Source: Cinclus cinclus
Taxonomy: Eukaryota > Chordata > Aves > Passeriformes > Cinclidae
Direction of reading: 5' to 3'
NCBI RefSeq assembly: GCF_963662255.1
Contig: NW_026912178.1
Span: forward strand, 1,612,001-1,676,000
DNA length: 64,000 bases
Made by a program: the position numbers and the translations under genes. This document shows, one piece after another, positions 1-64,000 of the stretch. The notes under the pieces are model-generated. The model made no database searches. It had not been told where the DNA came from and worked only from the letters and a program-made list of their open reading frames with translations. The stretch's first letter is position 1. Every line of letters starts with the position of its first letter.

Positions 1-74
1 ACACCACAGGGGTTAAGAGAAGCAAGGAACCATTGTGACCCAATGTAGGCTAACAATCTAAGAATCCCTTTTGA

Positions 75-87
75 CACCAGGGGGCTC
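75..87 (+). promoter_or_regulatory. CTCF-like core, CTC variant (CpG lost)
   Basis: The core reads CACCAGGGGGCTC; the G of the CpG is replaced by T while the GGC triplet is kept. By hand tally 22 B units have it, starting at -5, 1314, 7029, 10106, 12525, 13844, 19339, 21976, 22856, 24174, 24614, 29671, 31869, 37584, 40223, 42421, 43740, 46818, 47917, 49016, 54731 and 62203. Almost all are inherited with their block position. Such sites could still bind weakly and would be insensitive to methylation. Confidence 0.6.
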
Positions 88-214
88 AAAAGGACCACGG
101 ATGAACTGTGACAGCATGAGGACCTATAGAAGCAAGGATCTATTATGACACCATGAAGGCCAAGAATCAAATGATTCATTGTGACATCAAGTGGCCTAAA
201 AGGGCTTGGAATGC

Positions 215-434
215 ATTGTGACACCACAGAGGTTAAGAGAAGCAAGGAACCATTGTGACCCAAGGGAGGCTAACAATCTAATGATCCATTGTGACACCAG
301 GGGTTGTAATAGGGCCAGGGATGAATTGTGAAAGCATGGGGACCAAGAAAAACATGGAAACATTATGACACCATAGAGGCCAAGACTCAAATGATTCATT
401 GTAACACCAAGTGGACTAAAAGGGCATGGGACGC
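215..434 (+). repeat. Representative class A monomer (220 bp) with six subrepeats
   Basis: Six subrepeats start at 215, 252, 288, 325, 362 and 398, giving lengths of 37, 36, 37, 37, 36 and 37 bp. Five begin ATTGTGA or ATTATGA and the sixth ATTGTAAC; most continue with a CACCA-like core followed by a purine-rich stretch. Subrepeat 3 carries CACCAGGGGTTGT at 295-307, the degenerate counterpart of the CTCF-like core found in class B. Subrepeat 4 reads through ACCAAGAAAAACATGG, diagnostic of A. This copy has one CpG, in GGGACGC near 432; most A copies read GGGATGC there and have none. Confidence 0.95.
295..307 (+). other. Degenerate counterpart of the CTCF-like core in class A
   Basis: The homologous position in A units reads CACCAGGGGTTGT, sharing the first nine bases of the B core but lacking GGCGC. 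This is the same subrepeat (number 3) of the monomer. A units are therefore expected not to bind CTCF and would act as spacers between B sites. Confidence 0.7.
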
Positions 435-514
435 ATTGTGACACCACAGAGGTTAAGAGAAGCAAGGAACCATTGTGACCCAATGCAGGCTAACTATCTA
501 AGATTCCCTTTTGA

Positions 515-527
515 CACCAGGGGACGC
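515..527 (+). promoter_or_regulatory. CTCF-like core, GAC variant (probably weakened)
   Basis: The core reads CACCAGGGGACGC, changing the otherwise conserved GGC triplet of the motif to GAC, which is expected to weaken binding. By hand tally 17 B units have it, starting at 435, 4831, 7469, 10546, 12965, 17361, 19779, 25054, 30111, 35387, 40663, 47258, 52533, 55171, 56929, 59566 and 62643. Nearly all also read GGACAACAGATG instead of GGACCACGGATG, so the second CpG is lost too. Confidence 0.55.
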
Positions 528-654
528 AAAAGGACAACAGATGAACTGTGACAGCATGGGGACCTATAGAAGCAAGGATCTATTATGACACCATGAAGGC
601 CAAGAATCAAATGATTCATTGTGACATCAAGTGGCCTAAAAGGGCATGGGTTGC

Positions 655-874
655 ATTGTGACACCACAGAGGTTAAGAGAAGCAAGGAACCATTGTGACC
701 CCATGCAGGCTAACTATCCAAGATTCCCTTTTGACACCAGGGGGCGCAAAAGGACCACGGATGAACTGTGACAGCATGGGGACCTATAGAAGCAAGGATC
801 TATTATGACACCATGAAGGCCAAGAATCAAATGATTCATTGTGACATCAAGTGGCCTAAAAGGGCTTGGAATGC
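655..874 (+). repeat. Representative class B monomer (220 bp) carrying the CTCF-like core
   Basis: It has the same six-subrepeat layout as class A. Diagnostic B features are CATGCAGGC in subrepeat 2, CCCTTTTGACACCAGGGGGC in subrepeat 3, ACCTATAGAAGCAAGG in subrepeat 4, CCATGAAGGCCAAGAATC in subrepeat 5 and TGACATCAAGTGG in subrepeat 6. Only two CpGs are present: one inside the CTCF-like core at 735-747, and one in CCACGG about 10 bp downstream. B units outnumber A units because BB doublets recur at fixed places in the longer blocks. Confidence 0.95.
735..747 (+). promoter_or_regulatory. Intact CTCF-like core motif (first of about 114)
   Basis: The sequence CACCAGGGGGCGC lies 80 bp after the monomer start. 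The widely used vertebrate CTCF consensus, as I recall it, is TGGCCACCAGGGGGCGCTA; the 19-base window here agrees at 16 positions and across the entire 13-base core. The orientation is that of the consensus as written. CTCF is the zinc-finger insulator and loop-anchor protein. Binding is not demonstrated, only motif identity. Other intact copies in the first block start at 1614, 2054, 2274, 2714, 3153, 3812, 4032, 4471, 5350, 5570, 6010, 6450, 6670 and 7988. Confidence 0.72.
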
Positions 875-1093
875 ATTGTGACACCACAGAGGTTAAGAGA
901 AGCAGGGAACCATTGTGACCCAAGGGAGGCTAACAATCTAATGATCCCCTGTGACACCAGGGGTTGTTATAGGGCCAGGGATGAATTGTGAAAGCATGGG
1001 GCACAATAAATCATCCAAATATTATGACACCATAGAGGCCAAGACTCAAATGATTCATTGTTACACCAAGTGGCCTAAAAGGGCATGGGATGC
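875..1093 (+). repeat. Representative A2 monomer (219 bp subtype of A)
   Basis: A2 differs from A by CCCCTGTGAC (or CCCCAGTGAC) at the subrepeat 2/3 junction, usually GTTGTTATAGGG in subrepeat 3, and GCACAATAAATCAT in a 36 bp subrepeat 4, which makes the unit 219 bp. By hand tally 36 copies occur, starting at 875, 3293, 4172, 6810, 8128, 9007, 11426, 13405, 15823, 16702, 19120, 20438, 21317, 23076, 23955, 27693, 28572, 31430, 33849, 34728, 36706, 37365, 38684, 41982, 43521, 44840, 45719, 48577, 50995, 51874, 54512, 55830, 58028, 58907, 60885 and 61984. Four of these (8128, 27693, 38684, 44840) read CACAATTAATC instead. The copy at 875 and its equivalents at 11426, 13405, 31430, 41982 and 48577 read ATCATCCAAAT. 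Confidence 0.9.
1005..1010 (+). promoter_or_regulatory. AATAAA hexamer in A2 monomer
   Basis: GCACAATAAATC supplies a canonical polyadenylation hexamer on the plus strand in 32 of the 36 A2 units and in the five hybrids, by hand tally. I see no clear GU-rich downstream element, so use as a polyA signal is speculative. It is recorded because it is restricted to one monomer subtype. Confidence 0.35.
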
Positions 1094-2853
1094 ATTGTGA
1101 CACCACAGAGGTTAAGAGAAGCAAGCAACAATTGTGACCCAAGGGAGGCTAACAATCTAATGATCCATTGTGACACCAGGGGTTGTAATAGGGCCAGGGA
1201 TGAATTGTGAAAGCATGGAGCCCAAGAAAAACATGGAAACATTATGACACCATAGAGGCCAAGACTCAAATGATTCATTGTAACACCAAGTGGCCTAAAA
1301 GGTCATGGGACGCATTGTGACACCACAGGGGTTAAGAGAAGCAACGAACCATTGTGACCCAATGCAGGCTAACAATCTAAGAATCCCTTTTGACACCAGG
1401 GGGCTCAAAAGGACCACGGATGAACTGTGACAGCATGGGGACCTATAGAAGCAAGGATCTATTATGACACCATGAAGGCCAAGAATCAAATGATTCATTG
1501 TGACATCAAGTGGCCTAAAAGGGCTTGGAATGCATTGTGACACCACAGAGGTTAAGAGAAGCAAGGAACCATTGTGACCCAATGCAGGCTAACAATCTAA
1601 GAATCCCTTTTGACACCAGGGGGCGCAAAAGGACCACGGATGAACTGTGACAGCATGATGACCTATAGAAGCAAGGATCTATTATGACACCATGAAGGCC
1701 AAGAATCAAATGATTCATTGTGACATCAAGTGGCCTAAAAGGGCTTGGAATGCATTGTGACACCACAGAGGTTAAGAGAAGCAAGGAACCATTGTGACCC
1801 AAGGGAGGCTAACAATCTAATGATCCATTGTGACACCAGGGGTTGTAATAGGGCCAGGGATGAATTGTGAAAGCATGGAGCCCAAGAAAAACATGGAAAC
1901 ATTATGACACAATAGAGGCCAAGACTCAAATGATTCATTGTAACACCAAGTGGCCTTAAAGGGCATGGGATGCATTGTGACACCACAGAGGTTAAGAGAA
2001 GCAGGGAACCATTGTGACCCAATGCAGGCTAACAATCTAAGAATCCCTTTTGACACCAGGGGGCGCAAAAGGACCACGGATGAACTGTGACAGCATGGGG
2101 ACCTATAGAAGCAAGGATCTATTATGACACCATGAAGGCCAAGAATCAAATGATTCATTGTGACATCAAGTGGCCTAAAAGGGCATGGGTTGCATTGTGA
2201 CACCACAGAGGTTAAGAGAAGCAAGGAACCATTGTGACCCAATGGAGGCTAACAATCTAAGAATCCCTTTTGACACCAGGGGGCGCAAAAGGACTACCGA
2301 TGAACTGTGACAGCATGGGGACCTTTAGAAGCAAGGATTTATTATGACACCATGAAGGAAAAGAATCAAATGATTCATTGTGACATCAAGTGGCCTAAAA
2401 GGGCTTGGAATGCATTGTGACACCACAGAGGTTAAGAGAAGCAGGGAACCATTGTGACCCAAGGGAGGCTAACAATCTAATGATCCATTGTGACACCAGG
2501 GTTTGTAATAGGGCCAGGGATGAATTGTGAAAGCATGGGGCCCAAGAAAAACATGGAAACATTATGACACCATAGAGGCCACGACTCAAATGATTCATTG
2601 TAACACCAAGTGGCCTAAAAGGGCATGGGATGCATTGTGACACCACAGAGGTTAAGAGAAGCAAGGAACCATTGTGACCCCATGCAGGCTAACTATCCAA
2701 GATTCCCTTTTGACACCAGGGGGCGCAAAAGGACCACGGATGAACTGTGACAGCATGGGGACCTATAGAAGCAAGGATTTATTATGACACCATGAAGGCC
2801 AAGAATCAAATGATTCATTGTGACATCAAGTGGCCTAAAAGGGCATGGGATGC

Positions 2854-3072
2854 ATTGTGACACCACAGAGGTTAAGAGAAGCAGGGAACCATTGTGACCC
2901 AAGGGAGGCTAACAATCCAAAGATCCATTGTGACAGCAGGGGTTGTAATAGGGCCAGGGATGAATTGTGAAAGCATGGGGCACAATAAATCATGGAAATA
3001 TTATGACACCATGAAGGCCAAGAATCAAATGATTCATTGTGACATCAAGTGGCCTAAAAGGGCATGGGATGC
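2854..3072 (+). repeat. A2/B hybrid monomer (copy 1 of 5)
   Basis: The front part is A-like (CAAGGGAGGC, GGGGTTGTAATAGGG, then the A2 hallmark CACAATAAATCATGG). The rear switches to B in subrepeats 5-6 (CCATGAAGGCCAAGAATC and TGACATCAAG) and ends A-like (GGGCATGGGATGC). A private change, TGACAGCAGGGG, alters the CACCA core. The best explanation is an unequal exchange inside a monomer that was then fixed and copied with the block. A 61-codon plus-strand frame at 2894-3079 exists only because of this mixture; I do not regard it as a gene. Confidence 0.85.
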
Positions 3073-5050
3073 ATTGTGACACCACAGAGGTTAAGAGAAG
3101 CAAGGAACCATTGTGACCCAACGCAGGCTAACTATCCAAGATTCCCTTTTGACACCAGGGGGCGCAAAAGGACCACGGATGAACTGTGACAGCATGGGGA
3201 CCTATAGAAGCAAGGATTTATTATGACACCATGAAGGCCAAGAATCAAATGATTCATTGTGACATCAAGTGGCCTAAAAGGGCTTGGAATGCATTGTGAC
3301 ACCACAGAGGTTAAGAGAAGCAGGGAACCATTGTGACCCAAGGGAGGCTAACAATCTAATGATCCCCTGTGACACCAGGGGTTGTTATAGGGCCAGGGAT
3401 GAATTGTGAAAGCATGGGGCACAATAAATCATGGAAATATTATGACACCATAGAGGCCAAGACTCAAACGATTCATTGTGACATCAAGTGGCCTAAAAGG
3501 GCATGGGATGCATTGTGACACCACAGAGGTTAAGAGAAGCAAGGAACCATTGTGACCCAAGGGAGGCTAACAATCTAATGATCCATTGTGACACCAGGGG
3601 TTGTAATAGGGCCAGGGATGAATTGTGAAAGCATGGAGCCCAAGAAAAACATGGAAACATTATGACACCATAGAGGCCAAGACTCAAATGATTCATTGTA
3701 ACACCAAGTGGCCTTAAAGGGCATGGGATGCATTGTGACACCACAGAGGTTAAGAGAAGCAGGGAACCATTGTGACCCAATGCAGGCTAACAATCTAAGA
3801 ATCCCTTTTGACACCAGGGGGCGCAAAAGGACCACGGATGAACTGTGACAGCATGGGGACCTATAGAAGCAAGGATCTATTATGACACCATGAAGGCCAA
3901 GAATCAAATGATTCATTGTGACATCAAGTGGCCTAAAAGGGCTTGGAATGCATTGTGACACCACAGAGGTTAAGACAAGCAAGGAACCATTGTGACCCAA
4001 TGGAGGCTAACAATCTAAGAATCCCTTTTGACACCAGGGGGCGCAAAAGGACTACCGATGAACTGTGACAGCATGGGGACCTATAGAAGCAAGGATTTAT
4101 TATGACACCATGAAGGAAAAGAATCAAATGATTCATTGTGACATCAAGTGGCCTAAAAGGGCTTGGAATGCATTGTGACACCACAGAGGTTAAGAGAAGC
4201 AAGGAACCATTGTGACCCAAGGGAGGCTAACAATCTAATGATCCCCTGTGACACCAGGGGTTGTTATAGGGCCAGGGATGAATTGTGAAAGCATGGGGCA
4301 CAATAAATCATGGAAATATTATGACACCATAGAGGCCAAGATTCAAATGATTCATTGTAACACCAAGTGGCCTAAAAGGGCATGGGATGCATTGTGACAC
4401 CACAGAGGTTAAGAGAAGCAGGGAACCATTGTGACGCAATGCAGGCTAACAATCTAAGAATCCCTTTTGACACCAGGGGGCGCAAAAGGACCACGGATGA
4501 ACTGTGACAGCATGGGGACCTATAGAAGCAAGGATCTATTATGACACCATGAAGGCCAAGAATCAAACGATTCATTGTGACATCAAGTGGCCTAAAAGGG
4601 CATGGGATGCATTGTGACACCACAGAGGTTAAGAGAAGCAAGGAACCATTGTGACCCAAGGGAGGCTAACAATCTAATGATCCATTGTGACACCAGGGGT
4701 TGTAATAGGGCCAGGGATGAATTGTGAAAGCATGGGGACCAAGAAAAACATGGAAACATTATGACACCATAGAGGCCAAGACTCAAATGATTCATTGTAA
4801 CACCAAGTGGACTAAAAGGGCATGGGATGCATTGTGACACCACAGAGGTTAAGAGAAGCAAGGAACCATTGTGACCCAATGCAGGCTAACTATCTAAGAT
4901 TCCCTTTTGACACCAGGGGACGCAAAAGGACAACAGATGAACTGTGACAGCATGGGGACCTATAGAAGCAAGGATCTATTATGACACCATGAAGGCCAAG
5001 AATCAAATGATTCATTGTGACATCAAGTGGCCTAAAAGGGCTTGGAATGC

Positions 5051-5269
5051 ATTGTGACACCACAGAGGTTAAGACAAGCAAGGAACCATTGTGACCCAAG
5101 GGAGGCTTACAATCTAATGATCCATTGTGACACCAGGGGTTGTAATAGGGCCAGGGAAGAATTGTGAAAGCATGGAGACCAAAAAAACATGGAAACATTA
5201 TGACACCATAGAGGCCAAGACTCAAATGATTCATTGTAACACCAAGTGGCCTTAAAGGGCATGGGATGC
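5051..5269 (+). repeat. Representative 219 bp class A variant with A-run (CAAAAAAACATGG)
   Basis: This A unit has lost one base in subrepeat 4, where AAGAAAAACATGG has become AAAAAAACATGG, and it carries GGCTTACAATC in subrepeat 2. The same variant recurs at 7689, 17581, 19999, 25274, 30331, 35607, 40883, 47478, 52753, 55391, 59786 and 62863, each preceded by the B subtype whose CTCF-like core reads GGGGACGC. The pair therefore travels as a linked dimer and is a useful marker of block identity. Confidence 0.88.
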
Positions 5270-8259
5270 ATTGTGACACCACAGAGGTTAAGAGAAGCAG
5301 GGAACCATTGTGACCCAATGCAGGCTAACAATCTAAGAATCCCTTTTGACACCAGGGGGCGCAAAAGGACCACGGATGAACTGTGACAGCATGGGGACCT
5401 ATAGAAGCAAGGATCTATTATGACACCATGAAGGCCAAGAATCAAATGATTCATTGTGACATCAAGTGGCCTAAAAGGGCATGGGTTGCATTGTGACACC
5501 ACAGAGGTTAAGAGAAGCAAGGAACCATTGTGACCCAATGGAGGCTAACAATCTAAGAATCCCTTTTGACACCAGGGGGCGCAAAAGGACTACCGATGAA
5601 CTGTGACAGCATGGGGACCTATAGAAGCAAGGATTTATTATGACACCATGAAGGAAAAGAATCAAATGATTCATTGTGACATCAAGTGGCCTAAAAGGGC
5701 TTGGAATGCATTGTGACACCACAGAGGTTAAGAGAAGCAAGGAACCATTGTGACCCAAGGGAGGCTAACAATCTAATGATCCCCAGTGACACCAGGGTTT
5801 GTAATAGGGCCAGGGATGAATTGTGAAAGCATGGGGCCCAAGAAAAACATGGAAACATTATGACACCATAGAGGCCAAGACTCAAATGATTCATTGTAAC
5901 ACCAAGTGGCCTAAAAGGGCATGGGATGCATTGTGACACCACAGAGGTTAAGAGAAGCAAGGAACCATTGTGACCCCATGCAGGCTAACTATCCAAGATT
6001 CCCTTTTGACACCAGGGGGCGCAAAAGGACCACGGATGAACTGTGACAGCATGGGGACCTATAGAAGCAAGGATCTATTATGACACCATGAAGGCCAAGA
6101 ATCAAATGATTCATTGTGACATCAAGTGGCCTAAAAGGGCTTGGAATGCATTGTGACACCACAGAGGTTAAGAGAAGCAAGGAACCATTGTGACCCAAGG
6201 GAGGCTAACAATCTAATGATCCATTGTGACACCAGGGGTTGTAATAGGGCCAGGGATGAATTGTGAAAGCATGGAGCCCAAGAAAAACATGGAAACATTA
6301 TGACACCATAGAGGCCAAGACTCAAATGATTCATTGTAACACCAAGTGGCCTTAAAGGGCATGGGATGCATTGTGACACCACAGAGGTTAAGAGAAGCAG
6401 GGAACCATTGTGACCCAATGCAGGCTAACAATCTAAGAATCCCTTTTGACACCAGGGGGCGCAAAAGGACCACGGATGAACTGTGACAGCATGGGGACCT
6501 ATAGAAGCAAGGATCTATTATGACACCATGAAGGCCAAGAATCAAATGATTCATTGTGACATCAAGTGGCCTAAAAGGGCTTGGAATGCATTGTGACACC
6601 ACAGAGGTTAAGAGAAGCAAGGAAGCATTGTGACCCAATGGAGGCTAACAATCTAAGAATCCCTTTTGACACCAGGGGGCGCAAAAGGACTACCGATGAA
6701 CTGTGACAGCATGGGGACCTATAGAAGCAAGGATTTATTATGACACCATGAAGGAAAAGAATCAAATGATTCATTGTGACATCAAGTGGCCTAAAAGGGC
6801 TTGGAATGCATTGTGACACCACAGAGGTTAAGAGAAGCAAGGAACCATTGTGACCCAAGGGAGGCTAACAATCTAATGATCCCCTGTGACACCAGGGGTT
6901 GTTATAGGGCCAGGGATGAATTGTGAAAGCATGGGGCACAATAAATCATGGAAATATTATGACACCATAGAGGCCAAGACTCAAATGATTCATTGTTACA
7001 CCAAGTGGCCTAAAAGGGCATGGGATGCATTGTGACACCACAGAGGTTAAGAGAAGCAGGGAACCATTGTGACCCAATGCAGGGTAACAATCTAAGAATC
7101 CCTTTTGACACCAGGGGGCTCAAAAGGACCACGGATGAACTGTGACAGCATGAGGACCTATAGAAGCAAGGGTCTATTATGACACCATGAAGGCCAAGAA
7201 TCAAATGATTCATTGTGACATCAAGTGGCCTAAAAGGGCTTGGAATGCATTGTGACACCACAGAGGTTAAGAGAAGCAAGGAACCATTGTGACCCAAGGG
7301 AGGCTAACAATCTAATGATCCATTGTGACACCAGGGGTTGTAATAGGGCCAGGGATGAATTGTGAAATCATGGGGACCAAGAAAAACATGGAAACATTAT
7401 GACACCATAGAGGCCAAGACTCAAATGATTCATTGTAACACCAAGTGGCCTAAAAGGGCATGGGATGCATTGTGACACCACAGAGGTTAAGAGAAGCAAG
7501 GAACCATTGTGACCCAATGCAGGCTAACTATCTAAGATTCCCTTTTGACACCAGGGGACGCAAAAGGACAACAGATGAACTGTGACAGCATGGGGACCTA
7601 TAGAAGCAAGGATCTATTATGACACCATGAAGGCCAAGAATCAAATGATTCATTGTGACATCAAGTGGCCTAAAAGGGCTTGGAATGCATTGTGACACCA
7701 CAGAGGTTAAGACAAGCAAGGAACCATTGTGACCCAAGGGAGGCTTACAATCTAATGATCCATTGTGACACCAGGGGTTGTAATAGGGCCAGGGATGAAT
7801 TGTGAAAGCATGGAGCCCAAAAAAACATGGAAACATTTTGACACCATAGAGGCCAAGACTCAAATGATTCATTGTAACACCAAGTGGCCTAAAAGGGCAT
7901 GGGATGCATTGTGACACCACAGGGGTTAAGAGAAGCAAGGAACCATTGTGACCCAATGCAGGCCAACAATCTAAGAATCCCTTTTGACACCAGGGGGCGC
8001 AAAGGGACCACGGATGAACTGTGACGGCATGGGGACCTATAGAAGCAAGGATCTATTACGACACCATGAAGGCCAAGAATCAAATGATTCATTGAGACAT
8101 CAAGTGGCCTAAAAGGGCTTGGAATGCATTGTGACACCACAGAGGTTAAGAGAAGCCGAGAACCATTGTGGCCCAAGGGAGGCTAACAATCTAATGATCC
8201 CCAGTGACACCAGGGGTTGTAATAGGGCCAGGGATGAATTGTGAAAGCATGGGGCACAA

Positions 8260-10790
8260 TTAATCATGGAAATATTATGACAACATAGAGGCCAAGACTC
8301 AAATGATTCATTGTAACACCAAGTGGCCTTAAAGGGCATGGGATGCATTGTGACACCACAGAGGTTAAGAGAAGCAGGGAACCATTGTGACCCAATGCAG
8401 GCTAACAATCTAAGAGTCCCTTTTGACACCAGGGGGCGCAAAAGGACCACGGATGAACTGTGACAGCATGGGGACCTATAGAAGCAAGGATCTATTATGA
8501 TACCATGAAGGCCAAGAATCAAATGATTCATTGGGACATCAAGTGGCCTAAAAGGGCTTGGAATGCATTGTGACACCACAGAGGTTAAGAGAAGCAAGGA
8601 ACCATTGTGACCCAATGCAGGCTAACAATCTAATGATCCATTGTGACACCAGGGGTTGTAATAGGGCCAGGGATGAATTGTGAAAGCATGGGGCCCAAGA
8701 AAAACATGGAAACATTATGACACCATAGAGGCCAAGACTCAAATGATTCATTGTAACACCAAGTGGCCTAAAAGGGCATGGGATGCATTGTGACACCACA
8801 GAGGTTAAGAGAAGCAAGGAACCATTGTGACCCAATGCAGGCTAACTATCCAAGATTCCCTTTTGACACCAGGGGGCGCAAAAGGACCACGGATGAACTG
8901 TGACAGCATGGGGACCTATAGAAGCAAGGATTTATTATGACACCATGAAGGCCAAGAATCAAATGATTCATTGTGACATCAAGTGGCCTAAAAGGGCTTG
9001 GAATGCATTGTGACACCACAGAGGTTAAGAGAAGCAGGGAACCATTGTGACCCAAGGGAGGCTAACAATCTAATGATCCCCTGTGACACCAGGGGTTGTT
9101 ATAGGGCCAGGGATGAATTGTGAAAGCATGGGGCACAATAAATCATGGAAATATTATGACACCATAGAGGCCAAGACTCAAATGATTCATTGTTACACCA
9201 AGTGGCCTAAAAGGGCATGGGATGCATTGTGACACCACAGAGGTTAAGAGAAGCAGGGAACCATTGTGACCCAATGCAGGCTAACAATCTAAGAATCCCT
9301 TTTGACACCAGGGGGCGCAAAAGGACCACGGATGAACTGTGACAGCATGGGGACCTATAGAAGCAAGGATCTATTATGACACCATGAAGGCCAAGAATCA
9401 AATGATTCATTGGGACATCAAGTGGCCTAAAAGGGCTTGGAATGCATTGTGACACCACAGAGGTTAAGAGAAGCAAGCAACCATTGTGACCCAAGGGAGG
9501 CTAACAATCTAATGATCCATTGTGACACCAGGGGTTGTAATAGGGCCAGGGATGAATTGTGAAAGCATGGAGCCCAAGAAAAACATGGAAACATTATGAC
9601 ACCATAGAGGCCAAGACTCAAATGATTCATTGTAACACCAAGTGGCCTAAAAGGTCATGGGACGCATTGTGACACCACAGAGGTTAAGAGAAGCAGGGAA
9701 CCATTGTGACCCAATGCAGGCTAACAATCTAAGAGTCCCTTTTGACACCAGGGGGCGCAAAAGGACCACGGATGAACTGTGACAGCATGGGGACCTATAG
9801 AAGCAAGGATCTATTATGACACCATGAAGGCCAAGAATCAAATGATTCATTGTGACATCAAGTGGCCTAAAAGGGCTTGGAATGCATTGTGACACCTCAG
9901 AGGTTAAGAGAAGCAGGGAACCATTGTGACTCAAGGGAGGCTAACAATCTAACGATCCCCTGTGACACCAGGGGTTGTAATAGGGCCAGGGATGAATTGT
10001 GAAAGCATGGAGCCCAAGAAAAACATGGAAACATTATGACACCATAGAGGCCAAGACTCAAATGATTCATTGTAACACCAAGTGGCCTAAAAGGGCATGG
10101 GACGCATTGTGACACCACAGGGGTTAAGAGAAGCAAGGAACCATTGTGACCCAATGTAGGCTAACAATCTAAGAATCCCTTTTGACACCAGGGGGCTCAA
10201 AAGGACCACGGATGAACTGTGACAGCATGAGGACCTATAGAAGCAAGGATCTATTATGACACCATGAAGGCCAAGAATCAAATGATTCATTGTGACATCA
10301 AGTGGCCTAAAAGGGCTTGGAATGCATTGTGACACCACAGAGGTTAAGAGAAGCAAGGAACCATTGTGACCCAAGGGAGGCTAACAATCTAATGATCCAT
10401 TGTGACACCAGGGGTTGTAATAGGGCCAGGGATGAATTGTGAAAGCATGGGGACCAAGAAAAACATGGAAACATTATGACACCATAGAGGCCAAGACTCA
10501 AATGATTCATTGTAACACCAAGTGGACTAAAAGGGCATGGGACGCATTGTGACACCACAGAGGTTAAGAGAAGCAAGGAACCATTGTGACCCAATGCAGG
10601 CTAACTATCTAAGATTCCCTTTTGACACCAGGGGACGCAAAAGGACAACAGATGAACTGTGACAGCATGGGGACCTATAGAAGCAAGGATCTATTATGAC
10701 ACCATGAAGGCCAAGAATCAAATGATTCATTGTGACATCAAGTGGCCTAAAAGGGCATGGGTTGCATTGTGACACCACAGAGGTTAAGAG
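8260..10790. repeat. Higher-order block beta, copy 1
   Basis: The block starts within the A2 unit at 8,128, where CACAATTAATC replaces the alpha sequence. B units start at 8347, 8787, 9226, 9666, 10106 and 10546, mostly alternating with A. Markers are TGATACCATGAAGG and ATTGGGACATC in the first B unit, AAAAGGTCATGGGACGC near 9,652, TCTAAGAGTCCC near 9,728 and the CGATCCCCTG variant near 9,952. The same order recurs at offsets 19,565 and 36,712, and in shortened form near 39 kb. Confidence 0.85.
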
Positions 10791-13209
10791 AAGCAAGGAA
10801 CCATTGTGACCCAATGGAGGCTAACAATCTAAGAATCCCTTTTGACACCAGGGGGCGCAAAAGGACTACCGATGAACTGTGACAGCATGGGGACCTATAG
10901 AAGCAAGGATTTATTATGACACCATGAAGGAAAAGAATCAAATGATTCATTGTGACATCAAGTGGCCTAAAAGGGCTTGGAATGCATTGTGACACCACAG
11001 AGGTTAAGAGAAGCAAGGAACCATTGTGACCCAAGGGAGGCTAACAATCTAATGATCCCCAGTGACACCAGGGTTTGTAATAGGGCCAGGGATGAATTGT
11101 GAAAGCATGGGGCCCAAGAAAAACATGGAAACATTATGACACCATAGAGGCCAAGACTCAAATGATTCATTGTAACACCAAGTGGCCTAAAAGGGCATGG
11201 GATGCATTGTGACACCACAGAGGTTAAGAGAAGCAAGGAACCATTGTGACCCCATGCAGGCTAACTATCCAAGATTCCCTTTTGACACCAGGGGGCGCAA
11301 AAGGACCACGGATGAACTGTGACAGCATGGGGACCTATAGAAGCAAGGATCTATTATGACACCATGAAGGCCAAGAATCAAATGATTCATTGTGACATCA
11401 AGTGGCCTAAAAGGGCTTGGAATGCATTGTGACACCACAGAGGTTAAGAGAAGCAGGGAACCATTGTGACCCAAGGGAGGCTAACAATCTAATGATCCCC
11501 TGTGACACCAGGGGTTGTTATAGGGCCAGGGATGAATTGTGAAAGCATGGGGCACAATAAATCATCCAAATATTATGACACCATAGAGGCCAAGACTCAA
11601 ATGATTCATTGTTACACCAAGTGGCCTAAAAGGGCATGGGATGCATTGTGACACCACAGAGGTTAAGAGAAGCAGGGAACCATTGTGACCCAATGCAGGC
11701 TAACAATCTAAGAATCCCTTTTGACACCAGGGGGCGCAAAAGGACCACGGATGAACTGTGACAGCATGGGGACCTATAGAAGCAAGGATCTATTATGACA
11801 CCATGAAGGCCAAGAATCAAATGATTCATTGGGACATCAAGTGGCCTAAAAGGGCTTGGAATGCATTGTGACACCACAGAGGTTAAGAGAAGCAAGCAAC
11901 CATTGTGACCCAAGGGAGGCTAACAATCTAATGATCCATTGTGACACCAGGGGTTGTAATAGGGCCAGGGATGAATTGTGAAAGCATGGAGCCCAAGAAA
12001 AACATGGAAACATTATGACACCATAGAGGCCAAGACTCAAATGATTCATTGTAACACCAAGTGGCCTAAAAGGTCATGGGACGCATTGTGACACCACAGA
12101 GGTTAAGAGAAGCAGGGAACCATTGTGACCCAATGCAGGCTAACAATCTAAGAGTCCCTTTTGACACCAGGGGGCGCAAAAGGACCACGGATGAACTGTG
12201 ACAGCATGGGGACCTATAGAAGCAAGGATCTATTATGACACCATGAAGGCCAAGAATCAAATGATTCATTGTGACATCAAGTGGCCTAAAAGGGCTTGGA
12301 ATGCATTGTGACACCTCAGAGGTTAAGAGAAGCAGGGAACCATTGTGACTCAAGGGAGGCTAACAATCTAACGATCCCCTGTGACACCAGGGGTTGTAAT
12401 AGGGCCAGGGATGAATTGTGAAAGCATGGAGCCCAAGAAAAACATGGAAACATTATGACACCATAGAGGCCAAGACTCAAATGATTCATTGTAACACCAA
12501 GTGGCCTAAAAGGGCATGGGACGCATTGTGACACCACAGGGGTTAAGAGAAGCAAGGAACCATTGTGACCCAATGTAGGCTAACAATCTAAGAATCCCTT
12601 TTGACACCAGGGGGCTCAAAAGGACCACGGATGAACTGTGACAGCATGAGGACCTATAGAAGCAAGGATCTATTATGACACCATGAAGGCCAAGAATCAA
12701 ATGATTCATTGTGACATCAAGTGGCCTAAAAGGGCTTGGAATGCATTGTGACACCACAGAGGTTAAGAGAAGCAAGGAACCATTGTGACCCAAGGGAGGC
12801 TAACAATCTAATGATCCATTGTGACACCAGGGGTTGTAATAGGGCCAGGGATGAATTGTGAAAGCATGGGGACCAAGAAAAACATGGAAACATTATGACA
12901 CCATAGAGGCCAAGACTCAAATGATTCATTGTAACACCAAGTGGACTAAAAGGGCATGGGACGCATTGTGACACCACAGAGGTTAAGAGAAGCAAGGAAC
13001 CATTGTGACCCAATGCAGGCTAACTATCTAAGATTCCCTTTTGACACCAGGGGACGCAAAAGGACAACAGATGAACTGTGACAGCATGGGGACCTATAGA
13101 AGCAAGGATCTATTATGACACCATGAAGGCCAAGAATCAAATGATTCATTGTGACATCAAGTGGCCTAAAAGGGCATGGGTTGCATTGTGACACCACAGA
13201 GGTTAAGAG
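9150..13209. repeat. 2,419 bp (11-monomer) local tandem duplication
   Basis: About 9,150-10,790 matches about 11,569-13,209 at a constant offset of 2,419 bp, including the rare variants ACACCTCAGAGG (near 9,893 and 12,312), GTGACTCAAGGG and AAGGTCATGGGACGC. Between the two copies lie the units at 10,766-11,425, which match alpha positions 5,490-6,149 at offset 5,276. B units in the second copy start at 11645, 12085, 12525 and 12965. This appears to be a recent unequal exchange, because the rare variants are shared. Confidence 0.82.
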
Positions 13210-15383
13210 AAGCAAGGAACCATTGTGACCCCATGCAGGCTAACTATCCAAGATTCCCTTTTGACACCAGGGGGCGCAAAAGGACCACGGATGAACTGTG
13301 ACAGCATGGGGACCTATAGAAGCAAGGATCTATTATGACACCATGAAGGCCAAGAATCAAATGATTCATTGTGACATCAAGTGGCCTAAAAGGGCTTGGA
13401 ATGCATTGTGACACCACAGAGGTTAAGAGAAGCAGGGAACCATTGTGACCCAAGGGAGGCTAACAATCTAATGATCCCCTGTGACACCAGGGGTTGTTAT
13501 AGGGCCAGGGATGAATTGTGAAAGCATGGGGCACAATAAATCATCCAAATATTATGACACCATAGAGGCCAAGACTCAAATGATTCATTGTTACACCAAG
13601 TGGCCTAAAAGGGCATGGGATGCATTGTGACACCACAGAGGTTAAGAGAAGCAAGCAACAATTGTGACCCAAGGGAGGCTAACAATCTAATGATCCATTG
13701 TGACACCAGGGGTTGTAATAGGGCCAGGGATGAATTGTGAAAGCATGGAGCCCAAGAAAAACATGGAAACATTATGACACCATAGAGGCCAAGACTCAAA
13801 TGATTCATTGTAACACCAAGTGGCCTAAAAGGTCATGGGACGCATTGTGACACCACAGGGGTTAAGAGAAGCAACGAACCATTGTGACCCAATGCAGGCT
13901 AACAATCTAAGAATCCCTTTTGACACCAGGGGGCTCAAAAGGACCACGGATGAACTGTGACAGCATGGGGACCTATAGAAGCAAGGATCTATTATGACAC
14001 CATGAAGGCCAAGAATCAAATGATTCATTGTGACATCAAGTGGCCTAAAAGGGCTTGGAATGCATTGTGACACCACAGAGGTTAAGAGAAGCAAGGAACC
14101 ATTGTGACCCAATGCAGGCTAACAATCTAAGAATCCCTTTTGACACCAGGGGGCGCAAAAGGACCACGGATGAACTGTGACAGCATGATGACCTATAGAA
14201 GCAAGGATCTATTATGACACCATGAAGGCCAAGAATCAAATGATTCATTGTGACATCAAGTGGCCTAAAAGGGCTTGGAATGCATTGTGACACCACAGAG
14301 GTTAAGAGAAGCAAGGAACCATTGTGACCCAAGGGAGGCTAACAATCTAATGATCCATTGTGACACCAGGGGTTGTAATAGGGCCAGGGATGAATTGTGA
14401 AAGCATGGAGCCCAAGAAAAACATGGAAACATTATGACACAATAGAGGCCAAGACTCAAATGATTCATTGTAACACCAAGTGGCCTTAAAGGGCATGGGA
14501 TGCATTGTGACACCACAGAGGTTAAGAGAAGCAGGGAACCATTGTGACCCAATGCAGGCTAACAATCTAAGAATCCCTTTTGACACCAGGGGGCGCAAAA
14601 GGACCACGGATGAACTGTGACAGCATGGGGACCTATAGAAGCAAGGATCTATTATGACACCATGAAGGCCAAGAATCAAATGATTCATTGTGACATCAAG
14701 TGGCCTAAAAGGGCATGGGTTGCATTGTGACACCACAGAGGTTAAGAGAAGCAAGGAACCATTGTGACCCAATGGAGGCTAACAATCTAAGAATCCCTTT
14801 TGACACCAGGGGGCGCAAAAGGACTACCGATGAACTGTGACAGCATGGGGACCTTTAGAAGCAAGGATTTATTATGACACCATGAAGGAAAAGAATCAAA
14901 TGATTCATTGTGACATCAAGTGGCCTAAAAGGGCTTGGAATGCATTGTGACACCACAGAGGTTAAGAGAAGCAGGGAACCATTGTGACCCACGGGAGGCT
15001 AACAATCTAATGATCCATTGTGACACCAGGGTTTGTAATAGGGCCAGGGATGAATTGTGAAAGCATGGGGCCCAAGAAAAACATGGAAACATTATGACAC
15101 CATAGAGGCCACGACTCAAATGATTCATTGTAACACCAAGTGGCCTAAAAGGGCATGGGATGCATTGTGACACCACAGAGGTTAAGAGAAGCAAGGAACC
15201 ATTGTGACCCCATGCAGGCTAACTATCCAAGATTCCCTTTTGACACCAGGGGGCGCAAAAGGACCACGGATGAACTGTGACAGCATGGGGACCTATAGAA
15301 GCAAGGATTTATTATGACACCATGAAGGCCAAGAATCAAATGATTCATTGTGACATCAAGTGGCCTAAAAGGGCATGGGATGC

Positions 15384-15602
15384 ATTGTGACACCACAGAG
15401 GTTAAGAGAAGCAGGGAACCATTGTGACCCAAGGGAGGCTAACAATCCAAAGATCCATTGTGACAGCAGGGGTTGTAATAGGGCCAGGGATGAATTGTGA
15501 AAGCATGGGGCACAATAAATCATGGAAATATTATGACACCATGAAGGCCAAGAATCAAATGATTCATTGTGACATCAAGTGGCCTAAAAGGGCATGGGAT
15601 GC
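15384..15602 (+). repeat. A2/B hybrid monomer (copy 2 of 5)
   Basis: Same junction and same CAGCAGGGG change as the hybrid at 2,854, lying exactly 12,530 bp downstream. It confirms that the two surrounding blocks descend from one ancestor. Confidence 0.85.
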
Positions 15603-17580
15603 ATTGTGACACCACAGAGGTTAAGAGAAGCAAGGAACCATTGTGACCCAACGCAGGCTAACTATCCAAGATTCCCTTTTGACACCAGGGGGCGCAAAAG
15701 GACCACGGATGAACTGTGACAGCATGGGGACCTATAGAAGCAAGGATTTATTATGACACCATGAAGGCCAAGAATCAAATGATTCATTGTGACATCAAGT
15801 GGCCTAAAAGGGCTTGGAATGCATTGTGACACCACAGAGGTTAAGAGAAGCAGGGAACCATTGTGACCCAAGGGAGGCTAACAATCTAATGATCCCCTGT
15901 GACACCAGGGGTTGTTATAGGGCCAGGGATGAATTGTGAAAGCATGGGGCACAATAAATCATGGAAATATTATGACACCATAGAGGCCAAGACTCAAACG
16001 ATTCATTGTGACATCAAGTGGCCTAAAAGGGCATGGGATGCATTGTGACACCACAGAGGTTAAGAGAAGCAAGGAACCATTGTGACCCAAGGGAGGCTAA
16101 CAATCTAATGATCCATTGTGACACCAGGGGTTGTAATAGGGCCAGGGATGAATTGTGAAAGCATGGAGCCCAAGAAAAACATGGAAACATTATGACACCA
16201 TAGAGGCCAAGACTCAAATGATTCATTGTAACACCAAGTGGCCTTAAAGGGCATGGGATGCATTGTGACACCACAGAGGTTAAGAGAAGCAGGGAACCAT
16301 TGTGACCCAATGCAGGCTAACAATCTAAGAATCCCTTTTGACACCAGGGGGCGCAAAAGGACCACGGATGAACTGTGACAGCATGGGGACCTATAGAAGC
16401 AAGGATCTATTATGACACCATGAAGGCCAAGAATCAAATGATTCATTGTGACATCAAGTGGCCTAAAAGGGCTTGGAATGCATTGTGACACCACAGAGGT
16501 TAAGACAAGCAAGGAACCATTGTGACCCAATGGAGGCTAACAATCTAAGAATCCCTTTTGACACCAGGGGGCGCAAAAGGACTACCGATGAACTGTGACA
16601 GCATGGGGACCTATAGAAGCAAGGATTTATTATGACACCATGAAGGAAAAGAATCAAATGATTCATTGTGACATCAAGTGGCCTAAAAGGGCTTGGAATG
16701 CATTGTGACACCACAGAGGTTAAGAGAAGCAAGGAACCATTGTGACCCAAGGGAGGCTAACAATCTAATGATCCCCTGTGACACCAGGGGTTGTTATAGG
16801 GCCAGGGATGAATTGTGAAAGCATGGGGCACAATAAATCATGGAAATATTATGACACCATAGAGGCCAAGATTCAAATGATTCATTGTAACACCAAGTGG
16901 CCTAAAAGGGCATGGGATGCATTGTGACACCACAGAGGTTAAGAGAAGCAGGGAACCATTGTGACGCAATGCAGGCTAACAATCTAAGAATCCCTTTTGA
17001 CACCAGGGGGCGCAAAAGGACCACGGATGAACTGTGACAGCATGGGGACCTATAGAAGCAAGGATCTATTATGACACCATGAAGGCCAAGAATCAAACGA
17101 TTCATTGTGACATCAAGTGGCCTAAAAGGGCATGGGATGCATTGTGACACCACAGAGGTTAAGAGAAGCAAGGAACCATTGTGACCCAAGGGAGGCTAAC
17201 AATCTAATGATCCATTGTGACACCAGGGGTTGTAATAGGGCCAGGGATGAATTGTGAAAGCATGGGGACCAAGAAAAACATGGAAACATTATGACACCAT
17301 AGAGGCCAAGACTCAAATGATTCATTGTAACACCAAGTGGACTAAAAGGGCATGGGATGCATTGTGACACCACAGAGGTTAAGAGAAGCAAGGAACCATT
17401 GTGACCCAATGCAGGCTAACTATCTAAGATTCCCTTTTGACACCAGGGGACGCAAAAGGACAACAGATGAACTGTGACAGCATGGGGACCTATAGAAGCA
17501 AGGATCTATTATGACACCATGAAGGCCAAGAATCAAATGATTCATTGTGACATCAAGTGGCCTAAAAGGGCTTGGAATGC

Positions 17581-18019
17581 ATTGTGACACCACAGAGGTT
17601 AAGACAAGCAAGGAACCATTGTGACCCAAGGGAGGCTTACAATCTAATGATCCATTGTGACACCAGGGGTTGTAATAGGGCCAGGGAAGAATTGTGAAAG
17701 CATGGAGACCAAAAAAACATGGAAACATTATGACACCATAGAGGCCAAGACTCAAATGATTCATTGTGACACCAAGTGGCCTTAAAGGGCATGGGATGCA
17801 TTGTGACACCACAGAGGTTAAGAGAAGCAAGGAACCATTGTGACCCAATGGAGGCTAACAATCTAAGAATCCCTTTTGACACCAGGGGGCGCAAAAGGAC
17901 TACCGATGAACTGTGACAGCATGGGGACCTATAGAAGCAAGGATTTATTATGACACCATGAAGGAAAAGAATCAAATGATTCATTGTGACATCAAGTGGC
18001 CTAAAAGGGCTTGGAATGC
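17581..18019. repeat. Junction of a single-monomer deletion in alpha copy 2
   Basis: Alpha copy 1 has the order A(5051)-B(5270)-B(5490)-A(5710). Copy 2 has A(17581)-B(17800)-A(18020), and the surviving B carries the CAATGGAGGC and GGACTACCGATG markers of the second B. The lost unit is therefore the B equivalent to 5,270, and the exchange lies between about 17,770 and 17,845 in shared sequence. A nearby substitution, TGACACC for TAACACC at about 17,768, may be part of the event or independent. Confidence 0.85.
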
Positions 18020-20569
18020 ATTGTGACACCACAGAGGTTAAGAGAAGCAAGGAACCATTGTGACCCAAGGGAGGCTAACAATCTAATGATCCCCAGTGAC
18101 ACCAGGGTTTGTAATAGGGCCAGGGATGAATTGTGAAAGCATGGGGCCCAAGAAAAACATGGAAACATTATGACACCATAGAGGCCAAGACTCAAATGAT
18201 TCATTGTAACACCAAGTGGCCTAAAAGGGCATGGGATGCATTGTGACACCACAGAGGTTAAGAGAAGCAAGGAACCATTGTGACCCCATGCAGGCTAACT
18301 ATCCAAGATTCCCTTTTGACACCAGGGGGCGCAAAAGGACCACGGATGAACTGTGACAGCATGGGGACCTATAGAAGCAAGGATCTATTATGACACCATG
18401 AAGGCCAAGAATCAAATGATTCATTGTGACATCAAGTGGCCTAAAAGGGCTTGGAATGCATTGTGACACCACAGAGGTTAAGAGAAGCAAGGAACCATTG
18501 TGACCCAAGGGAGGCTAACAATCTAATGATCCATTGTGACACCAGGGGTTGTAATAGGGCCAGGGATGAATTGTGAAAGCATGGAGCCCAAGAAAAACAT
18601 GGAAACATTATGACACCATAGAGGCCAAGACTCAAATGATTCATTGTAACACCAAGTGGCCTTAAAGGGCATGGGATGCATTGTGACACCACAGAGGTTA
18701 AGAGAAGCAGGGAACCATTGTGACCCAATGCAGGCTAACAATCTAAGAATCCCTTTTGACACCAGGGGGCGCAAAAGGACCACGGATGAACTGTGACAGC
18801 ATGGGGACCTATAGAAGCAAGGATCTATTATGACACCATGAAGGCCAAGAATCAAATGATTCATTGTGACATCAAGTGGCCTAAAAGGGCTTGGAATGCA
18901 TTGTGACACCACAGAGGTTAAGAGAAGCAAGGAAGCATTGTGACCCAATGGAGGCTAACAATCTAAGAATCCCTTTTGACACCAGGGGGCGCAAAAGGAC
19001 TACCGATGAACTGTGACAGCATGGGGACCTATAGAAGCAAGGATTTATTATGACACCATGAAGGAAAAGAATCAAATGATTCATTGTGACATCAAGTGGC
19101 CTAAAAGGGCTTGGAATGCATTGTGACACCACAGAGGTTAAGAGAAGCAAGGAACCATTGTGACCCAAGGGAGGCTAACAATCTAATGATCCCCTGTGAC
19201 ACCAGGGGTTGTTATAGGGCCAGGGATGAATTGTGAAAGCATGGGGCACAATAAATCATGGAAATATTATGACACCATAGAGGCCAAGACTCAAATGATT
19301 CATTGTTACACCAAGTGGCCTAAAAGGGCATGGGATGCATTGTGACACCACAGAGGTTAAGAGAAGCAGGGAACCATTGTGACCCAATGCAGGGTAACAA
19401 TCTAAGAATCCCTTTTGACACCAGGGGGCTCAAAAGGACCACGGATGAACTGTGACAGCATGAGGACCTATAGAAGCAAGGGTCTATTATGACACCATGA
19501 AGGCCAAGAATCAAATGATTCATTGTGACATCAAGTGGCCTAAAAGGGCTTGGAATGCATTGTGACACCACAGAGGTTAAGAGAAGCAAGGAACCATTGT
19601 GACCCAAGGGAGGCTAACAATCTAATGATCCATTGTGACACCAGGGGTTGTAATAGGGCCAGGGATGAATTGTGAAATCATGGGGACCAAGAAAAACATG
19701 GAAACATTATGACACCATAGAGGCCAAGACTCAAATGATTCATTGTAACACCAAGTGGCCTAAAAGGGCATGGGATGCATTGTGACACCACAGAGGTTAA
19801 GAGAAGCAAGGAACCATTGTGACCCAATGCAGGCTAACTATCTAAGATTCCCTTTTGACACCAGGGGACGCAAAAGGACAACAGATGAACTGTGACAGCA
19901 TGGGGACCTATAGAAGCAAGGATCTATTATGACACCATGAAGGCCAAGAATCAAATGATTCATTGTGACATCAAGTGGCCTAAAAGGGCTTGGAATGCAT
20001 TGTGACACCACAGAGGTTAAGACAAGCAAGGAACCATTGTGACCCAAGGGAGGCTTACAATCTAATGATCCATTGTGACACCAGGGGTTGTAATAGGGCC
20101 AGGGATGAATTGTGAAAGCATGGAGCCCAAAAAAACATGGAAACATTTTGACACCATAGAGGCCAAGACTCAAATGATTCATTGTAACACCAAGTGGCCT
20201 AAAAGGGCATGGGATGCATTGTGACACCACAGGGGTTAAGAGAAGCAAGGAACCATTGTGACCCAATGCAGGCCAACAATCTAAGAATCCCTTTTGACAC
20301 CAGGGGGCGCAAAGGGACCACGGATGAACTGTGACGGCATGGGGACCTATAGAAGCAAGGATCTATTACGACACCATGAAGGCCAAGAATCAAATGATTC
20401 ATTGAGACATCAAGTGGCCTAAAAGGGCTTGGAATGCATTGTGACACCACAGAGGTTAAGAGAAGCCGAGAACCATTGTGGCCCAAGGGAGGCTAACAAT
20501 CTAATGATCCCCAGTGACACCAGGGGTTGTAATAGGGCCAGGGATGAATTGTGAAAGCATGGGGCACAA

Positions 20570-23500
20570 TAAATCATGGAAATATTATGACACCATAGAG
20601 GCCAAGATTCAAATGATTCATTGTAACACCAAGTGGCCTAAAAGGGCATGGGATGCATTGTGACACCACAGAGGTTAAGAGAAGCAGGGAACCATTGTGA
20701 CGCAATGCAGGCTAACAATCTAAGAATCCCTTTTGACACCAGGGGGCGCAAAAGGACCACGGATGAACTGTGACAGCATGGGGACCTATAGAAGCAAGGA
20801 TCTATTATGACACCATGAAGGCCAAGAATCAAATGATTCATTGTGACATCAAGTGGCCTAAAAGGGCTTGGAATGCATTGTGACACCACAGAGTTTAAGA
20901 GAAGCAAGGAACCATTGTGACCCAAGGGAGGCTAACAATCTAATGATCCATTGTGACACCAGGGGTTGTAATAGGGCCAGGGATGAATTGTGAAAGCATG
21001 GGGCCCAAGAAAAACATGGAAACATTATGACACCATAGAGGCCAAGACTCAAATGATTCATTGTAACACCAAGTGGCCTAAAAGGGCATGGGATGCATTG
21101 TGACACCACAGAGGTTAAGAGATGCAAGGAACCATTGTGACCCAATGCAGGCTAACTATCCAAGATTCCCTTTTGACACCAGGGGGCGCAAAAGGACCAC
21201 GGATGAACTGTGACAGCATGGGGACCTATAGAAGCAAGGATTTATTATGACACCATGAAGGCCAAGAATCAAATGATTCATTGTGACATCAAGTGGCCTA
21301 AAAGGGCTTGGAATGCATTGTGACACCACAGAGGTTAAGAGAAGCAGGGAACCATTGTGACCCAAGGGAGGCTAACAATCTAATGATCCCCTGTGACACC
21401 AGGGGTTGTTATAGGGCCAGGGATGAATTGTGAAAGCATGGGGCACAATAAATCATGGAAATATTATGACACCATAGAGGCCAAGAATCAAATGATTCCT
21501 TGTTACACCAAGTGGCCTAAAAGGGCATGGGATGCATTGTGACACCACAGAGGTTAAGAGAAGCAGGGAACCATTGTGACCCAATGCAGGCTAACAATCT
21601 AAGAATCCCTTTTGACACCAGGGGGCGCAAAAGGACCACGGATGAACTGTGACAGCATGGGGACCTATAGAAGCAAGGATCTATTATGACACCATGAAGG
21701 CCAAGAATCAAATGATTCATTGGGACATCAAGTGGCCTAAAAGGGCTTGGAATGCATTGTGACACCACAGAGGTTAAGAAAAGCAAGCAACCATTGTGAC
21801 CCAAGGGAGGCTAACAATCTAATGATCCATTGTGACACCAGGGGTTGTAATAGGGCCAGGGATGAATTGTGAAAGCATGGGGACCAAGAAAAACATGGAA
21901 ACATTATGACACCATAGAGGCCAAGACTCAAATGATTCATTGTAACACCAAGTGGCCTAAAAGGTCATGGGACGCATTGTGACACCACAGGGGTTAAGAG
22001 AAGGAAGGAACCATTGTGACCCAATGTAGGCTAACAATCTAAGAATCCCTTTTGACACCAGGGGGCTCAAAAGGACCACGGATGAACTGTGACAGCATGG
22101 GGACCTATAGAAGCAAGGATCTATTATGACACCATGAAGGCCAAGAATCAAATGATTCATTGTGACATCAAGTGGCCTAAAAGGGCTTGGAATGCATTGT
22201 GACACCACAGAGGTTAAGAGAAGCAAGGAACCATTGTGACCCAAGGGAGGCTAACAATCTAATGATCCATTGTGACACCAGGGGTTGTAATAGGGCCAGG
22301 GATGAATTGTGAAAGCATGGAGCCCAAGAAAAACATGGAAACATTATGACACCATAGAGGCCAAGACTCAAATGATTCATTGTAACACCAAGTGGCCTTA
22401 AAGGGCATGGGATGCATTGTGACACCACAGAGGTTAAGAGAAGCAGGGAACCATGGTGACCCAATGCAGGCTAACAATCTAAGAGTCCCTTTTGACACCA
22501 GGGGGCGCAAAAGGACCACGGATGAACTGTGACAGCATGGGGAACTATAGAAGCAAGGATCTATTATGACACCATGAAGGCCAAGAATCAAATGATTCAT
22601 TGTGACATCAAGTGGCCTAAAAGGGCTTGGAATGCATTGTGACACCACAGAGGTTAAGAGAAGCAAGCAACCATTGTGACCCAATGCAGGCTAACAATCT
22701 AATGATCCATTGTGACACCAGGGGTTGTAATAGGGCCAGGGATGAATTGTGAAAGCATGGAGCCCAAGAAAAACATGGAAACATTATGACACCATAGAGG
22801 CCAAGACTCAAATGATTCATTGTAACACCAAGTGGCCTAAAAGGGCATGGGACGCATTGTGACACCACAGGGGTTAAGAGAAGCAAGGAACCATTGTGAC
22901 CCAATGTAGGCTAACAATCTAAGAATCCCTTTTGACACCAGGGGGCTCAAAAGGACCACGGATGTACTGTGACGGCATGGGGACCTATAGAAGCAAGGAT
23001 CTATTATGACACCATGAAGGCCAAGAATCAAATGATTCATTCTGACATCAAGTGGCCTAAAAGGGCTTGGAATGCATTGTGACACCACAGAGGTTAAGAG
23101 AAGCAGGGAACCATTGTGGCCCAAGGGAGGCTAACAATCTAATGATCCCCTGTGACACCAGGGGTTGTAATAGGGCCAGGGATGAATTGTGAAAGCATGG
23201 GGCACAATAAATCATGGAAATATTATGACACCATAGTGGCCAAGATTCAAATGATTCATTGTAACACCAAGTGGCCTAAAAGGGCATGGGATGCATTGTG
23301 ACACCACAGAGGTTAAGAGAAGCAGGGAACCATTGTGACCCAATGCAGGCTAACAATCTAAGAATCCCTTTTGACACCAGGGGGCGCAAAAGGACCACGG
23401 ATGAACTGTGACAGCATGGGGACCTATAGAAGCAAGGATCTATTATGACACCATGAAGGCCAAGAATCAAATGATTCATTGTGACATCAAGTGGCCTAAA

Positions 23501-26500
23501 AGGGCTTGGAATGCATTGTGACACCACAGAGGTTAAGAGAAGCAGGGAACCATTGTGACCCAAGGGAGGCTAACAATCTAATGATCCCCTGTGACACCAG
23601 GGGTTGTTATAGGGCCAGGGATGAATTGTGAAAGCATGGGGCCCAAGAAAAACATGGAAACATTATGACACCATAGAGGCCAAGACTCAAATGATTCATT
23701 GTAACACCAAGTGGCCTAAAAGGGCATGGGATGCATTGTGACACCACAGAGGTTAAGAGAAGCAAGTAACCATTGTGACCCAATGCAGGCTAACTATCCA
23801 AGATTCCCTTTTGACACCAGGGGGCGCAAAAGGACCACGGATGAACTGTGACAGCATGGGGACCTATAGAAGCAAGGATTTATTATGACACCATGAAGGC
23901 CAAGAATCAAATGATTCATTGTGACATCAAGTGGCCTAAAAGGGCTTGGAATGCATTGTGACACCACAGAGGTTAAGAGAAGCAGGGAACCATTGTGACC
24001 CAAGGGAGGCTAACAATCTAATGATCCCCTGTGACACCAGGGGTTGTTATAGGGCCAGGGATGAATTGTGAAAGCATGGGGCACAATAAATCATGGAAAT
24101 ATTATGACACCATAGAGGCCAAGACTCAAATGATTCATTGTTACACCAAGTGGCCTAAAAGGGCATGGGATGCATTGTGACACCACAGAGGTTAAGAGAA
24201 GCAGGGAACCATTGTGACCCAATGCAGGCTAACAATCTAAGAATCCCTTTTGACACCAGGGGGCTCAAAAGGACCACGGATGAACTGTGACAGCATGGGG
24301 ACCTATAGAAGCAAGGATCTATTATGACACCATGAAGGCCAAGAATCAAATGATTCATTGTGACATCAAGTGGCCTAAAAGGGCTTGGAATGCATTGTGA
24401 CACCACAGAGGTTAAGAGAAGCAAGGAACCATTGTGACCCAAGGGAGGCTAACAATCTAATGATCCATTGTGACACCAGGGGTTGTAATAGGGCCAGGGA
24501 TGAATTGTGAAAGCATGGAGCCCAAGAAAAACATGGAAACATTATGACACCATAGAGGCCAAGACTCAAATGATTCATTGTAACACCAAGTGGCCTAAAA
24601 GGGCATGGGACGCATTGTGACACCACAGGGGTTAAGAGAAGCAAGGAACCATTGTGACCCAATGTAGGCTAACAATCTAAGAATCCCTTTTGACACCAGG
24701 GGGCTCAAAAGGACCACGGATGAACTGTGACAGCATGAGGACCTATAGAAGCAAGGATCTATTATGACACCATGAAGGCCAAGAATCAAATGATTCATTG
24801 TGACATCAAGTGGCCTAAAAGGGCTTGGAATGCATTGTGACACCACAGAGGTTAAGAGAAGCAGGGAACCATTGTGACCCAAGGGAGGCTAACAATCTAA
24901 TGATCCCCTGTGACACCAGGGGTTGTAATAGGGCCAGGGATGAATTGTGAAAGCATGGGGACCAAGAAAAACATGGAAACATTATGACACCATAGAGGCC
25001 AAGACTCAAATGATTCATTGTAACACCAAGTGGACTAAAAGGGCATGGGATGCATTGTGACACCACAGAGGTTAAGAGAAGCAAGGAACCATTGTGACCC
25101 AATGCAGGCTAACTATATAAGATTCCCTTTTGACACCAGGGGACGCAAAAGGACAACAGATGAACTGTGACAGCATGGGGACCTATAGAAGCAAGGATCT
25201 ATTATGACACCATGAAGGCCAAGAATCAAATGATTCATTGGGACATCAAGTGGCCTAAAAGGGCTTGGAATGCATTGTGACACCACAGAGGTTAAGAGAA
25301 GCAAGGAACCATTGTGACCCAAGGGAGGCTAACAATCTAATGATCCATTGTGACACCAGGGGTTGTAATAGGGCCAGGGATGAATTGTGAAAGCATGGAG
25401 CCCAAAAAAACATGGAAACATTTTGACACCATAGAGGCCAAGACTCAAATGATTCATTGTAACACCAAGTGGCCTAAAAGGGCATGGGATGCATTGTGAC
25501 ACCACAGGGGTTAAGAGAAGCAAGGAACCATTGTGACCCAATGCAGGCCAACAATCCAAGATTCCCTTTTGACACCAGGGGGCGCAAAGGGACCACGGAT
25601 GAACTGTGACGGCATGGGGACCTATAGAAGCAAGGATCTATTATGACACCATGAAGGCCAAGAATCAAATGATTCATTGTGACATCAAGTGGCCTAAAAG
25701 GGCTTGGAATGCATTGTGACACCACAGAGGTTAAGAGAAGCAAGCAACCATTGTGACCCAAGGGAGGCTAACAATCTAATGATCCATTGTGACACCAGGG
25801 GTTGTAATAGGGCCAGGGATGAATTGTGAAAGCATGGAGCCCAAGAAAAACATGGAAACATTATGACACCATAGAGGCCAAGACTCAAATGATTCATTGT
25901 AACACCAAGTGGCCTAAAAGGGCATGGGATGCATTGTGACACCACAGGGGTTAAGAGAAGCAGGGAACCATTGTGACCCAATGCAGGCTAACAATCTAAG
26001 AGTCCCTTTTGACACCAGGGGGCGCAAAAGGACCACGGATGAACTGTGACAGCATGGGGACCTATAGAAGCAAGGATCTATTATGACACCATGAAGGCCA
26101 AGAATCAAATGATTCATTGTGACATCAAGTGGCCTAAAAGGGCTTGGAATGCATTGTGACACCACAGAGGTTAAGAGAAGCAAGCAACCATTGTGACCCA
26201 ATGCAGGCTAACAATCTAATGATCCATTGTGACACCAGGGGTTGTAATAGGGCCAGGGATGAATTGTGAAAGCATGGGGCCCAAGAAAAACATGGAAACA
26301 TTATGACACCATAGAGGCCAAGACTCAAATGATTCATTGTAACACCAAGTGGCCTAAAAGGGCATGGGATGCATTGTGACACCACAGAGGTTAAGAGAAG
26401 CAAGGAACCATTGTGACCCAATGCAGGCTAACTATCCAAGATTCCCTTTTGAAACCAGGGGTCGCAAAAGGACCACGGATGAACTGTGACAGCATGGGGA

Positions 26501-27692
26501 CCTATAGAAGCAAGGATTTATTATGACACCATGAAGGCCAAGAATCAAATGATTCATTGTGACATCAAGTGGCCTAAAAGGGCTTGGAATGCATTGTGAC
26601 ACCACAGAGGTTAAGAGAAGCAAGCAACCATTGTGACCCAAGGGAGGCTAACAATCTAATGATCCATTGTGACACCAGGGGTTGTAATAGGGCCAGGGAT
26701 GAATTGTGAAAGCATGGAGCCCAAGAAAAACATGGAAACATTATGACACCATAGAGGCCAAGACTCAAATGATTCATTGTAACACCAAGTGGCCTAAAAG
26801 GGCATGGGATGCATTGTGACACCACAGAGGTTAAGAGAAGCAGGGAACCATTGTGACCCAATGCAGGCTAACAATCTAAGAATCCCTTTTGACACCAGGG
26901 GGCGCAAAAGGACCACGGATGAACTGTGACAGCATGGGGACCTATAGAAGCAAGGATCTATTATGACACCATGAAGGCCAAGAATCAAATGATTCATTGG
27001 GACATCAAGTGGCCTAAAAGGGCTTGGAATGCATTGTGACACCACAGAGGTTAAGAGAAGCAAGCAACCATTGTGACCCAAGGGAGGCTAACAATCTAAA
27101 GATCCATTGTGACACCAGGGGTTGTAATAGGGCCAGGGATGAATTGTGAAAGCATGGGGCCCAAGAAAAACATGGAAACATTATGACACCATAGAGGCCA
27201 AGACTCAAATGATTCATTGTAACACCAAGTGGCCTAAAAGGGCATGGGATGCATTGTGACACCACAGAGGTTAAGAGAAGCAAGGAACCATTGTGACCCA
27301 ATGCAGGCTAACTATCCAAGATTCCCTTTTGACACCAGGGGGCGCAAAAGGACCACGGATGAACTGTGACAGCATGGGGACCTATAGAAGCAAGGATTTA
27401 TTATGACACCATGAAGGCCAAGAATCAAATGATTCATTCTGACATCAAGTGGCCTAAAAGGGCTTGGAATGCATTGTGACACCACAGAGGTTAAGAGAAG
27501 CAAGTAACCATTGTGACCCAAGTGAGGCTAACAATCTGATGATCCCCAGTGACACCAGGGGTTGTAATAGGGCCAGGGATGAATTGTGAAAGCATGGAGC
27601 CCAAGAAAAACATGGAAACATTTTGACACCATAGAGGCCAAGACTCAAATGATTCATTGTAAAACCAAGTAGCCTAAAAGGGCTTGGAATGC
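20570..27692. repeat. Regular alternating A/B tract (~440 bp dimers)
   Basis: From 20,657 to 27,692 all 32 monomers alternate strictly B, A, B, A with no BB doublet. B starts are 20657, 21097, 21536, 21976, 22416, 22856, 23295, 23735, 24174, 24614, 25054, 25493, 25933, 26373, 26813 and 27253. The A positions at 21317, 23076 and 23955 are A2. Near-repeated 440 bp dimers at 25,713-27,472 share GCAAGCAACC. The tract has no long match to block alpha and only patchy matches to beta, so it looks like a different, simpler array phase, perhaps the ancestral dimer form. Confidence 0.85.
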
Positions 27693-27825
27693 ATTGTGAC
27701 ACCACAGAGGTTAAGAGAAGCAGGGAACCATTGTGACTCAAGGGAGGCTAACAATCTAACGATCCCCTGTGACACCAGGGGTTGTAATAGGGGCAGGGAT
27801 GAATTGTGAAAGCATGGGGCACAAT

Positions 27826-30331
27826 TAATCATGGAAATATTATGACAACATGGAGGCCAAGACTCAAATGATTCATTGTAACACCAAGTGGCCTTAAAGG
27901 GCATGGGATGCATTGTGACACCACAGAGGTTAAGAGAAGCAGGGAACCATTGTGACCCAATGCAGGCTAACAATCTAAGAGTCCCTTTTGACACCAGGGG
28001 GCGCAAAAGGACCACGGATGAACTGTGACAGCATGGGGACCTATAGAAGCAAGGATCTATTATGATACCATGAAGGCCAAGAATCAAATGATTCATTGGG
28101 ACATCAAGTGGCCTAAAAGGGCTTGGAATGCATTGTGACACCACAGAGGTTAAGAGAAGCAAGGAACCATTGTGACCCAATGCAGGCTAACAATCTAATG
28201 ATCCATTGTGACACCAGGGGTTGTAATAGGGCCAGGGATGAATTGTGAAAGCATGGGGCCCAAGAAAAACATGGAAACATTATGACACCATAGAGGCCAA
28301 GACTCAAATGATTCATTGTAACACCAAGTGGCCTAAAAGGGCATGGGATGCATTGTGACACCACAGAGGTTAAGAGAAGCAAGGAACCATTGTGACCCAA
28401 TGCAGGCTAACTATCCAAGATTCCCTTTTGACACCAGGGGGCGCAAAAGGACCACGGATGAACTGTGACAGCATGGGGACCTATAGAAGCAAGGATTTAT
28501 TATGACACCATGAAGGCCAAGAATCAAATGATTCATTGTGACATCAAGTGGCCTAAAAGGGCTTGGAATGCATTGTGACACCACAGAGGTTAAGAGAAGC
28601 AGGGAACCATTGTGACCCAAGGGAGGCTAACAATCTAATGATCCCCTGTGACACCAGGGGTTGTTATAGGGCCAGGGATGAATTCTGAAAGCATGGGGCA
28701 CAATAAATCATGGAAATATTATGACACCATAGAGGCCAAGACTCAAATGATTCATTGTTACACCAAGTGGCCTAAAAGGGCATGGGATGCATTGTGACAC
28801 CACAGAGGTTAAGAGAAGCAGGGAACCATTGTGACCCAATGCAGGCTAACAATCTAAGAATCCCTTTTGACACCAGGGGGCGCAAAAGGACCACGGATGA
28901 ACTGTGACAGCATGGGGACCTATAGAAGCAAGGATCTATTATGACACCATGAAGGCCAAGAATCAAATGATTCATTGGGACATCAAGTGGCCTAAAAGGG
29001 CTTGGAATGCATTGTGACACCACAGAGGTTAAGAGAAGCAAGGAACCATTGTGACCCAAGGGAGGCTAACAATCTAATGATCCATTGTGACACCAGGGGT
29101 TGTAATAGGGCCAGGGATGAATTGTGAAAGCATGGAGCCCAAGAAAAACATGGAAACATTATGACACCATAGAGGCCAAGACTCAAATGATTCATTGTAA
29201 CACCAAGTGGCCTAAAAGGTCATGGGACGCATTGTGACACCACAGAGGTTAAGAGAAGCAGGGAACCATTGTGACCCAATGCAGGCTAACAATCTAAGAG
29301 TCCCTTTTGACACCAGGGGGCGCAAAAGGACCACGGATGAACTGTGACAGCATGGGGACCTATAGAAGCAAGGATCTATTATGACACCATGAAGGCCAAG
29401 AATCAAATGATTCATTGTGACATCAAGTGGCCTAAAAGGGCTTGGAATGCATTGTGACACCACAGAGGTTAAGAGAAGCAGGGAACCATTGTGACTCAAG
29501 GGAGGCTAACAATCTAACGATCCCCTGTGACACCAGGGGTTGTAATAGGGCCAGGGATGAATTGTGAAAGCATGGAGCCCAAGAAAAACATGGAAACATT
29601 ATGACACCATAGAGGCCAAGACTCAAATGATTCATTGTAACACCAAGTGGCCTAAAAGGGCATGGGACGCATTGTGACACCACAGGGGTTAAGAGAAGCA
29701 AGGAACCATTGTGACCCAATGTAGGCTAACAATCTAAGAATCCCTTTTGACACCAGGGGGCTCAAAAGGACCACGGATGAACTGTGACAGCATGAGGACC
29801 TATAGAAGCAAGGATCTATTATGACACCATGAAGGCCAAGAATCAAATGATTCATTGTGACATCAAGTGGCCTAAAAGGGCTTGGAATGCATTGTGACAC
29901 CACAGAGGTTAAGAGAAGCAAGGAACCATTGTGACCCAAGGGAGGCTAACAATCTAATGATCCATTGTGACACCAGGGGTTGTAATAGGGCCAGGGATGA
30001 ATTGTGAAAGCATGGGGACCAAGAAAAACATGGAAACATTATGACACCATAGAGGCCAAGACTCAAATGATTCATTGTAACACCAAGTGGACTAAAAGGG
30101 CATGGGACGCATTGTGACACCACAGAGGTTAAGAGAAGCAAGGAACCATTGTGACCCAATGCAGGCTAACTATCTAAGATTCCCTTTTGACACCAGGGGA
30201 CGCAAAAGGACAACAGATGAACTGTGACAGCATGGGGACCTATAGAAGCAAGGATCTATTATGACACCATGAAGGCCAAGAATCAAATGATTCATTGTGA
30301 CATCAAGTGGCCTAAAAGGGCTTGGAATGCA
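27826..30331. repeat. Higher-order block beta, copy 2
   Basis: It matches 8,261-10,766 at a constant offset of 19,565 bp. B starts are 27912, 28352, 28791, 29231, 29671 and 30111. One difference is at 29,458, where ACACCACAGAGG occurs in place of the rare ACACCTCAGAGG at 9,893. The A2 unit just before it (27,693) has GGACTCAAGGG-type and GGGGCAGGG variants and forms the junction from the alternating tract. Confidence 0.85.
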
Positions 30332-32088
30332 TTGTGACACCACAGAGGTTAAGACAAGCAAGGAACCATTGTGACCCAAGGGAGGCTTACAATCTAATGA
30401 TCCATTGTGACACCAGGGGTTGTAATAGGGCCAGGGATGAATTGTGAAAGCATGGAGCCCAAAAAAACATGGAAACATTTTGACACCATAGAGGCCAAGA
30501 CTCAAATGATTCATTGTAACACCAAGTGGCCTTAAAGGGCATGGGATGCATTGTGACACCACAGAGGTTAAGAGAAGCAGGGAACCATTGTGACCCAATG
30601 CAGGCTAACAATCTAAGAATCCCTTTTGACACCAGGGGGCGCAAAAGGACCACGGATGAACTGTGACAGCATGGGGACCTATAGAAGCAAGGATCTATTA
30701 TGACACCATGAAGGCCAAGAATCAAATGATTCATTGTGACATCAAGTGGCCTAAAAGGGCATGGGTTGCATTGTGACACCACAGAGGTTAAGAGAAGCAA
30801 GGAAGCATTGTGACCCAATGGAAGCTAACAATCTAAGAATCCCTTTTGACACCAGGGGGCGCAAAAGGACTACCGATGAACTGTGACAGCATGGGGACCT
30901 ATAGAAGCAAGGATTTATTATGACACCATGAAGGAAAAGAATCAAATGATTCATTGTGACATCAAGTGGCCTAAAAGGGCTTGGAATGCATTGTGACACC
31001 ACAGAGGTTAAGAGAAGCAAGGAACCATTGTGACCCAAGGGAGGCTAACAATCTAATGATCCCCAGTGACACCAGGGTTTGTAATAGGGCCAGGGATGAA
31101 TTGTGAAAGCATGGGGCCCAAGAAAAACATGGAAACATTATGACACCATAGAGGCCAAGACTCAAATGATTCATTGTAACACCAAGTGGCCTAAAAGGGC
31201 ATGGGATGCATTGTGACACCACAGAGGTTAAGAGAAGCAAGGAACCATTGTGACCCCATGCAGGCTAACTATCCAAGATTCCCTTTTGACACCAGGGGGC
31301 GCAAAAGGACCACGGATGAACTGTGACAGCATGGGGACCTATAGAAGCAAGGATCTATTATGACACCATGAAGGCCAAGAATCAAATGATTCATTGTGAC
31401 ATCAAGTGGCCTAAAAGGGCTTGGAATGCATTGTGACACCACAGAGGTTAAGAGAAGCAGGGAACCATTGTGACCCAAGGGAGGCTAACAATCTAATGAT
31501 CCCCTGTGACACCAGGGGTTGTTATAGGGCCAGGGATGAATTGTGAAAGCATGGGGCACAATAAATCATCCAAATATTATGACACCATAGAGGCCAAGAC
31601 TCAAATGATTCATTGTTACACCAAGTGGCCTAAAAGGGCATGGGATGCATTGTGACACCACAGAGGTTAAGAGAAGAAAGCAACAATTGTGACCCAAGGG
31701 AGGCTAACAATCTAATGATCCATTGTGACACCAGGGGTTGTAATAGGGCCAGGGATGAATTGTGAAAGCATGGAGCCCAAGAAAAACATGGAAACATTAT
31801 GACACCATAGAGGCCAAGACTCAAATGATTCATTGTAACACCAAGTGGCCTAAAAGGTCATGGGACGCATTGTGACACCACAGGGGTTAAGAGAAGCAAC
31901 GAACCATTGTGACCCAATGCAGGCTAACAATCTAAGAATCCCTTTTGACACCAGGGGGCTCAAAAGGACCACGGATGAACTGTGACAGCATGGGGACCTA
32001 TAGAAGCAAGGATCTATTATGACACCATGAAGGCCAAGAATCAAATGATTCATTGTGACATCAAGTGGCCTAAAAGGGCTTGGAATGC

Positions 32089-32309
32089 ATTGTGACACCA
32101 CAGAGGTTAAGAGAAGCAAGGAACCATTGTGACCCAATGCAGGCTAACAATCTAAGAATCCCTTTTGACACCAGGGGGTTTAAAAAGGACCATGGATGAA
32201 CTGTGACAGCATGGGGACGTATAGAAGCAAGGATCTATTATGCCACCATGAAGGCCAAGAATCAAATGATTCATTGTGACATCAAGTGGCCTAAAAGGGC
32301 TTGGAATGC
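32089..32309 (+). repeat. Diverged 221 bp B monomer with destroyed CTCF-like core
   Basis: This unit has several private changes in one copy. CAGGGGGTTTAAAAAGG replaces CAGGGGGCGCAAAAGG with one extra base, ACCATGG replaces ACCACGG, GGGACGTATAG replaces GGGACCTATAG, and TGCCACC replaces TGACACC. Both B-class CpGs are lost from the unit. Its equivalents at 1,534 and 49,236 are normal, so the changes arose in this copy alone. It is the most diverged monomer I noticed. Confidence 0.85.
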
Positions 32310-33409
32310 ATTGTGACACCACAGAGGTTAAGAGAAGCAAGGAACCATTGTGACCCAAGGGAGGCTAACAATCTAATGATCCATTGTGACACCAGGGGTT
32401 GTAATAGGGCCAGGGATGAATTGTGAAAGCATGGAGCCCAAGAAAAACATGGAAACATTATGACACAATAGAGGCCAAGACTCAAATGATTCATTGTAAC
32501 ACCAAGTGGCCTTAAAGGGCATGGGATGCATTGTGACACCACAGAGGTTAAGAGAAGCAGGGAACCATTGTGACCCAATGCAGGCTAACAATCTAAGAAT
32601 CCCTTTTGACACCAGGGGGCGCAAAAGGACCACGGATGAACTGTGACAGCATGGGGACCTATAGAAGCAAGGATCTATTATGACACCATGAAGGCCAAGA
32701 ATCAAATGATTCATTGTGACATCAAGTGGCCTAAAAGGGCATGGGTTGCATTGTGACACCACAGAGGTTAAGAGAAGCAAGGAACCATTGTGACCCAATG
32801 GAGGCTAACAATCTAAAAATCCCTTTTGACACCAGGGGGCGCAAAAGGACTACCGATGAACTGTGACAGCATGGGGACCTTTAGAAGCAAGGATTTATTA
32901 TGACACCATGAAGGAAAAGAATCAAATGATTCATTGTGACATCAAGTGGCCTAAAAGGGCTTGGAATGCATTGTGACACCACAGAGGTTAAGAGAAGCAG
33001 GGAACCATTGTGACCCAAGGGAGGCTAACAATCTAATGATCCATTGTGACACCAGGGTTTGTAATAGGGCCAGGGATGAATTGTGAAAGCATGGGGCCCA
33101 AGAAAAACATGGAAACATTATGACACCATAGAGGCCACGACTCAAATGATTCATTGTAACACCAAGTGGCCTAAAAGGGCATGGGATGCATTGTGACACC
33201 ACAGAGGTTAAGAGAAGCAAGGAACCATTGTGACCCCATGCAGGCTAACTATCCAAGATTCCCTTTTGACACCAGGGGGCGCAAAAGGACCACGGATGAA
33301 CTGTGACAGCATGGGGACCTATAGAAGCAAGGATTTATTATGACACCATGAAGGCCAAGAATCAAATGATTCATTGTGACATCAAGTGGCCTAAAAGGGC
33401 ATGGGATGC

Positions 33410-33628
33410 ATTGTGACACCACAGAGGTTAAGAGAAGCAGGGAACCATTGTGACCCAAGGGAGGCTAACAATCCAAAGATCCATTGTGACAGCAGGGGTT
33501 GTAATAGGGCCAGGGATGAATTGTGAAAGCATGGGGCACAATAAATCATGGAAATATTATGACACCATGAAGGCCAAGAATCAAATGATGCATTGTGACA
33601 TCAAGTGGCCTAAAAGGGCATGGGATGC
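33410..33628 (+). repeat. A2/B hybrid monomer (copy 3 of 5)
   Basis: Same hybrid structure at offset 30,556 from the first copy. It has a private base change near 33,590, where ATGATGCATTG replaces ATGATTCATTG. Confidence 0.85.
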
Positions 33629-36600
33629 ATTGTGACACCACAGAGGTTAAGAGAAGCAAGGAACCATTGTGACCCAATGCAGGCTAACTATCCAAGATTC
33701 CCTTTTGACACCAGGGGGCGCAAAAGGACCACGGATGAACTGTGACAGCATGGGGACCTATAGAAGCAAGGATTTATTATGACACCATGAAGGCCAAGAA
33801 TCAAATGATTCATTGTGACATCAAGTGGCCTAAAAGGGCTTGGAATGCATTGTGACACCACAGAGGTTAAGAGAAGCAGGGAACCATTGTGACCCAAGGG
33901 AGGCTAACAATCTAATGATCCCCTGTGACACCAGGGGTTGTTATAGGGCCAGGGATGAATTGTGAAAGCATGGGGCACAATAAATCATGGAAATATTATG
34001 ACACCATAGAGGCCAAGACTCAAACGATTCATTGTGACATCAAGTGGCCTAAAAGGGCATGGGATGCATTGTGACACCACAGAGGTTAAGAGAAGCAAGG
34101 AACCATTGTGACCCAAGGGAGGCTAACAATCTAATGATCCATTGTGACACCAGGGGTTGTAATAGGGCCAGGGATGAATTGTGAAAGCATGGAGCCCAAG
34201 AAAAACATGGAAACATTATGACACCATAGAGGCCAAGACTCAAATGATTCATTGTAACACCAAGTGGCCTTAAAGGGCATGGGATGCATTGTGACACCAC
34301 AGAGGTTAAGAGAAGCAGGGAACCATTGTGACCCAATGCAGGCTAACAATCTAAGAATCCCTTTTGACACCAGGGGGCGCAAAAGGACCACGGATGAACT
34401 GTGACAGCATGGGGACCTATAGAAGCAAGGATCTATTATGACACCATGAAGGCCAAGAATCAAATGATTCATTGTGACATCAAGTGGCCTAAAAGGGCTT
34501 GGAATGCATTGTGACACCACAGAGGTTAAGAGAAGCAAGGAAGCATTGTGACCCAATGGAGGCTAACAATCTAAGAATCCCTTTTGACACCAGGGGGCGC
34601 AAAAGGACTACCGATGAACTGTGACAGCATGGGGACCTATAGAAGCAAGGATTTATTATGACACCATGAAGGAAAAGAATCAAATGATTCATTGTGACAT
34701 CAAGTGGCCTAAAAGGGCTTGGAATGCATTGTGACACCACAGAGGTTAAGAGAAGCAAGGAACCATTGTGACCCAAGGGAGGCTAACAATCTAATGATCC
34801 CCTGTGACACCAGGGGTTGTTATAGGGCCAGGGATGAATTGTGAAAGCATGGGGCACAATAAATCATGGAAATATTATGACACCATAGAGGCCAAGATTC
34901 AAATGATTCATTGTAACACCAAGTGGCCTAAAAGGGCATGGGATGCATTGTGACACCACAGAGGTTAAGAGAAGCAGGGAACCATTGTGACGCAATGCAG
35001 GCTAACAATCTAAGAATCCCTTTTGACACCAGGGGGCGCAAAAGGACCACGGATGAACTGTGACAGCATGGGGACCTATAGAAGCAAGGATCTATTATGA
35101 CACCATGAAGGCCAAGAATCAAACGATTCATTGTGACATCAAGTGGCCTAAAAGGGCATGGGATGCATTGTGACACCACAGAGGTTAAGAGAAGCAAGGA
35201 ACCATTGTGACCCAAGGGAGGCTAACAATCTAATGATCCATTGTGACACCAGGGGTTGTAATAGGGCCAGGGATGAATTGTGAAAGCATGGGGACCAAGA
35301 AAAACATGGAAACATTATGACACCATAGAGGCCAAGACTCAAATGATTCATTGTAACACCAATTGGACTAAAAGGGCATGGGATGCATTGTGACACCACA
35401 GAGGTTAAGAGAAGCAAGGAACCATTGTGACCCAATGCAGGCTAACTATCTAAGATTCCCTTTTCACATCAGGGGACACAAAAGGACAACAGATGAACTG
35501 TGACAGCATGGGGACCTATAGAAGCAAGGATCTATTATGACACCATGAAGGCCAAGAATCAAATGATTCATTGTGACATCAAGTGGCCTAAAAGGGCTTG
35601 GAATGCATTGTGACACCACAGAGGTTAAGACAAGCAAGGAACCATTGTGACCCAAGGGAGGCTTACAATCTAATGATCCATTGTGACACCAGGGGTTGTA
35701 ATAGGGCCAGGGAAGAATTGTGAAAGCATGGAGCCCAAAAAAACATGGAAACATTTTGACACCATAGAGGCCAAGACTCAAATGATTCATTGTAACACCA
35801 AGTGGCCTTAAAGGGCATGGGATGCATTGTGACACCACAGAGGTTAAGAGAAGCAGGGAACCATTGTGACCCAATGCAGGCTAACAATCTAAGAATCCCT
35901 TTTGACACCAGGGGGCGCAAAAGGACCACGGATGAACTGTGACAGCATGGGGACCTATAGAAGCAAGGATCTATTATGACACCATGAAGGCCAAGAATCA
36001 AATGATTCATTGTGACATCAAGTGGCCTAAAAGGGCATGGGTTGCATTGTGACACCACAGAGGTTAAGAGAAGCAAGGAACCATTGTGACCCAATGGAGG
36101 CTAACAATCTAAGAATCCCTTTTGACACCAGGGGGCGCAAAAGGACTACCGATGAACTGTGACAGCATGGGGACCTATAGAAGCAAGGATTTATTATGAC
36201 ACCATGAAGGAAAAGAATCAAATGATTCATTGTGACATCAAGTGGCCTAAAAGGGCTTGGAATGCATTGTGACACCACAGAGGTTAAGAGAAGCAAGGAA
36301 CCATTGTGACCCAAGGGAGGCTAACAATCTAATGATCCCCAGTGACACCAGGGTTTGTAATAGGGCCAGGGATGAATTGTGAAAGCATGGGGCCCAAGAA
36401 AAACATGGAAACATTATGACACCATAGAGGCCAAGACTCAAATGATTCATTGTAACACCAAGTGGCCTAAAAGGGCATGGGATGCATTGTGACACCACAG
36501 AGGTTAAGAGAAGCAAGGAACCATTGTGACCCCATGCAGGCTAACTATCCAAGATTCCCTTTTGACACCAGGGGGCGCAAAAGGACCACGGATGAACTGT

Positions 36601-36739
36601 GACAGCATGGGGACCTATAGAAGCAAGGATCTATTATGACACCATGAAGGCCAAGAATCAAATGATTCATTGTGACATCAAGTGGCCTAAAAGGGCTTGG
36701 AATGCATTGTGACACCACAGAGGTTAAGAGAAGCAGGGA

Positions 36740-38700
36740 ACCATTGTGACCCAAGGGAGGCTAACAATCTAATGATCCCCTGTGACACCAGGGGTTGTTA
36801 TAGGGCCAGGGATGAATTGTGAAAGCATGGGGCACAATAAATCATGGAAATATTATGACACCATAGAGGCCAAGAATCAAACGATTCATTGTGACATCAA
36901 GTGGCCTAAAAGGGCATGGGACGCATTGTGACACCACAGAGGTTAAGAGAAGCAAGGAACCATTGTGACCCAAGGGAGGCTAACAATCTAAGAATCCCTT
37001 TTGACACCAGGGGGCGCAAAAGGACCACGGATGAACTGTGACAGCATGATGACCTATAGAAGCAAGGATCTATTATGACACCATGAAGGCCAAGAATCAA
37101 ATGATTCATTGTGACATCGAGTGGCCTAAAAGGGCTTGGAATGCATTGTGACACCACAGAGGTTAAGAGAAGCAAGGAAGCATTGTGACCCAATGGAGGC
37201 TAACAATCTAAGAATCCCTTTTGACACCAGGGGGCGCAAAAGGACTACCGATGAACTGTGACAGCATGGGGACCTATAGAAGCAAGGATTTATTATGACA
37301 CCATGAAGGAAAAGAATCAAATGATTCATTGTGACATCAAGTGGCCTAAAAGGGCTTGGAATGCATTGTGACACCACAGAGGTTAAGAGAAGCAAGGAAC
37401 CATTGTGACCCAAGGGAGGCTAACAATCTAATGATCCCCTGTGACACCAGGGGTTGTTATAGGGCCAGGGATGAATTGTGAAAGCATGGGGCACAATAAA
37501 TCATGGAAATATTATGACACCATAGAGGCCAAGACTCAAATGATTCATTGTTACACCAAGTGGCCTAAAAGGGCATGGGATGCATTGTGACACCACAGAG
37601 GTTAAGAGAAGCAGGGAACCATTGTGACCCAATGCAGGGTAACAATCTAAGAATCCCTTTTGACACCAGGGGGCTCAAAAGGACCACGGATGAACTGTGA
37701 CAGCATGAGGACCTATAGAAGCAAGGGTCTATTATGACACCATGAAGGCCAAGAATCAAATGATTCATTGTGACATCAAGTGGCCTAAAAGGGCTTGGAA
37801 TGCATTGTGACACCACAGAGGTTAAGAGAAGCAAGGAACCATTGTGACCCAAGGGAGGCTAACAATCTAATGATCCATTGTGACACCAGGGGTTGTAATA
37901 GGGCCAGGGATGAATTGTGAAATCATGGGGACCAAGAAAAACATGGAAACATTATGACACCATAGAGGCCAAGACTCAAATGATTCATTGTAACACCAAG
38001 TGGCCTAAAAGGGCATGGGATGCATTGTGACACCACAGAGGTTAAGAGAAGCAAGGAACCATTGTGACCCAATGCAGGCTAACAATCTAAGAATCCCTTT
38101 TGACACCAGGGGGCGCAAAAGGACCACGGATGAACTGTGACAGCATGATGACCTATAGAAGCAAGGATCTATTATGATACCATGAAGGCCAAGAATCAAA
38201 TGATTCATTGGGACATCAAGTGGCCTAAAAGGGCTTGGAATGCATTGTGACACCACAGAGGTTAAGAGAAGCAAGGAACCATTGTGACCCAATGCAGGCT
38301 AACAATCTAATGATCCATTGTGACACCAGGGGTTGTAATAGGGCCAGGGATGAATTGTGAAAGCATGGGGCCCAAGAAAAACATGGAAACATTATGACAC
38401 CATAGAGGCCAAGACTCAAATGATTCATTGTAACACCAAGTGGCCTAAAAGGGCATGGGATGCATTGTGACACCACAGAGGTTAAGAGAAGCAAGGAACC
38501 ATTGTGACCCAATGCAGGCTAACTATCCAAGATTCCCTTTTGACACCAGGGGGCGCAAAAGGACCACGGATGAACTGTGACAGCATGGGGACCTATAGAA
38601 GCAAGGATTTATTATGACACCATGAAGGCCAAGAATCAAATGATTCATTGTGACATCAAGTGGCCTAAAAGGGCTTGGAATGCATTGTGACACCACAGAG
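36740..38700. repeat. Mosaic segment joining alpha copy 3 to beta-like sequence
   Basis: B starts are 36925, 37145, 37584, 38024 and 38464. The monomer at 36,925 has an A-type subrepeat 2 (CAAGGGAGGC) joined to a B-type rest, which is an intramonomer switch. 37,145-37,803 matches alpha 6,590-7,248 at offset 36555-30,555 style spacing (6571 to 37126). The units at 38,024-38,684 then use ATGATGACC and TGATACCATG variants. The segment recurs 6,156 bp downstream, where it starts near 43,300. Confidence 0.75.
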
Positions 38701-41700
38701 GTTAAGAGAAGCAGGGAACCATTGTGACCCAAGGGAGGCTAACAATCTAATGATCCCCTGTGACACCAGGGGTTGTTATAGGGCCAGGGATGAATTGTGA
38801 AAGCATGGGGCACAATTAATCATGGAAATATTATGACAACATAGAGGCCAAGACTCAAATGATTCATTGTAACACCAAGTGGCCTTAAAGGGCATGGGAT
38901 GCATTGTGACACCACAGAGGTTAAGAGAAGCAGGGAACCATTGTGACCCAATGCAGGCTAACAATCTAAGAGTCCCTTTTGACACCAGGGGGCGCAAAAG
39001 GACCACGGATGAACTGTGACAGCATGGGGACCTATAGAAGCAAGGATCTATTATGATACCATGAAGGCCAAGAATCAAATGATTCATTGGGACATCAAGT
39101 GGCCTAAAAGGGCTTGGAATGCATTGTGACACCACAGAGGTTAAGAGAAGCAAGGAACCATTGTGACCCAATGCAGGCTAACAATCTAATGATCCATTGT
39201 GACACCAGGGGTTGTAATAGGGCCAGGGATGAATTGTGAAAGCATGGGGCCCAAGAAAAACATGGAAACATTATGACACCATAGAGGCCAAGACTCAAAT
39301 GATTCATTGTAACACCAAGTGGCCTAAAAGGGCATGGGATGCATTGTGACACCACAGAGGTTAAGAGAAGCAAGGAACCATTGTGACCCAATGCAGGCTA
39401 ACTATCCAAGATTCCCTTTTGACACCAGGGGGCGCAAAAGGACCACGGATGAACTGTGACAGCATGGGGACCTATAGAAGCAAGGATCTATTATGACACC
39501 ATGAAGGCCAAGAATCAAATGATTCATTGGGACATCAAGTGGCCTAAAAGGGCTTGGAATGCATTGTGACACCACAGAGGTTAAGAGAAGCAAGCAACCA
39601 TTGTGACCCAAGGGAGGCTAACAATCTAATGATCCATTGTGACACCAGGGGTTGTAATAGGGCCAGGGATGAATTGTGAAAGCATGGAGCCCAAGAAAAA
39701 CATGGAAACATTATGACACCATAGAGGCCAAGACTCAAATGATTCATTGTAACACCAAGTGGCCTAAAAGGTCATGGGACGCATTGTGACACCACAGAGG
39801 TTAAGAGAAGCAGGGAACCATTGTGACCCAATGCAGGCTAACAATCTAAGAGTCCCTTTTGACACCAGGGGGCGCAAAAGGACCACGGATGAACTGTGAC
39901 AGCATGGGGACCTATAGAAGCAAGGATCTATTATGACACCATGAAGGCCAAGAATCAAATGATTCATTGTGACATCAAGTGGCCTAAAAGGGCTTGGAAT
40001 GCATTGTGACACCTCAGAGGTTAAGAGAAGCAGGGAACCATTGTGACTCAAGGGAGGCTAACAATCTAACGATCCCCTGTGACACCAGGGGTTGTAATAG
40101 GGCCAGGGATGAATTGTGAAAGCATGGAGCCCAAGAAAAACATGGAAACATTATGACACCATAGAGGCCAAGACTCAAATGATTCATTGTAACACCAAGT
40201 GGCCTAAAAGGGCATGGGACGCATTGTGACACCACAGGGGTTAAGAGAAGCAAGGAACCATTGTGACCCAATGTAGGCTAACAATCTAAGAATCCCTTTT
40301 GACACCAGGGGGCTCAAAAGGACCACGGATGAACTGTGACAGCATGAGGACCTATAGAAGCAAGGATCTATTATGACACCATGAAGGCCAAGAATCAAAT
40401 GATTCATTGTGACATCAAGTGGCCTAAAAGGGCTTGGAATGCATTGTGACACCACAGAGGTTAAGAGAAGCAAGGAACCATTGTGACCCAAGGGAGGCTA
40501 ACAATCTAATGATCCATTGTGACACCAGGGGTTGTAATAGGGCCAGGGATGAATTGTGAAAGCATGGGGACCAAGAAAAACATGGAAACATTATGACACC
40601 ATAGAGGCCAAGACTCAAATGATTCATTGTAACACCAAGTGGACTAAAAGGGCATGGGACGCATTGTGACACCACAGAGGTTAAGAGAAGCAAGGAACCA
40701 TTGTGACCCAATGCAGGCTAACTATCTAAGATTCCCTTTTGACACCAGGGGACGCAAAAGGACAACAGATGAACTGTGACAGCATGGGGACCTATAGAAG
40801 CAAGGATCTATTATGACACCATGAAGGCCAAGAATCAAATGATTCATTGGGACATCAAGTGGCCTAAAAGGGCTTGGAATGCATTGTGACACCACAGAGG
40901 TTAAGACAAGCAAGGAACCATTGTGACCCAAGGGAGGCTTACAATCTAATGATCCATTGTGACACCAGGGGTTGTAATAGGGCCAGGGAAGAATTGTGAA
41001 AGCATGGAGCCCAAAAAAACATGGAAACATTTTGACACCATAGAGGCCAAGACTCAAATGATTCATTGTAACACCAAGTGGCCTTAAAGGGCATGGGATG
41101 CATTGTGACACCACAGAGGTTAAGAGAAGCAGGGAACCATTGTGACCCAATGCAGGCTAACAATCTAAGAATCCCTTTTGACACCAGGGGGCGCAAAAGG
41201 ACCACGGATGAACTGTGACAGCATGGGGACCTATAGAAGCAAGGATCTATTATGACACCATGAAGGCCAAGAATCAAATGATTCATTGTGACATCAAGTG
41301 GCCTAAAAGGGCATGGGTTGCATTGTGACACCACAGAGGTTAAGAGAAGCAAGGAACCATTGTGACCCAATGGAGGCTAACAATCTAAGAATCCCTTTTG
41401 ACACCAGGGGGCGCAAAAGGACTACCGATGAACTGTGACAGCATGGGGACCTATAGAAGCAAGGATTTATTATGACACCATGAAGGAAAAGAATCAAATG
41501 ATTCATTGTGACATCAAGTGGCCTAAAAGGGCTTGGAATGCATTGTGACACCACAGAGGTTAAGAGAAGCAAGGAACCATTGTGACCCAAGGGAGGCTAA
41601 CAATCTAATGATCCCCAGTGACACCAGGGTTTGTAATAGGGCCAGGGATGAATTGTGAAAGCATGGGGCCCAAGAAAAACATGGAAACATTATGACACCA

Positions 41701-43300
41701 TAGAGGCCAAGACTCAAATGATTCATTGTAACACCAAGTGGCCTAAAAGGGCATGGGATGCATTGTGACACCACAGAGGTTAAGAGAAGCAAGGAACCAT
41801 TGTGACCCCATGCAGGCTAACTATCCAAGATTCCCTTTTGACACCAGGGGGCGCAAAAGGACCACGGATGAACTGTGACAGCATGGGGACCTATAGAAGC
41901 AAGGATCTATTATGACACCATGAAGGCCAAGAATCAAATGATTCATTGTGACATCAAGTGGCCTAAAAGGGCTTGGAATGCATTGTGACACCACAGAGGT
42001 TAAGAGAAGCAGGGAACCATTGTGACCCAAGGGAGGCTAACAATCTAATGATCCCCTGTGACACCAGGGGTTGTTATAGGGCCAGGGATGAATTGTGAAA
42101 GCATGGGGCACAATAAATCATCCAAATATTATGACACCATAGAGGCCAAGACTCAAATGATTCATTGTTACACCAAGTGGCCTAAAAGGGCATGGGATGC
42201 ATTGTGACACCACAGAGGTTAAGAGAAGCAAGCAACAATTGTGACCCAAGGGAGGCTAACAATCTAATGATCCATTGTGACACCAGGGGTTGTAATAGGG
42301 CCAGGGATGAATTGTGAAAGCATGGAGCCCAAGAAAAACATGGAAACATTATGACACCATAGAGGCCAAGACTCAAATGATTCATTGTAACACCAAGTGG
42401 CCTAAAAGGTCATGGGACGCATTGTGACACCACAGGGGTTAAGAGAAGCAACGAACCATTGTGACCCAATGCAGGCTAACAATCTAAGAATCCCTTTTGA
42501 CACCAGGGGGCTCAAAAGGACCACGGATGAACTGTGACAGCATGGGGACCTATAGAAGCAAGGATCTATTATGACACCATGAAGGCCAAGAATCAAATGA
42601 TTCATTGTGACATCAAGTGGCCTAAAAGGGCTTGGAATGCATTGTGACACCAGAGAGGTTAAGAGAAGCAAGGAACCATTGTGACCCAATGCAGGCTAAC
42701 AATCTAAGAATCCCTTTTGACACCAGGGGGCGCAAAAGGACCACGGATGAACTGTGACAGCATGATGACCTATAGAAGCAAGGATCTATTATGACACCAT
42801 GAAGGCCAAGAATCAAATGATTCATTGTGACATCAAGTGGCCTAAAAGGGCTTGGAATGCATTGTGACACCACAGAGGTTAAGAGAAGCAAGGAACCATT
42901 GTGACCCAAGGGAGGCTAACAATCTAATGATCCATTGTGACACCAGGGGTTGTAATAGGGCCAGGGATGAATTGTGAAAGCATGGAGCCCAAGAAAAACA
43001 TGGAAACATTATGACACAATAGAGGCCAAGACTCAAATGATTCATTGTAACACCAAGTGGCCTTAAAGGGCATGGGATGCATTGTGACACCACAGAGGTT
43101 AAGAGAAGCAGGGAACCATTGTGACCCAATGCAGGCTAACAATCTAAGAATCCCTTTTGACACCAGGGGGCGCAAAAGGACCACGGATGAACTGTGACAG
43201 CATGGGGACCTATAGAAGCAAGGATCTATTATGACACCATGAAGGCCAAGAATCAAATGATTCATTGTGACATCAAGTGGCCTAAAAGGGCTTGGAATGC
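37145..43300. repeat. ~6.16 kb (28-monomer) higher-order unit, tandem copy 1
   Basis: It matches the following ~6.6 kb at offset 6,156 up to about 39,480 and at offset 6,595 from there to about 43,000. B starts in this unit are 37145, 37584, 38024, 38464, 38903, 39343, 39783, 40223, 40663, 41102, 41322, 41762, 42421, 42641 and 43081. It contains a shortened beta (38,8xx-40,7xx) followed by the start of an alpha block (40,7xx-43,0xx). Confidence 0.82.
39343..39562 (+). repeat. Chimeric B monomer marking loss of a 439 bp dimer
   Basis: The front of this unit (CTAACTATCCAAGATTCCC) matches the B unit at 45,499. Its rear (GGATCTATTATG and ATTGGGACATC) matches the B unit at 45,938, two monomers further on. 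The A2 unit at 45,719 has no counterpart here. Recombination between the two B units, somewhere between about 39,420 and 39,487, removes one A2+B dimer and explains the offset change from 6,156 to 6,595. Confidence 0.85.
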
Positions 43301-43310
43301 ATTGTGACAC
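43010..43310. repeat. Junction equivalent to a 20-monomer (about 4.4 kb) jump within block alpha
   Basis: Left of this point the units match alpha 655 to about 1,970 at offset 41,107; the A unit at 42,861 has the rare ACACAATAGAGG of the unit at 1,754. Right of it the units match alpha from about 6,370 at offset 36,711 (AAGGAAGCATTG, then ACTACCGATG). The difference between the offsets is 4,396 bp, about 20 monomers. The units between 1,974 and 6,369 of alpha are therefore absent here. Confidence 0.82.
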
Positions 43311-46300
43311 CACAGAGGTTAAGAGAAGCAAGGAAGCATTGTGACCCAATGGAGGCTAACAATCTAAGAATCCCTTTTGACACCAGGGGGCGCAAAAGGA
43401 CTACCGATGAACTGTGACAGCATGGGGACCTATAGAAGCAAGGATTTATTATGACACCATGAAGGAAAAGAATCAAATGATTCATTGTGACATCAAGTGG
43501 CCTAAAAGGGCTTGGAATGCATTGTGACACCACAGAGGTTAAGAGAAGCAAGGAACCATTGTGACCCAAGGGAGGCTAACAATCTAATGATCCCCTGTGA
43601 CACCAGGGGTTGTTATAGGGCCAGGGATGAATTGTGAAAGCATGGGGCACAATAAATCATGGAAATATTATGACACCATAGAGGCCAAGACTCAAATGAT
43701 TCATTGTTACACCAAGTGGCCTAAAAGGGCATGGGATGCATTGTGACACCACAGAGGTTAAGAGAAGCAGGGAACCATTGTGACCCAATGCAGGGTAACA
43801 ATCTAAGAATCCCTTTTGACACCAGGGGGCTCAAAAGGACCACGGATGAACTGTGACAGCATGAGGACCTATAGAAGCAAGGGTCTATTATGACACCATG
43901 AAGGCCAAGAATCAAATGATTCATTGTGACATCAAGTGGCCTAAAAGGGCTTGGAATGCATTGTGACACCACAGAGGTTAAGAGAAGCAAGGAACCATTG
44001 TGACCCAAGGGAGGCTAACAATCTAATGATCCATTGTGACACCAGGGGTTGTAATAGGGCCAGGGATGAATTGTGAAATCATGGGGACCAAGAAAAACAT
44101 GGAAACATTATGACACCATAGAGGCCAAGACTCAAATGATTCATTGTAACACCAAGTGGCCTAAAAGGGCATGGGATGCATTGTGACACCACAGAGGTTA
44201 AGAGAAGCAAGGAACCATTGTGACCCAATGCAGGCTAACAATCTAAGAATCCCTTTTGACACCAGGGGGCGCAAAAGGACCACGGATGAACTGTGACAGC
44301 ATGATGACCTATAGAAGCAAGGATCTATTATGATACCATGAAGGAAAAGAATCAAATGATTCATTGGGACATCAAGTGGCCTAAAAGGGCTTGGAATGCA
44401 TTGTGACACCACAGAGGTTAAGAGAAGCAAGGAACCATTGTGACCCAATGCAGGCTAACAATCTAATGATCCATTGTGACACCAGGGGTTGTAATAGGGC
44501 CAGGGATGAATTGTGAAAGCATGGGGCCCAAGAAAAACATGGAAACATTATGACACCATAGAGGCCAAGACTCAAATGATTCATTGTAACACCAAGTGGC
44601 CTAAAAGGGCATGGGATGCATTGTGACACCACAGAGGTTAAGAGAAGCAAGGAACCATTGTGACCCAATGCAGGCTAACTATCCAAGATTCCCTTTTGAC
44701 ACCAGGGGGCGCAAAAGGACCACGGATGAACTGTGACAGCATGGGGACCTATAGAAGCAAGGATTTATTATGACACCATGAAGGCCAAGAATCAAATGAT
44801 TCATTGTGACATCAAGTGGCCTAAAAGGGCTTGGAATGCATTGTGACACCACAGAGGTTAAGAGAAGCAGGGAACCATTGTGACCCAAGGGAGGCTAACA
44901 ATCTAATGATCCCCTGTGACACCAGGGGTTGTTATAGGGCCAGGGATGAATTGTGAAAGCATGGGGCACAATTAATCATGGAAATATTATGACAACATAG
45001 AGGCCAAGACTCAAATGATTCATTGTAACACCAAGTGGCCTTAAAGGGCATGGGATGCATTGTGACACCACAGAGGTTAAGAGAAGCAGGGAACCATTGT
45101 GACCCAATGCAGGCTAACAATCTAAGAGTCCCTTTTGACACCAGGGGGCGCAAAAGGACCACGGATGAACTGTGACAGCATGGGGACCTATAGAAGCAAG
45201 GATCTATTATGATACCATGAAGGCCAAGAATCAAATGATTCATTGGGACATCAAGTGGCCTAAAAGGGCTTGGAATGCATTGTGACACCACAGAGGTTAA
45301 GAGAAGCAAGGAACCATTGTGACCCAATGCAGGCTAACAATCTAATGATCCATTGTGACACCAGGGGTTGTAATAGGGCCAGGGATGAATTGTGAAAGCA
45401 TGGGGCCCAAGAAAAACATGGAAACATTATGACACCATAGAGGCCAAGACTCAAATGATTCATTGTAACACCAAGTGGCCTAAAAGGGCATGGGATGCAT
45501 TGTGACACCACAGAGGTTAAGAGAAGCAAGGAACCATTGTGACCCAATGCAGGCTAACTATCCAAGATTCCCTTTTGACACCAGGGGGCGCAAAAGGACC
45601 ACGGATGAACTGTGACAGCATGGGGACCTATAGAAGCAAGGATTTATTATGACACCATGAAGGCCAAGAATCAAATGATTCATTGTGACATCAAGTGGCC
45701 TAAAAGGGCTTGGAATGCATTGTGACACCACAGAGGTTAAGAGAAGCAGGGAACCATTGTGACCCAAGGGAGGCTAACAATCTAATGATCCCCTGTGACA
45801 CCAGGGGTTGTTATAGGGCCAGGGATGAATTGTGAAAGCATGGGGCACAATAAATCATGGAAATATTATGACACCATAGAGGCCAAGACTCAAATGATTC
45901 ATTGTTACACCAAGTGGCCTAAAAGGGCATGGGATGCATTGTGACACCACAGAGGTTAAGAGAAGCAGGGAACCATTGTGACCCAATGCAGGCTAACAAT
46001 CTAAGAATCCCTTTTGACACCAGGGGGCGCAAAAGGACCACGGATGAACTGTGACAGCATGGGGACCTATAGAAGCAAGGATCTATTATGACACCATGAA
46101 GGCCAAGAATCAAATGATTCATTGGGACATCAAGTGGCCTAAAAGGGCTTGGAATGCATTGTGACACCACAGAGGTTAAGAGAAGCAAGCAACCATTGTG
46201 ACCCAAGGGAGGCTAACAATCTAATGATCCATTGTGACACCAGGGGTTGTAATAGGGCCAGGGATGAATTGTGAAAGCATGGAGCCCAAGAAAAACATGG

Positions 46301-49300
46301 AAACATTATGACACCATAGAGGCCAAGACTCAAATGATTCATTGTAACACCAAGTGGCCTAAAAGGTCATGGGACGCATTGTGACACCACAGAGGTTAAG
46401 AGAAGCAGGGAACCATTGTGACCCAATGCAGGCTAACAATCTAAGAGTCCCTTTTGACACCAGGGGGCGCAAAAGGACCACGGATGAACTGTGACAGCAT
46501 GGGGACCTATAGAAGCAAGGATCTATTATGACACCATGAAGGCCAAGAATCAAATGATTCATTGTGACATCAAGTGGCCTAAAAGGGCTTGGAATGCATT
46601 GTGACACCTCAGAGGTTAAGAGAAGCAGGGAACCATTGTGACTCAAGGGAGGCTAACAATCTAACGATCCCCTGTGACACCAGGGGTTGTAATAGGGCCA
46701 GGGATGAATTGTGAAAGCATGGAGCCCAAGAAAAACATGGAAACATTATGACACCATAGAGGCCAAGACTCAAATGATTCATTGTAACACCAAGTGGCCT
46801 AAAAGGGCATGGGACGCATTGTGACACCACAGGGGTTAAGAGAAGCAAGGAACCATTGTGACCCAATGTAGGCTAACAATCTAAGAATCCCTTTTGACAC
46901 CAGGGGGCTCAAAAGGACCACGGATGAACTGTGACAGCATGAGGACCTATAGAAGCAAGGATCTATTATGACACCATGAAGGCCAAGAATCAAATGATTC
47001 ATTGTGACATCAAGTGGCCTAAAAGGGCTTGGAATGCATTGTGACACCACAGAGGTTAAGAGAAGCAAGGAACCATTGTGACCCAAGGGAGGCTAACAAT
47101 CTAATGATCCATTGTGACACCAGGGGTTGTAATAGGGCCAGGGATGAATTGTGAAAGCATGGGGACCAAGAAAAACATGGAAACATTATGACACCATAGA
47201 GGCCAAGACTCAAATGATTCATTGTAACACCAAGTGGACTAAAAGGGCATGGGACGCATTGTGACACCACAGAGGTTAAGAGAAGCAAGGAACCATTGTG
47301 ACCCAATGCAGGCTAACTATCTAAGATTCCCTTTTGACACCAGGGGACGCAAAAGGACAACAGATGAACTGTGACAGCATGGGGACCTATAGAAGCAAGG
47401 ATCTATTATGACATCATGAAGGCCAAGAATCAAATGATTCATTGGGACATCAAGTGGCCTAAAAGGGCTTGGAATGCATTGTGACACCACAGAGGTTAAG
47501 ACAAGCAAGGAACCATTGTGACCCAAGGGAGGCTTACAATCTAATGATCCATTGTGACACCAGGGGTTGTAATAGGGCCAGGGAAGAATTGTGAAAGCAT
47601 GGAGCCCAAAAAAACATGGAAACATTTTGACACCATAGAGGCCAAGACTCAAATGATTCATTGTAACACCAAGTGGCCTTAAAGGGCATGGGATGCATTG
47701 TGACACCACAGAGGTTAAGAGAAGCAGGGAACCATTGTGACCCAATGCAGGCTAACAATCTAAGAATCCCTTTTGACACCAGGGGGCGCAAAAGGACCAC
47801 GGATGAACTGTGACAGCATGGGGACCTATAGAAGCAAGGATCTATTATGACACCATGAAGGCCAAGAATCAAATGATTCATTGTGACATCAAGTGGCCTA
47901 AAAGGGCATGGGTTGCATTGTGACACCACAGAGGTTAAGAGAAGCAAGGAACCATTGTGACCCAATGGAGGCTAACAATCTAAGAATCCCTTTTGACACC
48001 AGGGGGCTCAAAAGGACTACCGATGAACTGTGACAGCATGGGGACCTATAGAAGCAAGGATTTATTATGACACCATGAAGGAAAAGAATCAAATGATTCA
48101 TTGTGACATCAAGTGGCCTAAAAGGGCTTGGAATGCATTGTGACACCACAGAGGTTAAGAGAAGCAAGGAACCATTGTGACCCAAGGGAGGCTAACAATC
48201 TAATGATCCCCAGTGACACCAGGGTTTGTAATAGGGCCAGGGATGAATTGTGAAAGCATGGGGCCCAAGAAAAACATGGAAACATTATGACACCATAGAG
48301 GCCAAGACTCAAATGATTCATTGTAACACCAAGTGGCCTAAAAGGGCATGGGATGCATTGTGACACCACAGAGGTTAAGAGAAGCAAGGAACCATTGTGA
48401 CCCCATGCAGGCTAACTATCCAAGATTCCCTTTTGACACCAGGGGGCGCAAAAGGACCACGGATGAACTGTGACAGCATGGGGACCTATAGAAGCAAGGA
48501 TCTATTATGACACCATGAAGGCCAAGAATCAAATGATTCATTGTGACATCAAGTGGCCTAAAAGGGCTTGGAATGCATTGTGACACCACAGAGGTTAAGA
48601 GAAGCAGGGAACCATTGTGACCCAAGGGAGGCTAACAATCTAATGATCCCCTGTGACACCAGGGTTTGTTATAGGGCCAGGGATGAATTGTGAAAGCATG
48701 GGGCACAATAAATCATCCAAATATTATGACACCATAGAGGCCAAGACTCAAATGATTCATTGTTACACCAAGTGGCCTAAAAGGGCATGGGATGCATTGT
48801 GACACCACAGAGGTTAAGAGAAGCAAGCAACAATTGTGACCCAAGGGAGGCTAACAATCTAATGATCCATTGTGACACCAGGGGTTGTAATAGGGCCAGG
48901 GATGAATTGTGAAAGCATGGAGCCCAAGAAAAACATGGAAACATTATGACACCATAGAGGCCAAAACTCAAATGATTCATTGTAACACCAAGTGGCCTAA
49001 AAGGTCATGGGACGCATTGTGACACCACAGGGGTTAAGAGAAGCAACGAACCATTGTGACCCAATGCAGGCTAACAATCTAAGAATCCCTTTTGACACCA
49101 GGGGGCTCAAAAGGACCACGGATGAACTGTGACAGCATGGGGACCTATAGAAGCAAGGATCTATTATGACACCATGAAGGCCAAGAATCAAATGATTCAT
49201 TGTGACATCAAGTGGCCTAAAAGGGCTTGGAAAGCATTGTGACACCACAGAGGTTAAGAGAAGCAAGGAACCATTGTGACCCAATGCAGGCTAACAATCT

Positions 49301-49900
49301 AAGAATCCCTTTTGACACCAGGGGGCGCAAAAGGACCACGGATGAACTGTGACAGCATGATGACCTATAGAAGCAAGGATCTATTATGACACCATGAAGG
49401 CCAAGAATCAAATGATTCATTGTGACATCAAGTGGCCTAAAAGGGCTTGGAATGCATTGTGACACCACAGAGGTTAAGAGAAGCAAGGAACCATTGTGAC
49501 CCAAGGGAGGCTAACAATCTAATGATCCATTGTGACACCAGGGGTTGTAATAGGGCCAGGGATGAATTGTGAAAGCATGGAGCCCAAGAAAAACATGGAA
49601 ACATTATGACACAATAGAGGCCAAGACTCAAATGATTCATTGTAACACCAAGTGGCCTTAAAGGGCATGGGATGCATTGTGACACCACAGAGGTTAAGAG
49701 AAGCAGGGAACCATTGTGACCCAATGCAGGCTAACAATCTAAGAATCCCTTTTGACACCAGGGGGCGCAAAAGGACCACGGATGAACTGTGACAGCATGG
49801 GGACCTATAGAAGCAAGGATCTATTATGACACCATGAAGGCCAAGAATCAAATGATTCATTGTGACATCAAGTGGCCTAAAAGGGCATGGGTTGCATTGT
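43300..49900. repeat. ~6.6 kb (30-monomer) higher-order unit, tandem copy 2
   Basis: B starts are 43301, 43740, 44180, 44620, 45059, 45499, 45938, 46378, 46818, 47258, 47697, 47917, 48357, 49016, 49236, 49676 and 49896. It contains the full beta copy at 44,973-47,478 (offset 36,712 from 8,261) and then enters alpha copy 4. Agreement with the preceding unit ends at about 49,900, where this copy keeps GGGCATGGGTTGC followed by ACCTTTAGAAGC. Confidence 0.82.
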
Positions 49901-52900
49901 GACACCACAGAGGTTAAGAGAAGCAAGGAACCATTGTGACCCAATGGAGGCTAACAATCTAAGAATCCCTTTTGACACCAGGGGGCGCAAAAGGACTACC
50001 GATGAACTGTGACAGCATGGGGACCTTTAGAAGCAAGGATTTATTATGACACCATGAAGGAAAAGAATCAAATGATTCATTGTGACATCAAGTGGCCTAA
50101 AAGGGCTTGGAATGCATTGTGACACCACAGAGGTTAAGAGAAGCAGGGAACCATTGTGACCCAAGGGAGGCTAACAATCTAATGATCCATTGTGACACCA
50201 GGGTTTGTAATAGGGCCAGGGATGAATTGTGAAAGCATGGGGCCCAAGAAAAACATGGAAACATTATGACACCATAGAGGCCACGACTCAAATGATTCAT
50301 TGTAACACCAAGTGGCCTAAAAGGGCATGGGATGCATTGTGACACCACAGAGGTTAAGAGAAGCAAGGAACCATTGTGACCCCATGCAGGCTAACTATCC
50401 AAGATTCCCTTTTGACACCAGGGGGCGCAAAAGGACCACGGATGAACTGTGACAGCATGGGGACCTATAGAAGCAAGGATTTATTATGACACCATGAAGG
50501 CCAAGAATCAAATGATTCATTGTGACATCAAGTGGCCTAAAAGGGCATGGGATGCATTGTGACACCACAGAGGTTAAGAGAAGCAGGGAACCATTGTGAC
50601 CCAAGGGAGGCTAACAATCCAAAGATCCATTGTGACAGCAGGGGTTGTAATAGGGCCAGGGATGAATTGTGAAAGCATGGGGCACAATAAATCATGGAAA
50701 TATTATGACACCATGAAGGCCAAGAATCAAATGATTCATTGTGACATCAAGTGGCCTAAAAGGGCATGGGATGCATTGTGACACCACAGAGGTTAAGAGA
50801 AGCAAGGAACCATTGTGACCCAACGCAGGCTAACTATCCAAGATTCCCTTTTGACACCAGGGGGCGCAAAAGGACCACGGATGAACTGTGACAGCATGGG
50901 GACCTATAGAAGCAAGGATTTATTATGACACCATGAAGGCCAAGAATCAAATGATTCATTGTGACATCAAGTGGCCTAAAAGGGCTTGGAATGCATTGTG
51001 ACACCACAGAGGTTAAGAGAAGCAGGGAACCATTGTGACCCAAGGGAGGCTAACAATCTAATGATCCCCTGTGACACCAGGGGTTGTTATAGGGCCAGGG
51101 ATGAATTGTGAAAGCATGGGGCACAATAAATCATGGAAATATTATGACACCATAGAGGCCAAGACTCAAACGATTCATTGTGACATCAAGTGGCCTAAAA
51201 GGGCATGGGATGCATTGTGACACCACAGAGGTTAAGAGAAGCAAGGAACCATTGTGACCCAAGGGAGGCTAACAATCTAATGATCCATTGTGACACCAGG
51301 GGTTGTAATAGGGCCAGGGATGAATTGTGAAAGCATGGAGCCCAAGAAAAACATGGAAACATTATGACACCATAGAGGCCAAGACTCAAATGATTCATTG
51401 TAACACCAAGTGGCCTTAAAGGGCATGGGATGCATTGTGACACCACAGAGGTTAAGAGAAGCAGGGAACCATTGTGACCCAATGCAGGCTAACAATCTAA
51501 GAATCCCTTTTGACACCAGGGGGCGCAAAAGGACCACGGTTGAACTGTGACAGCATGGGGACCTATAGAAGCAAGGATCTATTATGACACCATGAAGGCC
51601 AAGAATCAAATGATTCATTGTGACATCAAGTGGCCTAAAAGGGCTTGGAATGCATTGTGACACCACAGAGGTTAAGAGAAGCAAGGAAGCATTGTGACCC
51701 AATGGAGGCTAACAATCTAAGAATCCCTTTTGACACCAGGGGGCGCAAAAGGACTACCGATGAACTGTGACAGCATGGGGACCTATAGAAGCAAGGATTT
51801 ATTATGACACCATGAAGGAAAAGAATCAAATGATTCATTGTGACATCAAGTGGCCTAAAAGGGCTTGGAATGCATTGTGACACCACAGAGGTTAAGAGAA
51901 GCAAGGAACCATTGTGACCCAAGGGAGGCTAACAATCTAATGATCCCCTGTGACACCAGGGGTTGTTATAGGGCCAGGGATGAATTGTGAAAGCATGGGG
52001 CACAATAAATCATGGAAATATTATGACACCATAGAGGCCAAGATTCAAATGATTCATTGTAACACCAAGTGGCCTAAAAGGGCATGGGATGCATTGTGAC
52101 ACCACAGAGGTTAAGAGAAGCAGGGAACCATTGTGACGCAATGCAGGCTAACAATCTAAGAATCCCTTTTGACACCAGGGGGCGCAAAAGGACCACGGAT
52201 GAACTGTGACAGCATGGGGACCTATAGAAGCAAGGATCTATTATGACACCATGAAGGCCAAGAATCAAACGATTCATTGTGACATCAAGTGGCCTAAAAG
52301 GGCATGGGATGCATTGTGACACCACAGAGGTTAAGAGAAGCAAGGAACCATTGTGACCCAAGGGAGGCTAACAATCTAATGATCCATTGTGACACCAGGG
52401 GTTGTAATAGGGCCAGGGATGAATTGTGAAAGCATGGGGACCAAGAAAAACATGGAAACATTATGACACCATAGAGGCCAAGACTCAAATGATTCATTGT
52501 AACACCAAGTGGACTAAAAGGGCATGGGATGCATTGTGACACCACAGAGGTTAAGAGAAGCAAGGAACCATTGTGACCCAATGCAGGCTAACTATCTAAG
52601 ATTCCCTTTTGACACCAGGGGACGCAAAAGGACAACAGATGAACTGTGACAGCATGGGGACCTATAGAAGCAAGGATCTATTATGACACCATGAAGGCCA
52701 AGAATCAAATGATTCATTGTGACATCAAGTGGCCTAAAAGGGCTTGGAATGCATTGTGACACCACAGAGGTTAAGACAAGCAAGGAACCATTGTGACCCA
52801 AGGGAGGCTTACAATCTAATGATCCATTGTGACACCAGGGGTTGTAATAGGGCCAGGGAAGAATTGTGAAAGCATGGAGACCAAAAAAACATGGAAACAT

Positions 52901-55900
52901 TATGACACCATAGAGGCCAAGACTCAAATGATTCATTGTAACACCAAGTGGCCTTAAAGGGCATGGGATGCATTGTGACACCACAGAGGTTAAGAGAAGC
53001 AGGGAACCATTGTGACCCAATGCAGGCTAACAATCTAAGAATCCCTTTTGACACCAGGGGGCGCAAAAGGACCACGGATGAACTGTGACAGCATGGGGAC
53101 CTATAGAAGCAAGGATCTATTATGACACCATGAAGGCCAAGAATCAAATGATTCATTGTGACATCAAGTGGCCTAAAAGGGCATGGGTTGCATTGTGACA
53201 CCACAGAGGTTAAGAGAAGCAAGGAACCATTGTGACCCAATGGAGGCTAACAATCTAAGAATCCCTTTTGACACCAGGGGGCGCAAAAGGACTACCGATG
53301 AACTGTGACAGCATGGGGACCTATAGAAGCAAGGATTTATTATGACACCATGAAGGAAAAGAATCAAATGATTCATTGTGACATCAAGTGGCCTAAAAGG
53401 GCTTGGAATGCATTGTGACACCACAGAGGTTAAGAGAAGCAAGGAACCATTGTGACCCAAGGGAGGCTAACAATCTAATGATCCCCAGTGACACCAGGGT
53501 TTGTAATAGGGCCAGGGATGAATTGTGAAAGCATGGGGCCCAAGAAAAACATGGAAACATTATGACACCATAGAGGCCAAGACTCAAATGATTCATTGTA
53601 ACACCAAGTGGCCTAAAAGGGCATGGGATGCATTGTGACACCACAGAGGTTAAGAGAAGCAAGGAACCATTGTGACCCCATGCAGGCTAACTATCCAAGA
53701 TTCCCTTTTGACACCAGGGGGCGCAAAAGGACCACGGATGAACTGTGACAGCATGGGGACCTATAGAAGCAAGGATCTATTATGACACCATGAAGGCCAA
53801 GAATCAAATGATTCATTGTGACATCAAGTGGCCTAAAAGGGCTTGGAATGCATTGTGACACCACAGAGGTTAAGAGAAGCAAGGAACCATTGTGACCCAA
53901 GGGAGGCTAACAATCTAATGATCCATTGTGACACCAGGGGTTGTAATAGGGCCAGGGATGAATTGTGAAAGCATGGAGCCCAAGAAAAACATGGAAACAT
54001 TATGACACCATAGAGGCCAAGACTCAAATGATTCATTGTAACACCAAGTGGCCTTAAAGGGCATGGGATGCATTGTGACACCACAGAGGTTAAGAGAAGC
54101 AGGGAACCATTGTGACCCAATGCAGGCTAACAATCTAAGAATCCCTTTTGACACCAGGGGGCGCAAAAGGACCACGGATGAACTGTGACAGCATGGGGAC
54201 CTATAGAAGCAAGGATCTATTATGACACCATGAAGGCCAAGAATCAAATGATTCATTGTGACATCAAGTGGCCTAAAAGGGCTTGGAATGCATTGTGACA
54301 CCACAGAGGTTAAGAGAAGCAAGGAAGCATTGTGACCCAATGGAGGCTAACAATCTAAGAATCCCTTTTGACACCAGGGGGCGCAAAAGGACTACCGATG
54401 AACTGTGACAGCATGGGGACCTATAGAAGCAAGGATTTATTATGACACCATGAAGGAAAAGAATCAAATGATTCATTGTGACATCAAGTGGCCTAAAAGG
54501 GCTTGGAATGCATTGTGACACCACAGAGGTTAAGAGAAGCAAGGAACCATTGTGACCCAAGGGAGGCTAACAATCTAATGATCCCCTGTGACACCAGGGG
54601 TTGTTATAGGGCCAGGGATGAATTGTGAAAGCATGGGGCACAATAAATCATGGAAATATTATGACACCATAGAGGCCAAGACTCAAATGATTCATTGTTA
54701 CACCAAGTGGCCTAAAAGGGCATGGGATGCATTGTGACACCACAGAGGTTAAGAGAAGCAGGGAACCATTGTGACCCAATGCAGGGTAACAATCTAAGAA
54801 TCCCTTTTGACACCAGGGGGCTCAAAAGGACCACGGATGAACTGTGACAGCATGAGGACCTATAGAAGCAAGGGTCTATTATGACACCATGAAGGCCAAG
54901 AATCAAATGATTCATTGTGACATCAAGTGGCCTAAAAGGGCTTGGAATGCATTGTGACACCACAGAGGTTAAGAGAAGCAAGGAACCATTGTGACCCAAG
55001 GGAGGCTAACAATCTAATGATCCATTGTGACACCAGGGGTTGTAATAGGGCCAGGGATGAATTGTGAAATCATGGGGACCAAGAAAAACATGGAAACATT
55101 ATGACACCATAGAGGCCAAGACTCAAATGATTCATTGTAACACCAAGTGGCCTAAAAGGGCATGGGATGCATTGTGACACCACAGAGGTTAAGAGAAGCA
55201 AGGAACCATTGTGACCCAATGCAGGCTAACTATCTAAGATTCCCTTTTGACACCAGGGGACGCAAAAGGACAACAGATGAACTGTGACAGCATGGGGACC
55301 TATAGAAGCAAGGATCTATTATGACACCATGAAGGCCAAGAATCAAATGATTCATTGTGACATCAAGTGGCCTAAAAGGGCTTGGAATGCATTGTGACAC
55401 CACAGAGGTTAAGACAAGCAAGGAACCATTGTGACCCAAGGGAGGCTTACAATCTAATGATCCATTGTGACACCAGGGGTTGTAATAGGGCCAGGGATGA
55501 ATTGTGAAAGCATGGAGCCCAAAAAAACATGGAAACATTTTGACACCATAGAGGCCAAGACTCAAATGATTCATTGTAACACCAAGTGGCCTAAAAGGGC
55601 ATGGGATGCATTGTGACACCACAGGGGTTAAGAGAAGCAAGGAACCATTGTGACCCAATGCAGGCCAACAATCTAAGAATCCCTTTTGACACCAGGGGGC
55701 GCAAAGGGACCACGGATGAACTGTGACGGCATGGGGACCTATAGAAGCAAGGATCTATTACGACACCATGAAGGCCAAGAATCAAATGATTCATTGAGAC
55801 ATCAAGTGGCCTAAAAGGGCTTGGAATGCATTGTGACACCACAGAGGTTAAGAGAAGCCGAGAACCATTGTGGCCCAAGGGAGGCTAACAATCTAATGAT

Positions 55901-55962
55901 CCCCAGTGACACCAGGGGTTGTAATAGGGCCAGGGATGAATTGTGAAAGCATGGGGCACAAT
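48357..55962. repeat. Higher-order block alpha, copy 4 (full length)
   Basis: It matches 655-8,260 at a constant offset of 47,702 bp over 7.6 kb with no net insertion or deletion. B starts are 48357, 49016, 49236, 49676, 49896, 50336, 50775, 51434, 51654, 52093, 52533, 52972, 53192, 53632, 54072, 54292, 54731, 55171 and 55610. Small differences exist; for example, CACGGTTGAACTG near 51,537 replaces CACGGATGAACTG, and AAGGAAGCATTG near 51,686 replaces AAGGAACCATTG. Confidence 0.9.
50556..50774 (+). repeat. A2/B hybrid monomer (copy 4 of 5)
   Basis: Same hybrid structure at offset 47,702 from the first copy, within the block that matches 655-8,260. Confidence 0.85.
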
Positions 55963-56048
55963 AAATCATGGAAATATTATGACACCATAGAGGCCAAGAT
56001 TCAAATGATTCATTGTAACACCAAGTGGCCTAAAAGGGCATGGGATGC

Positions 56049-59000
56049 ATTGTGACACCACAGAGGTTAAGAGAAGCAGGGAACCATTGTGACCCAATGC
56101 AGGCTAACAATCTAAGAATCCCTTTTGACACCAGGGGGCGCAAAAGGACCACGGATGAACTGTGACAGCATGGGGACCTATAGAAGCAAGGATCTATTAT
56201 GACACCATGAAGGCCAAGAATCAAACGATTCATTGTGACATCAAGTGGCCTAAAAGGGCATGGGATGCATTGTGACACCACAGAGGTTAAGAGAAGCAAG
56301 GAACCATTGTGACGCAATGCAGGCTAACAATCTAAGAATCCCTTTTGACACCAGGGGGCGCAAAAGGACCACGGATGAACTGTGACAGCATGATGACCTA
56401 TAGAAGCAAGGATCTATTATGACACCATGAAGGCCAAGAATCAAATGATTCATTGTGACATCAAGTGGCCTAAAAGGGCTTGGAATGCATTGTGACACCA
56501 CAGAGTTTAAGAGAAGCAAGGAACCATTGTGACCCAAGGGAGGATAACAATCTAATGATCCATTGTGACACCAGGGGTTGTAATAGGGCCAGGGATGAAT
56601 TGTGAAAGCATGGAGCCCAAGAAAAACATGGAAACATTATGACACAATAGAGGCCAAGACTCAAATGATTCATTGTAACACCAAGTGGCCTTAAAGGGCA
56701 TGGGATGCATTGTGACACCACAGAGGTTAAGAGAAGCAGGGAACCATTGTGACCCAATGCAGGCTAACAATCTAAGAATCCCTTTTGACACCAGGGAGCG
56801 CAAAAGGACCACGGATGAACTGTGACAGCATGGGGACCTATAGAAGCAAGGATCTATTATGACACCATGAAGGCCAAGAATCAAATGATTCATTGTGACA
56901 TCAAGTGGCCTAAAAGGCCATGGGTTGCATTGTGACACCACAGAGGTTAAGAGAAGCAAGGAACCATTGTGACCCAATGGAGGCTAACAATCTAAGAATC
57001 CCTTTTGACACCAGGGGACGCAAAAGGACTACCGATGAACTGTGACAGAATGGGGACCTTTAGAAGCAAGGATTTATTATGACACCATGACGGAAAAGAA
57101 TCAAATGATTCATTGTGACATCAAGTGGCCTAAAAGGACTTGGAATGCATTGTGACACCACAGAGGTTAAGAGAAGCAGGGAACCATTGTGACCCAAGGG
57201 AGGCTAACAATCTAATGATCCATTGTGACACCAGGGTTTGTAATAGGGCCAGGGATGAATTGTGAAAGCATGGGGCCCAAGAAAAACATGGAAACATTAT
57301 GACACCATAGAGGCCATGACTCAAATGATTCATTGTAACACCAAGTGGCCTAAAAGGGCATGGGATGCATTGTGACACCACAGAGGTTAAGAGAAGCAAG
57401 GAACCATTGTGACCCCATGCAGGCTAACTATCCAAGATTCCCTTTTGACACCAGGGGGCGCAAAAGGACCACGGATGAACTGTGACAGCATGGGGACCTA
57501 TAGAAGCAAGGATTTATTATGACACCATGAAGGCCAAGAATCAAATGATTCATTGTGACATCAAGTGGCCTAAAAGGGCTTGGAATGCATTGTGACACCA
57601 CAGAGGTTAAGAGAAGCAGGGAACCATTGTGACCCAAGGGAGGCTAACAATCCAAAGATCCATTGTGACAGCAGGGGTTGTAATAGGGCCAGGGATGAAT
57701 TGTGAAAGCATGGGGCACAATAAATCATGGAAATATTATGACACCATGAAGGCCAAGAATCAAATGATTCATTGTGACATCAAGTGGCCTAAAAGGGCAT
57801 GGGATGCATTGTGACACCACAGAGGTTAAGAGAAGCAAGGAACCATTGTGACCCAACGCAGGCTAACTATCCAAGATTCCCTTTTGACACCAGGGGGCGC
57901 AAAAGGACCACGGATGAACTGTGACAGCATGGGGACCTATAGAAGCAAGGATTTATTATGACACCATGAAGGCCAAGAATCAAATGATTCATTGTGACAT
58001 CAAGTGGCCTAAAAGGGCTTGGAATGCATTGTGACACCACAGAGGTTAAGAGAAGCAGGGAACCATTGTGACCCAAGGGAGGCTAACAATCTAATGATCC
58101 CCTGTGACACCAGGGGTTGTTATAGGGCCAGGGATGAATTGTGAAAGCATGGGGCACAATAAATCATGGAAATATTATGACACCATAGAGGCCAAGACTC
58201 AAACGATTCATTGTGACATCAAGTGGCCTAAAAGGGCATGGGATGCATTGTGACACCACAGAGGTTAAGAGAAGCAAGGAACCATTGTGACCCAAGGGAG
58301 GCTAACAATCTAATGATCCATTGTGACACCAGGGGTTGTAATAGGGCCAGGGATGAATTGTGAAAGCATGGAGCCCAAGAAAAACATGGAAACATTATGA
58401 CACCATAGAGGCCAAGACTCAAATGATTCATTGTAACACCAAGTGGCCTTAAAGGGCATGGGATGCATTGTGACACCACAGAGGTTAAGAGAAGCAGGGA
58501 ACCATTGTGACCCAATGCAGGCTAACAATCTAAGAATCCCTTTTGACACCAGGGGGCGCAAAAGGACCACGGTTGAACTGTGACAGCATGGGGACCTATA
58601 GAAGCAAGGATCTATTATGACACCATGAAGGCCAAGAATCAAATGATTCATTGTGACATCAAGTGGCCTAAAAGGGCTTGGAATGCATTGTGACACCACA
58701 GAGGTTAAGAGAAGCAAGGAAGCATTGTGACCCAATGGAGGCTAACAATCTAAGAATCCCTTTTGACACCAGGGGGCGCAAAAGGACTACCGATGAACTG
58801 TGACAGCATGGGGACCTATAGAAGCAAGGATTTATTATGACACCATGAAGGAAAAGAATCAAATGATTCATTGTGACATCAAGTGGCCTAAAAGGGCTTG
58901 GAATGCATTGTGACACCACAGAGGTTAAGAGAAGCAAGGAACCATTGTGACCCAAGGGAGGCTAACAATCTAATGATCCCCTGTGACACCAGGGGTTGTT

Positions 59001-62000
59001 ATAGGGCCAGGGATGAATTGTGAAAGCATGGGGCACAATAAATCATGGAAATATTATGACACCATAGAGGCCAAGATTCAAATGATTCATTGTAACACCA
59101 AGTGGCCTAAAAGGGCATGGGATGCATTGTGACACCACAGAGGTTAAGAGAAGCAGGGAACCATTGTGACGCAATGCAGGCTAACAATCTAAGAATCCCT
59201 TTTGACACCAGGGGGCGCAAAAGGACCACGGATGAACTGTGACAGCATGGGGACCTATAGAAGCAAGGATCTATTATGACACCATGAAGGCCAAGAATCA
59301 AACGATTCATTGTGACATCAAGTGGCCTAAAAGGGCATGGGATGCATTGTGACACCACAGAGGTTAAGAGAAGCAAGGAACCATTGTGACCCAAGGGAGG
59401 CTAACAATCTAATGATCCATTGTGACACCAGGGGTTGTAATAGGGCCAGGGATGAATTGTGAAAGCATGGGGACCAAGAAAAACATGGAAACATTATGAC
59501 ACCATAGAGGCCAAGACTCAAATGATTCATTGTAACACCAAGTGGACTAAAAGGGCATGGGATGCATTGTGACACCACAGAGGTTAAGAGAAGCAAGGAA
59601 CCATTGTGACCCAATGCAGGCTAACTATCTAAGATTCCCTTTTGACACCAGGGGACGCAAAAGGACAACAGATGAACTGTGACAGCATGGGGACCTATAG
59701 AAGCAAGGATCTATTATGACACCATGAAGGCCAAGAATCAAATGATTCATTGTGACATCAAGTGGCCTAAAAGGGCTTGGAATGCATTGTGACACCACAG
59801 AGGTTAAGACAAGCAAGGAACCATTGTGACCCAAGGGAGGCTTACAATCTAATGATTCATTGTGACACCAGGGGTTGTAATAGGGCCAGGGAAGAATTGT
59901 GAAAGCATGGAGCCCAAAAAAACATGGAAACATTTTGACACCATAGAGGCCAAGACTCAAATGATTCATTGTAACACCAAGTGGCCTTAAAGGGCATGGG
60001 ATGCATTGTGACACCACAGAGGTTAAGAGAAGCAGGGAACCATTGTGACCCAATGCAGGCTAACAATCTAAGAATCCCTTTTGACACCAGGGGGCGCAAA
60101 AGGACCACGGATGAACTGTGACAGCATGGGGACCTATAGAAGCAAGGATCTATTATGACACCATGAAGGCCAAGAATCAAATGATTCATTGTGACATCAA
60201 GTGGCCTAAAAGGGCATGGGTTGCATTGTGACACCACAGAGGTTAAGAGAAGCAAGGAACCATTGTGACCCAATGGAGGCTAACAATCTAAGAATCCCTT
60301 TTGACACCAGGGGGCGCAAAAGGACTACCGATGAACTGTGACAGCATGGGGACCTATAGAAGCAAGGATTTATTATGACACCATGAACGAAAAGAATCAA
60401 ATGATTCATTGTGACATCAAGTGGCCTAAAAGGGCTTGGAATGCATTGTGACACCACAGAGGTTAAGAGAAGCAAGGAACCATTGTGACCCAAGGGAGGC
60501 TAACAATCTAATGATCCCCAGTGACACCAGGGTTTGTAATAGGGCCAGGGATGAATTGTGAAAGCATGGGGCCCAAGAAAAACATGGAAACATTATGACA
60601 CCATAGAGGCCAAGACTCAAATGATTCATTGTAACACCAAGTGGCCTAAAAGGGCATGGGATGCATTGTGACACCACAGAGGTTAAGAGAAGCAAGGAAC
60701 CATTGTGACCCCATGCAGGCTAACTATCCAAGATTCCCTTTTGACACCAGGGGGCGCAAAAGGACCACGGATGAACTGTGACAGCATGGGGACCTATAGA
60801 AGCAAGGATCTATTATGACACCATGAAGGCCAAGAATCAAATGATTCATTGTGACATCAAGTGGCCTAAAAGGGCTTGGAATGCATTGTGACACCACAGA
60901 GGTTAAGAGAAGCAGGGAACCATTGTGACCCAAGGGAGGCTAACAATCTAATGATCCCCTGTGACACCAGGGGTTGTTATAGGGCCAGGGATGAATTGTG
61001 AAAGCATGGGGCACAATAAATCATGGAAATATTATGACACCATAGAGGCCAAGACTCAAACGATTCATTGTGACATCAAGTGGCCTAAAAGGGCATGGGA
61101 CGCATTGTGACACCACAGAGGTTAAGAGAAGCAAGGAACCATTGTGACCCAATGCAGGCTAACAATCTAAGAATCCCTTTTGACACCAGGGGGCGCAAAA
61201 GGACCACGGATGAACTGTGACAGCATGATGACCTATAGAAGCAAGGATCTATTATGACACCATGAAGGCCAAGAATCAAATGATTCATTGTGACATCAAG
61301 TGGCCTAAAAGGGCTTGGAATGCATTGTGACACCACAGAGGTTAAGAGAAGCAAGGAACCATTGTGACCCAAGGGAGGCTAACAATCTAATGATCCATTG
61401 TGACACCAGGGGTTGTAATAGGGCCAGGGATGAATTGTGAAAGCATGGAGCCCAAGAAAAACATGGAAACATTATGACACCATAGAGGCCAAGACTCAAA
61501 TGATTCATTGTAACACCAAGTGGCCTTAAAGGGCATGGGATGCATTGTGACACCACAGAGGTTAAGAGAAGCAGGGAACCATTGTGACCCAATGCAGGCT
61601 AACAATCTAAGAATCCCTTTTGACACCAGGGGGCGCAAAAGGACCACGGATGAACTGTGACAGCATGGGGACCTATAGAAGCAAGGATCTATTATGACAC
61701 CATGAAGGCCAAGAATCAAATGATTCATTGTGACATCAAGTGGCCTAAAAGGGCTTGGAATGCATTGTGACACCACAGAGGTTAAGAGAAGCAAGGAAGC
61801 ATTGTGACCCAATGGAGGCTAACAATCTAAGAATCCCTTTTGACACCAGGGGGCGCAAAAGGACTACCGATGAACTGTGACAGCATGGGGACCTATAGAA
61901 GCAAGGATTTATTATGACACCATGAAGGAAAAGAATCAAATGATTCATTGTGACATCAAGTGGCCTAAAAGGGCTTGGAATGCATTGTGACACCACAGAG

Positions 62001-63360
62001 GTTAAGAGAAGCAAGGAACCATTGTGACCCAAGGGAGGCTAACAATCTAATGATCCCCTGTGACACCAGGGGTTGTTATAGGGCCAGGGATGAATTGTGA
62101 AAGCATGGGGCACAATAAATCTTGGAAATATTATGACACCATAGAGGCCAAGACTCAAATGATTCATTGTTACACCAAGTGGCCTAAAAGGGCATGGGAT
62201 GCATTGTGACACCACAGAGGTTAAGAGAAGCAGGGAACCATTGTGACCCAATGCAGGGTAACAATCTAAGAATCCCTTTTGACACCAGGGGGCTCAAAAG
62301 GACCACGGATGAACTGTGACAGCATGAGGACCTATAGAAGCAAGGGTCTATTATGACACCATGAAGGCCAAGAATCAAATGATTCATTGTGACATCAAGT
62401 GGCCTAAAAGGGCTTGGAATGCATTGTGACACCACAGAGGTTAAGAGAAGCAAGGAACCATTGTGACCCAAGGGAGGCTAACAATCTAATGATCCATTGT
62501 GACACCAGGGGTTGTAATAGGGCCAGGGATGAATTGTGAAATCATGGGGACCAAGAAAAACATGGAAACATTATGACACCATAGAGGCCAAGACTCAAAT
62601 GATTCATTGTTACACCAAGTGGCCTAAAAGGGCATGGGATGCATTGTGACACCACAGAGATTAAGAGAAGCAAGGAACCATTGTGACCCAATGCAGGCTA
62701 ACTATCTAAGATTCCCTTTTGACACCAGGGGACGCAAAAGGACAACAGATGAACTGTGACAGCATGGGGACCTATAGAAGCAAGGATCTATTATGACACC
62801 ATGAAGGCCAAGAATCAAATGATTCATTGTGACATCAAGTGGCCTAAAAGGGCTTGGAATGCATTGTGACACCACAGAGGTTAAGACAAGCAAGGAACCA
62901 TTGTGACCCAAGGGAGGCTTACAATCTAATGATCCATTGTGACACCAGGGGTTGTAATAGGGCCAGGGATGAATTGTGAAAGCATGGAGCCCAAAAAAAC
63001 ATGGAAACATTTTGACACCATAGAGGCCAAGACTCAAATGATTCATTGTAACACCAAGTGGCCTAAAAGGGCATGGGATGCATTGTGACACCACAGGGGT
63101 TAAGAGAAGCAAGGAACCATTGTGACCCAATGCAGGCCAACAATCTAAGAATCCCTTTTGACACCAGGGGGCGCAAAGGGACCACGGATGAACTGTGACG
63201 GCATGGGGACCTATAGAAGCAAGGATCTATTACGACACCATGAAGGCCAAGAATCAAATGATTCATTGAGACATCAAGTGGCCTAAAAGGGCTTGGAATG
63301 CATTGTGACACCACAGAGGTTAAGAGAAGCCGAGAACCATTGTGGCCCAAGGGAGGCTAA
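56049..63360. repeat. ~7.03 kb (32-monomer) higher-order unit following alpha copy 4
   Basis: It repeats 49,456 to about 55,950 at offset 7,033, changes to 7,472 after about 60,900 (one extra A2+B dimer at 60,885-61,323) and returns to 7,033 at about 63,500. B starts are 56049, 56269, 56709, 56929, 57369, 57808, 58467, 58687, 59126, 59566, 60005, 60225, 60665, 61104, 61544, 61764, 62203, 62643 and 63082. Private variants cluster at 56,5xx-57,4xx (GGATAACAATC, CAGGGAGCGC, GACAGAATGG, ATGACGGAAAAG), so this stretch is older or more exposed to mutation than its neighbours. Confidence 0.82.
57589..57807 (+). repeat. A2/B hybrid monomer (copy 5 of 5)
   Basis: Same hybrid structure, 7,033 bp downstream of copy 4. 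It marks the second of the two tandem 7 kb blocks at the right of the window. The preceding B monomer ends GGGCTTGGAATGC here, versus GGGCATGGGATGC before the other four hybrids. Confidence 0.85.
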
Positions 63361-63521
63361 CAATCTAATGATCCCTTTTGACACCAGGGGGCGCAAAAGG
63401 ACCACGGATGAACTGTGACAGCATGATGACCTATAGAAGCAAGGATCTATTATGACACCATGAAGGCCAAGAATCAAATGATTCATTGTGACATCAAGTG
63501 GCCTAAAAGGGCTTGGAATGC
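63302..63521 (+). repeat. A2-to-B switch monomer at the start of the last partial block
   Basis: The front (GCCGAGAACC, TGTGGCCCAAGGGAGGC, CTAATGATCC) is that of the A2 unit that follows block alpha elsewhere (8,128; 20,438; 55,830). It then switches at CCCTTTTGACACC to a full B unit with an intact CTCF-like core at 63,382-63,394. The CATGATGACC variant in the rear equals that of 56,269 and 1,534. The exchange point lies near 63,370. After it the array repeats 56,489 onward at offset 7,033. Confidence 0.85.
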
Positions 63522-64000
63522 ATTGTGACACCACAGAGGTTAAGAGAAGCAAGGAACCATTGTGACCCAAGGGAGGCTAACAATCTAATGATCCATTGTG
63601 ACACCAGGGGTTGTAATAGGGCCAGGGATGAATTGTGAAAGCATGGAGCCCAAGAAAAACATGGAAACATTATGACACAATAGAGGCCAAGACTCAAATG
63701 ATTCATTGTAACACCAAGTGGCCTTAAAGGGCATGGGATGCATTGTGACACCACAGAGGTTAAGAGAAGCAGGGAACCATTGTGACCCAATGCAGGCTAA
63801 CAATCTAAGAATCCCTTTTGACACCAGGGAGCGCAAAAGGACCACGGATGAACTGTGACAGCATGGGGACCTATAGAAGCAAGGATCTATTATGACACCA
63901 TGAAGGCCAAGAATCAAATGATTCATTGTGACATCAAGTGGCCTAAAAGGGCATGGGTTGCATTGTGACACCACAGAGGTTAAGAGAAGCAAGGAACCAT

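What the first reader, a model, noticed from the sequence alone, without database searches (positions are those of the whole stretch)
1..64000. Satellite array carrying about 114 same-orientation CTCF-consensus cores
Seen: class B monomers contain CACCAGGGGGCGC at a fixed position (start + 80 bp), always on the plus strand. My hand tally is about 114 intact among about 157 B units, roughly one per 560 bp. Known: CTCF binds this core, stops cohesin-driven loop extrusion in an orientation-dependent way, and the human DXZ4 macrosatellite uses arrayed CTCF sites on the inactive X. Inferred: this array could be a dense one-directional extrusion barrier, insulator or chromosome-scale boundary. The site density is far higher than in DXZ4, which has about one site cluster per 3 kb unit.
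Basis: partly seen in the sequence, partly recalled or inferred. Interest (0 to 1): 0.88.

Follow-up and report, generated by a model that had tools for sequence, protein, structure and literature searches.

The report
Bird satellite DNA carrying CTCF sites
Long repeated DNA at many chromosome ends of what is very probably a songbird carries tens of thousands of strong-looking, one-way binding sites for CTCF, a protein that helps fold chromosomes, but the sites show no sign of being protected by selection, so whether they do anything must be tested by experiment.

Summary
The window is one 220-bp satellite; CACCAGGGGGCGC occurs 114 times, all on +. Its 19-mer scores 19.4 bits on the CTCF matrix (recalled); 154 + sites and no - site reach 13 bits. 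The 1.17-Gb genome (songbird-like scaffold sizes, inferred) encodes CTCF zinc fingers, four pieces 95-98% identical to human, and holds 30,942 exact cores and 61,845 19-mers within one mismatch. Of 33 large scaffolds probed, 17 have the satellite at or near one end, in four cases opposite a telomere: it looks (peri)centromeric. In 16 of 17 the core reads outward from the arm. Against a selected function: in 539 B units, 114 of 220 windows are more conserved than the 19-mer and 157 more than the 13-mer, which has the most variant types of any 13-mer; a nearly coreless, more diverged block has the same polarity. Best reading: a centromeric subclass gained a bindable CTCF site and spread by ordinary amplification. 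Binding is likely; a selected barrier is unproven. New variant of CTCF-bearing tandem repeats.

The parts
1..64000 (+). Head-to-tail satellite, 220/219/221-bp units made of six ~36.7-bp sub-units; A and B classes; fills the whole window
   Evidence: TRF periods 37, 110, 220 over 1-64000; 291 unit starts, 290 spacings of 220, 219 or 221 bp; 155 B and 134 A of 289 complete units
661..880 (+). Example class B unit (core-bearing)
   Evidence: Core at 735-747 = unit positions 75-87; sequence read
735..747 (+). First of 114 exact CACCAGGGGGCGC cores
   Evidence: All 114 listed; 19-mer TTGACACCAGGGGGCGCAA = 19.37 bits
881..1099 (+). Example class A unit; the same place reads CACCAGGGGTTGT (the A consensus word scores 6.2 bits)
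   Evidence: Sequence; A consensus score
63382..63394 (+). Last of the 114 exact cores in the window

Best explanation
This is the (peri)centromeric satellite of many acrocentric chromosomes of a songbird. Its 220-bp unit is six diverged copies of a ~36.7-bp word containing TGACACCAnnGnGGC, already a partial CTCF core. In one subclass (B) a few substitutions turned the third word into a near-consensus CTCF site. B, often alternating with A, then spread by unequal exchange within arrays and exchange between chromosomes, to 30,942 exact cores (61,845 19-mers within one mismatch). Shown: motif, strand, copy number, position at scaffold ends, common polarity, host CTCF gene, lack of conservation of the core. 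Inferred: the organism; the centromere; that CTCF can bind many copies, since the score is high and the only CpG in the core is at core position 12, where methylation is tolerated. Bound copies would face one way, with the cohesin-blocking side away from the arm. That effect is a by-product: neither the motif nor its direction shows a mark of selection.
For: 19.4-bit sites on one strand. Host CTCF zinc fingers at C14:7,116,430-7,121,792, four listed pieces at 95-98% identity. 30,942 exact cores, 0 in the reversed control; 61,845 19-mers within 1 mismatch, control 0. Core not conserved in 539 B units: 114 of 220 windows are more conserved than the 19-mer, 157 more than the 13-mer; distinct variants per position 2.31 in the 13-mer against 1.30 outside the 19-mer; changes inside the 13-mer about as damaging as a neutral spectrum predicts (-5.18 against -4.89 bits, P 0.16). 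Nearly coreless, more diverged block of the same satellite at 2.0-2.37 Mb of the contig. A-class word at the same place scores 6.2 bits. Satellite at or near one end of 17 of 33 large scaffolds. Methylation tolerated at position 12: PMC6222495, passages.
Against: No binding data; the array may be closed heterochromatin and unbound. With tens of thousands of copies, selection on the sum would leave little trace on single copies. Common polarity in 16 of 17 scaffolds is more order than a passive model must give, although exchange between chromosomes predicts it. 16 of 33 scaffolds show no such satellite at the ends probed. The nearly coreless block still has 7 + and 2 - sites of 13 bits or more in 40 kb.
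Confidence: 0.6

Rival explanations
1. A selected one-way cohesin border. CTCF on the arrays stalls cohesin that travels from the centromere side toward the arm, holding cohesin in the pericentromere as convergent genes do in budding yeast.
For: The core reads outward from the arm in 16 of 17 scaffolds; on C10, the exception at its scaffold end, the cores listed at 35.59-35.65 Mb are on +. With the convergent rule (recalled, Rao 2014) the blocking face looks away from the arm. Yeast precedent: PMC8856730, passages.
Against: No conservation of the core; GGGGGCTC and GGGGACGC versions amplified; the nearly coreless block has the same polarity, so direction probably came before the site; scaffolds C1, C5 and C6, the three longest seen, show no array at either end.
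Confidence: 0.13
2. A CTCF sink or a driver. The array soaks up CTCF, or recruitment of CTCF and cohesin helps it spread or win in female meiosis.
For: The number of sites is of the order of a mouse ES cell's CTCF peaks (71,200), against 217,200 CTCF molecules per cell (PMC6579579, passages). Core-bearing B units are more uniform (2.2% from their consensus) than A units (3.8%) and A-type units of the nearly coreless block (6.8%), as after a recent spread.
Against: Low divergence follows any recent amplification; broken cores are amplified too; no test of drive or titration was possible.
Confidence: 0.12
3. A chance motif in closed chromatin: never bound, no consequence.
For: 2 of 30,000 shuffled monomers reach 19.3 bits, so among thousands of satellites some will; strong CpG depletion, observed/expected 0.11, suggests long methylation.
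Against: Site strength, a host CTCF gene and a CpG at the methylation-tolerant position make a complete lack of binding unlikely, at least in vitro.
Confidence: 0.15

Closest known systems
DXZ4 / Dxz4 macrosatellite (mammalian X)
   Same: Tandem array with a CTCF site in the repeat unit
   Different: 3.0-kb unit, X-linked; its CTCF sequence is the most conserved part across mammals (PMC3491370, passages). Here a 220-bp unit, many scaffolds, core not conserved within the array; sex linkage not tested
Avian (peri)centromeric satellites
   Same: Long head-to-tail arrays at non-telomeric ends of acrocentric scaffolds, monomer subclasses
   Different: No paper text held any of six monomer words (0 papers). 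No CTCF-bearing bird satellite appeared in the listings seen (25 of 117, 4 of 4, 1 of 1, 20 of 21 and 2 of 2 papers listed)
Budding-yeast pericentromere borders
   Same: A direction-dependent stop for cohesin around a centromere is the role that the border rival proposes
   Different: Yeast has no CTCF and uses convergent genes (PMC8856730, passages)

Membership tests
CTCF binding site | Match to the CTCF matrix well above background | tested here: met
   19.37 bits x114; 154 sites >=13 bits on +, 0 on -; matrix recalled
CTCF binding site | Genome encodes CTCF | tested here: met
CTCF binding site | Occupied by CTCF in cells | not testable with these tools
   No ChIP data
CTCF binding site | Motif conserved more than its surroundings (usual for selected sites; not required for binding) | tested here: not met
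   114 of 220 windows more conserved than the 19-mer, 157 than the 13-mer; most variant types of any 13-mer
DXZ4-type macrosatellite | CTCF site in the tandem unit | tested here: met
DXZ4-type macrosatellite | Kilobase unit at one X-linked locus | tested here: not met
   220-bp unit on 17 scaffolds; gene neighbours not examined
(Peri)centromeric satellite | Long head-to-tail arrays at the non-telomeric ends of many chromosomes | tested here: met
   17 of 33 scaffolds; telomere repeat at the other end on C19, C20, C22 and C26
(Peri)centromeric satellite | CENP-A chromatin or heterochromatin marks | not testable with these tools
   No chromatin data
Directional extrusion barrier | Hi-C boundary and cohesin accumulation | not testable with these tools
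   No Hi-C

The most novel reading that the evidence does not exclude
Songbird acrocentric chromosomes are capped by a satellite that works as a polar CTCF diode: up to some 60,000 sites, their cohesin-blocking face turned away from the arm, keep cohesin in the pericentromere and at the same time hold a large share of the cell's CTCF.
Probability: 0.12. Interest if true: 0.92.

Novelty: new variant of a known kind. Interest (0 to 1): 0.62.

Why it matters
If CTCF binds it, this is a natural array of one-way CTCF sites far denser than one per 3-kb DXZ4 unit, on many chromosomes at once and in a near-constant direction relative to the arm. It would be a ready test of loop-extrusion rules (what cohesin does in nearly 2 Mb of same-facing sites), of CTCF titration, and of whether architecture proteins take part in centromere evolution. 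If it is unbound, it shows how heterochromatin hides tens of thousands of near-consensus sites.

Tried and rejected
Viral contigs (one 30-base pattern, 0 matches) and plasmids (no match) as sources. Rfam: 0 families. Six monomer words in the paper library: 0 papers. In wheatear, nightingale and thrush repeat papers (passages only) I saw no 220-bp unit; the nightingale paper was not searched for unit length. That the core is protected by selection was tested and failed. The opposite idea, a mutation hot spot as a footprint of binding, is only weak: 17 private variants in the 13-mer, top of 220 windows, but P 0.027 by position and 0.038 by base; in class A the same positions are average (23 against a mean of 22.1). 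CpG decay as a methylation clock: only two CpGs in the B consensus, and their changes are dominated by amplified variants, so not informative. Never answered: the exact count of the 19-mer, a control 19-mer with one mismatch, a rare-variant map, and DM-domain genes to find the Z chromosome.

Counting notes: the B-unit tests used 18 of 22 satellite stretches; L011 and L027-L029 (the nearly coreless block) were left out. Probes of the C18, C24 and C33 starts read N. The ends of C34-C36 and all of C42 (at least 60.7 Mb) were not probed. C7 counts by its probes at 71.525-74.0 Mb; 74.3 Mb and its last 120 bases are other sequence. The lists show only the first 100 places, 12 of those 100 lie outside arrays (C1 four, C5 two, C6 two, C7 four), and the eight that I read hold no satellite.

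Full report
What is there. The window is one head-to-tail satellite from end to end (periods 37, 110 and 220 over 1-64000; about 45.5% GC and even). It has 291 unit starts 220, 219 or 221 bp apart, each unit six diverged copies of a ~36.7-bp word. Two classes, A and B, often alternate (155 B and 134 A of 289 complete units). B carries TTGACACCAGGGGGCGCAA at unit positions 71-89. The 13-mer core occurs 114 times, all on +.

Is it a good CTCF site? Shuffling the B monomer with dinucleotides kept gives 19.3 bits or more in 2 of 30,000 trials. The A-class word at the same place scores 6.2 and that of the nearly coreless block 1.7. The only CpG of the core lies at core position 12 (my numbering from the consensus), where methylation is tolerated; there is none at position 2, where methylation hinders binding (PMC6222495, passages). 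The array as a whole is CpG-poor, observed/expected 0.11.

Where it sits. The window is C187:1,612,001-1,676,000 of a 1.17-Gb assembly in 277 contigs. C187 is 2,575,000 bp. Twenty-three 10-kb samples were taken. The 21 up to 2.37 Mb are this satellite on +. The 17 samples up to 1.9 Mb hold 362 + and 3 - sites of 13 bits or more. The four samples at 2.0-2.37 Mb have no exact 13-mer core, but still 7 + and 2 - sites of 13 bits or more; their A-type units stand 6.8% from their consensus against 3.8% for A units elsewhere (the block may mix subclasses). The last two samples differ in composition (56% GC); one of them is a repeat of about 1,378 bp. Scaffold lengths (152, 118, 118, 74, 74, 63, 39, 31 Mb and on down) are those of a songbird; that identification is mine from memory, not from a tool.

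Chromosome ends. I probed 33 scaffolds larger than 3 Mb with short stretches. Seventeen have the satellite at or near one end: starts of C9, C12, C16, C23, C26, C28, C31, C32 and C36, all on -; ends of C13, C19, C20, C22, C25 and C30 and most of the last 3 Mb of C7, all on +; end of C10 on -. So in 16 of 17 the core reads from the arm outward (two-sided sign test 2.7e-4, which treats scaffolds as independent; exchange between chromosomes makes that doubtful). C10 is the exception at its end (probes at 38.0, 38.3, 38.5 Mb and the end on -), but its cores listed at 35.59-35.65 Mb are on +, so either the array changes direction or the scaffold is misjoined; what lies between was not probed. C19, C20 and C22 begin, and C26 ends, in telomere repeat at the other end from the satellite. 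Fourteen further probes inside the arrays agree in direction with the end probes in 14 of 14; 3 of these 14 hold a site of 15 bits or more (C10, C16, C28).

How many. Exact cores: 17,451 forward and 13,491 reverse, control 0. The 19-mer with up to one mismatch: 32,591 and 29,254, control 0. Only the first 100 places of each are listed, 12 of these lie outside arrays. For comparison a canonical CTCF pattern, CCASYAGRGGGCGCT, has 89 matches, control 0, of which 47 lie in another tandem repeat on C34 and 42 elsewhere. Mouse ES cells have about 71,200 CTCF peaks and 217,200 CTCF molecules (PMC6579579, passages). The genome has the CTCF gene: four zinc-finger pieces at 95-98% identity on C14, covering residues 1-55 and 137-302 of the 312-residue query; no piece for residues 56-136 and 303-312 was in the capped list.

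Is the site kept by selection? In 539 B units outside the nearly coreless block, 114 of 220 circular windows are more conserved than the 19-mer and 157 more than the 13-mer; 65.3% of units are exact over the 19-mer against 70.5% for the mean window, and 138 of 220 windows are more often exact. Distinct variants per position are 2.31 in the 13-mer and 1.30 outside the 19-mer, the highest of all 220 13-mers. Within the 13-mer the changes are about as damaging as a neutral spectrum predicts (-5.18 against -4.89 bits, P 0.16). Over the whole 19-mer they were more damaging than expected (-4.82 against -3.59), I think because they fall in its centre; in the window alone the difference is within chance (-4.03 against -3.59). 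Broken versions such as GGGGGCTC (75 of 539 have that T) and GGGGACGC (33 of 539 have that A) are amplified along with intact ones. A caution: with tens of thousands of copies, selection on single copies would be weak in any case.

How it most likely works. The sites are probably bindable, and where chromatin is open CTCF would bind many. By the convergent rule (recalled), cohesin is stopped when it comes from the 3' side of the core, here the side away from the arm. So the array would let extrusion in from the arm and stop extrusion toward the arm. Direction is most simply explained by tandem growth plus exchange between chromosome ends, which needs a common polarity (my reasoning); the nearly coreless block shares it, so direction probably preceded the site. 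I therefore hold the barrier to be a possible effect, not a shown function.

What is known. Tandem repeats with CTCF sites are known, DXZ4 first; there the CTCF sequence is what mammals keep (PMC3491370, passages). None of the listings I searched (titles and starts of abstracts, 25 of 117, 4, 1, 20 of 21 and 2 papers) describes a bird satellite with arrayed CTCF sites; most subscription papers are not in that library.

Noticed in passing
G000:C34:1,222,714-1,488,263: 47 matches of CCAGCAGRGGGCGCT, many 35 or 70 bp apart and on both strands: another minisatellite with canonical CTCF sites.
   Followed up: no
L031 (C187:2,565,001-2,575,000), L030 by composition; starts of C17 and C21; C215: Another satellite, about 1,378 bp, 56% GC and rich in CpG (567-587 per 10 kb), on the same contig as the 220-bp array. 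The period was measured in L031 only.
   Followed up: partly
32 contigs, e.g. C21:56,509, C27:20,194, C33:55,092, C230:93,730: A C2H2 zinc-finger open frame of 428-430 residues on 32 contigs in the capped list, several near contig ends: perhaps a recent subtelomeric expansion.
   Followed up: no
Ends of C23, C27, C28, C31, C32, C33; starts of C25, C30, C35: What looks by eye like one shared repeat (with TTCCATAAGGACGAGG), a candidate subtelomeric repeat; in 6 of these 9 the 220-bp satellite was seen at the other end.
   Followed up: no
Unit positions 179-197 of many monomers, minus strand: A weak 10.8-bit CTCF-like match facing the other way, also in the consensus of the nearly coreless block.
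   Followed up: partly
L011 and the consensus of the nearly coreless block, unit positions about 80-95: At the place of the core the older monomers read GGGGTATAAAAAGGG, a TATA-box-like word.
   Followed up: no
C187 and other contigs: Several unplaced contigs have lengths in whole thousands (2,575,000; 444,000; 975,000), as if cut at Hi-C bin borders; inference.
   Followed up: no
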